From Polytrichum commune (lineage: Eukaryota; Streptophyta; Polytrichopsida; Polytrichales; Polytrichaceae): a DNA stretch of 64,000 bases. The DNA is taken from assembly GCA_950295325.1 (NCBI GenBank), contig OX485804.1, positions 62,001 to 126,000 of the forward strand, read 5' to 3'. Within the stretch, counting starts at the first letter, position 1. Every line of letters begins with the position of its first letter. The translations under genes and the position numbers were made by a program. The notes under the pieces were generated by a model. It saw nothing but the letters and a program-made list of their open reading frames with translations. It searched no databases and was not told where the DNA came from. Below are positions 1 through 64,000 of the stretch, in pieces.

Positions 1-105
1 ACGGAGGCAAGTGCAGCTGTGGAGGCTATGACCGCACATTCGTTGGTCGTGGAGGAGGGCCGTGCTGTTCGGACCAACGCCATTGCGCATCCCCCCGACG
101 ACGAG
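1..105 (+). pseudogene. 3' exon fragment of a second copy of the composite ParB/MTase/phosphatase gene
   Basis: Reading frame 1 gives a short acidic stretch (TEASAAVEAM..., then VVEEG, then PPDDE) that aligns with the end of the exon at 11499-12951 (TEAAAAVDVT..., IVEEG, PPPDDK). Only the last ~35 codons lie in the window, and the rest is beyond the left edge. In the 12.9 kb copy the exon ends at a GT donor (AAG|GTAACT). Here the same place reads GAG|ATAAAA, so the donor is lost and this copy is probably dead. Downstream intron-like sequence also aligns, so the two copies are paralogues in the same orientation, about 12.85 kb apart. Confidence 0.7.
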
Positions 106-545
106 ATAAAAAATCTGAGAACGACACATGCATTTACGAACGCGCGTTCGTAACCTCACTCACCTCTCCCTCGGTATCGGAAGGCCTTCGAGATCCCTCT
201 TCTGCGAGCACCCTGAGGCATATCAATTTTGTAGGTCACGGCATAATGTTCACTTAGGAACCTTCGCGATATACTATCACCAGAGATCACTTGTCCATTT
301 TCACAAAATTAGTATATCAACAAATGATATCTGCATTGAGTAGAACAATATTGTGTACACTGACCCCTTCACATATTGTGTATGTGAATGTGATTATGTT
401 GACATGCGTACCCACCTCATTCACGAACGCACGTTCGTAAAAGGGTGCGAACCTGTGCTCACATCGTTCACGAACGAGCGTTCGTTAATGATGACCACCA
501 CCTCCCGCAGCCTCATTCACGAACACTCGTTCGGAAGTGTGCGAT
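1..545 (+). repeat. Diverged direct repeat of 12846-13455
   Basis: The order of landmarks is the same in both regions: an acidic coding tail, a palindrome, a cytosine-rich stretch ending in CTTCGAGA/CTTCCGAGA followed by CCCTCTTC, the phrase ACTATCAC, a Pro-rich CGACCCCTTC-like block, the phrase CGTACCCACCTCATTC, then two or three further palindromes. Identity is patchy with many indels. I judged this by eye, without an alignment. Confidence 0.7.
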
Positions 546-926
546 GAGGATATTTTCCTTGCTCTTATTTGTTCGCATATAATTGTCATACTGATTGTGT
601 TTATGGAGTATATGAATGAAGCTGTGATGTTGGATGCGTAGACAATAAGCCCTTGTATACGAACGCACGTTCGTAAATTACCGACCATCAGGTTCCTTGA
701 TATATGGGTCAAATACGTCTTTATGATCCTGGAAAGCCTATTTACGAACGCATGTTCGTATCTCACTGCCATGGATTATGTGTCTGTGACAATCCATATG
801 AGTAGTTGAATGCCGACAATGCTCTTATGTGGGATTTACAAACGCACGTTCATAACCCCCACATAACAACAGGTCTGAACCATTTGTCTAGACTTAATGT
901 CCTCATTTTTACGAACGCACGTTCGT
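134..926. repeat. Palindrome cluster A (eight ACGAACGNNCGTTCGT sites)
   Basis: Sites are at 134-153 (20 bp with the TTA/TAA extension), 423-438, 470-485, 519-534 (imperfect), 659-674, 744-759, 838-853 (imperfect) and 911-926. The two 7-base arms ACGAACG and CGTTCGT are nearly invariant, while the central dinucleotide varies (CG, CA, AG, CA, CA and others). Most sites are bordered by T-runs on the left and A-runs on the right, which lengthens the palindrome. They lie in DNA aligning with an intron of the composite gene. Spacing is irregular, so this is not a CRISPR array. Confidence 0.9.
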
Positions 927-3160
927 AAAGTTCCGGTATTTACGGCGGTATATGCGGTGGATACAGTCTGTACTGTACCTGGGTGGTGTAGGGTTGGCGC
1001 ACAGGGAAATGGCTTGAGCGCGTTCCGTCAGGTCTGTAGAGCCACACTTGCATGTGCCTCTGAAAATAGCTTTGTTGTGGGGGGAAGAGTTTTAAGTACT
1101 TCCCCCCGATGGTTCAAAATCCCTTGGATGCTCTTTAAAAAGCGGATTCCCGCCGCCATCTTTGACCTAACAATCTCCCATTCCAACCATGCGGAATTAT
1201 ATAAATAGCACTATGTATGGAACATGCCTTGCATCCATGCAACATATTGAACATATATAAATTGGTCACACACCTTAGTTGTTACCAAGGTCTCAAGGAA
1301 ATATATGTATATCATATGTATATATATATATATAGACACATCATGTCTAAATATGGAGATGGCTAACATTGAATATTAAATGATTTGCGACTAAGGTATG
1401 AAGTCCAATTTAATTGACAATTGATGCTTAATAAAGTTATGAATGTCGAAGTCATAGATATATATATATATATATATACATACATACATATACACACACA
1501 CACAATGAGGTAAGAGTGGCTAGGGTTTAGGGTTTAGGGTTTAGGGTTTAGGGTAATACATATTAGGGTAATACATATTCACACACACAATGAGGTAAGA
1601 GTGGCTAAAAACATGTTGCGGACGCCCCTAAAATTATAGGTATCATATGATTCACATCAAAAAATGGCCGTAATATGGTCACCAAGTGCATGAATACCAA
1701 AAAAAAATCAGGTTAATCCATAATGGCTTGTACTAGGGTAGATTGAGGACATTATGAACTAATTATACCTAATAAAATATGTAAGTTAGGTCTTCATTCA
1801 AATGGTATCTAGGTGTGAAAATAATGAATTAAAATGACATGAGTGGGAAGGATTAATCAATTTGTAATGGTGCATAGTATAATAGCGTAATGATCATTGA
1901 GACTTGAAACCATAGCTACGTGGAATCATGGTTACAATTATTATGTGTTTGAGGTCATATTGGAAATTGAATTTTCCTCCACTTCTTGTAAGGGTACGGA
2001 TACACATTGGTTAAACGTAATTAGATTATTTGTGAGATTTATAGTTGAATGTACTATTCGATTATTAGTTCAAGTTGACACCTAATTAAATGAGTTGATG
2101 TCCTATTGGACATAGACCTTTCCTCCACCATTGTGTGGAAATGCACAATTAATTTCGAATGGTGCACACAATAGTATGCACTTACAATTATATGTTTTGC
2201 ATCCTACGAGAAGTATGTGCATCATCATAGCTTGATATAAATTGAAGTCTTAAGACATGCATGTTATAATAAGATCGTGGACTGTGTGATCAAATTGCAC
2301 TCAAAACTATTAAGGTGAAAGAGGGAGCATTTGAAATTTCACTTATCACCTAAAGCAAAGTTTTATCTCAAATCTATTACTAATTTTTAATGTGAAAATG
2401 ACAATTGGCATCATTATCAATTATTATAGTTGTTATGAACGGAATAAAGCAATTCCCAATCCAAACAACATTGGTAGACCATTTTGACATGCCCTCAGAC
2501 AACAACATGGCCACATATAAGAAAGGTTGGTAAGATAAAAAGATGCAGGGATGTAGGGTTTAGGGTTTGGGGTTAGGGGTTTAGGGTTTGTGAAAGTAGT
2601 GTAATATGTGGTTTTTGGGTTTAGGGTTTCGATTGTTACTAGGATACATTATACACACAAACAATGTTGACTCCTCAAAAACACTTATCGCACTATCTTT
2701 ATTTATCGCAAGCTCATATTTGATGCTAGCAAAATAATCGACCACATGGCTGAAATGCATTAGTTCAAACTAACACCTCATAAAATGAATGACATCCTAT
2801 TGGAACTTGAATTTTCCTCCACTTCTTGTTGAGAAGTGGAGAACCACTATCTGCAATCTCAAATGAAGTTTTTTTTCCATGTAATATTTATTTGAGGAAC
2901 CATCGTACAAATTGAAAGATACCTCGCTCTTACATAAACTATATTTTAAGACACCATATACACATCTTTGGGGGTGGATTCTTCATTGACAGCCTAGTAA
3001 ATGACATGCATTGTTCAGTACGAATTAACTGAGCATACTTTTCTAAAATATGTTTACAAGGACTCCAAATGTAGAGATACTAAGGGGATACAACGAGTAA
3101 AATTCATGTATTTGAACTAAGCTTTTCAAGTTAATGCCCTAAACGCCTCCATTACATATA
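927..3160. other. AT-rich stretch without a recognisable gene
   Basis: No open frame here looks like a protein. The DNA holds AT dinucleotide tracts near 1310-1335 and 1460-1500, a duplicated short block containing CACACAATGAGGTAAGAGTGG near 1500 and 1585, and two telomere-like repeat patches listed separately. The first ~280 bases may be further decayed intron of the gene copy that opens the window. Confidence 0.6.
1524..1554. repeat. Interstitial plant-type telomere repeat (TTTAGGG)n
   Basis: About four consecutive AGGGTTT units, followed by degenerate AGGGTAATACATATT units. A second looser patch is at 2556-2635 and a reverse-strand one at 33452-33470. These match the TTTAGGG telomere unit of plants and many green algae. 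They are short, internal and imperfect, so they are interstitial relics or simple repeats and not a chromosome end. Confidence 0.8.
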
Positions 3161-3316
3161 CATATGTCAAAGAATAAGTATAACATGCGTTCATTAGTCA
3201 ATATACAACCATCTCCCATCGCATCTCAACATCCCATCTCCCCACACCCCCCATCTCCACCAATTCTCCCATCTCCACATCTCCTCTCTTCCCATTTCCC
3301 ACATCTTCCCATGTCC

Positions 3317-3366
3317 CATGTCCCATCCCATCCCATCCCATCCCATCCCATCCCATCCCATCCCTT
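3317..3366. repeat. (CCCAT)n pentanucleotide microsatellite
   Basis: About nine perfect TCCCA/CCCAT units, flanked from 3215 by looser C-rich CCCATCTCC repeats. Any open frames here are repeat artefacts. Confidence 0.9.
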
Positions 3367-3572
3367 CCCATCTCCCTCCCAACCCTAGCCAGTGGAGTTG
3401 TGCCACGTGGCAGCCGTTGGGAAACCCTAGCGGCGCGGCTAACTTCCCGCGCCCCTTCCTCTCCTCCTCATTTGTCATTTCGACCAGAGGAGGAGCGGAG
3501 CGCTTAGAGAGCAAAGCTCTTGCTTTTTTTAGTCTTGGAGGTTTACATTGGTTTTGGTACAAGTGGTGAAAG

Positions 3573-3722
3573 ATTGGGAAGGTTGAGAGTGTGAAAGCTT
3601 GAGAGTTTCACAAGCTTGAGAGCTTGAGTAGGAGAGCTTGAGAATTTCAACTTGAGGGTGAGTTTCAGAAGCTCGAGTGTTTAGGGAAGCTTGAGAGTTC
3701 AGAAGCTTGAGAGCTACAAGCT
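3573..3722. repeat. GCTTGAGAG-rich short repeats upstream of the leader
   Basis: The nonamer GCTTGAGAG and close variants recur about eight times in 150 bases, immediately upstream of a TATA-like sequence. It may be a promoter-proximal repeat or part of an old LTR U3 region. There is no coding potential. Confidence 0.6.
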
Positions 3723-3755
3723 TGTGAGTTGTGTGTACATAGGAATATGCTAGGG

Positions 3756-3880
3756 TTTTTATATAAGTTGTAAAGGCTTGGGGTCTGCATTAGAGAGTGA
3801 ACTGAGTGTGCATTTGTGAGGATTGCTTGGATTTTCAGTAAGAGAAGAAGAAAACCCTTTAAAGTGCGCAGCATTTCAAT
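3756..3880 (+). promoter_or_regulatory. Putative TATA box and non-coding leader exon of the composite gene
   Basis: TTTTTATATAAG at 3756-3767 is a good TATA box. About 115 bases downstream, TTTCAAT|GTAAGT gives a consensus splice donor at 3881. The next convincing acceptor that opens a long coding exon is TCTGTTGCAG at 8620-8629, directly before an ATG. I therefore infer a leader exon of about 3790-3880 and a first intron of 4.75 kb that also contains palindrome cluster B and the 3.8 kb insertion. The transcription start and exon junction are inference. Confidence 0.4.
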
Positions 3881-4199
3881 GTAAGTAGTTTTCCTTTCCA
3901 ACTCACTCCTCTCACATTCTGGAAATGTTGCTTCTAGAATTCAATGTGTTTTGTTACATGCATTGTAAGCTTTGGCATTTCTTGAATGAATTATCAATTT
4001 CTTCTTCATTCTTCATTCTCAATCTCATTCTGCATCTCAATTGTGTTCTGATTCAATTTCTTTCTTGAGTTCCATCATTCTGACCAGGATTTGCAGGCAC
4101 CGCTACAAGTAGAGTTGATAACAACAATCACAGTCATATATACATATGTATTCGTATATATACGAATACGTATACATACAGACATGAACCCCAAAACCA

Positions 4200-4682
4200 T
4201 CACATTTACGAACGCTCGTTCGTAAATGTGACATACACTGTATAGCCAACCCCCCTTTACGAAGGCTTGTTCGTAAAAACGCATTCCATACATACAATTA
4301 CGAACGTTCGTTCGTAATTGTGTATGTGGAACGCTCTATATATGAACGCACATTCATAAATATACGCTACATATCACTCGTATTGAATACCGAGATAAAG
4401 GAATAATTAAAATGGAGCTATCAGCAAAACTACACAAACAAATATAAATTTACGAACGCACGTCCGAAACACCAGTGAACCAAATAACATGTATTTACGA
4501 ACGTGCGTTCGTAAATAGAAATGTTGAGTTCATAAAAGGACATATGCATCACCCAGACAACACTAAATAAAAATGTCACTCCAAAAACACGACCCAAATT
4601 CATATATTTACAAACGCACGTTCGCAAACATCCAATCTAAGAAAAACCTAGAAAACAACCTCATTTACGAACGATCGTTCAT
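4200..4682. repeat. Palindrome cluster B (eight sites)
   Basis: Core sites are at 4208-4223, 4259-4274 (imperfect), 4300-4315, 4342-4357 (imperfect), 4452-4467 (imperfect), 4497-4512, 4610-4625 (imperfect) and 4667-4682. At 4208 the inverted symmetry extends to 4200-4231 (32 bases, TCACATTT...AAATGTGA). At 4300 it extends to at least 26 bases, and at 4342 to TATATAT...AAATATA. All lie in the proposed first intron of the composite gene. Confidence 0.9.
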
Positions 4683-5315
4683 AAATATTATTACATCTAT
4701 TGCAAAAACACATTAACAATGCGCAGTATGTGGGATATGCATGTCATTTGTGGGAGCCCAAAAATCCACGGAAGTCCGGATTTATTTCCTAACCGGATTA
4801 ATATCCGGATAATACCCTGGTATTGGTCTCAAAGTAGGGATTTCTAGGGTAGGTTAGTTGTCTTATGGAATAAGGTTCTAAGCATCCGCCTTACGCGTAA
4901 AAATGGTAAGAACGAACACTTTGGCCGGACCGGAACTTAGTCCAGGGAGACCGTTTTTAAACGGTCTGGTCCAAAACGGTCCGGTCCGGGGCGTCCGGAT
5001 CGGAAGGCGGTTGCACCCGAAGGCAGTTATACCGGAAGACGGTTATAACGGAAGACGGTTACATCGGAACCCGGACGGTTGTAACGGACTCGGAGCGGTT
5101 ACAACGGAAACGGTTGAGGACCCAAGCCCGTTGGAGGAAGAAGGAGAAGGTACTTAAAGGAATTTCTCTCCCTCTCCGAGCCATTTGCGCGAGCGGCATT
5201 GTCGAGAGAACGAGTGGTGAGTTGTTTTTCGAGTCGCCAGTAGTTGGATTGCTGGGATTCCTTAGTAATTGGCAGGTAGAACTCTGGAGGGAAGAAGCCG
5301 GGGATTGTTAGGGGA

Positions 5316-7473
5316 TTGAGGGTGCGAAGCAAAATGCCGGAGGCACGAGAGAAAGATGAGAGAGAGCAGGTTCCGATTCCAGTAAAACCTGTAACGTCGG
5401 CCACCCCGAAGAGAGATTCCGAGCTCAAGGAGCTCATAGAGGACCTTAGTTGGATGGGGTGCGAGGGATTACTCGCCAAACCCTGGAATCTTCGGGCGGA
5501 GGCCACATTGCGGGAATTCTTGTTTGAGAGAGGGAATCAATGGATTCGGACGATGAGGCATGAACCGGAGAAGTGGACACCGGAGGTGTGGGCTGGAGTC
5601 TACGGATTTCCGAAAGGAATGGGCAAGGGCTCGGCTAGCCGCAAGGATAGTTATTACGTAGGAAAATTCAGGATGGACCCGGATCCTAAGGACGGATTCC
5701 ATCCCGGGAATTGCCGAAACCCTTGGGAGAGGAGGGTCATAGAGTTTATTCTCCCCATCCTTAGTCTGGAAAAGCCCAAGCGGCTCAGCATTACCGTGGC
5801 CAACACCCTGTTCGGGGCCATGTCCGGAGCCCGGCCTGTAAATTGGGGTAGGTCAATTCATGAATATGTAGAGAAAACCATCCCCCACATTGGCCGGAAA
5901 CCCTCTTTTTTTCCCCTTACATCCCCCACATTGGCCGGAAACCCTCCTTTTTTCCCCTTACATCCTCCACCTCTACCAGCACCACAGCTGCATCAACGAA
6001 GAAAAAGAGGACATGCTGACGATAGCGGAAGACGAGGTGGTGTACAAGATCAGTCCGGAAGTCAAAGTTCCGGAGACCGGAACAGAGGATTCCAGCGACA
6101 CAGCGGTTCCGGAACCACCTCCAGTTTCGTCCCCTCCAAAGGTCCGGAAACCCACCTCACCACCGGCCCGACAGGAAGTTGGACCCAGCCGGGAAGTCCC
6201 TTGGAAGGACATTGACCTCTCCACCTTCGAGTTTCCGGAAGCCCCCTTCAAGCGCGTCCGGGATGAGTTGACGGAGCTCCAGAACCAGTACTTCCGGATG
6301 GAGCACATTACCCGGGGAGTGAACCGGGCCTTAGGCAATTGTGAACCCGGAAATATCCTCCGGGAGTTGGCCAAGCGGACGGACCGGAAACAGGTGGAGG
6401 CCCTGGAGACGGAGAAGGCACAGCTAGCGGCACAAGTGGCCGCTTTGACCCGGGAGCTCGCCCAGAAGAGCGAGGAGATCCGGAAGTACCAGGCGGAACA
6501 AGCCGTGGTGTTGAGCCGGGTCCGGGAGTTGGTGGGCCATCCGGGAGAGATCGTCAACAAGCCGCATCTTTACGACCAGCTGATGGAGTTGGCGGATCCG
6601 TCTTCCGCCAGGCAAACACTCCCTATCCTGGTAAAGTACTCTCACTCCATGAAAGACCTACTCAAGGAGATTCAGAAGCTGTTGCCGGGCGGTACCCCCA
6701 GGCGGATGCTCTATTCGGGTCCACCCGGATCTCCAACGGGTACTCTATACGAGGTTATTGGAGAAGTGGAACTGGTTCCGGCCTCACAGACGGGTGCAGG
6801 GCCCAGTCAGCCAGCCGGAACTTCCCAACCACCGGAATCCGGAAGAGTTCCGGATCGAGAGAAGACCCCTGTTCCGGAACGGGCCCGCTCATCTTTAGTT
6901 CGCCGGAAGAGCATGGAGCGGTCAGCCAGGTCCGGACGGGGACAATCACTGAATTCGGGTCAGGGAAGAGCGTCAGGACGGTCCCGAATGCCGGAGAGGA
7001 CCAAAATTCCGGAAAGGATGAGGACGCCGGATCGGACGAAGACTCCGGATAAGGATAAGGCACCGGTATCATAGGTTTCGCCCGTTCGTGCTCTTGATTG
7101 CATGATAGTGGAGCCGTGGGCTCCTCCACCCTCACACGAGATGTCCGCGAGAGATCCCCAGACGACTTCCGTCTCATGTGGCCGGAATATGGAAGGGACC
7201 ACTGGGAGTGACCCCTCGCCTGGCCATCGGTCCCGGAAGGAGAAACACGTTTCCGGTACAGCGCGATCCGGATCGGGTGACGGATCGGGAGAGGATCTAG
7301 CCGCGGCAGACGATTCAGAAGAAGAGGTCGTCCCCTCCCCGAACATGAGGAGGGTATTTACAAGGCTACAAGAGCGACGACTTTTGACCCCCGGAGGAGG
7401 TTCTTCCGCCGTCAGCGGGCCCGCAAGTCACTCTAAGGACGGGACGGCTCCGAAGAAGCACCGCACCACTTAG
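5316..7473 (+). pseudogene. Gag-like / plant transposon-associated protein, broken by a 41 bp duplication and an in-frame TAG
   Basis: The first part (from ATG 5316 or 5334) has a conserved-looking ~190-residue N-terminal domain (WTPEVWAGVYGF, NCRNPWERRVIEFILPIL, LFGAMSGARPVNWG, EYVEKTIPHIGRKP). It resembles the 'putative plant transposon protein' domain found with plant retroelement gag-like genes. A 41 bp tandem duplication (units starting near 5888 and 5929) shifts the frame, and the protein resumes in the other frame as SPYILHLYQHHSCI. A coiled coil follows (~6370-6540: ALETEKAQLAAQVAALTREL), then a Pro/Arg-rich tail with repeated (V/M/I/T)P(E/D)R units. The frame continues past TAG at 7072-7074 to a stop at 7473 with a Lys/Arg-rich end. 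No protease, integrase or RT domain is present. The family assignment is from memory of motifs and moderately sure. Confidence 0.6.
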
Positions 7474-7700
7474 GTTAGGCTTAGGTAGATTAGCCCTAGG
7501 AAGAATCAGGATTAGGCAGGTAGGATTAAGGATAACCCTTTTGAGTTTTTGGCGCAAAAATGTAAATTAAAATTTTGTTAGCGTGAAAAGCGGATCGAAA
7601 TCCAGAAATTCCGCGAAGGACGCGTTTCCGGATTTCTCGGCACTTGGGGTTTTCTGGGCGGCCGCCTGGGCCGCCACCAGTAGTTAGGGATTGTGGCCTC

Positions 7701-7776
7701 TACTTAAGGCTGAATAAGGAGCTTGAGGAGGGTTCTCTTCTCCGATGTTGTATTTTGTCGCTTCCCACTCAATAAA
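7701..7776 (+). promoter_or_regulatory. TATA-like box and AATAAA signal of the 3.8 kb element
   Basis: CTACTTAAGG near 7700 is followed 70 bases later by CACTCAATAAAGCTC at about 7766-7780. Close TATA/polyadenylation pairing is typical of the U3-R boundary of LTRs. A second TATA-like sequence, GTACTTAAAGG, lies near 5150 before the gag-like gene. Confidence 0.4.
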
Positions 7777-8629
7777 GCTCTAGTTCTCCATCTATTCTGA
7801 CTTGTTTTGTGCACGGACGGTTAGGAGAATGTTGTAGATCTAGAGGGAATGGATGAGTAGGAAGTACGGATAGGACAAAGGAGAGGAAACCTGGATCGGA
7901 TCCGACTATAGTACTACGGCTCATTTCTGAGTGTAGTGGGAAGGAAACCTCATTATTTCGGATGTCTGGGTAACGTGCATGTGAGATAGCCATCGTTAGG
8001 ACTAGGTAAGATCAGGGAGGTGCCGGACTTACGCCATCCGACCTTCTGAAGAGGTCTCATAGTCTTTGGGCGGGATAATCCAGAAAGTGGCACGAATCGC
8101 CCAGTTATCCCGAATTAACCGATCTCCGGCCGAATCTTGACCTTTCTGTCGTTGTAGTTCCGGGAACCATCCGGATTCTCTGTGTGACCTGTCAGGAAAG
8201 ATTAGGCCTATCCGGACTGGTTGTGAGAGAAATCCAGATTCTGACCATATAGGGATGTCTTCACCGGATGAACCAAATCATCAATGAAGGTAGGAAGTAG
8301 GTAGGTAGGTATTGAGGAAAGATGCATGTAGGAGTAAGACTTAATTAGAGAGGTTCAATCCGGAAGGCAAGACCCAGAACAAGGACTTCCAAAGGGCTAT
8401 CTGGATCCGGAAAGCCGATCCGGCCAGTGGTCGCCTTTTAGGCAGGAAAAGTGTGTCCCTGACATCCTGCACTTCACAGAATCCCTGGACGATACTCGGA
8501 TCATCTGGACAAACCAGATTAGGCATTGAAAAACGCCTATCCGGAAACTTTTGGTGTTCATGTGCTCCCACATCATTTACGAACGTTCGTTCGTAAAGTC
8601 AATACTAAATGTTTATGTTCTGTTGCAGA

Positions 8630-9924
8630 TGGCCAGATCAAGCAGAAGCGCGATAGAAATGTTCGCAGTGCAGGTCGATCGCCTCCCAGAGTCGGTGTCC
8701 GACGACAACGGCAACGACAACTATGTCCCAAAGGAGGACTTCATGGGGGAGTGGATGGCAATGCCGGAGAAGACCGCAGACGGACTCTTCTGCATGCGTT
8801 TCACCTACGAGCTGGAGACAAGACCAGACCAGCCAGAGCAATGGGTGCAAATGAAGACGTGGGAGATAGAGTCAGTAGAGGCACATGGCGAGTATGTGAT
8901 TCTGGACATGAAGAACAAGAAGGATCACGTAAACCTCATGTTGAATTACATGAAACACAACTTCTCCTACACATACGCCCAAATGAACGTAGTAGAAGAC
9001 GCCAAACACTTTGACGTGGACGGACTCTTCTCTAAATACACCTTGAGCCCATACTGGACAGCAAGGAAATTGACCGGCCTCGCATTAAACATCTCTTAAT
9101 ACAACAGTGTGGTCACGGAGGCCAACAAGAAGAAGAAGAGCCCCAGGAAATCATCCACATCAAGGGCAGGAGGATCGAGAAGTGCACCCAGGCCTGTGCC
9201 TTCGGTGAGCAGAGCGACCGACGGTCCCAGCAGACACTCTACGCCATCTAAGAGGACGAGGGAGGAGATGGAGAAATCTGGCTTAACAGAGACCGCGGAG
9301 GTGAGCTCGCCTCCTGGAATGCCTACCCCCTTGAAAAAGGGTGAGAACCCGGACACTGTCAAGGCCACTAGGATCCTTCGAGACTCCAACAACTACTCGA
9401 AGGATTGCTGGCACATGGGACGCCACTTCACATTCAACGTGGACTGCTTTAAGTGCGAGAAGTCCCCCAACAAGTAGGTGGTTAGGTCTCACGAGAGCGG
9501 GGGTGTGAAATGGCAGATAAACAATCTCATGAACAACATCAAGTGGGATAGGCAGACCGTCTGCGTCATGCCCAAGGGGCTGAGATCCTGTCCGACGGAG
9601 AAGGACTGGCCACGGATCCAGAATGGAGAGTTCTGGATCATTGACGGACAACACAACTTGGAGGCGTCCCAGATAATACTCAAGGACGACAACTTCCAGC
9701 ACGAACTGAAAGCAAATTCGCGTTACTGGAAGGCGTTCTTGGTGTGGTCGGACGATTGGGACAAGCTGCGGAAGATTTCCACCTTCCTCAACTCCGGCAA
9801 CAAGATCAAGGCATTTGAGGCGTCATGGGCTGCCAACATAGTGGCTGCAAGAGACGTCTGGGTCGCGCACGGGTGCCCCCCTAAGGAAAGGGAGAACGCC
9901 AAGACACCGTCACCACAATGGAAG
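8630..9924 (+). pseudogene. Composite gene exon 2: unknown N-terminal domain and ParB/DGQHR-like domain
   Basis: The ATG at 8630 follows directly on an acceptor (TGTTGCAG). One frame runs to the donor AAG|GTGAGT at 9924/9925, with TAA at 9097-9099 and TAG at 9475-9477 inside. Residues 1-155 form an unrecognised acidic domain rich in aromatic residues. Residues ~160-245 are a Lys/Ser-rich linker. The last ~190 residues contain FWIIDGQHNLEASQIIL. This matches the core of ParB and DGQHR/DndB-like proteins (a DGxHR-type signature followed by an alanine-rich helix), with Asn in place of the usual Arg. ParB-type folds bind palindromic DNA and CTP or act as nucleases. Which activity applies here is unknown, and the R-to-N change argues for altered or lost chemistry. 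Confidence 0.6.
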
Positions 9925-10041
9925 GTGAGTTTACGAACGAACGTTCGTAAATTTTAAGGTGCACTTCAAGTTTCTTCACAAAGCAATTTACGAACGTGCG
10001 TTCGTATTATGTGCATTACTGACATTTGTTTTTTTCTTCAG

Positions 10042-10115
10042 GTTTTTTGCGATGCGATGGTGAACAAGTTCTCCTATGAAGTCTACAACAACCAAATCTG
10101 TCCTGGAGCTCAAAG
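10042..10115 (+). pseudogene. Composite gene exon 3 (short)
   Basis: A 74-base exon between TTTTTTTCTTCAG and the donor CAAAG|GTGAGC. It reads in frame VFCDAMVNKFSYEVYNNQIC and so on, and leaves phase 2. The following 70-base intron (10116-10185) carries no palindrome, unlike the other introns of this gene. Confidence 0.55.
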
Positions 10116-10185
10116 GTGAGCTCCAACTCATTTGTTGCAACAGAGACACCTGGGAGTTGTGGATATAATTTTTTGATGCGCACAG

Positions 10186-11359
10186 CTCGGGAGATCTTGT
10201 CAACCCCGACACAGAAGAAAAATATAGCGCGGAAAAGACCGGGGAGGCCCCTCCACTACTGAGGGAGTTCTTCAGGTCCCTTCAAGGGTTAACGGAGTCC
10301 GAGTTGTAGAGGTGCACGGTGCATGTTCTTGGGAACACAATGGGTAGAACTATCCCATACCCCAAGATGTTTTTGAAGAGGCCAAAGCACAAGCCCGGTA
10401 CGTATTCCATCAAGGAATGGTGCGACCACCGCAAGATGAAGACTGTTGCAATGAGGGAGTTGAGCGCCCTAATACCGGAGTACGCACACTTCCTAGCCGA
10501 CGGGGACGTGAATTGGGCCAGTTGGAAGATGTTCAAGGTCGATTACAACATCTCCGGAGCCTCGATGCATTATCTTGTCAAGGAGCACGCCTCCATTTTG
10601 AAGCAGAAGGGGAACAAGAGAATAAAGAAAACCGAGACGGATCCCCAGGAGGTGGAGCAATACAAAAGGTTTTTGGCGCGGAAGAGGATGGCCACATTCG
10701 AGGGAGTGGCCAGATTTTGTGTGGTGACAACCGGCTTAGAGAGAACAACTTTCTTTAAGTGGGACGGCACCATCAGCAAGGCCGAGGTCAGGGAAGACCG
10801 ACGGGGGTGCCCATTTGCCCTGATCGATTTCAGGGGGATCCTAGGTGCGTCGAGGCAGGGGACGAAGGACATGCCCTTCTACAATCCCTTCATGGCGAAG
10901 TTCATGGAGTACAAGTCGCCGGCCATGAAGGAGCCTCACGTTTGGCTGTGGATAGTGGAGCATGAGAAGTTGTCTGTCGTCACCGAGTTGTACGAGGAGA
11001 CGATCAAATTCGAGTACAGTATCTTCCACAACACATATGTGCCAGCCAAGACGGAATGGATCGTGGCCATCAACGAGGCCAGGGGCAACAAGCAAGTGGG
11101 GGCGGTCAGCCTCATTTTCTTGATGTACAACGTGCTTAGGCATGGGAGAGTACCTGTCAAGGCGAACAGCACGTTCAAGAAGATCTACAGCATCCCACAT
11201 CCCCCTCCCAAGGATCTGCTGCAGGAGACTTTGTACACTGTCTTCCCGACGTTGGAGCTCAGGTTGGAGTTCTACATCTCCGTGTTGCAGAGCATGGCAA
11301 TAAGCGGAGAGACTGTGTACAACGTCTGTGGAGGCAGCAAGTTCATGTACGCTGCGATG
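10186..11359 (+). pseudogene. Composite gene exon 4: degenerate DNA methyltransferase-like domain
   Basis: The exon opens SSGDLVNPD, passes TAG at 10307-10309 and ends at ATG|GTAAGC. The C-terminal ~200 residues follow the order of a beta-class N6/N4 adenine/cytosine DNA methyltransferase. A strand ending FALIDFRG sits where the catalytic DPP(Y/W) motif IV should be. VWLWIVEHEKLSVVTELYEE resembles the strand-helix after it. H-P-P-P-K-D-L-L resembles the 'H..KP..L' motif. GETVYNVCGGSKFMYAAM resembles motif I (GD.VLD.F.GSGTT..AA), continued in exon 5 by MLGLVVNSYVDAMD where real enzymes have LGR...EID..Y. The catalytic Asp-Pro-Pro is absent and motif I is altered, so methylation activity is unlikely. 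Binding to DNA or SAM is possible. The fold call is inference from motif order. Confidence 0.5.
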
Positions 11360-11498
11360 GTAAGCTCTCCAACCAATATTTACGAACACTCGTTCGTAAA
11401 GTTCATGACAACTTGTTTTAGGGACTTGGCATTGTTTCTCGTCGTTGATGTTTACGAACGCACGTTCGTATATTCTAACGTATTTGTTTGTACCTCAG

Positions 11499-12951
11499 AT
11501 GCTGGGACTAGTCGTCAATAGCTACGTTGACGCCATGGACGAGGAGGAGTTCCAGGTGCACAGGGCGAAGGCGTCCACGATGGACCTGGAGGACATGTCC
11601 CTCCCAAGGACGGACATCAACATACCCGTCGACAAGGGCATACCCAGCATGGAGACGGACAACAACGAGCCCGTCCCCTCCGCCAACCTCGAGGCTATTG
11701 TCCGCTCCTTCGACGTCACGCCTCTCCGAATTTTGGCGCCGGCGGGAAATCCATCCGACGTGCAGGGGACTCCGGGTGGGTACACAGGGTCGTCCGCGGG
11801 GACAACCCAAGATGTCCTCCCCCCGCGAACGTCTGCAGCAGAGGCCTTCGGCACTCCCGGGGGATGCTCGACTTTCGTGTCGCCCAGGCCCGTCGTGGTT
11901 CCCAAGATGGAGAACCTCGATGTTCTGGACCAACGTTCCCGTCCGTCCTTGGACCACTTCCGCAACACGAGGCGGAAGATGAAGAAGACCCCCTACGTGG
12001 AGCTGCCTCCGGGGTCAATCATCGAGGTCTCCGATGAGGACGAGGGAGACATCGAGATAATGGTGGAGCTCGGGGTTGACTTCGGCAAAAATAAACGGGT
12101 CAAAGAAGAGGCCCTCTCCGTCGCCGAGCTTAACGCCAAGCTCGAGCAGAAGATGAAGGAGGACATGGCGAAGGCTGCGGAGGAAAATGCCAAGAAGATG
12201 TTCCAGATTCAGGAAGAGCTCAAGCAATCCAACGAGAAGACGGATGCCATCCTCGCCATGCTCAGCAGGATGCAGAGCTTCTCGGCGCCCCCCCAGCCGG
12301 CGTATCCTTTCCCTGGAGGATACCCATCGCAGTACCCCCCGCCAGCCCAATACCCCCAGCAAAGCCAGTTCCCAGGAGAGACTTCCCCACCAACAGGCGC
12401 CCCACCCTACGCATGTGGGCACCCCTCCGCCACCAGAAGTTCCCACGACCACCTCGCACGATGCTGTCGCGGCGGCCATCCAGGAGGACGAGGATTTACG
12501 AACGCGCGTTCGTGAATCTTCAGGTCCTGCAGTCCTCACCCCTCCACCTTCAAGGGTAGGACTGCCTTCAAAGACTGTGGAGGGTTCTTTCGTCGTCGTC
12601 CCTAGGGTAGTAGATAGACAGGGCGATGACTTTGCGCGACACACTGACATGGTCATTGTGGAGGACACGCAGGGGAGCCCCAATGACGCAGCAGGAGTGC
12701 AGGGGATGGACGTGGAAGAGACCCCTGCTACGTGGATGGAGGATGTCCGGATGGACGCGCTCGACCTGGGCGTTGAGGACGACAACGCGCTGCGCATCCA
12801 GCAGACACAAGCCTCTCAGTCAGAGCGTGAGGCGGAGTCCATGGAGACGGAGGCGGCTGCGGCTGTGGATGTTACGAACGCGCGTTCGTTAATCGTTGAG
12901 GAAGGACCTGCTGCTGGGTCCAGCGTCGCTTCCCCTCCCCCCGATGACAAG
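11499..12951 (+). pseudogene. Composite gene exon 5: acidic/Pro-rich linker with coiled coil
   Basis: Acceptor TACCTCAG is followed by ATGCTGGGACTAG, in frame with exon 4. It completes the methyltransferase-like motif I region, then becomes low-complexity. A coiled coil (ELNAKLEQKMKEDMAKAAEE) is near 12125-12250 and a Pro/Tyr/Gln-rich stretch near 12285-12380. A +1 frame change at about 12.39-12.41 kb is needed to reach the second half (EVPTTTSHDAVAAAI onward), which ends PPPDDK at the donor AAG|GTAACT. Two palindromes (12498-12513, 12874-12889) lie inside the coding frame and are translated as LRTRVRES and VTNARSLI. Confidence 0.5.
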
Positions 12952-13578
12952 GTAACTCATCTCTGAGAATACCATTTTTTTACGAACGCGCGTTCATAAC
13001 CTCACTAACCTAGCGATGTTTTTCTCTCCATCGACATCCCGTGCCTTCCGAGAGCCCTCTTCAGCTTTAGTGCCCGACCAATTTTAGAGCCCGGCCAGTT
13101 TTGTAGAATACGGCATCATGTTGCCTTAGGAAACTGTGATAGACTATCACGTGAGACATGTAAATATTCGTCGGATCAATATATGAGCTTATTTTCTTTT
13201 CATTGCATTGCTTCAAATTTTGTGCCCTCGACCCCTTCTTGTATTGTGGATGTTGATGCGATTATGTTCATTCTTGCGTACCCACCTCATTCGCGAACGC
13301 TCGTTCGTGAAAGGGTGCGACCCCCTGTCCACCTCCTTCACGAACGACCACTCGTAAATGTACGTGTAGCCGTGCTCACGAATGAGCGCTCGTAAATGAT
13401 GCGCATCACCGCCGGCAACCTTCATTCACGAACGCTCGTTCGCAAGTGTGCCTTTGAGCACATTTTCCTTACACTCGTCCTCACTTCCTCGTCTTTTTCC
13501 ATAATGCATCGTCATTTCCCTTAATGCAATCTTATTTATTGGATCATAGAATTAAACTAGTCGAGTTGTTAATCACAG

Positions 13579-13638
13579 GACCCCCCGGAGATAGGTCGCA
13601 ACCCCTCGACCAGTGGACCTCACACCCGACAAAAACCG
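13579..13638 (+). pseudogene. Composite gene exon 6, part 1 (before the copia insertion)
   Basis: AATCACAG|GACCCC opens an exon reading DPPEIGRNPSTSGPHTRQKP. It is cut after CCG at 13638 by the copia element. The duplication AACCG (13634-13638 and 27346-27350) lets the exon be rejoined without gain or loss at 27351, where the frame continues into a HAD nucleophile motif. Phase agrees with the donor at 12951. Confidence 0.65.
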
Positions 13639-14065
13639 TGTTATAGAATTAGTATCAGAACTAATTAAAGCAATCTGATGAGGCTTAGGGTGCAGCTAGA
13701 TGAGGCTTAGGGTTAATACCCGGATCCAGGGTCTTAGTAAAAGGATATAGACCCTAGACACTTAGAGGGTACACTAAGTAATTAGCCTGTAGTAAAGGGA
13801 ACCCAATCAGGGTATCCCGAGGGTATCTAAGACTTAAGCTAGAGTATGGAGCTTACACCCCGGATATCCCGAGGGTATCGACCAGGTTATCAGCCTGGTC
13901 GGTATGGCCAGTCCTACGGTGCAATGAGATAGTGCCACGTGATTATACTGTATTAAAATATTCTGAAATACTCTATAAATACACTCACATACCATATACG
14001 GGTATGACTGAGATATGCACCTACATACTGTCCAAAATACACTATCTCTATTCCAGTCTACAACA
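13639..14065 (+). repeat. 5' LTR of copia copy 1
   Basis: 427 bp. It contains a G-box-like CACGTG at ~13936-13941, a TATA box CTATAAATA at ~13972-13980 and a 15-base direct repeat, TATCCCGAGGGTATC, in two places (~13817 and ~13865). The leader after the LTR starts CGTTATCAGCAC, which may be an unusual primer-binding site. Confidence 0.9.
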
Positions 14066-14407
14066 CGTTATCAGCACTTGCTCCTGGCCTACTTTCTACA
14101 CATTTTTCATCCATACTACATATTCTACTCTGTTCATATGTATAGCTTACTTATACTCCATCCGGTGAGGAACCCGAGTGAACACATGAGTGAATGCTTT
14201 AGTATTACACATATTTTGCTTATCATTTAGCTTTGCACACACATCTCTGTTAGTAGAACATCTTTTCATACTCTGATACTATACTTCATCCATATTAGAA
14301 CCTATTCTATTCTCTGTTCATTTCTCTACTACCAGGAGGGGGGTTATGCTGTCAAAATTTTTACTACTCCACTAGGACTGTTATGCTGCCAAATTTTTCT
14401 CAAAACC

Positions 14408-15380
14408 TGTCGCGCACCTCTCCATGAGGAGTGCCCGAAACACCATGGGCACAAGGGGGACCCCGGAGTGACACCCGGGACTTGTGGCGCCGTTGGTGAG
14501 AGGGCCCAAGTGATCCTAGTGTGGGTGAGGGCCCCGGGCGTTGGGAACGCCTCCCACCCACGGAGACTAGGAGGCATGAGGGTAAGGCCATGAGCTATGC
14601 GTAGCTCATGGCGTGGTGATTCTAGAATGCTCAAGATCACCTCAATCGGAGGTGTGAGCTAGGAGTTATGGCCATTTGAGTGGGGCGCTGTCCCGGGACA
14701 GCGCCCTGGTGCAGCAGTGCCTGGGAGTGATTCCCGGGACTGCCAAGGTTCAAACAGGCATAACTTCCTCAAGACTTGCCTGAATGGGGCAAGTGAGGAG
14801 TCCATCGGCATCTACGTGAAGCGTAGATGAAGATGGAGTGGTCACGTGTAAGCATCAGACATTGTACAAGGAAGTTATGATGGTCTGAAGCTGCTGGGGG
14901 GTTCTAAGCCCAGCGGCTAAGGGAAAGTGTCCACTTGGCCCCAACTCTTGGTAGAGAGACAAGAGGTTGGTTGACGGTGGGGTAGGGGCCCCGCGTAGAG
15001 TCCTAGAGGCTTATATGGGTGAGGTGGTGTGGCCTCACCCACCCGAGGCCGAACGGCAAGGCCTCCATGGGCAATGGCCCATTGTGAGGCTATAGTTGCC
15101 TAGTATGGTTCGGGTTGTTGTAGTGTTGCTCCGGCAACACGATGATCAACATAGGATTGGACTTCCATGGATGGAAGTCCACATCTAGGAATGGGTTACC
15201 GATTAAGGGGTGAGTCCCGAAAGCAAAGTAGGAGGGTTGGTTCCCTCCTATGAACTATAAGGTCCGGGGTAGGAGGAGCTAATCATTAGCATGGCGGAAT
15301 GCGAATGGTTAGCACTCGTAACCTTTGCTAGAATTGAAAATTGGCAAGATTGTCAAGGGGGGCTAGCAAGGGTTGCGACA
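14408..15380 (+). repeat. 5' LTR of the nested gypsy element
   Basis: 973 bp, same length as its partner. TATA-like CTTATATGG is at ~15010. It contains a palindrome-like GAGCTATGCGTAGCTC near 14590. An open frame on its minus strand recurs in the 3' LTR and is not a gene. Confidence 0.9.
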
Positions 15381-16059
15381 CTTGGTATCAGAGCAGGGTT
15401 CCAAGTTTTGAGCTCGCACTTTGAGGGAAACATGTCTATCAAAAATGCGGGTTATGATGGTGAGCCCGGGGTTTCCAAAAGGTTGTGAGGCTCAAATTGG
15501 AACAAGGATCATGTGCAAGTGGAATTTGACCATACCATTGGTTCTAATGACAATGGTGGGCATGAGGGTGGATTTGGTAAGGAAAATGGAGGAGTGCTTT
15601 GAAAGGGCTCCCTCAAACCTCAAAAAACATTTGGGGCCTAGAATACCGAAAGCACCCAAAACCTTGGAGGGCATTAATGTTGGATTGAAATTCCAATTTG
15701 AAATGCTTGGAAGGTATTGATGTTGGAATGAATTTGGTGCTAATGAGGCACCCCGGGCCTGTTAAGGCCTATGTGCGCTATTCAAACGCACAAATGAAGG
15801 ATACACCTAAAACGGACGAGCTTTCTAAGAAATGCATCCTTTTAGGTGGGGTTTTAAAAGCGGGTGGTGGATGCCTTGTTTAAGTCCCTAAGGCTTCTTG
15901 AGGACATGGTGGGGACCATCAAGTTTGCAAGAGCATTGAAGCCGATGGTCCCAAAGAGAAGTTTGGCGGCGCATCACCACAAGTGGCTTTAGCCAAAGTA
16001 GGTCCCAAAGAAATGAGTGCAAATTGTTTGGTCCATTTTACTTAGGCAAAACATGTTGG

Positions 16060-16330
16060 TGCCGCGGACGGAATGTTGAAAGGTGGCTTTATGCTTCCAA
16101 AGCAAATCATACTTGTGCCGCGGACGGAACCTTGGCAGGTGGGTTTGTCCTACCAAGGCAATTCATGTTCGTGCCGCGGATGGAGTGTGGGAAGGTGGCT
16201 TTGTGCTACCAAGGCAAAACATGTTTGTTTTGCGGACAAACTATTAGAAATTGGTTTTGTGGCACCAAACCAATTTATCCCGCGGACGAAATGTTTAAAG
16301 TTGGCTTTGCGGACCAAGCCAAGCCAAGTT
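16060..16330 (+). repeat. 56 bp tandem repeat in the gypsy gag region
   Basis: GCCGCGGACGGA-like words recur at 16061, 16117, 16173 and (degraded) 16229, a period of exactly 56 bases, followed by looser copies near 16281 and 16310. Because 56 is not a multiple of three, each unit is read in a different frame, so this is not a protein repeat. Confidence 0.75.
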
Positions 16331-17203
16331 GCCGAGGACCGAATGTAAGACGATGGCATTGTGGCCAAGGCTAGTAGCCTTAAGCCAAGGCCAAATCTTT
16401 TGTACCTTGAGGCTCAATGAATGGGAGAAATGTCTCATGTGTTGACAAAGAGGCTACCACTCCTTCTTGAGCCCAAAACTCACAAGGGAGTTGGGGCTTG
16501 CCGATTGATAGAGAAAGCAAGCCCACCAAGGTGCGGTTTGGAAAGGGCGAACCGCATGAGACAAAGGAGGCCGCGATGCATGTAACCTTTCAATGTGGGA
16601 CATTGGATTTTTGTCAAAATTTCACACCATGTGAAATAGATGAAATGCATGTCATTGTGAAGGCCGCCTACTTTGAAACTCACATGATAGATGTGAGGTG
16701 CAAGCCGGTGAGCTTGCGGTGCATTATGATGTGTCATAATGGAAAAGAATTGAAGTTCAAATTGACAAGGACTCCTATGGTAGGAGGACCCAAGTTGAAT
16801 TTGGTCTTAATGGACCAAATGAAAAATAGAAAACATAATGGTCGTGGTTCAATTGGAGCAACTCCAAGGAATGTATGGGGAGGCTAGGAAAGATGGGCCT
16901 CCTCCAAACCACATTGGTGGGATGTTGGTGAGATACAAGGATGTATTCACCAATGTGTTGCCCAAAAAGTTACCGCCAAGAAGTGAAAAATAACTTTGCT
17001 CAATGAGAGATTGAGTTCTTGAGGTATGTGGTGACAAAGGAAGTTGGTGGACGAACATGAAGAATGTCAAGGCAATCCAAAAAGAGAATTGGCCCTTGAC
17101 TCAAGAAAAGGGCTTAGGTCATTTGTTGGCCTCGCCAACTACTACCACCACTTCATTCATGGTTTTTCTAAGGTTGCTAGAACCTTAGTCAACATGTTGG
17201 AAA

Positions 17204-17880
17204 AAATGGCTATCCCAAGAGTGGGATGAGCCTTGTCACCAAGCCTTTGGAGAGCTCAAGAGTAAGTTCTCTTCACAAGATGTGGTTAAGTTTCCGGGTT
17301 TTCATGAGCATGTTGAGGTGCACATGAAGGCGAAGGACTTTACCATTGGCGGATGTTGATCCAAGATGGATGACCATTGCTTATGGGAGCATTAAGCTCC
17401 ATGGTTGTAGAAGCTTGTCCAACTTGTGCAAGAAATGGCTATCCCAAGAGTGGGATGAGCCTTGCCACCAAGTCTTTGAGGAGCTTAAGACCAAGTTCCT
17501 CTTTACCACCCGTGTTCAAGTTCGCGGAGCTTGAAAAACCTTTTGAGGTGCATACGGGGGGCGAGTGACTTTACCATTGGCGGATGTTGATGCAAGATGG
17601 ATGGCCATTGCACATGAGAGCGTGAAGCTCGATGGTTCGACTTGTGAAAGAAATGGCTATCCCAAGAGTGGGATGATGTTTGTCACGAGTCTTTGGGGAG
17701 CTTAAGCCAAGTTCTCTTCGCCGCCCGTACTCAAGTTCGCGGAGCTTGACAAACCTTTTGAGGTGCATACGGGGGTGAGTGATTTTAACAATGGTGGATT
17801 ATGTGTAAGATGGATGGCCATTGCATATGCGAGCATGAAGCTCGATGGTTGTCAAAGAAGACAACCAACTCATGACAAAG
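17204..17880 (+). repeat. Threefold tandem copy of a pol segment
   Basis: AAATGGCTATCCCAAGAGTG occurs at ~17204, 17433 and 17651, each followed by related sequence (CACCAAG/GCTT, GGAGCTTAAG, GAGGTGCA, GACTTTACCATTGG, GCCATTGC). The ~220-230 bp unit covers the RT-connection/RNase H start. The intact family normally has it once. Confidence 0.75.
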
Positions 17881-20476
17881 AACTTCTTTGCGGTAGTGCA
17901 TTGCTTGAAGATGTGGCGACACTAGTTGGGGTCGCACAAAGTAAAGGTCTACAAGGACAATGTGTCCTAAACGTATTTTGACATACAAGCGCAAGTGAGC
18001 GCCAAGTCATTGCATTGGCATGATAGCTTGGCGCTTATGAAGGTGGATCTAGTCCACAAACCGGACCGTGGAAATGTGGTGCCGGATGCGCTAAGTAGAC
18101 CGGAAGAGTTCCAAGCAATGAGAACCATCCAAACCTTGTGGCTTATGTGTGCCGGCGAAGGAAACTTGTGATGCAAGATACGGGAGGGGTAAATTAACTA
18201 CCCCAAAGCACAAAAACTTTTAGGTGAGCTTTGCAAGAGCAAGGTGCTCAAAGAGGTTAAGTTGGTGGACGGATTGTTCAAGTATAAGCAAAGTTGGGTG
18301 TATGTGCCACAAGGCAAGTTGAGGCTATCGGTTTTGAAGGAGGAATATGATAGTCCTATTGCCGGCCATAGAAGAGAAAGAAAAAACCGCCATAGAATGG
18401 TGTCAAAGAGGTACCATTGGCGGTGCATAAACTAAGATATAACCCACTTTGTGAAGGCGTGAATAAAGTGCCAAGTGAACCAAGCCTCTTACCAAAACCA
18501 AGGCAGTCTCTTGCAACCTTTGCCTATCCCGTGGGCGCCATGGCATAGTATGTGCATGAACTTGATCACAAGTTTGCCGGAGTCACATGGGTATGATGCC
18601 ATCTTGTTGATGGTAGAGCGGTTTGCCAAGTTGGCACACATGGTGCCGATTGTGGGAACCGCCACCGCGTTGGAGACCGCATAGCCTTTTCTCAAAGGAT
18701 GGTTGAGGCACCACGGGTTGCCAAGAGTGATTGTGTGGGATCAAGATCCAAAGTTCACAAGTGCATTTTCAATGCATTTCTCTAAGGAGGTCGGAATGAA
18801 ACTAAGGTTTAGCACGACCTTGCATTCCCAAGTGGATGGGAAAGCGGAGCGTGTGAATGGAGTCTTGAAGCAATACTTGAGGAACTTGGTGGGGGCGGAC
18901 CAATGAGATTGGGCGGACTATGTGGGTCGAGCGGAGTGTAATTGCAATGTAGCCACGCACTTGACAACCAATGGGTGGTCTTTCGTGGTGGCTTATGGAG
19001 TGGATGCGCTCCAACCTATTAACCTAGCTCTCGAGGGGGCACATTCAACACTAGAGTTCAACCAAGATGGTGAGGACTTGGCCAAGGATGGTAAACAAGT
19101 CTTGGAGATGACCAAGTTGTTGGTGGAAAAAACCCGAAGGTGCTACGGAGTGCAAATCAATGCCGGAAGACGCGAAGTGGAGTATGAGGTGGGCCAATAA
19201 GGTGTTGTTGAATGTGGACAACTTCACCTTGCCCAAAGGCCTTACTGCAAAAGTTCATGTCCAAAATTGGAGCTTCGTTTTCCATTGTGGAACAAGTGTT
19301 CAAGGACATGTATGAGTTGGAATTACCGCCGGAGATCAAAGTGCATCCGACATTTCATGTCTCATTATGAAAGTCATTTTAGGACGACACCTTGTGGCCC
19401 GATCACAAGCAAGTGATTAGGCCACGTCCCGACCTTGTGGAGGCCATTTGGAACATGAGGTAGGAGGGCACCCTCAAGTGTAGGAAGCCCAAGTGAAAAT
19501 GAAAGAAAATGTACAAAAGAGTACTTGGTGAAATGGTGAGGATACCATGAAAAAAAAACCGCTTGGGTGGCGGCAAGAGACATGGTGAACACCAATGAAT
19601 TGGTGAAGCACTTTGAAGAAACTAAGGCTAAGGATTCCAATAAAATGAAGCGTAGGCATTGATGAGGACATCAATCTCCTTTAGTGGGGGAGAGACGCTA
19701 CTAGCACACTTAGCTTCGAGGTTAATTACTCCACAACATGAACTTGTTCTTTGGCTTGAGGGAATAAAGTCCAAACTTTAGTGGTGCAAAGAGAAAAGTA
19801 TGAGATGAGGTCCTAGTCTTGTACTTGTGCTTGGTTAATGGAAGAGGGGGAATAGACATGCCAAACTAGGTTGGGTAAGCCGAGTAATTGGGGGCCATGG
19901 CTTGGAGGGGCCTTGGATAAAACCAAGAAACTTCTTAGTTGTGGGCTTGTCCGGGCGGGGACAAGGTGATGGCGCGTGCTCATAAAAGTGCTACCCGCGA
20001 GCTAACGAGAGTTGGCGCATGGGAGTCATGAACCCATGTCTCGAAAGAGCAAAGTGGGAACCGAGTCGGGCGGGACTTGGCATCACCCCCGTGCGATCGA
20101 GGCGTGGCTTAACAATGGAAAGCCATCTCGGAGTTGCAACCGAGACAACTTAGTGGAAGCGTTGAGGTCTCGCCTAGATGTGTCACGTTAGGCTAGTGGA
20201 GCCTAACGGGGGAGGCCCCAAAGGAGGGGCAACCCAAGTGAGTCCCAAAGTAGGTGGGTCTAGTATAGGTTAGGTCCTTGGAGGAGAGATCCAAGGTCGC
20301 TAACAGACCACCTAGGAACGACACCTTTGGAACTATGCCAAATGTGAAGATGCATTGTGGGGGTCGCGCCCTAAGGTAAACACAATGCCGCACCATAGAG
20401 GATGGCAACTTGAGAATTGGTGTGCCGACTACGAGTATAGTCGATGAGGGCATCGACTCCGTTTGGTGGGGGTGAG

Positions 20477-21449
20477 TGTCGCGCACCTCTCCATGAGGAG
20501 TGCCCGAAACACCATGGGCACAAGGGGGACCCCGGAGTGACACCCGGGACTTGTGGCGCCGTTGGTGAGAGGGCCCAAGTGATCCTAGTGTGGGTGAGGG
20601 CCCCGGGCGTTGGGAACGCCTCCCACCCACGGAGACTAGGAGGCATGAGGGTAAGGCCATGAGCTATGCGTAGCTCATGGCGTGGTGATTCTAGAATGCT
20701 CAAGATCACCTCAATCGGAGGTGTGAGCTAGGAGTTATGGCCATTTGAGTGGGGCGCTGTCCCGGGACAGCGCCCTGGTGCAGCAGTGCCTGGGAGTGAT
20801 TCCCGGGACTGCCAAGGTTCAAACAGGCATAACTTCCTCAAGACTTGCCTGAATGGGGCAAGTGAGGAGTCCATCGGCATCTACGTGAAGCGTAGATGAA
20901 GATGGAGTGGTCACGTGTAAGCATCAGACATTGTACAAGGAAGTTATGATGGTCTGAAGCTGCTGGGGGGTTCTAAGCCCAGCGGCTAAGGGAAAGTGTC
21001 CACTTGGCCCCAACTCTTGGTAGAGAGACAAGAGGTTGGTTGACGGTGGGGTAGGGGCCCCGCGTAGAGTCCTAGAGGCTTATATGGGTGAGGTGGTGTG
21101 GCCTCACCCACCCGAGGCCGAACGGCAAGGCCTCCATGGGCAATGGCCCATTGTGAGGCTATAGTTGCCTAGTATGGTTCGGGTTGTTGTAGTGTTGCTC
21201 CGGCAACACGATGATCAACATAGGATTGGACTTCCATGGATGGAAGTCCACATCTAGGAATGGGTTACCGATTAAGGGGTGAGTCCCGAAAGCAAAGTAG
21301 GAGGGTTGGTTCCCTCCTATGAACTATAAGGTCCGGGGTAGGAGGAGCTAATCATTAGCATGGCGGAATGCGAATGGTTAGCACTCGTAACCTTTGCTAG
21401 AATTGAAAATTGGCAAGATTGTCAAGGGGGGCTAGCAAGGGTTGCGACA
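20477..21449 (+). repeat. 3' LTR of the nested gypsy element
   Basis: 973 bp. I saw no difference from the 5' LTR on reading both through, although I did not make a base-by-base alignment. Confidence 0.9.
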
Positions 21450-21454
21450 AAACC

Positions 21455-22422
21455 GGTTCTATCTTACCCCATCTTTCTTCCTGTTCTGTTGCTTTGAACC
21501 CCAGATATATACATGTTTTATTTTGTTTTGATTGCCTGCATATTACTAACATATTTCTGACTCAGTAATTATATACTGAATTACTGTTGAACTTTTGTTA
21601 TAAACTGTATAAATTCACTACCTAACCTGTTTTGTGTGCAAACAGATTAATTGACTAACCCCTGTTGATATATATATACATATTATATATATATATATAA
21701 CTACTAACCATACATATATATACATATTATATATTTATTTATTTTTATTTCCAGAAATACTTACCCATATATATATATTGATATATATATATATTTTATA
21801 CTGAACTAACGCTACGTGTATTTTTTTTACATATATATATATACGTATGATACATATATATCTTGTATAAACTAACATACTGAAATATTTCCTACTTATT
21901 TCAGAACTGACATTTCTGTTTCATATATATATATATATACTATATATATATCAATATTTTAAATATACATATACTTTATATATTTCTGTTTTGATTTATA
22001 CTAACTTATTTCTGGTATTCAAAATAGTACCAAAATGCTGCCAAAATTATGTAAGAATTATCTGAACCCCTCCTCTATCTGTTAACTTGCATTCTGTTTT
22101 GTAAATCTATACAAATTTTATTTCCCCCCCCTTCTGTTTATATACTTACTGTTTGTATCAAATAATTCATGTTTCCAGAATTTCTGTTTGTTTCTATTTT
22201 GCCTGTCAGTATACCCCTTTCTGTTTAATCACAGTTTCTCACCCATTTACACCAACTTAATCCTTCTGTATTTAATCTGCCTGATTCCGCATTTTCTGTC
22301 TAACTAATTTCTGCCTAATTACATATACCCCCCCCCTCCCTCCCTTCCTCCATAATTTTTGTTTTATATACCACTACCCTGTTGTAAATTCTGCCATTTT
22401 CCAGAATATATAAAATCACAAA
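21455..22422 (+). other. AT-rich leader of copia copy 1
   Basis: The untranslated region resumes after the gypsy insertion. It holds (TA)n tracts (~21670-21700, 21770-21800, 21925-21960) and T/C-rich stretches up to the ATG at 22423. The mirrored sequence is present in copy 2 at about 40709-41690. Confidence 0.85.
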
Positions 22423-25400
22423 ATGGTAGAATCCAGGTTACAAAATCTTTTGTTCTCACCTTTACATGCTGATGGCTCCAATTTCTTAGAATGGATAAAT
22501 GATGCTAGGACAGTCTTATGTGCAGAAGACCTAGCTAAAACATTAATTCACCCTCCACTAGCTCCTTTACCTAACACCTCTGCTGATGAAGCTGACGAAA
22601 TTCCTGCTGTTCCTGCCGAGGTACCTGCTGTTTCCAAATGGCAAGCACTTGCCTTATTACGACGCCATATGGATCAAGACTTACGACTGCAGTATTTACA
22701 AATCGACGACCCTGCGGACCTGTGGGACATGCTTCAAACACGATTTGATCATCAACAAACTCTTTTTCTCCCACAAGCACGCACGGACTGGGCGAATTTA
22801 CGAGTCTTGGATTTTCCCGACTTTGCGACTTTCAATTCTGAACTTCATCGCATCGTGGCGCAGCTCCGTTTGTGCGGCCAACGAGTAACTGAAGCTGAGA
22901 TGGTGGAGAAGACGTTGTCCACATTCCCACCAGCAACAGCGATCCTGTCCCAGCAATATCGCAATATGAAATTCAAGAAGCATGCCAACCTGATGTCGCA
23001 CCTGCTGTTGGCGGAGAAGCATCAGCAGCTGCTACTCCGAAATGCCGAATCCCGCCCTGCACGAGAAGTCCACACCACTACTGCTGCTGTACCTGCTGTT
23101 GGGGTCGAGGCATATGCTGCTGAAACCTCACGAAGACCAGCCAGAGGTTCTTTCCGGAAAACTTACCCCTCACACATGGCAAGAGAGAAGGGAGCCTATG
23201 GTAAGAGCGATGTGCATAAGGGATTTCATAAGAGGGAGGAAAATACACGGAGAGAACCCCCTAGGCCCCGTCCCAACCAATTTAAACCTAGAAATTTTCA
23301 GCCTAGACAATTTCAAGGTAATTGTCACAAATGCGGACGAAAGGGTCATTTTGCTAAGGACTGTAGAGCCCCAGCCTATATCACCAACATGTTTAAGGAA
23401 TTACAACACCTTCGAACCCAAACCAGGCAGAATTATAATTTTGAAAATCCCAACCCCGAACCTTCTCTGTATACCGAAAACATCGAGAATTACATGACTA
23501 TCTACGAGCAGCACTCATCTAAACCAAATGAGGCTCTCCTAGATAGTGCATCAACCCATACCATCCTCACAAACCCCGCATTTTTCCATTTCAGAGGAAA
23601 TGAAGAACCCTGGCAGCATTGTACAATAACTACAATGGCCGGAAGCCGAAATATAAGATTTCGGGAGGGCCGGGCAACGGTGATCTTGCCCGGGGGATTC
23701 CCCCTCAATTGCGAACGAGCAATGTACGCCCCAGACGCCCCGAGGAGCCTGATCAGCTATCGGGATCTGAGGGCGAGGAATATCCACGTTTCTACTGCGG
23801 TAGAAAATGATGAAGAGGTTCTGGAGCTCAGGCAAGGGCTGATGATCCTTGCCACCGCGAAAGCGGGAGACGACGGCCTATATAAGATTGTCATAAATTC
23901 CCTTGACAATGAAAGCCCCATCTCACTGATAGATGAGGAAGAGGTGTGCATGGCAGCTTGGGCTGAGAACCCTGAAGCAAAACGCCGCAACCTGGCGAAG
24001 GGAGTGTTTATTAACACTAAAGCCAAGCCTGATTTATGGCATGAGAGACTAGGACATCCTGGCACGACAGTTTTTCGCCGGATGCTTCCTTTGCTGCTAG
24101 GGCATAACCTTATCACAGCAGATGCAGGGAAAACCACAGAATGTATAGCATGCATCCAAGGGAAATTCATCAAAAAGCCTTCAATATGGAAATTACCAAA
24201 TGAATTACCACCACCCTTGCATAGGCTTCATGGGGATATATGTGGCCCCATTAATCCCCCATCAAGAACATTTAGATATTATTTTGTTCTTGTAGATGCA
24301 TCTGGGAGTCACTCTGAGGTAGTACTCCTCCCAACCAGAAATATGGTTTTCCCAAAGCTTTTGGCAATTATCCTCCGATACAGAAACCATTTTCCGGACA
24401 ATCCAATTAAATACCTACGGATGGATAATGCACAAGAATTTAGGTCCCACGCCTTTGAAGATTATTGTATAGCCACAGGAATTACCTTAACCTACTCGGT
24501 ACCCTATGAACACTCACAAAATGGGTTGGCCGAAGCGTTTATAAAGAAAATACAACTTATTGCTAGGCCTTTACTGTTACACGCTAACCTACCTTCTAAC
24601 CTGTGGGGCCATGCTGTTTTGCATGCAGCATCTTTATTAAAACTCCGTCCTACCCTTCTGAACACCCAGACCCCACACGAGTTACTATCTGGGAGACCTC
24701 CAGATATTTCCCATATTCGGGTATTCGGCTGCCAAACCTGGATACCCCTCCCTGATCCACATAGACACACCATTGGCGCACACCGCCAAGAGGGTGTTTA
24801 TGTGGGCTTTGACTCACCCTCCATAATAAGATACCTTGATCCCAAAACCCTTAACCTATATAAAGCCAGATTTCAAAACTGCCGCTTCTTAGAAACCAGG
24901 TTCCCAACCCTACCTTCACCACCTAACCCACCTACCTTGAACTTTGGTGCACCAGAGACATTAACCCTTAACCCAGACCCTCCAACCCAATTAGCCAATA
25001 TAGAAGTTAGTAAACTTCTGAAATTAAGACTCCTGGCCGAATCCACACCTGATGGATTTTCAACACAGCCCCGAATTATTCGAAACCCTTTACCTGGCAC
25101 AGGCAATATTTTACCAAGGAAACGTCCTGGCCAAATTCCAGCCACCTTCCCACCTTCTAAAAATCCTAAAATCCATTTTACAACCGAGTCTCTTGACTCG
25201 AATCCCGAACCTGATCCCATAAACTTAGACCAGGCCATGATAAGTTCTGACTGGCCTCATTGGAAGGCTGCAATAGAAGCTGAATATGCTTCATTGAGAA
25301 AACATGGAGTCTTTGCTGAAATTACATCAGACCTTGATAAACAGCCTATAGGGCATAAACTAATATTCACACGCAAACTAGACTCCCAAGGAAACACCCT

Positions 25401-26828
25401 TAGGTACAAAGTCAGATTAGTAGCCCAAGGGTTTACACAACGACCAGGAATAGACTATGATCAGACCTACTCCCCTGTCATGGATTCAGTTTCCTTTAGA
25501 TATCTACTAGCCCTATCTGTTCAATTAAACCTGAAAATATACCTACTTGATGTAGTTACAGCCTATCTACATGGTAATCTAGATACCAGATTATACATTA
25601 ACCCACCCCCTGGATTTCTGAAGTCCACACCCAAGTCCAAACCTGGAAAATTTACTGGACTAAGAATATGCAAAGCATTATATGGGTTAAAACAGTCTGG
25701 TAGAGCTTGGTATCACCACCTATCTAACTTTCTGATATCTTAAGGATTTGTGCATAATAAAACCTTACCCTGTATATTTACCTACACATTCAATTCTGGT
25801 TTTGTGATACTTGCAGTATATGTGGATGATTTAAATATCCTAGGGACACCAGATTTATGTAAGTATGCTCAAGATATTTTGACCAAGCATTTTGACATGA
25901 AATACCTAGGACAAACCTCTTATTGCCTAGGCCTGCAAGTACACTATGTACCTAATGCTGGTATCCTCTTACATCAACAAGCTTATGTGCAGAAAATCCT
26001 TAGGTCTTTCCAAATGGATCAAGCTAATCCATTAGCAGCTCCTATGATAGGACGCAGTAAGACTAATGATGATCCTTACCAACCTCGTGAGGAGGAGGAG
26101 GAGGTAATTGACAAACCTAAATACCTCACAGCGGTTGGTGCCCTAACCTACCTTTCAACCCATACTAGACCTGATATCTCATTTGCAACCAGTATATTAG
26201 CCAGACATAGCCAAAACCCAACCTCAAGACATTGGAACGGGGTCAAACACTTATTGAAATACCTGAAAGGAACATCTGACCTTGGACTTTACTACCACAA
26301 GACTGACCAACCTGATATCCAAGGTTTTGCAGATTCTGGTTTAGAACTGATATGAATGCAGGGAAATCCCAAACTGGCTACATATTTCTGAAATGCGGTG
26401 CCCCGATATCTTGGAAGTCTACGAAGCAAACAGTCACGGCTACATCAACGAATCACGCTGAATTGTTAGCTTTTCACGAAGCTGCCCGAGAAGTTGTGTG
26501 GCTGCGAACAATGGAGGACATTCTGAATTAACAATGCAAGCTCAGATTTCCGAACCAGCCGACCACAATTTACGAAGACAATTCGGCTTGTGTTAGACAG
26601 ATGTCAATAGGATTTATTAAAGCAGATAGGACTAAGCATGTGAGCCCACACATATTTGGATTTTCACAGGACTTAATAGATCAGAAACAATTGAACATTG
26701 TAAAGATAGAGTCAGAAAACAATATTGCTGACATGCTTACAAAAGCACTACCAGCTTATAAGCATAAGAGACTAGTTTATGCAGCTGGGCTTAGATCACT
26801 CCAAGAGCTGACCTCATCTGATAGTTAG
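22423..26828 (+). pseudogene. Copia gag-pol polyprotein, copy 1 (two stops and one frameshift)
   Basis: The first frame (1106 aa) holds gag with a CCHC knuckle (CHKCGRKGHFAKDC), an aspartic protease site (LLDSASTHTIL, Asp-Ser-Ala where Asp-Ser/Thr-Gly is usual), the pre-integrase motif (LWHERLGHPG), the integrase triad (LHGDICGP, LRMDNAQEF, GLAEAFIKK) and the RT start (KVRLVAQGFTQRPGIDY, ALYGLKQSGRAWY). TAA at 25741 interrupts RT before AVYVDDLNILG. A 1-base deletion near 26340 breaks RNase H, and TAA near 26527 follows. The remainder (KADRTKHVSPH, NIADMLTKALP) ends at 26828. Domain order protease-integrase-RT-RNase H defines copia. All three defects recur in copy 2. Confidence 0.93.
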
Positions 26829-26906
26829 TGCTCTTTTCTCTAGTTAAGGTTTTCCCAAAAACTGGGTTTTTACTTAGCAGAAATTTTAATGAGGCTAACT
26901 CATCAG

Positions 26907-26918
26907 CTTGAGGAGGAG
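26907..26918 (+). promoter_or_regulatory. Polypurine tract of copia copy 1
   Basis: CTTGAGGAGGAG directly abuts the 3' LTR start (TGTTATAG). It is the expected plus-strand primer. Confidence 0.75.
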
Positions 26919-27345
26919 TGTTATAGAATTAGTATCAGAACTAATTAAAGCAATCTGATGAGGCTTAGGGTGCAGCCAGATGAGGCTTAGGGTTAATACC
27001 CGGATCCAGGGTCTTAGTAAAAGGATATAGACCCTAGACACTTAGAGGGTACACTAAGTAATTAGCCTGTAGTAAAGGGAACCCAATCAGGGTATCCCGA
27101 GGGTATCTAAGACTTAAGCTAGAGTATGGAGCTTACACCCCGGATATCCCGAGGGTATCGACCAGGTTATCAGCCTGGTCGGTATGGCCAGTCCTACGGT
27201 GCAATGAGATAGTGCCACGTGATTATACTGTATTAAAATATTCTGAAATACTCTATAAATACACTCACATACCATATACGGGTATGACTGAGATATGCAC
27301 CTACATACTGTCCAAAATACACTATCTCTATTCCAGTCTACAACA
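26919..27345 (+). repeat. 3' LTR of copia copy 1
   Basis: 427 bp, followed by the duplication AACCG and the rest of the phosphatase exon. One substitution against the 5' LTR was noticed (CAGCCAGA here). Confidence 0.93.
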
Positions 27346-27350
27346 AACCG

Positions 27351-28010
27351 TTCCTCGTGTTTGACCTCAACGGGGTGTTGTGTCACACCCAACACATCCC
27401 TAGGGTCCCCACTCGTCCTTTCCGTCACCCCGACGAAAGGGACTACGACGGCGAGCTCGACACCCTCATTAACCGCAAGGTTGTCCGTGCCCGTCCCGGC
27501 TTGCGGGACTTCCTTTGTGAGGTGCTTGAGTTCGCTCACGTCATTGTGTGGAGCTCCATAGTCATGGAGAACACAGAGCCCATCATCCACTTCTTGTTCC
27601 GTGATCTCCCGAGCCCTTGCCTTGTCCTCGGCCAAGAGGACTGCGACGAGTTGCTCGACGAGAAAGGTCAACCGGTGCCCAAGTTTGGTGGTCGAGGCAG
27701 AGGACAACAGTTCCTCAAGGTCCTCCGGTCCAGACTATGGCGAGGCGTCCCCCGGCTGCAGGGGACACCCCACGGGTGGTGGCCGACTCTGGAGAACACC
27801 CTCCTCGTCGACGACAACCCCACCAAGAGCGTTTTGAACCCCTCGGGCAACGCCATCTTCCCGGACACTTGGACCGGCGATAGGAAAGACATTTTTTTGG
27901 TCGATAGGCTAGCCCCCTACGTTAGAAGGCTTGTGCTCCACACCGGTAGCATCCCATTTTTTGTTAGGTCCAACCCTATCGGCAATGCGGCACTAAGCCC
28001 CCGCGATAAT
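27351..28010 (+). pseudogene. Composite gene exon 6, part 2: FCP1/SCP-type HAD phosphatase-like domain
   Basis: Immediately after the duplication the frame reads FLVFDLNGVLCHT, the nucleophile motif of the FCP1/NIF (NLI-interacting factor) HAD family, where the usual form is DxDxT/V. The second acidic residue is Asn here. RPGLRDFL...VIVWSSIV matches motif II (Thr/Ser at the end of the strand) and TLLVDDNPTKSVL matches the acidic motif IV. The domain is ~200 residues, normal for the family. FCP1-type enzymes remove phosphate from Ser in proteins such as the RNA polymerase II tail. The Asp-to-Asn change would weaken the general acid/base role. The open frame itself runs to TGA at 28056-28058, but GATAAT|GTATAT at 28010/28011 is an in-phase donor to the next exon. 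Confidence 0.7.
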
Positions 28011-28159
28011 GTATATAAGAGCATCATTAAGCTCGCCAAATTCAATAAATTGATTTGAAATTCATCCTTGTCTCGCTTGTTATCATGTGTTTCCTCATAT
28101 CTAATGTTTTCTCCGTTTTTGGATGTCTTCTTTGTTGTTGTTGTCATTGTCGCCCATAG

Positions 28160-28685
28160 TCTGCCCCCATATGTGGCGCCCCGGTACTCGACGGCCCTTC
28201 CCGTCCCCTCTCGCCCCCTGCCTCCCCTTCCCGCGACGTCACGGACTTCCAAATGTCATCCCTCTACCAGTTCTTGGCGGTGGCCGCGGCCTCGGCCGTG
28301 GATTACTCCCGTGACGTCGGCATCGACGACGGCGTCGTCAACAGCCCGCCCCCCAAACTTGTCGCCCGCGCGTACGCCCCGTCGCCCTCCCCCCTCTCCA
28401 AGGAGAAACGGAGGCTTGTTCGTTTGGGACACCTCTCGCCCCGAGGGACGACGCCATCGCTCGTCGCGGGCCCACCCGGCGTCTCCGCATGGAAGGCCCC
28501 CGTGCCACACCTCCCCCTCCGACTCCGTTCCTCCCCCCCCCCCAACCTCCTCCGCCCTGGTCGGCCCTCCGCGCCTCCATTCCGACCCGTTATTCAACAG
28601 TGCCTTAAATCGATCGGCTCCGGATGCTCCCGTCGACGCCCTCCTCGTGCCCACCGTCCCCCGCGTGGATGTCCCCAAGGCCAAG
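28160..28685 (+). pseudogene. Composite gene exon 7: Pro/Ser-rich tail with a C-run frameshift
   Basis: The acceptor GTCGCCCATAG|TCTGCC starts a GC-rich frame (SAPICGAPVLDG, later SSLYQFLAVAAASAVDYS). The end reads sensibly only in another frame (NSALNRSAPDAPVDALLVPT, PRVDVPKAK). The switch falls at or before a run of about ten C near 28531-28541, a likely indel site. It ends AAG|GTGCCC. Confidence 0.45.
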
Positions 28686-28706
28686 GTGCCCTCTTAAACC
28701 CCAAAC

Positions 28707-29320
28707 GGGTGCAAGCACGGTAAAGTGGACAACTCCTGATCCATGCCTAGTGTTCAGTGAAAGTGATTCAAAACTATACACTAACTTTGAATTTTGTGAA
28801 GAAAAAAATCATAGACATTTTTAAAACATATTGATCTACAAAGCCAAGCAAATTATGATGACAAAAAAATTCCAAGAAAAGTCTACATATTCTAGAAGAC
28901 GGTACAAGTGATGTGCAAGTAGGTGATATTGAACAAGTGACTCTCTAAAATTTGTTTCAAGTACGATAAACTTACACTAAATTGATGGTTTTCCACAAAG
29001 TTTTATGATGATGCCGTCAAGTAGATAATGAATTCAAGGAATATGAAAGAAATTTCCAACTTCAAAATAGTTAAGGTCATGAAATCTACGTCCAAAACCA
29101 TACTCAACCATTTGCTTTTGAGCATCACTTTTAATGATAAGTATTGAAGATCTCAACTTGATTTTCTACATTTGAGTATTCAACACAACAACAAAGGTCA
29201 TCATGAAAAGAAATCCAATTCAAACAACGCTTTGCTATTACTTTTAGGCCTTTGACCAAAAAAACTATGGTTTTAGTGTACCGGAGCATTTTTTTGGTCC
29301 ACTTTACCATGCTTGCACCC
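28707..29320. mobile_element. 614 bp MITE-like element in an intron of the composite gene
   Basis: A 24 bp terminal inverted repeat begins GGGTGCAAGCA at 28707-28730. Its complement is at 29297-29320, with one mismatch. A possible 4 bp duplication, AAAC, is at 28703-28706 and 29321-29324. The interior is AT-rich without coding potential. It lies between the donor at 28686 and the acceptor at 29455, so it lengthens an intron. The superfamily is not assigned. Confidence 0.7.
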
Positions 29321-29455
29321 AAACCCCTTTCCCGCATTTGCTTTCCTTGTCTTGCGTGTGCGTGCCGTTATCTTTACGAGCGCCCACCCCAAACCGCTCT
29401 CATTATTTTCCCCACTCCATTCTTATTCTTATCTTCCTATGACGTTGTTTCGCAG

Positions 29456-29764
29456 GTGGCTACCCGCTCGCTTGGTGCCTGGCCCTCCTCCACGTCTTCC
29501 TTGGATAGGCACGCCCTCAAGGCCGCATCTTCCGAGTCCGATTGTTGTTTGTCCCTCCGCCGAAGTGCAAGACATTCCCTCTCGCAAACGCACTCGTATT
29601 CCACTCACAATACCACTTCGTACAATTCGGGAGCGCGTCTGGAAATATGGAAGAACGACACGTATTCCGGGCCCGTCAACAAAAATGGTTATAGCCGCGG
29701 GCCTGAGATTTTCAGAGCCATGGAGGCTGCCAAAATCAAGGACAAGGCCGCGAAAAAAAAATAG
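29456..29764 (+). pseudogene. Composite gene exon 8: C-terminal tail
   Basis: TTGTTTCGCAG|GTGGCT opens a frame in phase with the previous donor. It reads VATRSLGAWPSSTSS and ends KIKDKAAKKK then TAG. No domain is recognised; it is Ser-rich, then basic. That this is the end of the composite gene is inferred only from splice sites and phase. Confidence 0.4.
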
Positions 29765-31009
29765 TGAAACGGACTAGTGGGACTAGAAGCGTAATAGTGG
29801 GACGGACTCCCTAAATGCGTTTAGGTGTAGAACATATTAGTGCTTACTTTCTATTCTATTTCAAGTTATTCAAGACATTGATGGTATTTCCATTATATTT
29901 GTATTTCAATCCCATTGAATTCATTCAACTTGCATCTTCCCTTCCATTCATAACGATCTCTCATTTCATACGCAACTATTTTCATGTATGCCTCACATTT
30001 TTGTTCACTTTGATGCCTTTATGTCTAATAATAGCATCCAAAATTATACATGTGGGATTTTTTGGTCTTCATTACTGGTCCAATTTTGAAAAGTGCATCG
30101 TTAAATAGTCTCATAATCAACAAAAAATCTTCAATTACCGAATATAGTGTTAAATGGACTAAAAGCTTGACCTTCTTCAAGAGACTTTATTAAGACTGCA
30201 GAAAGTTTCTTTTGTCATCAACAATCAAAGATATTGATTAATGTGACTTAGCTTAATATAATATGAATGGAGCTTTATGATATTGATACACCTTCAAGAG
30301 CTCGCTCCATCTTAGTAATCTCTTATGATCAATGGGCCTTACATTGAAAGTGAGTTAATTCAGATTGAGATTTCTTAATAATAACAAAATTTTGTATTCA
30401 ATCCATGAGAAAGAGGGAGGTTAACATATTATTAAAGGTTTAATCGAGTATGTGTGAGCAAGAATCTTCTCCATCCTTTAATTTCGTCCTAGTCCGGGTG
30501 AGGAATCCTCTTGTCACCAATGCTAGCCAACGCATTGCAAGCATGCTTTCATTGCATTCAATTGGGAGTGTAGTGGTGTCCGTGACACCCTTTTATTATC
30601 AAACATGCAAGTATTCATAAACACTTATGTCACGCTACAATTCACTAAGCACATTGTTCCCTCCTATGCGTAATGTTTTGGATGCTCATATACTTCCTTC
30701 TTCACTCCTACGCATGCCCTCAGCTGATCTCCCCTTATCACACACTACCCACTACCTCGTGCCACATCCATGATGGCTCCCCAGCCCATAGTAGCCGCTT
30801 GAAAGGAGTTGCTACCACTCGCTTTGCTCAACGCCGCTGACTTTCTCCCCCCAGCATTCCAACCGGCACCGGAAGCGAATTTCATTGCAGTTGCCACTGC
30901 TACAACACCAAAAGAAACACACCCTATACAATAAAAGAACCCCCCCCCAAAGTACCAAACAATCACAATAGCGATTGTTGGGATGCTACTGCTAAACTTG
31001 TACTAGTAC
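29765..31009. other. AT-rich stretch without a recognisable gene
   Basis: No coding, RNA or repeat structure stands out. Short open frames (for example 29815-30108) are hydrophobic AT-rich noise. A block near 30484-30505 is the reverse complement of CTCACCCGGACTAGGACG at 35350, possibly a scrap of a shared repeat. Confidence 0.55.
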
Positions 31010-31488
31010 TGTCGCAACCCTTGCTAGCCCCCTTGACCATCTTGCCAATTTTCATTCCTAGCAAAGGTTACGATTGCTAACCCTTCGCATTCCGCCATGC
31101 TAATGGTTAGCTCCTCCTACCCCGGACCTATAGTCCATAGGAGGGAACCAACCCTCCTACTTTGCTTTCGGGACTCACCCCTTAATCGGTAATCCATTTC
31201 CCCAATGTGGACTTCCATCCATGGAAGTCCAATCCTATGTTGATCATCGCGTTGCCGGAGCAACACTACAACAACCCGAAGCATACTAGGCAACTATGGC
31301 CTCACAATGGGCCAAAGCCCATGGAGGCCGTGCCGCTCGGCCTCGGGTGGGTGAGGCCACACCACCTCACCCATATAAGCCTCTAGGACTCTACGCGGGG
31401 CCCCTATCCCACCGTCAAGAGACCTCTTGTCTCTCTACCAAGAGTTGGGGCCAAGTAAACATTTTCCCTTAGCTGTTGGGTGTCGTGT
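31010..31488 (-). mobile_element. Truncated gypsy LTR (minus strand)
   Basis: Starting TGTCGCAACCC, this is the reverse complement of the last half of the 973 bp gypsy LTR (to about LTR position 500). It has scattered substitutions, for example around the hairpin ATCCATGGAAGTCC. Similarity stops near 31488. It is older than the intact gypsy at 14408. Confidence 0.88.
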
Positions 31489-33040
31489 AAATACCAATCG
31501 TGTGTCACTGCAGCTCGAGTACCAACCACCACTAACAAACAACACTAAAACATAGCAAGGTCACACATGAACAACACATCTCGACAAAACTAAACTAAAA
31601 AAATAAAAATGAAGAGAGTAGAACACTCATAAGAGCTCTAAATCTCTCTTCAAATGCACACAATTAGTCAAGCTATCTCTCACTCCACCAAGGGAGAATC
31701 CAAGAGTGTAAGTAGAGGAAGAAGAACTCAAGATGTATTGCAAAATCATGCAATCTACACCTCACACAAGCTCTCTCCACACACTAACTCATAAGATTTG
31801 ACTTGGCAAGAATGCCAAGCCAAGGAGGAGGCTCCTCACTTAGGAGCCTCACTTTCCAAAACTAAGGTTCATCCATCCAACTCTAAATGGATGAAGCCCA
31901 ACGGATAAGGTGCGGCCGCCGACGCCGCATACCGTGACAAGCCTTTGACTACTCGCAAAGTGGGAATGTAGAAGGTAGATCATTAAATTGCTAGTAGTCA
32001 ATAGAAATGTAATGGAAGAGGCATGAGAAACAATAAGGTACAATAAGGCTACAATGCTAGTCCGAAGAGGGATAAGAGATAACCCATATTGTTTGTGTGA
32101 ACCAATAAAAAAAAAAAAACAATAAAAAGCAAAGCAAGGAAAACATGAGACCATCTCACTCCCAACATTGTTTATATGCCTTTGTGTATGTGCATATGTT
32201 TGTGTAATCTCATCTCTAGTCCTATGGACACCGAATAGCCCAAGGGTTCGATTCTTTATGTTTTTGTGCCAACTAGGTTTACTAATAATGTGGGGCATGG
32301 AAGTTAGATTGGTAAGACAAGCTTGCAAAAACCTTTTATTTGTGAACTAGGAATTATGTTAGCCAAATTTGAAAAACAAGGAGCTCTATTATTTTCCTTA
32401 TATAATATGTGCACATATTTTGTATTGAATACAAATTGGAATGTAGAAAGAATGTATAATTTACTTATAGCCATCATTGTCATCAATACAACCAAATTGT
32501 AGAGAATTCTATTTATGACAAATCTTCAATACCAAACACTCATTGAATCAATGGCAATTAACAATAAAGTGAAGATTTTATCAATGTAATTTCAATGTTG
32601 ACACAACACTACTTTCGGGAATTACTTGCTATTGATCAAACATCAAGTAAACACAACATTGCTATTGCACTAAGGTTTTCATCAATGTTTTAACATTGAG
32701 GGCACAACATTGTTCATGATAGCCACTACATATTGAATAATTGTTTAGTAAGTAAGGCCCATCAATGGATAAACATTGCCCACACAATACCATTAGTGTT
32801 TGTGAATAATATACTTACTTTCAACACCGGACTTTAAAACAATGCACTATGCATTGATTCACTATCTATGAAATATTGAGTATTTGGGAAAAAGACATTG
32901 AGATGAAGACAAAAACACAAGATTCATAGACGCACAATTCCCATCATATAAAATCATATATAGCAACACACTAGACCCTACTACATGCCTAAGACACCCA
33001 TACACCATAATACACAAAATGATAGCATTATCTAGGAATA
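31489..33040. other. AT-rich stretch without a recognisable gene
   Basis: I see a hairpin near 31822-31850 (GGAGGAGGCTCC/TAGGAGCCTC), loosely repeated words around ACAACATTG and CATTGA at 32580-32860, and no supportable gene. Confidence 0.5.
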
Positions 33041-33059
33041 CCACCACAATTGCATCCCT

Positions 33060-33560
33060 CTAGATCTCACCCCATGTCTGCAAATCATCACAATCACCAA
33101 CAAACCCCTCACACCTATCTTCCTCATCCACATGCTGACACATGATGAAGACCTACACCTAGTCGCCTTCCTACAACAAAAAATCATGCAAACAATTGAT
33201 AACCTCCCAACACATTATCCACTGCTTGTGAGGGACTTCAACAAAGACATTACCTTAATCAGTAGACAAACACCACTAGCCACCTCCCCACTCACTCATG
33301 ATGATAAAGACTAGAAATCACTCACATAAGAAATATAATCAATACCCATATCCAACACCCTCAACTTTTCAAGACAAGGAGGCCATGACTACACACACAA
33401 TAGCCTAATAAATGGCTTCTATTTAGCCCAAAAATAGGGTTAAATAGGCCTAAACCCTAAACCCTAAATGCCAAACCAACACACACCTTAAATTCAACTC
33501 TAACCATTTTCTTAGTCACAATGCAAACCACCCTCCAATTCATAGCTAGAAGATCCCCAT
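33060..33560 (+). pseudogene. LINE fragment: AP-endonuclease domain remnant
   Basis: The frame 33132-33314 reads LVAFLQQKIMQTIDNLPTHY then LLVRDFNKDITLISRQT. This is the GDFN-type motif region of the apurinic endonuclease that LINEs carry ahead of RT, with Gly changed to Arg (RDFN). Downstream FQDKEAMTTHTIA-like and DGFY-like words continue the LINE pattern with frame breaks. It is interrupted at 33560 by the 1.8 kb insertion. Confidence 0.6.
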
Positions 33561-35338
33561 ATGAGCCCAAAATGGTTGCTCATATTTGTTTTATGTTTAG
33601 AATTTACTTAGAATTGCATTTGAAGTCGTTATTGAAACAATTAAAAGTATTAAAAAGAGTGAGGCTTGGTGTGGAGTTATGTTTTAGGCCTTAGGCTTAT
33701 TTTGTGTGGTTAATTAGAAGCTTAGTGGCATTAGGGAGTGTTTTGGTTAAGTGAGTAGTATTTGATAAGCAAGGGGAAGGTCCTTGGGTTAAGTGTTTGA
33801 ATTGGGATCTATCTTGTTGGTTTAGGGGGTGAGGGTTTAGTGGATAAGATGAGGTCCTACTAAGTAGGAGAGATGTGAGGGGTTATGCTCTAGGATTTTT
33901 GTATGTGTGCTCTCTCTTGTGTGTGTGGAGCGAGGGAGAGCTCAAGGAGCTCGATTGAGCTAGGGATTTGAGGTGAGCTTGGAAGAAACTGCTGGGCCGA
34001 GGGCCAAAGGATTCAGCTACGACTTTGAGGCTAGTTCGGAGACTGCTGACCGAGGGCCAAAGGATTCACTTACTACTTTGGGCTAGTTCGGAGACTGCTG
34101 GCCGAGGGCCAAGGATTCAGCTACGACTTCGAGGCTAGTTCGGAGACTGCTGGCCGAGGGCCAAAGGATTCAGTTACTACTTTGAGGCTAGTTCGGAGAC
34201 TGCTGGCCGAGGGCCAAGGATTCAGCTACGACTTCGAGGCTAGTTCGGAGACTGCTGGCCGAGGGCCAAGGATTCAGTTACTACTTCGAGGCTAGTTCGG
34301 AGAACTGCTCGCCGAGGGCCAAGGATTTAGCTACTACTTCGAGGTGAGCTTGGAAGAGACTGCTGGGCCGAGGGCCAAAGGATTCAGCTACGACTTCGAG
34401 GCTAGTTCAGATACTGCTGGCCGAGGGCCAAAGGATTCAGTTACTACTTTGGGCTAGTTTAGAGACTGTTGGCCGAGGGCCAAGGATTCAGTTACTACTT
34501 TGAGGCTAGTTCGGAGACTGCTGGCCGAGGGCCAAGGATTCAGTTACTACTTCGAGGCTAGTTCGGAGACTGCTGGGCGAGGTCCAGGGGATTCAGTTAC
34601 TACTTTGAGGCTAGTTCGGAGACTGCTGGCCGAGGGCCAAGGATTCAGCTACGACTTCGAGGCTAGTTCGGAGACTGCTGGCCGAGGGCCAAGGATTCAG
34701 TTACTACTTCGAGGCTAGTTCGGAGAACTGCTGGCCGAGGGCCAAGGATTCAGCTACTACTTCGAGGTGAGCTTGGAAGAGACTGCTGGGCCGAGGGCCA
34801 AAGGATTCAGCTATGACTTCGAGGCTAGTTCAGATACTGCTGGCCGAGGGCCAAAGGATTCAGTTACTACTTTGGGCTAGTTTAGAGACTGTTGGCCGAG
34901 GGCCAAGGATTCAGTTACTACTTTGAGGCTAGTTCGGAGACTGCTGGCCGAGGGCCAAGGATTCAGTTACTACTTCGAGGCTAGTTCGGAGACTGCTGGG
35001 CGAGGTCCAGGGGATTCAACTACTGACTTCGAGGCTAGTTGTGGGGTCGGTTATGGAACCGGGTAGAAGACCGGGTATGAGCCGGGTATGGGCCGGGTAA
35101 GGGCCAAGGGCATTAGGGAGATTTGGCTCCACAATTAGAGGGTGGCCTAGGGGGATGAGCTTTTGGTAGTGAGTTGAGGGTTGGTGTGTGAATTAGTGTA
35201 AGGAGAAGGGGATAAATAGAGGAGAGCATTTTTCAATGCTTGTACTCTTATTATGGAATAAAGTGGTGTGCAAGAGTTGATGGGAAATGAAATGAATTTT
35301 ACGAAGTTGGTAAGAGGGAGTTATGTGAACACGAATGT
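33561..35338. mobile_element. 1.78 kb insertion in the LINE with a 9 bp flanking repeat and an internal minisatellite
   Basis: GATCCCCAT occurs at 33552-33560 and again at 35339-35347, bracketing DNA that splits the LINE. A 9 bp duplication suggests a Mutator-like transposition mechanism, but there are no clear terminal inverted repeats (ends ATGAGCCC and CACGAATGT). The right part has promoter and polyadenylation-like words (GATAAATAGAGG near 35210, GGAATAAAG near 35255), as in a solo LTR. No protein-coding gene was found. The class is unresolved. Confidence 0.55.
33973..35040. repeat. 52-53 bp minisatellite with higher-order structure
   Basis: About 20 copies of a unit containing GAGGCTAGTTCGGAGACTGC, GGCCGAGGGCCAA and GGATTCAG(C/T)TAC. 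Variants are arranged in blocks: a longer variant with GGTGAGCTTGGAAGA recurs at ~33973, 34341 and 34765, so a ~370-425 bp super-unit is itself repeated. Open frames inside it are artefacts of 52/53 bp periodicity. Confidence 0.92.
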
Positions 35339-35347
35339 GATCCCCAT

Positions 35348-35780
35348 GCCCTCACCCGGACTAGGACGCTTAAGGGTGGGTGGTTTGGCCTCACACCCCA
35401 CCACACCATCCCACTATCCCGTACAATATACCTACCTAGTCCCAAAGTCTAACATATTAGCATTCTTAACCAAATTTAACGAACTATATTTCACAAAATT
35501 CCACCAATTATCAAAACTTCTAAAAAACCCCAGTCCCTCACACTTGAAAATGGCTCAAAGCTTAAGAACAACTTAACCACATCATATAATCCATCATTAA
35601 ATTTGCCACCAAACATGCACAACCCCCCCCCCCAACCCTTAAACCAAACTCCACAAGTACATAAACAAGGAGGCTTTCTCCCTCGCAAAACACAAAAAAC
35701 AATGGAAAAAAAACACCTCAAAACTTACCACATCATCAAGTACGCCATACACATCACCACGTTTCCACCACCCCCCAATA
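35348..35780 (+). pseudogene. LINE fragment: linker between endonuclease and RT
   Basis: Frames read KFNELYFTKFHQLSKLLKN and, after a break, QGGFLPRKTQKTMEKKHLKT then YHIIKYAIHITT. This is a Lys-rich linker of the sort between LINE endonuclease and RT. It ends at TAATT, the target of copia copy 2, and resumes at 42449. Confidence 0.55.
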
Positions 35781-35785
35781 TAATT

Positions 35786-36212
35786 TGTTGTAGACTGGAA
35801 TAGAGATAGTGTATTTTGGACAGTATGTAGGTGCATATCTCAGTCATACCCGTATATGGTATGTGAGTGTATTTATAGAGTATTTCAGAATATTTTAATA
35901 CAGTATAATCACGTGGCACTATCTCATTGCACCGTAGGACTGGCCATACCGACCAGGCTGATAACCTGGTCGATACCCTCGGGATATCCGGGGTGTAAGC
36001 TCCATACTCTAGCTTAAGTCTTAGATACCCTCGGGATACCCTGATTGGGTTCCCTTTACTACAGGCTAATTACTTAGTGTACCCTCTAAGTGTCTAGGGT
36101 CTATATCCTTTTACTAAGACCCTGGATCCGGGTATTAACCCTAAGCCTCATCTGGCTGCACCCTAAGCCTCATCAGATTGCTTTAATTAGTTCTGATACT
36201 AATTCTATAACA
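35786..36212 (-). repeat. 3' LTR of copia copy 2
   Basis: 427 bp. On the minus strand it follows the polypurine tract (GAGGAGGAG, reverse complement at 36213-36221). Confidence 0.93.
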
Positions 36213-36302
36213 CTCCTCCTCAAGCTGATGAGTTAGCCTCATTAAAATTTCTGCTAAGTAAAAACCCAGTTTTTGGGAAAACCTTAACTAGAGAAAAGAG
36301 CA

Positions 36303-39300
36303 CTAACTATCAGATGAGGTCAGCTCTTGGAGTGATCTAAGCCCAGCTGCATAAACTAGTCTCTTATGCTTATAAGCTGGTAGTGCTTTTGTAAGCATGT
36401 CAGCAATATTGTTTTCTGACTCTATCTTTACAATGTTCAATTGTTTCTGATCTATTAAGTCCTGTGAAAATCCAAATATGTGTGGGCTCACATGCTTAGT
36501 CCTATCTGCTTTAATAAATCCTATTGACATCTGTCTAACACAAGCCGAATTGTCTTCGTAAATTGTGGTCGGCTGGTTCGGAAATCTGAGCTTGCATTGT
36601 TAATTCAGAATGTCCTCCATTGTTCGCAGCCACACAACTTCTCGGGCAGCTTCGTGAAAAGCTAACAATTCAGCGTGATTCGTTGATGTAGCCGTGACTG
36701 TTTGCTTCGTAGACTTCCAAGATATCGGGGCACCGCATTTCAGAAATATGTAGCCAGTTTGGGATTTCCCTGCATTCATATCAGTTCTAAACCAGAATCT
36801 GCAAAACCTTGGATATCAGGTTGGTCAGTCTTGTGGTAGTAAAGTCCAAGGTCAGATGTTCCTTTCAGGTATTTCAATAAGTGTTTGACCCCGTTCCAAT
36901 GTCTTGAGGTTGGGTTTTGGCTATGTCTGGCTAATATACTGGTTGCAAATGAGATATCAGGTCTAGTATGGGTTGAAAGGTAGGTTAGGGCACCAACCGC
37001 TGTGAGGTATTTAGGTTTGTCAATTACCTCCTCCTCCTCCTCACGAGGTTGGTAAGGATCATCATTAGTCTTACTGCGTCCTATCATAGGAGCTGCTAAT
37101 GGATTAGCTTGATCCATTTGGAAAGACCTAAGGATTTTCTGCACATAAGCTTGTTGATGTAAGAGGATACCAGCATTAGGTACATAGTGTACTTGCAGGC
37201 CTAGGCAATAAGAGGTTTGTCCTAGGTATTTCATGTCAAAATGCTTGGTCAAAATATCTTGAGCATACTTACATAAATCTGGTGTCCCTAGGATATTTAA
37301 ATCATCCACATATACTGCAAGTATCACAAAACCAGAATTGAATGTGTAGGTAAATATACAGGGTAAGGTTTTATTATGCACAAATCCTTAAGATATCAGA
37401 AAGTTAGATAGGTGGTGATACCAAGCTCTACCAGACTGTTTTAACCCATATAATGCTTTGCATATTCTTAGTCCAGTAAATTTTCCAGGTTTGGACTTGG
37501 GTGTGGACTTCAGAAATCCAGGGGGTGGGTTAATGTATAATCTGGTATCTAGATTACCATGTAGATAGGCTGTAACTACATCAAGTAGGTATATTTTCAG
37601 GTTTAATTGAACAGATAGGGCTAGTAGATATCTAAAGGAAACTGAATCCATGACAGGGGAGTAGGTCTGATCATAGTCTATTCCTGGTCGTTGTGTAAAC
37701 CCTTGGGCTACTAATCTGACTTTGTACCTAAGGGTGTTTCCTTGGGAGTCTAGTTTGCGTGTGAATATTAGTTTATGCCCTATAGGCTGTTTATCAAGGT
37801 CTGATGTAATTTCAGCAAAGACTCCATGTTTTCTCAATGAAGCATATTCAGCTTCTATTGCAGCCTTCCAATGAGGCCAGTCAGAACTTATCATGGCCTG
37901 GTCTAAGTTTATGGGATCAGGTTCGGGATTCGAGTCAAGAGACTCGGTTGTAAAATGGATTTTAGGATTTTTAGAAGGTGGGAAGGTGGCTGGAATTTGG
38001 CCAGGACGTTTCCTTGGTAAAATATTGCCTGTGCCAGGTAAAGGGTTTCGAATAATTCGGGGCTATGTTGAAAATCCATCAGGTGTGGATTCGGCCAGGA
38101 GTCTTAATTTCAGAAGTTTACTAACTTCTATATTGGCTAATTGGGTTGGAGGGTCTGGGTTAAGGGTTAATGTCTCTGGTGCACCAAAGTTCAAGGTAGG
38201 TGGGTTAGGTGGTGAAGGTAGGGTTGGGAACCTGGTTTCTAAGAAGCGGCAGTTTTGAAATCTGGCTTTATATAGGTTAAGGGTTTTGGGATCAAGGTAT
38301 CTTATTATGGAGGGTGAGTCAAAGCCCACATAAACACCCTCTTGGCGGTGTGCGCCAATGGTGTGTCTATGTGGATCAGGGAGGGGTATCCAGGTTTGGC
38401 AGCCGAATACCCGAATATGGGAAATATCTGGAGGTCTCCCAGATAGTAACTCGTGTGGGGTCTGGGTGTTCAGAAGGGTAGGACGGAGTTTTAATAAAGA
38501 TGCTGCATGCAAAACAGCATGGCCCCACAGGTTAGAAGGTAGGTTAGCGTGTAACAGTAAAGGCCTAGCAATAAGTTGTATTTTCTTTATAAACGCTTCG
38601 GCCAACCCATTTTGTGAGTGTTCATAGGGTACCGAGTAGGTTAAGGTAATTCCTGTGGCTATACAATAATCTTCAAAGGCGTGGGACCTAAATTCTTGTG
38701 CATTATCCATCCGTAGGTATTTAATTGGATTGTCCGGAAAATGGTTTCTGTATCGGAGGATAATTGCCAAAAGCTTTGGGAAAACCATATTTCTGGTTGG
38801 GAGGAGTACTACCTCAGAGTGACTCCCAGATGCATCTACAAGAACAAAATAATATCTAAATGTTCTTGATGGGGGATTAATGGGGCCACATATATCCCCA
38901 TGAAGCCTATGCAAGGGTGGTGGTAATTCATTTGGTAATTTCCATATTGAAGGCTTTTTGATGAATTTCCCTTGGATGCATGCTATACATTCTGTGGTTT
39001 TCCCTGCATCTGCTGTGATAAGGTTATGCCCTAGCAGCAAAGGAAGCATCCGGCGAAAAACTGTCGTGCCAGGATGTCCTAGTCTCTCATGCCATAAATC
39101 AGGCTTGGCTTTAGTGTTAATAAACACTCCCTTCGCCAGGTTGCGGCGTTTTGCTTCAGGGTTCTCAGCCCAAGCTGCCATGCACACCTCTTCCTCATCT
39201 ATCAGTGAGATGGGGCTTTCATTGTCAAGGGAATTTATGACAATCTTATATAGGCCGTCGTCTCCCGCTTTCGCGGTGGCAAGGATCATCAGCCCTTGCC

Positions 39301-40708
39301 TGAGCTCCAGAACCTCTTCATCATTTTCTACCGCAGTAGAAACGTGGATATTCCTCGCCCTCAGATCCCGATAGCTGATCAGGCTCCTCGGGGCGTCTGG
39401 GGCGTACATTGCTCGTTCGCAATTGAGGGGGAATCCCCCGGGCAAGATCACCGTTGCCCGGCCCTCCCGAAATCTTATATTTCGGCTTCCGGCCATTGTA
39501 GTTATTGTACAATGCTGCCAGGGTTCTTCATTTCCTCTGAAATGGAAAAATGCGGGGTTTGTGAGGATGGTATGGGTTGATGCACTATCTAGGAGAGCCT
39601 CATTTGGTTTAGATGAGTGCTGCTCGTAGATAGTCATGTAATTCTCGATGTTTTCGGTATACAGAGAAGGTTCGGGGTTGGGATTTTCAAAATTATAATT
39701 CTGCCTGGTTTGGGTTCGAAGGTGTTGTAATTCCTTAAACATGTTGGTGATATAGGCTGGGGCTCTACAGTCCTTAGCAAAATGACCCTTTCGTCCGCAT
39801 TTGTGACAATTACCTTGAAATTGTCTAGGCTGAAAATTTCTAGGTTTAAATTGGTTGGGACGGGGCCTAGGGGGTTCTCTCCGTGTATTTTCCTCCCTCT
39901 TATGAAATCCCTTATGCACATCGCTCTTACCATAGGCTCCCTTCTCTCTTGCCATGTGTGAGGGGTAAGTTTTCCGGAAAGAACCTCTGGCTGGTCTTCG
40001 TGAGGTTTCAGCAGCATATGCCTCGACCCCAACAGCAGGTACAGCAGCAGTAGTGGTGTGGACTTCTCGTGCAGGGCGGGATTCGGCATTTCGGAGTAGC
40101 AGCTGCTGATGCTTCTCCGCCAACAGCAGGTGCGACATCAGGTTGGCATGCTTCTTGAATTTCATATTGCGATATTGCTGGGACAGGATCGCTGTTGCTG
40201 GTGGGAATGTGGACAACGTCTTCTCCACCATCTCAGCTTCAGTTACTCGTTGGCCGCACAAACGGAGCTGCGCCACGATGCGATGAAGTTCAGAATTGAA
40301 AGTCGCAAAGTCGGGAAAATCCAAGACTCGTAAATTCGCCCAGTCCGTGCGTGCTTGTGGGAGAAAAAGAGTTTGTTGATGATCAAATCGTGTTTGAAGC
40401 ATGTCCCACAGGTCCGCAGGGTCGTCGATTTGTAAATACTGCAGTCGTAAGTCTTGATCCATATGGCGTCGTAATAAGGCAAGTGCTTGCCATTTGGAAA
40501 CAGCAGGTACCTCGGCAGGAACAGCAGGAATTTCGTCAGCTTCATCAGCAGAGGTGTTAGGTAAAGGAGCTAGTGGAGGGTGAATTAATGTTTTAGCTAG
40601 GTCTTCTGCACATAAGACTGTCCTAGCATCATTTATCCATTCTAAGAAATTGGAGCCATCAGCATGTAAAGGTGAGAACAAAAGATTTTGTAACCTGGAT
40701 TCTACCAT
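36303..40708 (-). pseudogene. Copia gag-pol polyprotein, copy 2
   Basis: Same domains as copy 1, beginning at ATG 40708. It carries all three defects of copy 1: TAA before the YVDD block (37386-37388), the frameshift near 36781 and the TAA near 36600. It has one extra stop, where codon CAG (AACACAGCCC in copy 1) is TAG (AACATAGCCC) near 38063. That stop cuts the first frame to 881 aa, after integrase. Confidence 0.93.
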
Positions 40709-42016
40709 TTTGTGATTTTATATATTCTGGAAAATGGCAGAATTTACAACAGGGTAGTGGTATATAAAACAAAAATTATGGAGGAAGGGAGGGAGGGGGG
40801 GGGTATATGTAATTAGGCAGAAATTAGTTAGACAGAAAATGCGGAATCAGGCAGATTAAATACAGAAGGATTAAGTTGGTGTAAATGGGTGAGAAACTGT
40901 GATTAAACAGAAAGGGGTATACTGACAGGCAAAATAGAAACAAACAGAAATTCTGGAAACATGAATTATTTGATACAAACAGTAAGTATATAAACAGAAG
41001 GGGGGGGAAATAAAATTTGTATAGATTTACAAAACAGAATGCAAGTTAACAGATAGAGGAGGGGTTCAGATAATTCTTACATAATTTTGGCAGCATTTTG
41101 GTACTATTTTGAATACCAGAAATAAGTTAGTATAAATCAAAACAGAAATATATAAAGTATATGTATATTTAAAATATTGATATATATATAGTATATATAT
41201 ATATATATGAAACAGAAATGTCAGTTCTGAAATAAGTAGGAAATATTTCAGTATGTTAGTTTATACAAGATATATATGTATCATACGTATATATATATAT
41301 GTAAAAAAAATACACGTAGCGTTAGTTCAGTATAAAATATATATATATCAATATATATATATGGGTAAGTATTTCTGGAAATAAAAAAATATATATATAT
41401 AATATGTATATATATGTATGGTTAGTAGTTATATATATATATATAATATGTATATATATATCAACAGGGGTTAGTCAATTAATCTGTTTGCACACAAAAC
41501 AGGTTAGGTAGTGAATTTATACAGTTTATAACAAAAGTTCAACAGTAATTCAGTATATAATTACTGAGTCAGAAATATGTTAGTAATATGCAGGCAATCA
41601 AAACAAAATAAAACATGTATATATCTGGGGTTCAAAGCAACAGAACAGGAAGAAAGATGGGGTAAGATAGAACCGGTTTTGAGAAAAATTTGGCAGCATA
41701 ACAGTCCTAGTGGAGTAGTAAAAATTTTGACAGCATAACCCCCCTCCTGGTAGTAGAGAAATGAACAGAGAATAGAATAGGTTCTAATATGGATGAAGTA
41801 TAGTATCAGAGTATGAAAAGATGTTCTACTAACAGAGATGTGTGTGCAAAGCTAAATGATAAGCAAAATATGTGTAATACTAAAGCATTCACTCATGTGT
41901 TCACTCGGGTTCCTCACCGGATGGAGTATAAGTAAGCTATACATATGAACAGAGTAGAATATGTAGTATGGATGAAAAATGTGTAGAAAGTAGGCCAGGA
42001 GCAAGTGCTGATAACG

Positions 42017-42443
42017 TGTTGTAGACTGGAATAGAGATAGTGTATTTTGGACAGTATGTAGGTGCATATCTCAGTCATACCCGTATATGGTATGTGAGTG
42101 TATTTATAGAGTATTTCAGAATATTTTAATACAGTATAATCACGTGGCACTATCTCATTGCACCGTAGGACTGGCCATACCGACCAGGCTGATAACCTGG
42201 TCGATACCCTCGGGATATCCGGGGTGTAAGCTCCATACTCTAGCTTAAGTCTTAGATACCCTCGGGATACCCTGATTGGGTTCCCTTTACTACAGGCTAA
42301 TTACTTAGTGTACCCTCTAAGTGTCTAGGGTCTATATCCTTTTACTAAGACCCTGGATCCGGGTATTAACCCTAAGCCTCATCTGGCTACACCCTAAGCC
42401 TCATCAGATTGCTTTAATTAGTTCTGATACTAATTCTATAACA
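42017..42443 (-). repeat. 5' LTR of copia copy 2
   Basis: 427 bp. It carries the same CACGTG and CTATAAATA promoter words as copy 1, on the minus strand. Confidence 0.93.
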
Positions 42444-42448
42444 TAATT

Positions 42449-43780
42449 GACACTTACTACAACCCATCCAAAACACAAAAAATCTCCACCATCCCCGCCC
42501 CTCCACAATCCAACTACCCACAAGAATTCCAACAATGCATTGACGAGATTGAGGAAATAGCTGAAAAAACGCATGCATCAAAGCAATGAAAACCAAAACT
42601 TTGCAAACAACACAAAATTGCAAGAAAGTAGGAAAACATAGAATTATGCTAAACACAAAACCCAAAAAATCCACAAACAAATCTTCAACCCCTAAAATTC
42701 TACATCTCTAGACTACCTATAAGACCAAAATGGCACTCTCGCAACACACCCAAATGCAATAGCCAAAATCATACATGACACACAAACATAATCATTCCAC
42801 CAACATCTCATTAGCTGCTAGGTTCATTAGAATAACATATGATACATGCCTAAAAAACCTATCAAAAGGAAAACCCTCAACCTTGATGGAATTCCGAATG
42901 ATATCCTAAGTGTCATCCCCAATAAGCTCCACGACATGTTATTCCTCTGGTTCCTACAATGTTTCCAACAAAATCTTATACCTAGAGAATGGAAACACAA
43001 CACAACTGTCTTACTAGACAAGAAAAAACAACCCTACAATTATCACCAATAACAAACACATAGCCCTTGCAGGCACCATCTACAAATTCTTCACGAGCAC
43101 ACTTACAGCCTTACTCACTACCTTTGGCAATCTTCACAAAATCCTACACCACAATCAAGAAGACTTTCTCTCAATGAGAAACACATCCCGCCAAACCCAA
43201 GCAATCATTGCCGCCCCTGAAGACACTAAATACACAAACAAATAATATATCTCACCTACATCGACTTTAAATTAAATGTATTTGGCTCAATTGACCACCC
43301 AAGGTTCCTAGCCATCATGGAGGACCTAGACTACACACTAGATGCCATACTACTATTCGGTAACATATACTCATAATCATCCACCTCTTTCAAACCCCCT
43401 ACTTCACCACAACTCCCCCAATCCAAATTAACCGCAGATGTATACAAGCCCATATCTATTCATCATATTCTTCGAAACCCTCCTCCAATGGTTGGAAAAA
43501 GTGCCAACTAGGCTACAACTTTAATATGTTACGAAATATAATCAAAACCATAGCGTACATAAATGACCTTGCCATATTTGTGGACAACATCAAACACATC
43601 CAACCCCAACTCAACAAACTCATACTATATTCAAATTGGGCACATATGAACCTAGATATAAATAAATGTGCAATAACGGGATGCCCCCACAAATCCAAGC
43701 TACAACCACTAGCATTCACCACATATCTCAAAACCCTAAACCCTTTGAATACAAGCCAAAATGACAATAAAAAAAATTAG
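42449..43780 (+). pseudogene. LINE fragment: reverse transcriptase domain
   Basis: Fragments in alternating frames: LDGIPNDILSVIPNKLHDML (RT start), REWKHNTTVLLDKKKQPYNY (the 'P..WK...I.LI.K..' block), SLTYIDFKLNVFGSIDHPRF (catalytic region), then AYINDLAIFVDNIKHIQPQL and NWAHMNLDINKCAITGCPHK (the Y-D-D block with its K-C-x-x-T-G follower; the first Asp is Asn, INDL). Many stops and frameshifts. It is a non-LTR retrotransposon of the type with an AP endonuclease, long dead. Confidence 0.8.
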
Positions 43781-45100
43781 AATTTGCCAAAATTTGAAAA
43801 TGAAGTTTTAACCTCCACACCTAATTTTTGTGTTGTAATCAATTATTTGGCAAGGACCCGCCAAACTAGCTTATTTTCCACCATAATGTCCATATTGAGC
43901 AAACTCCTCTATTTTACTTGAAGCAAATGAGCACAGGTATTCATTTGTTTGCAATCTAAAGAATGGGTTCCCATTGGCATTGTCAGAATCTAAAGATATT
44001 AGAGTTAAGTCTCTCAAAGAGGGTTGAAACCGTGGGTTTGATCCTTCTTTGAGAAAACTTTCTATTAAGAGCTAGTTAGATTGTCGTGCATTGGAGCCTA
44101 TTTTAAAAGTTGGGTGAAACTTTTGGGATATCCCAAACTTTGAAAGAATTTTAGGAATTAAAACAAGGTATGTGCATGAGACTCATGTCTTAAATCTCGG
44201 ATTGACATTTGCAAGGGTAGCTTGGCCCACCCATCATAGTAGCTACAAAGTTGATTTTTAATAGCCCAACACCACTCTTTATGTATGATAATTTAAGCAT
44301 TAAGAAAACTTGGGTAACTTTGTGTTAGTTCTCATAAACTTGAGGTTTGGTACTAAAGCCATGGTTTCATCTCCTTTACTTTACAAATAACTTTAATTTA
44401 GCCCCAAGTTAAACATTTCACAGTAGTCTCTTTCCATAGCAGGTGAAATTGTAGACACTCTCTCTGACCTATGTGATATTTGGGGAGGGGGGTTGCTACT
44501 CTAGAGAATTAACTAGTTTGAAACCATCCTGATGTGCTTGCTCATAAAGCTTAAGAGGCAATCTGGCTCCTCCAGCCTCTGACAGTTGTGAGTACTTAAT
44601 CATCCACAATCTGGATCCGTCCAACCAGGATAAACCAAAATACCCATGCACTGTGTTGTTTACTAGGAAGTAGGGTAATAAAATAAACTGCTTGGGCCAG
44701 CCTGTGGCTGATGAATGTTGCAAAATCTTCATCGGTGTAACATACCATAGAATTGGATGCCAACTCCCAGTGACCCGAGAGTCTGTCAAACTATGTAGTC
44801 AGTTGATTTAACATCCAAGTAACCTGCAGTCTACATCTAAAATGAGAAATTAGGATGGAACATGACAGATGGATGGATAAAGCATCTTAGGGTTTAACCC
44901 TAGGTCAAGTCTGACTTGGCTAACCAGGCCTGTGAACTTCTTTCGCAGGCGTCATCTTTTACTCTCTCACGACTGTGTTCGTGATCGTACGACAATCAGA
45001 CCGGGACGAATCGGTTTCCTGTCACGGAAGTGCGTTGCTTGTCTTTCCCTGGTTCCAGCGATAATTTTTTAGCCAAAAACGGTGCATTTTGGTGCTGTTT
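43781..45100. other. Intergenic, with a dispersed repeat
   Basis: The block at ~44020-44260 resembles ~48590-48860 (shared words TTTTATCCTTCTTT/TTTGATCCTTCTTT, ATTAAGAGCT, GGTGAAACTTTTGG, ATCCCAAA, TTGGATTGGCC/CGGATTGACA). A minus-strand open frame 44496-44789 (PILWYVTPMKILQHSSATGW..., ending in a Gln-rich tail) reads rather like protein but matches no family I know. It may be an exon or relic. Confidence 0.45.
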
Positions 45101-45179
45101 TGAGGGCGACAAGACTCGCGGCAGGTGATTTCGCCTTTGCCTTCTTCCTCACTCTTGGTTTACCCCCGCGCTGTCGGTC

Positions 45180-45484
45180 GTAAGTAGTGGTTTCTTCTCA
45201 GGCCTTATATATTTTTCTCGGCAATGCTTGGATGCGGGACTAGATTTTGGGGCATGGATAGTGTCGGATCGTTGAAAGGTGAAACTTACTGGGTTATTTT
45301 CATCTTAATAGTTTGCGTCTGCTGTTTGTTGTTGTAGGTATTGGTATTAGGTCTAAGTTATTTTATGTTGAGCTTAGTTGTTGTTGTAGTAGGATTGTTC
45401 TCTTTGCAACAATTTGCAGTTGCCCTGCTGATTCTTAAAGTGGACATTTCCTAAATTCCAGTTTATGCGATATGTGGTTTGTAG
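45180..45484 (+). promoter_or_regulatory. Probable 5' UTR intron of the RETICULATA-type gene
   Basis: CGGTC|GTAAGT at 45179/45180 and GGTTTGTAG at 45484 form a plausible intron, ending 36 bases before the ATG at 45521. Inferred from consensus only. Confidence 0.4.
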
Positions 45485-45520
45485 GCATTGTGAAATAACC
45501 TCGCGGCTTGGATTCCTACT

Positions 45521-46855
45521 ATGTCGTCAGCTATGGCTGGCCTGTTAGTGCAGCCTGCATTGCAATCCTCCACACTTGCTGCATTGCCCACTCTCAGCTA
45601 CTCTAATGCCTCCAGACAACGCATATCGTTTTCTCTTCGGTCTCCACCCTCGTCTGCCTTTTCAGAGGATTCAATTCTTCCAGGTAACCCAGGTTTCTGA
45701 GATTTATGGTTCTTTTGATTAGCTCTGTCAAATCTTTCCTGATTAAAATCATTTCTACTTGAGGTTCAGTATTGGTTAGGGTTTGGTTGTCCTATTGTTC
45801 TGTGTGACCTGTGCTTTTTAGGTAAGTTTGGGTTGTGGATTTTCCTGGGGAGTAGAAGTTCGATGCCGTGAGTGAAGAGGTTTGTGGCCCTGCCTGAAGT
45901 TTGGAATCACTCGTTTCCAGGTAAGTTGTCTGTGTCACGCTTGCGGGCTTCAGCTTCTTCTGTAGCTCATGGAGGCGATGAACCAAGTTTGGATCTTGGA
46001 GGTGGTGGAAATGGAGCTGGGCTTCAAGGGGGAGGTGGGTTTGGTGGTGGGGGTGGTGATGAGTCCCATAGAAGAGGAGGTAGTGAAGGGGGTTCTTCAG
46101 GGGGATTACTGGGTGCTTTATGGAAAGGTTGGCAAGATAGAGTGCGTGCAGATCCTCAATTTGCATTTAAGGTACTAATGGAGGAAGTTGTCGGTGTGGG
46201 AGCATGTGTGCTGGGGGATATGGCTTCTAGGCCTAACTTTGGCCTGAATGAGCTTGATTTCGTCTTCTGCACACTTGTGGTGGGTTCCATTCTCAATTTC
46301 AGTCTCATGTACATGCTAGCCCCAACAAGCGCTGCGGGGGCAGTGGCGACTCGGCTTCCAGGAATTTTTGCGAGCTGTCCAGGCGGACACATGTTCGAAC
46401 CTGGAAACTTCTCCTTGATTGACCGTGCAGGTACTTTTGTGTACAAAGGTGCACAGTTTGCAGTGGTTGGGTTTTGTGCTGGTCTTGTAGGCACTGCCAT
46501 CTCCAATGCGTTGCTAGCCATCAGGAAAAAGCTGGACCCAGATTTTGTTGTGCAGAATGAAGCCCCACCAACATTCCTGAATGCTGCCACCTGGGCCATA
46601 CATATGGGTTTGAGCAGTAATGCCCGCTACCAGACCCTGAATGGTTTAGAGTTTGCTCTTGCAAGCAAGCTGCCTCCATCCGTCTTCAAATCTAGTGTGT
46701 TGGTGCTTCGTGCTTTGAACAATGTTGTTGGTGGTGTGTCGTTTGTGGCCCTTGCTCGCATCACAGGCTCTCAAAAATCTATCCCCCCTCCAAATGCTCC
46801 TTTGGTTGCTCCTGAAGAGGAGAAACTGCTCGAGGTTGCAGAACAAGAGAGTTGA
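45521..46855 (+). CDS. RETICULATA-related plastid protein (DUF3411)
   Basis: Two exons: 45521-45683 and 45921-46855. The joint CCAG|GTAACC ... TTTCCAG|GTAAG restores Gly (g|gt), giving 365 aa ending TGA. The N-terminus (MSSAMAGLLVQPALQSS..., Ser/Ala/Arg-rich, few acids) looks like a plastid transit peptide. A Gly-rich stretch follows (~residues 75-120), then the conserved RETICULATA/DUF3411 region (~135-335), with ADPQFAFKVLMEEVVGVGAC, PNFGLNELDFVFCTLVVGSI, LINFSLMYMLAP-like hydrophobic segments and FVYKGAQFAVVGFCAGLVGT. The family sits in the plastid envelope/membrane and affects mesophyll development and amino-acid metabolism in flowering plants, and the molecular activity is unsettled. The codons are clean and the gene looks intact. 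An alternative in-frame ATG at 45872 lies in the intron and would lack the transit peptide. Confidence 0.9.
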
Positions 46856-49650
46856 TATATCGTTTTCTGTTGGTCAACTTACATAAAAGCAGGTACTTCC
46901 TTGATGCTACCCTCCATGATCAATGGTAACCTGCTCAGTTTTGCCCAGGTTCTGGAACTTGATGATCACATAAGGATGACCAGTACTCTTTTCTTTAAAA
47001 TCCAGAAGCTCCCAGGTGTTAGGTCCTTGTCACTTTGTAAATCACAAGCGCTTTTTTTTTTGAGTTCTGTGTCCACTGATGGACAGTACCAGAATGGTTA
47101 GTGTCTAGGGGTTTTATCGTGTCTTTCAAAGAGTTGGATGGCTAATCACAAGGGTTGGAACAGTTCAGTTATACTGTGGCAATACAATTTCAGAGGACTG
47201 CAGTGTAGTCTCCTAGTTGTAGTTTTGTGGTCTGTAGAGTGTAGATGAACAGCTTGTTAGTTTTGGTGCCAACTGAGGATTGTTGTCTACTACGATATAT
47301 GCCAAGGTGCTTTCTGTGCAAATTTTCTAAGCACGATTGTGTAGTTGCCTTGGATGCATGCATAGGTACATCTTTGATTTGCATGAGTTGATCATCCTCA
47401 GAAAGTTGTATGTATAAGGTTGGAACTGCTTTGGGTTACCCCTGACATACACTGATCATGACTCTACAAGTTTGTATTTGGGCTTTACTGGACCTTTCTT
47501 GTGTTCTATGATGTGCAAGTTGGGTTCTCTTGTGACTCCTCTAATTGTGCTACCTTGTTGGAAATAGAACGTAACAATGGATTGTGATTCTATGTCATTT
47601 GAAACAGTAACTGCGGATGAATTTACTCAACTCTTGGGTATGTATGAGAAATTACAAAAAACTGGAAGACAATTACAAGGCACTCAGTTCTACTACACCG
47701 GCACTGATTTGTTGCATGTTTTTGACCTAAACTGTAAATTTGCAGATATGGATAGGTATACTGACAGAAAATATCAATTGAAAGTGAATTTTAGGGTTTA
47801 GGGTTAGGTCTTAAGCTTCCTCTCCATAGCCCGTGGTTGGGTGGTTCATGCCACACAAACTCCTAGATTTGTAGAATTTTCAAAGGTATGAGAGCTCCAA
47901 GTTTCTTGCAGTGAAGATTTTTGAGATTGACTTTTACTCTTGGTGAATTGCTTCAGGAAGGGAGTATTCTAGAAAGTTGGTGCACTAAGTGTACTTGGGG
48001 TGAGAGAGAAATTTATTTGAGGGATTAAAGATTTGAGTTTTGCAAATCTTGAGCGATGAGATCTGGGAGTCAAGTCAAGAGAAACTTGAGATTCAGCTGT
48101 CATTGAGAGAAAACAGCCAGTGAATTCCTTTGAGAAAAAAAGCTAGTTTAATGTCCTTGTAAATTATTTCACAAATGACTTGCGAGTAGGCACAGCTTTG
48201 GTGCAGAGAATCAGGTGTATCAGACTCTACGCTCCTCAGAGCATTCAAGGGAAAAAGGAGTCAGAAGATAAATTTGTAAACTATGCTGAGGGCCGTTAGT
48301 TGAGGTACACAAAGCTTGTACTGGCACAAACACACAGATGGAACCAAAATTTGCTAAAATTTCTCCACAAAAGCCATTTTACCTTCACCGTATTTTCTGG
48401 CTGAATTGTTTAGGGTAATCGATCATGAGATTCAGGTTGAATTTTGAAGTTTTGCTTAGAATAGAGTTATGCATAGTCACCCCAAGAGGATTCGGGCGAA
48501 CCAACTCCTACACTTGTTCCTTGTTGGATGCCTAAACCCTTGCCTCCAAGGAACCAGTGTAAGGGTTGTTTCGCCCAAGCCCCCCAAGAGGGATGAATCT
48601 ATGGGTTTTATCCTTCTTTAAGGGACATTTATATTAAGAGCTTGATAGGGTATAGGGTTTAGGGTTCATGTGTTGGAGCTATTGGAAGTTGGTGAAACTT
48701 TTGGACCTTCTCTTGCCATCCCAAAAACTTTCAGAGATCTTTATGACCGAAAATAGGGTATGCCAATGCGACCCACTGTTTCATCTACCGTCCTAACTCT
48801 TGGATTGGCCTATGCAAGTCTATTTTGATCCACACAACTTTGTAGCCAACTAATGCCCTCTTCCCACTTGACTTTAGCTAAGCCTAAAAGTTGGTTCTAA
48901 CAACACGGCTTTCACATCATTGACACTATGTAGTGCTGAGCCTAGTTGGCAAATGATGTGGCATGGTTTAAAAGTGGAGGTTTTAAGGCTCAAGCACTGA
49001 CCCTCCCATTGGTACCAAGACATGAGGCAAGAACGTAGGACCTTTAAAAGTGTGGCCTCTTGCCCTTGTGATTGCTTGCTTTTAGTCTTAGCTATCAGTG
49101 CACAAGGAGCTTCATTACCAAAAACCGATGGTAAGATAGATGAGTAGTAAGGCTTTTGGAGGTGGGACAAAACTATTCAACATTCATTGCATGGTAAATA
49201 AAACAATGAACATGTGTGAAAACTATGTAACTAAAATCTACTCGACAATCCCTAGAGCAAGTTCTTGTAGGTGCATTGGGATAATCGGATGCCTCCGCTA
49301 TAATTGAGAGAACTTTACTTGGTTTTTAGGAAAGTCTTTGGTTATTTGGTAAAGTCAGGTGGGAAGGGGGCATAAGTATGGTGTTTCAAGCATTAAGCAA
49401 ACTTGGGTGATTTGTGCATAAGCTCTCAAACCCATGTCTTAGCCAACTCAATGGGACTTTGATGCCAAGACTTAAACCCTCCACATATATTTCTAGCTGT
49501 TGGATTGTCTTGGAAAATGTCTCTTTAGTTACCAATTGCGAATTATTAAGGTTATCATTTCAAATTCTATAAATAGAGTTGAAATGAAAAATTTATAAAG
49601 GTCAAGTTGAAGGAATTTCTTTCTCTTTAACTGTGTTAGATGATAAATCT
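46856..49650. other. Intergenic region
   Basis: The 3' flank of the RETICULATA-type gene is followed by dispersed-repeat DNA. A 74-codon open frame at 47577-47801 ends in telomere-like TTTAGGGTTTAGGG and matches nothing known. A diverged repeat at ~48590-48860 pairs with 44020-44260. I see no supportable gene. Confidence 0.5.
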
Positions 49651-49689
49651 AAAATATTGTCAATATTTGGAGCACATGGTTGAATCTCA

Positions 49690-50225
49690 ATGCTCATATC
49701 ACATACACGTTATTATTAAATACTTGACATATTGATGATTGTGCACATTATATAGATTCTTATGTTGTACTCTAGTAACTTCACCAACTCGGGGCAACAC
49801 AAAATCAAACCACAAAATGTCATTATTGGAATTGGATAATTGATTTGGGTACATTCTTTAATTGGCACTCAACCATTCTTTCTTTGATAAGACCCTTGAT
49901 GTGATGACATGCCTTGGTGGTGATTCTAAGCATGATACGTGACACATGCTTTAATCTTCATGTTCATATATCAATCATTTATAATTAATAAATACTTGAT
50001 ATATTGATCATTGTGTATAGATTATATAGATTCTTTTGCTTTGCTCTAGTAAATTCACCAACTTGAGGCAACACAAAATCAATCCAGATAATGTCATTAT
50101 CCAAACTGGAATTTTTTTTGCACATTCTTTATTCACACCCTCAACCATCTTTTGTTTGATATGACTCTTGATGTGTTGACATACCTTGGCGGTGATTCTA
50201 AGTATGATACAAGGAAAGTAGATGC
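49690..50225. repeat. Diverged tandem duplication, ~265 bp unit
   Basis: The sequence from ATATTGATGATTGTG (~49727) through GGTGATTCTAAGCATGATACG (~49940) recurs from ATATTGATCATTGTG (~49993) through GGTGATTCTAAGTATGATAC (~50210), with small indels. Non-coding. Confidence 0.75.
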
Positions 50226-53200
50226 CAAAGTACTATATATGCAATTTTGATTTAAATATCTTTAAACAATTTAGAGAAAGTCTTGGGGAATGCATTTATG
50301 TCCCCAAGGCTTCCAAAAATCTAACTTACATGCAACATAGACACATGTATTTTGGCAAACAAATACCACAATTTGTTGCATAGAATTGTACCTTGCATTC
50401 CTTCAAGTGCTTGGTCATATCTTCACCCCAATTTAAATCATTTCTTTCAACGGAGAATGTCATTGGTAGAATGAAGCTACTATTGATTAAGCTATCAACA
50501 AAAAAACATTAATACCATTCTTCTTGTCTTGAAAGCCTTGCTCAAGGCACTTAGCAGACTTTAGTATGTCATAGGAGTCACTTTGTTTTGATGAGTGAAG
50601 CCTTGCTAGAGGTACAAGGTACAAATAACTATTGTAGTAAGTTACCATGTAATGAAACTTATATTGTGAAGGGCAATGTGCTAAGGGACAACCACTGAAA
50701 TGGATGTAGTGACCTCTCAATGACTTGCCTTAATCCTTAACTTCCTAGAGCGTATTGTGGTTTCATCAGGTCATCGAAAAACTAAACTTTTCTAAACATT
50801 AATTATACTAAAAAGAAGAGTTATTAATGATTTTAAGATCACATCAATGTAATTGTAATATTCAATAATTTTCAGGATTTGTTTATAATTGATCTAGAAT
50901 CATTACATTTCAAGAATTTGTGATAGAAATATGCAATAAACTAATAGCCTAAACTTTCAAGATTATATTAAGAATAGATATACACTTTGAGATAAGAAAG
51001 GAAATTGACGATTTTCAATCAAAGTAATAATAAGTTACTATATAGTAATGTATCAACAAAGGGAAAAGTTAGTTTATTCTTGACTTTAAAATCTCTTATG
51101 AACGACCATCTTTTCATGTTGAAACGCGATCATACCATTGATAAGAAAATTTTATGAGGAACATGTTGATACCTATTGTGACCTTCCTAGCACCTTCCTT
51201 TTGGATGGATTGGCCTTCAAGAGTCATTTATACGCCAAAATTTGACCTCTTTGGGGGCTTAGGGTTGAGGCATAGCCCAACAAACCATGTGATGGTAGAG
51301 TTAAATGGCATGATTGCCTTGACATCAATCACATAAATACTGGAGACAAATTTGTATGAACTTCATTTAATGAATGAAAAAGCCATCCATGAGTTTGTCA
51401 ACAAAAGATAATTTTTGAACATACATGTATACAAGAATTTTATTTATTTTATGTTAAAGCACTTATATTTTAAATACGTACTTGAGGAAATTTGCTCTTA
51501 CATTTCACAATTGTCACATACATCCACGAATTTATTATGTAGTCTACCATTTGTGGTCTTTTTTGGGTCATGAAACTTGTATATATAAGTTACTGAGGGA
51601 TCCGGCATGCATGTGACCACCAGAACTCCATTTGCAATGACCAGGCTTGTATCGGCTTAGAGAAGCATTGTATTACTTAATTACCGAAACCCCTTGTACA
51701 CTTACGGTAAGTAAGAGGAAAATACTAGATATTTGCAAGCACGGGCCACTGAGGAGGAGACACGTGGGAGTAGAGACAACAGTGGAAGCCTGTGAGGAGC
51801 CCAAATGAATGCTTGGTTATATCCATCGTACCCGCTCAGGATCTACGTACGATTATGCCTAACGGCTCATCTCACTTATCATTTCTTGTACATATACTAC
51901 GTATCGCTAGTCGTCTTCGTATCTCGCAGTATGACAAGGGGCCACTACCTATCTTTGTATCAGCTTTCTTGCCATGTCTCGACTTCTCTAACCCCCCCTG
52001 CATGCCCCTCTCACAACCTTTGAGAGCTCAAATGCCATTGCAGGCTGCAATGACTGTATAAGTCATCACAGTAATCGTTCTCTATAGGCCGGCCGGCCTG
52101 TCTGTCTGTCTGTCTGTCTGTCTGTATGAGCGTACGTATGTATAATTTCCAGAGTATGACTAGAGATGGTCGAGTTTCTTGCCATGCATGTCGGTCACTC
52201 TCGATTCGCGCAGCTGCTAAGCTCCTAGTCGATGATCGATGTGCTGACTCCGGGCCAGTCACTCACATTCTGTCTAGCATATCCTGGTGCATATAATTTG
52301 CAACAAATTTCATCAGTACATCATCCTGAGCCCATCTGTCAGGCTGTGATCTGAGAAGGTAGCAAAGAGCTGTACATGGGTAGTATTCCAATGGGAATGA
52401 CTAGTATGCTGTAGGAATTAGCGAATGGATGAGGAAATGGAATCGCTCGCAAGGAGGACTGCAACCGACACTCCAGTCGATGAGTAGAGGCAGTTGTGCT
52501 GGTGGGGTGGATGTCTGTTACGCAGGCAGATAAGCAGCAAGCGGTTTGACATCATTCAGCTCACCATTTAACTTCCTCGCCGCCTGCCTGCCTTCGGTTC
52601 AGTTTGCGCAACCACCTCCAACTTCAACTCATTTCCTTCCTCACTCATCCACTGCACGATCCACATTGTGAATGATCCTCACTCACACCACACAGACAGG
52701 GCCGGGGGAGGGGTAGCTGGCAGGCAAGGCAATTCTCTCGACAGTCTACCAAGAAATATTACCATTTGTTCAAACTCTAGACTTGTCAAGGATCTCATGG
52801 CGACATAAAGCGCACAAGGGGTAGGCACACAGAACTCCGAAGAGGAAGTGAGCGGGGTCTGACACAGGAAATAGCAGGCATCTCGGCAGTTGACTACAGT
52901 TGTGTATATACTCTCCAGATCAGATGGTCTCCAAGGGAGACAGGTGGGCTAGATCGAGCCTCAGATGGTGAGTAATGGCGGGCTGAATTATAATGCCAGT
53001 GATGAATGCCATTCTTTCCTTTCCCTCCCTCACCTCCGCTGGTTGCAGACATGCAAATACTCATCATCCTAGAATAATATTCTATGGCACTTTAGACTCA
53101 CCCCACCTGCAACTGTTGCAAAAAGGTAAACTTAAAGATTCTCTGCTGTAGGATATTCATGTCAGAGCAACAAGCCAGGACTGCCGCCTTTGAGTGTGCT

Positions 53201-53308
53201 ACACCAATTCAGACGTGGCCATGTACTCAGGGATCACAGATGAGGGTAGCAAGAGGCATGATGTTGTTGATTTAGAGATAAGTTGTTTGCTGTGCAAGGA
53301 AAGGGCAC

Positions 53309-53348
<40 letters not shown>

Positions 53349-53428
53349 GGGTGTGGTGTGGTGTGGTTGAGTCGACGCTGGCTGGATGGTAAATTGATGG
53401 GATGGGATGTGGTGTGGGTGGGTGGGGC
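50226..53428. other. Long intergenic region upstream of the RRM gene
   Basis: AT-rich to ~51600, then more balanced. It includes a (TCTG)n tract at ~52096-52122 next to GGCCGGCCGGCC and a (GA)n tract at 53310-53350. I found no coding region. The last few hundred bases probably hold the promoter and 5' UTR of the RRM gene. Confidence 0.5.
53310..53350. repeat. (GA)n microsatellite upstream of the RRM gene
   Basis: About 20 GA units with one interruption, followed by GTGGT repeats. GA-rich tracts are common in plant 5' UTRs, and this one may be transcribed. Confidence 0.85.
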
Positions 53429-54240
53429 ATGGCGGGTGAAGGAACTACCTGGGGGGGCACGCCGACCCTTACGAGGTGGGATCAAAACGGCAGCGCCTGA
53501 TAGACGGTGGGAGCTCCGCGCTCCTGGCCGGCCTGCAGGGGCAAGCGGGTGGGCCTCGGTCCCTGCCGGTGGTGCGCTTGCGTGGCCTGCCCTTCAATTG
53601 CAGCGACAATGACGTGTTTGACTTCTTCGCGGGCCTGGACGTGGTGGACGTCCTGTTTGTGCGCAAGAATGGGCGATTCTCTGGCGAGGCGTACGTGGTG
53701 TTCGGGGCGCCCATGCAGGTGGACTACGCGCTCCAGAAGAACCGACACAACATGGGCCGGAGGTACATAGAGGTGTTTCGCTGCAAGAAGCAGGACTATT
53801 ACCACGCCGTCGCGGCCGAAGTGGCGGATGCGCGGTGCGCTGACTCTCCTCCCCCTTTGAGTACTGCTTCGTTCAATAATAGTTTGACAACGGGAACCAC
53901 AAATGCCAAACTGGCTGCCGTGTCGGCCGCTCGCAGTGATCCAAGCAGCAAAGATCATCTCGACCACACGGGTGTATTGAAACTCAGGGGGTTGCCTTTC
54001 TCCGCATCCAAAAGGGATGTGATGGACTTTTTTGGGGAGTTTGAACTGAACGACGAGAATGTGCATATTGTAGTGCATAACGATGGACGGGCGACGGGTG
54101 AGGCGTTTGTAGACTTTGGCAGCCCGGAGGATGCCAAGTCGGCGATGAACAAGGATAAAATGACGCTGGGCAGCCGCTATGTGGAGCTCTTTCCCTCGTC
54201 ACGCGAAGAAGCCACTCGGGCTGCCACCAAAGCCCGATAG
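53429..54240 (+). CDS. hnRNP F/H-like protein with two quasi-RRMs (start uncertain)
   Basis: The open frame 53438-54240 encodes ~268 aa with two RRMs of the hnRNP F/H-GRSF1-ESRP class. The first (~VVRLRGLPFNCSDNDVFDFF to GRRYIEVFRCKKQDYYHAV) and second (~VLKLRGLPFSASKRDVMDFF to GSRYVELFPSSREEA) share LRGLPF, G-E-A-(Y/F)-V-x-F and R-Y-(I/V)-E-(V/L)-F, typical of quasi-RRMs that bind G-tracts and regulate splicing. Upstream PYEVGSKRQR matches the leader of plant members. No ATG exists in this frame after the TGA at 53437. The nearest ATG (53429, MAGEGTTW) is in another frame and would join it if the G7 run at 53451-53457 had eight Gs. A spliced upstream exon is the alternative. The RRM body is intron-free and intact. 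Confidence 0.85.
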
Positions 54241-56095
54241 TTATCAATCTCGCCAAGCCTGCAGCTGCCCATTTTTTTTGGATAAGAAAAGGCAGAGCAG
54301 GCACAAACTCATTACAATTCATCGACTTGTATATTACCGTAGAAGAATCATGTCGCTCATCACTAGGACTTGACACACTTACCCCAGCCTTACACTGCCA
54401 CAAGAGAATACAGTTTCTCCCGTGATTCCCCGCTGCCTGGGTGGAGGGGGAGGGGGCCGGCGTTAGATACTTATCAACTGTAGATTCTTCAGGTGCGCAA
54501 CATTTGGACATGTTATGATCTCAACATGATTCATGAATAGTGCAGATAATTCTCTTTACATGCGGGAAGCACCTGCAAGGAACGTGGCACCGTGTACTCT
54601 GCTTCCCAATAAGAAGCATGGTTTGCACTTAAAGAGCTTCGTACAGAACAGTTACACTGTTTACCTTTTAGGATCCGCTACAAATCTTCAAATGCGGGCA
54701 TTTACACACCTGCAAGTAGGGAGATGTGTTACATTTTTTCAGTCTCAGTACACTGGTGACGAGGTTATGCGGGAATCTGTGTCATAAAAGGGTAGTGATT
54801 AGGCAGGATGATGAACCCCAACTACTATCAGCTTACACTGAGGACTCAGAATAAGGCGCCTGTAAATGTGGTGCCATGCATTTCTTCAATCACAAGAATA
54901 AAATATACTGCACATTTTCGACTTGGACTCTGACTGCAACCTGTGTCTCATATGTGTGGTCGGATTTTGCAATTACCCAAATACCGTAGCTCTCCGTAGC
55001 TCTCTAGCAGCTTGAGCAGAAAAAAATTAATTCAAAAAATTAATTCTAAAGGTGCCTTAAAATTTGGGAAATTAATTTCTTTGAGTGCCCCCCCCCCTCC
55101 CCCAAAAATAGAATTTTAAAAAAATTAAAAAATTCAAAGAGTGCCTAAAATCACAATAATGCAAGTGACATTCATTGGAATCCAACAAAGAAGCATCAAA
55201 TAATTTCAATAATGTCGTCACAGGGCAACAATCTCACTCATGGTCTAAAAACAATACAAGAATGAATTTGCTACACAAGTCATGTTGACACACTACCATA
55301 AAAACGAGAATGATACAAACAAAGAAGAATGAATGTCTAGCTTATTTTAAATTACTTTTTTAATCTGCCCAGTTTTAGAATATTAATTTTTGGACTGCAT
55401 AATTTACTTTCACACTTTAATTAATTATTAGGCAGAAAGGTGCCCAAGTTGCTAGAGCTACAATAATAGACTGGGATGATGTGTACTTCACTGGACATGT
55501 GGAGGCTTATCTATTGCACTAATTTTGACATGTACAAGTTACAAAATTATTGAGAGTAAACTACTTACTCTTGCAAAGTAATACCACTATAGCATAGATA
55601 TGGCGTAAACAGCGTCTTGAAATTATTACCTGCCTCACTTTCACCTTACAGAAGACCATCAATTTTCAGTTTAACACTCCAGAAATTTAGAATCTAAGTA
55701 TAGAAGACTGAAATAAGCCTACATCTATCATAGAATTTGGGAAATTAAGGAGTTGGTCACTGGTGATTACTAATTAGAGAGCATTCAAGCATCAGATGTT
55801 GAACTTCCAGCATGTGTATCCATGAAGAAGAGGGCCCAGAGAGGATAAATAAGTTTTAGCTGCGTCTGGATACTCCTGGAAATTCAAAGAAACAAGGCTT
55901 CCATTGCTTTCAACTCAATTGCGTGTATGGTTCGATTCGCATCAGGTGTACTAAGCCAGCCCCACTGGAATCTCAAATCCACCAGTGCGGCCATCATCTA
56001 CTTGTCGGGCTTCTGGCAATGTCGAATGTATTTGAAGGTGGCCCCTCCAAAACTCCTAAGATTCTTTTGCTGGTCAAGTTTGGAGTCTTAGAATT
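54241..56095. other. 3' flank of the RRM gene and intergenic DNA
   Basis: Possible polyadenylation word AATAAA near 54898. AT-rich thereafter, with a C10-like run near 55087. No gene seen. Confidence 0.5.
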
Positions 56096-59000
56096 TTATG
56101 ATGATCGTAATTTTGACCTTGGACTCTTTGGCCCTGCTGAACTGATGCGACGAGGTTGGTTAAAGTTGTTGTAAGGGCTGTTGGGGCCCAAACCACTGAT
56201 GGACTTTCGATCTTTTGACACTGTGGTCTTCAATGACTCTCCAGTTCTGTCATGTGGAGGTGTCCTTGGGGGTGAACGAGGTGGTGATCCCTCCCTCTTT
56301 TCCTGAAAGCACCACACAAAGTTCTTGGATCAACATAATTTCTATCCTTACAATTTCAAGACCAGACCATCACATAAACTCAGGGTTACAGTGGATGTTG
56401 ATGCTCTGCATAATAGGGGGAGATTAGTGGGTATGAGAACACATCAGCAACTTCAGGTCTGGAAATCAAAGACTAAAAAGGTTTATGGTAAATATGCACT
56501 CTATCAGACAGATGTTGCACATTGTCAAGGAACTTTGGGCAAAATACCACATGAGGCAATATGTGGTGAAGTGGAAAAACCTGGGTAATGGGCATCTCTG
56601 GTAATGGCCATTTCCCAGAGTGCCCATCACCCATTACTTTGGGTGATGATGGTTCATTTGGTTAAATCCAATCTGCACGGTTGAAACTAACACATTGGCA
56701 TTTCAATCTCTAAACAAAGTTGGGCGAATTCCTCAGTAGAGTTGAGCTTGTCATTGAGAAATAAAACAAAGCATCACCACTAAAGAAAGTGAAGAAATTC
56801 ATATTCTGAATTAGATCTGAGAAAGTGGTTAATACTGGTGCAAAAATCCGTTCCGCCGAGAGCATGGACAAAAAACTCCGTGGCATGACTCCTGTTGGGA
56901 TGTATGGTCCACGATTTGGATTGAGCTTCTCCAAGTCGTGATTACATGAACTGCGCTTATACCCAGGAATTAGTCATGCTCAATTTAGCCAGATGTTCAA
57001 TATTGGATGCTAGCAAACTATGAAGTGAAGTCAACTGGTTAAAATAAATGTTTGGCATGTAGCTCCAGTTACAGCACATGGGTTGTGAGAAAAGCGTACA
57101 TGCACTTGAAGCCTAGTAGAGGCTTCCCAGAAACCATAGCATTATCCATGGCCTTGAGTTCCTTCACAAGCTTTGCTAATGCCTGCATTGGAAAAGTCCC
57201 CTATTTAGAAGCCAAAGTTCTCAAAATCTGCATTGTCTTCAGTAAGCTGGTGGTGTCAACATGAAAATTGCTTATTGGAATTTGTTCAACACGTGATTGA
57301 CGAAGTGCTACTTGGGGTAGAGAGTTTGAGAATCAAGAGCCTTCATACAGAAGGCTAGAAAATGGAAACCCTTGCCCAGGATCAATGAGATTTATATTCA
57401 CAATAGGAAAATAATTCCTTGCATCCTAATGTCTAGAGGGTGTGATTCTCATCCTGCTTTTAAGACGACAAAAAACTTGGAAACTGAAGAGATAGTCTTG
57501 TGGTGCACTGTAAACTTAAAAGACAAATCTTGTAAGTTTGCATATAAAGATTGTGGGAACTGTAACATCTATCTTTCTATAGCAGCATCAATAAATTACC
57601 TGTAACTCAAGTTTGTCAGCCTTGTTCTGCTCCAAGGTGTCCAAAAGCTCAAGGTTGTTGTCTAACTCGATGGCCATTCTCTCTACTTCTAACACCAGTT
57701 TCTTCAGCGTCTCCACATTTTCTTTTGGCTCCAGCTTCCTTTGGTTGAGTACGTCCTGTGCTCCAAATTTCCCAGATGGGTCAAAGGAATGAGCCGATTA
57801 TGAAATACAACTAATTATGCGGCGAATAATATTTCAAGGTTTCGCAGCACATGCCATGCACTCCACACAATTACTGGATATGGAATAAATGGTTGAAAAA
57901 GTGCTTGCAGAAATGTGTCCACATGTATAAATACTAAGCATGCCTATCTTCAATGTTGCAATTAAGAGATGGGGGGAAGAATCAATGAAGGAAAAAAAAA
58001 AAAAAAATGTTGACAATATCAACTTATGCCTGGATAGATAAGGCAAGGAAGATGCACTGAACTCATTTTAGGGCCCTCAACTTCGTCATGAACAAGCTTT
58101 TACATAGCAAATGGGCATACCTCAAGGACACCTAGAGTTTCACGATACTTAGACTGCGCAACAGCTTGAGATGCCTCTTGAACATTTGTGATGCGAATAG
58201 CAGACCCCCTCTGCAGGCTGCGACTAGGGCCGCCAAAACGCGAAGCTCTTCGTCCTGGAGTACCTGGGCCCTTGCTGGCGGGAGAGAGTGGTCGACTTGG
58301 AGAAGGGTCAGCACTTTCCTGCACGGGAGGGGCTGCTGGCTCTGGAGCAGGGGCGGGGGCTGGTGGCGGCAGCGGGGGTGGAGGTGGAGGTGGTGGTGGT
58401 GGAGGTGGAGGTGGAGGTGCCACTTCTCAATTCAAACAGACACATAGAATCATAAGTGTTGACAAGCCTCCACAGAAACAAGGATGTATCCTCAAAATGA
58501 CTTGAAAGGAACAACTAGACTAGTCGCTTATGAGAACATTGAATTGTGGAACATCTGACACAAAAAGGGTGTGTCAACTCTCTGACAAAACATGGCAGTA
58601 GGCCCAGTTCAAGGGAATGGGTTCAAGAGAATGGCTCGGATAGGCATCACACACTTGATTACATTGAAATGCAGCTACAAAACAAAAAGCACGTGATTAA
58701 GATAAGACCTAGAAGACATCTCCTTTAGTATCACAACAATTCCCAGTGTTTGTTTACCTGGAGGAGGGGGTGGAGGTGGAGGCGCAGGAGTTGGTGCTGG
58801 TGGCGAGGCAACCTCCGATGTTGGAGAAAGGGGACAACTATTGTCAATAGGTGTCTCTGGAACAGTTGCAGCTTTATATTCGTTGTCGTGGCCAGACATG
58901 ACAAGCACAGTTTTCCCAAGTAAACCAACGTCCTCCAACAACTGTTCCAAGTCAAGTGTGCTCAGAATGCGTTTTAGGAAAACCAAGAAAGAATTGAATA

Positions 59001-62000
59001 ATGTCACATACAAGCTCAGAGGCAAAGAAGGCATTTTATATAAAATAGATAAAGCTTTGCATAGGATATGGGCATTGGAAGGTCCCGCAGGATGAATGAG
59101 ACATTGTACCTTCATTAGCATCTTCTCATGGCTTTTTATTGTCTCGTTCATCTCATCACCCTGATATTGCAGGAATCAACTCAAATTGTCAACTGGGGTT
59201 CCACAATTGGGAAATAATGAAACAGCTAGACACTTCTGCTGACAAGTTTCAAGAAACTAACAATTTGAGAGGATATGGGGACCAGAATTTCATTGACCTT
59301 GGTGGAAAATAGAATAGGAGAGAGAAGCACAAGAGAATACATCATATGAACAGTCTAAGCAGCTTCAGTCACAAATATTTATAAAATGTTGATCGTGGTA
59401 ATACCTTTCCTCCCTTCTCTACCATCTCCCGCAAGGCTGCCAGAGCTGTGTTATCAGCCTTTGTGGCCAACACAACCTACACCTCCAGATGATAACTTTC
59501 ATTGAAAGAGGAGGGGAGGAATGACATGGTACATCACATTCAACTGACCAAAACACCACAGCCTTGTCTTGAGTTGGCTGAAGAGTAAGCTACAAGCACA
59601 AAAATGGGGCACAGAGGGGATCGGTCCACAAACTTGTGGCTATTAAAATATAGAAAGACCAATCCGACAATCATCTTCTAACCAGGACCATATTTACAAA
59701 AAATGTGGAAAACCATTCAAATTTCAGACAAATCCCCTCACAACCCTACATTGAACAGACGTCATGGATTGCCTTAGTTCTTCTCATTCATGTACCCATC
59801 GTGTATTTTCTTAAGGAAATTGCCTTGAATTGCCCTATATCTCCTGGGAGGCACTAGAGCTGTGGTTATTCAGCTTGAGAACTTGGCTACATTTTGAGGA
59901 ATAGGATTGCAGATAATCCTTTGACTCCAGGGGGGTCTGTCCATTATTTTAGTCATCAATACAGGACAACCTCTGACAAAAGGAGTCTTAACTTCAGATA
60001 GTTCATACTATTGTGTTTATGAATTGTTTCACCAAAGAAGGCACAAGCACAAGCCAAGGTTACTCTGCTGATAGCTTGTTATCTAACCTGCATCTGAAGA
60101 AGCATATCTGCATAGACCATAATGCGGTTGGCATGCTCATTAACCACGAACTGAATTTCCTCATCATCTGCATGGGCTCCTCCCTGTATTAAAGCCACTG
60201 GATGTGCGATCTGTTCTGCTCGCTTGGCAAGCAAAACCGCCAAATCGCTCCTCTCTGCCTGCATGCCATCAGAGTTTACTTGCAATGCCATCAATGTCCT
60301 AGATACAAAGGGTGGCCAGTGCAATTAGTGCCTCATTAACAACAAATAATCAATTAGTGCTCTCAATTTGCATGAAAATCGTTTGGAATGGATGAATAAG
60401 GAACCTTGACCAACCATTGCCTGGAGGTTTTTGTGTTTCTACGCGTGAATACATAATGTACTGGCACCAACTTTAACATCGTTCTGATGCTTACCAGGGC
60501 TGTAACAGAGCTCCCCAAGGTATTCAGCTTTTCCTTCAGCTCTTTGTACAAGCTATCCAGTGTCTGCCACAAACCACCAAAACATGGGCAGGAAATGTTT
60601 GTCCTGTAAGTTACATTTACCAAATAATTCTTTATTTTTTTTCACAAATTTGCAAATGATTCCCAGACACTAATAGTAAATTTTAGAATGACCCTCAATG
60701 AAAAGGATGATTGAAATACCTCAACTTGGCCAGCATTTCCTTTCGAACTTTTAATCATCTCCAGAACCTCTTCTCGGTCAGCTTTCTTTGCAATCAAATC
60801 CTGCTTTCCATCCCCAATGAAATTGGGCCAACATCAAAATAAGCTGTCATCTTCGAGCTTTGTGCATTTTTTCCTTGGTAGTCAAATCAATGAATTGAAT
60901 TCTAACACATTGTTAGCAGAATTGCTTGGGCCCCGCCTCTCTTAGTGAATTCTGTGGTATGTGCGCAATGACCAAAATATCCCCACTCGGCCATATCATT
61001 GAGATTTTGAGTTTACATATAGGAAGACTGAACTATGTACACATAGGACACAATTTTCAACTAAAGCAGGTGGCAACCTACAGCCGGAAGATTCACAAGA
61101 TAAAAGGCCAGAACTATTCTCCCTTCAGCTGTGATGTGCTATGCAAGTTACATAGAGTATTCAATTCTAAGCCATATCATGCCATATTCGTGTCACAACC
61201 AGTAGACATAGGTGCAGAGTACCATGAGAGCAGAGACTTGGAATTGAATTTTTACCTTCATTGCACCATCCCCCCCACCACCACCTCCTGCGCCCCCTCC
61301 TGAAGCCAACTTGAACTGCATCTCATCTATTGCAGCACGATCAGCCTTAGCTGATAGCTTGTTTCCCTGCATTGACACGATCTCTGTGTTGAACAACAAT
61401 CATTATTCTGCCATGCATATGATATGCCTTTGTTCAATTTCAACACTTTCCATACGGCAGCAATGCAGTCCACGGTATGTTGGAAATAGCAGAGCCTGGA
61501 ACATGTAAAGAGATTGGAGTTCTCAATAAAAGTATATTGCATACCTGCGCATCATAGGGTGTAAGAATATAAGCCATTACCAGTGTAGCCAAGTCAGCTT
61601 CTATTTTCTTGCATCGAGCTTCATAGATTTCCGTATCTGTAGGTTCGGTTACAAAGTCCCCACTCTGAGCAGACAAAGCAGACCGTTGTTATACCAAATC
61701 ATGCTTTTCAATGAATAGTAGATCATTGCCTGGAGACATAGTCAAATATTCCAAGCAGTTAACCTAATAGTTACTTCCAATAGTCTAATTGTATTGTATG
61801 AAGTACAAAGGATTATGGAAGATTGAGTGGCGGTATTGTAAATACTGTAATTGTTTCTCTGCAATCAGTTGTACGAAGACAATATGTTCCTCTTTGTTAA
61901 TTAGCTGTGTGATACTTCACAAAATACTGCGTCATGATATTGTAACAGTATGCGCTGCATTTCGTGGAATTTAACACCTGCCTGTTGCAACATTCATTCC

Positions 62001-64000
62001 CAGCTTTTGAAGTGGGGCCCCACCCAAAGAGAATGACATTCCGCTCTGACACTATTGGACGAGGAAACATCATATTTAATTTTAGAATATTTTTAGCTGG
62101 TAAACCCTCCACCCTACGACAAGTATGAGAGAAGTGCACACCGCAGGCAAAGTAGGTTCGTCCATTTTCACTGAGAACCTTGATGATTTTCTCAATGCCT
62201 TCTTCATCTCGTCTATTGCTTTCGCCAGTGCCTCGAGTCCCTGCACAGCTCCCCAACTGGCCTTCATGGTCATGCCAGTGTCTGCTTCAGTCAAGTCTTG
62301 CAACATCATAACCTGAACCCTAAACCCTAAATGCCACGCATCCCTGATACATGCACAAAATGATAAAAGCTCTACTGATTGTTTGTTTATCGTTTGATAG
62401 TAAGCTAAGAATTATCTCAATGAATTGATCTGCAATGGAAGAACAAAGATTCGCATGATTTAGGACAGTCGGCCTAAGTGCCCATCCTGTGACTTTCCCC
62501 ACTTCCGGGGCTAGTGCGGTTGGTCCCGGAGGAGGCCTTGGCCTCATTAGCCAGCCGAGCCAGTAACAATGAAGTCAACACAAAAGGGTCCGCATACTTA
62601 GATTTGGAGCTCGAAAAGGGAAGCCATGGCTAGTTGAAAACTAATTATACAACCTCCTTTGTGTTTGTTGAGGCACGCAATAACTGCTCGACAGTATCTA
62701 CATCAGCCTTCCTCTCAAGCCGCTTCTGCAACTCTGAAAGTCCTTCATTGCCACCTGCGCTTTGTGCTAACGGTTTCGCCTCCAAGTCGGCTCGTAGTAT
62801 CTGGTAAACACTCAACATAAGCTTTGGATAATTGAGATAACCCCACACATTGGCTTGGTGAAAAGGAGAATAACGGAATAGAATGGAATGGTATTAATCG
62901 AAGCGCCTATGGAGGTCGGGTTGTGGATGTACTTATTTCAAGCTATTAATTGTCGCTGTAAGGCTTTCATACATCACTTCTGTTCTATGGCAAGACGATT
63001 GTGCATCTGAACGAACCCTTTGGGCCTTCTGCATGGCTTCGAGGTCCGCAGTTTGAGCTTTAGTCACCTGCTGCATCAACTGCCTAAACTCCTCTGCCTG
63101 AAAACATCAAACGGCCAGCCAGACACGTATCTTAAATCCACAACCACAACATTACACCACTTTCTATAAGTGAGGTTCTTGTCCTTCTAAAACCCTAAAA
63201 CAGCTCAAAATTTACCATTTCTTGTATCGGGGAAATATTCCTGTCAGACCTCTAGCGAAACATTTACCTGCGATGGCGGGAGACATATGAAATTGATGCG
63301 AATTCGCTGACCTGGAACCTTTTTGGGCTATGGAGAGGAGGTTTGAGAGCAAGGAACGTGGAGATTAACAAGAAGAATGATATCTTCTCCCCTCCCCTCC
63401 TTTTGTATAGCTCCCATTCAAGTTGCTCCTTGCCTCTAGTTTATATTTCAAGTTGGAGAGTTTCTCGATCTTATTCACATGGGACCACTTCTAGGTATTG
63501 TAACTTAAACCCATTCACATGGAGATGCAAAGCTTTGCACATGACACCTACCCACAGTAACCCACGCGATGTGAACACTCTGCTCAGCGGTTTCGTAATT
63601 TACAGTTTGGGCATGAGGCCAGTCTACATGTAGCTTTAAAATTTGGAATGAAGAAATTAAGGGTGAGCTCACTCACTTGGGCCTCAAGCTGCTTGATCTT
63701 CTCTGTCAGCTCCTGCGTACTGAAGCCACTGTCTCGCGCTTCTTTGGCTGTGAATTCCGCATCCAGCTCTTGGAGGTCGGCATCCAGCTGGTTCATTTGC
63801 GTGCTCACGTCATGCACTTGGGCTTCTAGAGAATGTGTCGTCTCCTCCAGCACGCTCACCCGATTGGGCAGGGGTCCCAGATTGCTTTCGATCATTTTCA
63901 ATCGCTCCTCCAGGAGACTCCACGACTTGGCTTGCTTGTCTGCCTCAGCTGCTTTGTCCGCCTGAGAAGCCGCCACTGCATTCTGGCTGCATAATCCACC
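56096..64000 (-). CDS. Long multi-exon coiled-coil protein, partial (5' end beyond the window)
   Basis: Exons with GT/AG ends and matching phases, 5' to 3' on the minus strand: (63964 or beyond)-63677, 63097-63017, 62800-62654, 62312-62142, 61664-61545, 61366-61256, 60800-60720, 60563-60495, 60258-60088, 59476-59405, 59160-59110, 58941-58758, 58422-58121, 57755-57600, ~57182-57102, perhaps ~56930-56850, and last exon 56302-56096 ending TAA. Heptad-like helices dominate. A KAD or KADxx(A/E/T) word recurs (KADVDTVEQLL, KADRAAIDEM, KADREEVLEM, KADNTALAAL, KADKLELQ). Two exons carry poly-Pro runs that abut at the splice, and the C-terminus is Ser/Pro/Arg-rich (RRISSAGPKSPRSKL). KAD-type spaced coiled coils occur in DUF4795/QRICH2-like flagellar proteins, so a ciliary role is a guess. 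No catalytic domain is seen. Confidence 0.75.
58121..58422 (-). CDS. Poly-proline exon of the coiled-coil gene
   Basis: It encodes about 15 consecutive Pro, then Ala/Pro repeats, a Ser/Arg patch (SPSRPLSPASKG, GRRASRFGGPSRSL) and a helix (EASQAVAQSKYRETLGVLE). It enters in phase 2/1 (g|tg makes Val with the previous exon) and leaves in phase 0. The previous exon 58941-58758 also ends in eight Pro, so the spliced protein has a long poly-Pro stretch. This could bind profilin or SH3/WW-type partners. Confidence 0.75.
62315..62331. repeat. Telomere-like repeat next to a splice acceptor
   Basis: AACCCTAAACCCTAAA on the plus strand, i.e. TTTAGGGTTTAGGG on the minus strand, lies in the intron and runs straight into the acceptor (GGTTCAG) of exon 62312-62142. 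Confidence 0.8.

Follow-up and report, generated by a model that had tools for sequence, protein, structure and literature searches.

A three-part accessory gene and family-specific palindromes in a multicopy DNA transposon of the moss Polytrichum commune

Accessory proteins that combine ParB with a DNA methyltransferase have already been published from giant algal transposons: Sola1-1_Ec32, a giant DNA transposon of Ectocarpus, encodes one such protein, and its authors cite similar proteins from green algae (Iyer 2011) and red algae (Petroll 2025) (PMC12477816). The VANC proteins of Arabidopsis VANDAL transposons recognise family-specific motifs that are repeated in the non-coding parts of their own elements (PMC5735166), and members of the Sola superfamily, which is known from Physcomitrella, have inverted repeats and 4-bp duplications and can exceed 15 kb in length (PMC10741241, PMC9033089). 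The locus described here lies in a window of 64,000 nucleotides from Polytrichum commune (contig OX485804.1, positions 62,001 to 126,000) and resembles Sola1-1_Ec32 in layout and domains: a gene opposite to the putative transposase combines a ParB-like with a methyltransferase-like segment. Unlike the Ectocarpus protein, as it is described in that source, the moss gene adds an FCP1-like part, has its methyltransferase motifs replaced and is accompanied by family-specific palindromes. As in VANC/VANDAL, to which we liken it by layout (PMC5735166), family-specific motifs occupy introns and upstream regions and differ among related families; unlike in VANC, the moss element has a 20-bp palindrome as its motif and a ParB-like protein as candidate binder, with both binding and anti-silencing putative.

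The three-part gene is an accessory gene of a multicopy plant DNA transposon, of which the window holds a broken copy. Terminal inverted repeats (AACACTATATTCG) stand at both ends of a reference copy, and the 5' ends are identical in 40 of 40 scored copies, giving at least 40 copies of the element. Target site duplications of 4 bp flank five of the eight copies with both flanks read; a matching duplication is absent from the other three and from the window copy. The moss element shares its inverted repeats and 4-bp duplications with Sola; its putative transposase is identified by a DUF7869 match. The 3' end of the window copy, at position 30151, is common to five other loci, and its 5' inverted repeat lies outside the window, to its left (G000:C2:57981), the 5' end having been found in locus L069. 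A DUF7869 gene (E=4e-40), presumably the transposase gene of the element, occupies the opposite strand of the same transposon (L040/L019); among the FCP1 matches listed (150 of 965 candidates), at least 16 have an opposite-strand DUF7869 match 12-16 kb upstream and none a same-strand one, locus L033 being an exception whose DUF7869 piece shares the strand of the accessory gene. The first-pass annotation had recognised a spliced nuclear gene family and missed that it belongs to a DNA transposon present in many copies, the other gene of which lies to the left of the window. What it took for a second, partial copy at 1-105 belongs to the same transposon, and the reference copy contains the same duplicate internally, with about 65% similarity to exon 3/intron 3 of that copy. 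Three loci that start within the element and have their 3' end in common (L022, L023, L027) prompted a retrotransposon reading, which we rejected because inverted repeats sit at both ends of the reference copy.

The accessory gene begins with a start codon at 8629 (Table 1). Its three segments are ordered on the forward strand and form one gene, as had been proposed, with open exons in other copies from the same genome; three of the six proposed introns were upheld and three were not. Junctions 9924/10042 and 11359/11499 show GT/AG in all ten copies examined, and in a metagenomic protein, P0077 (863 aa), the first intron is missing from the matching position and the ParB-like and methyltransferase-like parts are joined. 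For junction 12951/13579 the donor could be placed in eight of ten copies, with intron lengths of 583-618 in those eight, and the acceptor alignments fell under the cut-off; the acceptor residues SQ/GPSE are retained in relatives P0088, P0089 and P0101. No intron exists at 10115/10186, where intact copies and P0077 read straight through; 28010/28160 has GT/AG in ten of ten copies, yet the FCP1 frame continues to its own stop, and 28685/29456 found no support as a coding junction. This frame ends in NKL(I/V) in eight of eight copies and in relatives P0088, P0101, P0115, P0116 and P0117, with the stop at 28058 in the window. The window copy is indeed dead: tblastn against an intact copy gives two stops in each of the ParB and methyltransferase exons and shows the frame of exon 3 to be broken near 12391-12470. 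Intact relatives of the ParB-like, methyltransferase-like and FCP1-like nuclear gene, which the first-pass annotation had predicted, do exist. A second open frame passes through its proposed fifth exon.

Table 1. Features of the transposon copy in the window (positions within the window)
Feature	Position	Strand	Evidence
Decayed transposon copy, window part, interrupted by three insertions	1..30151	+	blastn vs reference copy L040+L019+L039
20-bp palindromes TTACGAACGNNCGTTCGTAA, first cluster, 8 sites: 134, 421, 468, 517, 657, 742, 836, 909	134..928		
Palindromes, second cluster, upstream of exon 1, 7 sites: 4206, 4257, 4298, 4450, 4495, 4608, 4665	4206..4684		
Insertion 1, ends GTGGGAGC/GCTCCCAC, TCATTT at either side	4750..8572		blastn vs reference copy
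Palindromes, 12 more: 8577, 9931, 9988, 11380, 11452, 12496, 12872, 12980, 13291, 13338, 13376, 13426	8577..13445		
Exon 1: N-terminal region and ParB-like segment, IDGQHN box near 9640	8629..9924	+	88.7% identical to L019 exon, 2 stops
Intron 1	9925..10041	+	GT/AG in 10/10 copies; absent from P0077
Exon 2: methyltransferase-like segment	10042..11359	+	85.9% identical to L019 exon, 2 stops; motif I profile match
Intron 2	11360..11498	+	GT/AG in 10/10 copies
Exon 3: methyltransferase-like end and variable linker	11499..12951	+	80-87% identical to L019 exon, two frames
Intron 3	12952..13578	+	donor placed in 8/10 copies; acceptor residues kept in relatives
Exon 4, first piece, ahead of LTR insertion	13579..13638	+	FCP1-exon tblastn match 13576-13656
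Insertion 2: LTR retrotransposon splitting exon 4	about 13639..27345	+	428-bp terminal repeats 99.8% identical
Exon 4, second piece: FCP1/NIF-like domain up to stop codon	27346..28058	+	PF03031 3.6e-15; 89% identical to L019 exon, no internal stop
Insertion 3: ~0.6 kb, inverted ends; occurs beside reference copy too	about 28702..29320		blastn vs reference copy

Each family has its own 20-bp palindrome in about 20-30 copies, which lie in upstream regions, introns and the linker. The window contains 27, all in parts of the element, with none in the insertions and none in 30152-64000; apart from the two clusters, the 12 further sites fall ahead of exon 1, within introns 1-3 and in the exon-3 linker. 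In the reference copy, 30 of 30 palindromes are inside the element and none is in 8.9 kb of flank (shuffles, 0.05). Comparing two palindrome types across two family groups, we found motif A in all 18 family-1 loci but in neither of the two family-2 loci, and the reverse for motif B. The layout is alike in both families, with a cluster upstream of exon 1, more palindromes in every intron and two in the exon-3 linker, and in both families exons 1, 2 and 4, the three domain exons, have none.

Bacterial ParB binds parS sites. By analogy, the ParB-like part would bind the palindromes of its own family, and the protein would therefore settle only on its own element, where the methyltransferase-like and FCP1-like parts, without their usual catalytic residues, may serve as binding or effector modules that most likely keep the element unsilenced and transcribed. 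We lean towards this reading, a self-recognition and probably anti-silencing system with putative palindrome binding that would act like Arabidopsis VANC, relatedness to which is not required. The transposase itself could alternatively be the palindrome binder. It is conceivable, if unlikely, that the palindromes, bound by the accessory protein or by the transposase, serve in the assembly or regulation of a transposition complex and have no role in silencing: many DNA transposons carry a gene for an additional DNA-binding protein, such as a Myb/SANT protein (PMC12730594), and the palindromes cluster near both gene starts, but they are dispersed over introns and upstream regions instead of being massed at the inverted repeats, and none lies in the last 1.5 kb ahead of the 3' end of the reference copy.

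A self-recognition system of this kind would combine all three parts in one product. A methyltransferase-like part followed by an FCP1-like part on one strand was present in all 20 host 10-kb loci examined, with ParB whole or cut ahead of them, including one family only 35/36/43% identical; the phosphatase and ParB/methyltransferase parts, whose occurrence only apart would have counted against the composite as first described, thus stand in order in every one. At least 58 of 103 listed methyltransferase-exon matches are followed on their own strand by an FCP1 match no more than 6 kb downstream, and none has one on the opposite strand, among the matches listed (for FCP1, 150 of 965 candidates). 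Between families, dN/dS is 0.03-0.14 in the domain exons and 0.26-0.28 in exon 3; judging from such comparisons, the parts of the accessory gene are under purifying selection, also in the family only 35-43% identical. That the exons are spliced into one protein we infer from their order and splice sites and, as regards the ParB-like and methyltransferase-like parts, from P0077. That the ParB-methyltransferase-like and FCP1-like genes are instead separate transposon neighbours, never one protein, seems to us quite unlikely. No protein was found that joins exon 3 with FCP1, the family-2 FCP1 exon has a Met ahead of its motif and might form a separate gene, and gene callers begin P0116 and P0117 at a Met directly ahead of the motif; however, family-1 FCP1 exons have no Met in this position and open at a conserved acceptor, and exon 3 closes at a conserved donor.

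Profile support for the three domains named by the first-pass annotation is uneven: the FCP1 assignment is borne out (E=3.6e-15), and ParB and methyltransferase give weak signals. Sequence similarity argues for strong FCP1 kinship, with 56.5 and 60 bits to FCP1/NIF (PF03031) against a gathering cut-off of 21.8. The catalytic motif DxDx(T/V) is absent, DxN replacing DxD: the window, L019, L033-L035, L037 and L038 have DLNGVL, as do 11 of 37 relatives; the others mostly begin past the motif. The same D-x-N occurs in FCP1-like LDVNGLL proteins of the host plant (L002-L004; 58-70 identical of 159-197 aligned residues), which score 194-202, against 73 for the classical DLDETL host protein L001; unlike the accessory gene, these host loci lie outside the element. 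Kinship to ParB and to methyltransferases appears weak. A weak ParB-like PHROG match occurs in 9 of 31 relatives and DGQHS in 27 of 31, the ParB profile probability is 0.6%, two of 199 shuffles reach the ParB score, and single members also match unrelated Pfam families with comparable E-values. The methyltransferase signal, from the motif I region of N4/N6 methyltransferases, is likewise weak (22 columns, probability 9%, 0 of 198 shuffles); there is no Pfam match to N6_N4_Mtase (PF01555). Profile searches of the PDB gave no credible match, and NCBIfam gave scattered single matches only.

The Ectocarpus authors propose that their protein marks its own element (PMC12477816), and a working 6mA or 4mC methyltransferase could in principle do the same here. 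Gene position and domain pair are the same in Sola1-1_Ec32 (PMC12477816) and the methyltransferase-like segment is conserved, but active self-methylation is very doubtful: DPP[YWFL] occurs in none of 49 relatives and is replaced by D[FL]R..P in 43, GG[ST]K replaces the motif-I glycine pattern in 35 of 49, and no curated methyltransferase family matches. This suggests that such accessory proteins can outlast their methyltransferase motifs, and therefore that the function kept may be recognition of DNA, not its methylation. A host gene or host pseudogene family with no tie to transposition, as splicing and conservation might suggest, is extremely improbable and was rejected on the fetched copies, with their copy number (dozens of identical ends), inverted repeats, 4-bp duplications and DUF7869 gene within the element. 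A viral or prokaryotic gene was also rejected: alignment A1 has no relatives in viral_contigs (10 pattern matches, 0 confirmed) or genome_contigs (30, 0 confirmed), and P0053 has none in phage records.

The moss gene appears to extend ParB-methyltransferase accessory proteins from algal transposons to a plant. The open-licence literature yielded no account of the FCP1 part, the lost motifs or the family palindromes, no paper on DUF7869, and nothing relevant on FCP1 or NIF together with a transposon and ParB. Few cases have been worked out in which a transposon avoids being silenced and yet leaves the other silenced parts of the genome asleep; if the anti-silencing reading is true, a protein that travels together with palindromes matching it would add a second solution to that of VANC. 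Still more tentatively, giant transposons of a land plant may have evolved, independently of VANC, a ParB-derived binder of family-specific palindromes scattered like parS sites, fused to a pseudo-methyltransferase and a plant-captured FCP1-type domain, by which they stay unsilenced and transcribed, with protein and palindrome changing together between families and the layout kept. Within insertion 2 of the window copy lie the copia ORF and, besides the LTRs, another pair of repeats, 973 bp long and identical.

The first-pass annotation had proposed a composite gene on the forward strand of the window, joining ParB-like, DNA-methyltransferase-like and FCP1-like parts, and these parts do belong together: a methyltransferase-like part followed by an FCP1-like part on one strand occurs in all 20 of the 10-kb loci fetched from the same genome (numbered L), 18 of them taken from the list of methyltransferase matches and two from the list of FCP1 matches, beside which no methyltransferase match was listed. 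In the latter two, ParB-like, methyltransferase-like and FCP1-like parts are all present, at 35-36, 36 and 43-44% identity. At least 58 of the 103 listed methyltransferase matches have an FCP1 match on the same strand within 6 kb downstream (mean at shifted control positions, 0.07), and among the matches listed, no methyltransferase match lies on the opposite strand near an FCP1 match. The intact copies sought for the decayed window copy were found, with methyltransferase-like and FCP1-like parts of full or nearly full length and free of stops in 20/20 loci. In 17 of 20 loci the ParB part is complete or almost so (three with stops); it is frame-broken in L022 and truncated in L023 and L027. 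Exon 3 contains stops in L022, L023, L026, L029 and L035, and in L037 it is split. Between families of the element, dN/dS is 0.03 for the ParB exon (one comparison; another was saturated), 0.07-0.12 for the methyltransferase exon, 0.26-0.28 for the linker and 0.09-0.14 for the FCP1 exon; the near-identical pair L034/L035 gives 0.35 for the ParB exon. Metagenomic relatives number 49 (methyltransferase-like), 31 (ParB-like) and 37 (FCP1-like). Judged from its sequence, this is one conserved gene, here termed the accessory gene.

Because many matches to the window's methyltransferase-like ORF have equal scores (at least 103 matches at 75-100% identity, the best 103 of 1168 candidates in 408 Mb on 64 contigs), it belongs to a repeat family. 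The 10-kb loci around 18 listed matches are mutually alignable, the closest group being 97-99.8% identical, and all those reaching the right end of the element, like the window copy, terminate in ACCGAATATAGTGTT, followed in the loci by differing host DNA. On its left, the reference copy (a complete copy of 16,097 bp, read over L040, L019 and L039) begins with the inverted repeat, AACACTATATTCG. Among 771 candidates, the 131-bp left end has at least 40 copies at 100% identity (40/40 scored) and two weaker ones. Five of eight copies with both flanks read have a perfect 4-bp target duplication (AGTG, ATGT, AAAG, AGAG, AAGT) and three do not; the flanks of the window copy showed no matching duplication.

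Near its left end, the minus strand of the reference copy holds two long ORFs, one of which matches DUF7869 (4e-40) and is, we infer from position and abundance (at least 150 matches in the genome, the best 150 of 1491 candidates), the transposase; that of the window copy is disrupted by stops. The accessory gene lies opposite, on the plus strand, but this orientation is not universal, since in L033 a DUF7869 piece and the accessory gene share a strand, the reverse of the reference arrangement. The class is already known: a 21.5-kb Sola-1 element of Ectocarpus encodes a 1104-aa ParB and methyltransferase protein opposite its transposase (PMC12477816), and Sola elements, with 4-bp duplications and possible lengths above 15 kb, are present in Physcomitrella (PMC10741241, PMC9033089). 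We found no description in the open-licence literature of the FCP1 addition, the conserved loss of motifs or the family palindromes.

Coordinates of the element, its insertions and neighbouring features
Feature	Sequence	Position	Remarks
Left end, window copy	G000:C2	57981	outside the window (G000:C2:62001-126000)
Right end, window copy	window	30151	
Accessory gene	window	8629-28058	+ strand, exons 1-4
3.8-kb insertion	window	4750-8572	ends GTGGGAGC/GCTCCCAC; TCATTT on either side
Long gag-like ORF	window	5872-7074	in 3.8-kb insertion
LTR element	window	13639-27345	very young; LTRs 99.8% identical over 428 bp
Copia-type ORF	window	22414-25743	in LTR element
Identical 973-bp repeats	window	14408-15380, 20477-21449	inside LTR element
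Inverted piece	window	31010-31480	related to LTR element
0.6-kb sequence	window	28702-29320	interrupts window copy
Same, inverted	L039	~3178-3790	2.3 kb behind reference copy
GC-rich tandem satellite array	L040; L039	658-1814; 915-1919	surrounds reference copy
Internal duplication	L040	5582-6016	~65% like own exon 3/intron 3; adjoins DUF7869 gene
DUF7869 piece	L033	2-1333	

Six introns had been proposed. Those at 9924/10042 and 11359/11499 are borne out, with GT/AG in 10/10 copies and positions kept in the distant L037 and L038 (the family-2 loci); P0077, a metagenomic relative of 863 aa that joins the ParB and methyltransferase parts in one protein, is without intron 1. For 12951/13579, the donor could be placed in 8/10 copies and the acceptor residues recur in relatives, but the acceptor alignments fall under the cut-off. 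The intron 10115/10186 is withdrawn because the stretch it would skip is coding in intact copies, and 28010/28160 and 28685/29456 are unneeded, since the frame runs on to a conserved ...NKLI stop (8/8 copies), an ending also found in relatives of 41-72% identity. No Met precedes the motif in family-1 FCP1 exons; in family 2 a Met is present ahead of it.

The FCP1 assignment is strong (PF03031 at 3.6e-15 for the window copy; an intact copy reaches 60 bits versus a cut-off of 21.8), with DLNGVL in place of DxDx(T/V). Scores against this part are 194-202 for the host proteins that carry LDVNGLL or LDVDGLL (L002-L004) and 73 for a classical DLDETL host protein, which suggests that the part was captured from a plant gene.

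The methyltransferase likeness is weak: no curated family matched, and a profile compared with nine phage N4/N6 enzymes aligned best over 22 columns on motif I (score 30.4, reached by 0/198 shuffles; reversed profile, 13.0). Two cross-comparisons were non-significant (36/100, 9/100), and hhalign's own probability was low (9%). DPP[YWFL] occurs in 0/49 relatives, D[FL]R..P in 43/49 and GG[ST]K-type motif I in 35/49; the part, which we name methyltransferase-like, is probably enzymatically inactive. The ParB likeness likewise has no curated match, but there are weak profile signals: PHROG ParB-like in 9/31 relatives (best 0.0077), DUF6551 in 6/31 (best 0.024), and GmrSD_N and DGQHR in one each, with unrelated families also matching single relatives at comparable E-values. 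Against four ParB proteins, the DGQHS box of the profile aligned onto the ParB box with a score of 19.8, which 2/199 shuffles also attained; hhalign's own probability was low (0.6%).

The intron peptides YERAFVN, LRTLVRK and TNARS derive from a 20-bp palindrome, TTACGAACGNNCGTTCGTAA (motif A). When at most 3 mismatches are tolerated, 30 sites occur in the reference copy, all within the element (shuffles, 0.05), and none in 8.9 kb of flank; the window has 27, in element parts, with none in its insertions or in 30152-64000. Two clusters upstream of exon 1 account for 19 of the reference copy's sites; the three introns contain two, two and five and exon 3 two, with none in exons 1, 2 and 4 or the 1.5 kb behind. 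L037 and L038 have a different palindrome, TTTGGGTCGNNCGACCCAAA (motif B), in 20 and 23 copies: 11 upstream, three in intron 1, two or six in intron 2, two in exon 3, one in intron 3 and none in exons 1, 2 and 4, plus a single weak site behind, in L037. When exact 8+2+8 palindromes were counted without a preset motif, motifs A and B were the ones that recurred; the sole further repeated palindrome listed occurred twice, in L035. Motif A is present in 18/18 family-1 and 0/2 family-2 loci, motif B in 0/18 and 2/2.

Family-specific palindromes clustered in non-coding parts, in an element encoding a ParB-like protein, suggest that the element may recognise its own palindromes; the accessory protein would be the candidate binder, and an anti-silencing step would probably follow. 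In Arabidopsis, the VANC transposon proteins bind family-particular motifs in introns and upstream regions and remove methylation (PMC5735166); the moss element shares the placement of family-specific motifs, and its protein would work on a similar principle. Chlorophyll-binding proteins mark the surrounding genome as that of a green plant, and the moss structures 7xqp and 8htu are among the best matches of known structure, which makes a moss likely. Elsewhere in the genome, fourteen light-harvesting genes of equal Pfam score lie within 95 kb (G000:C5:1751760-1846160).
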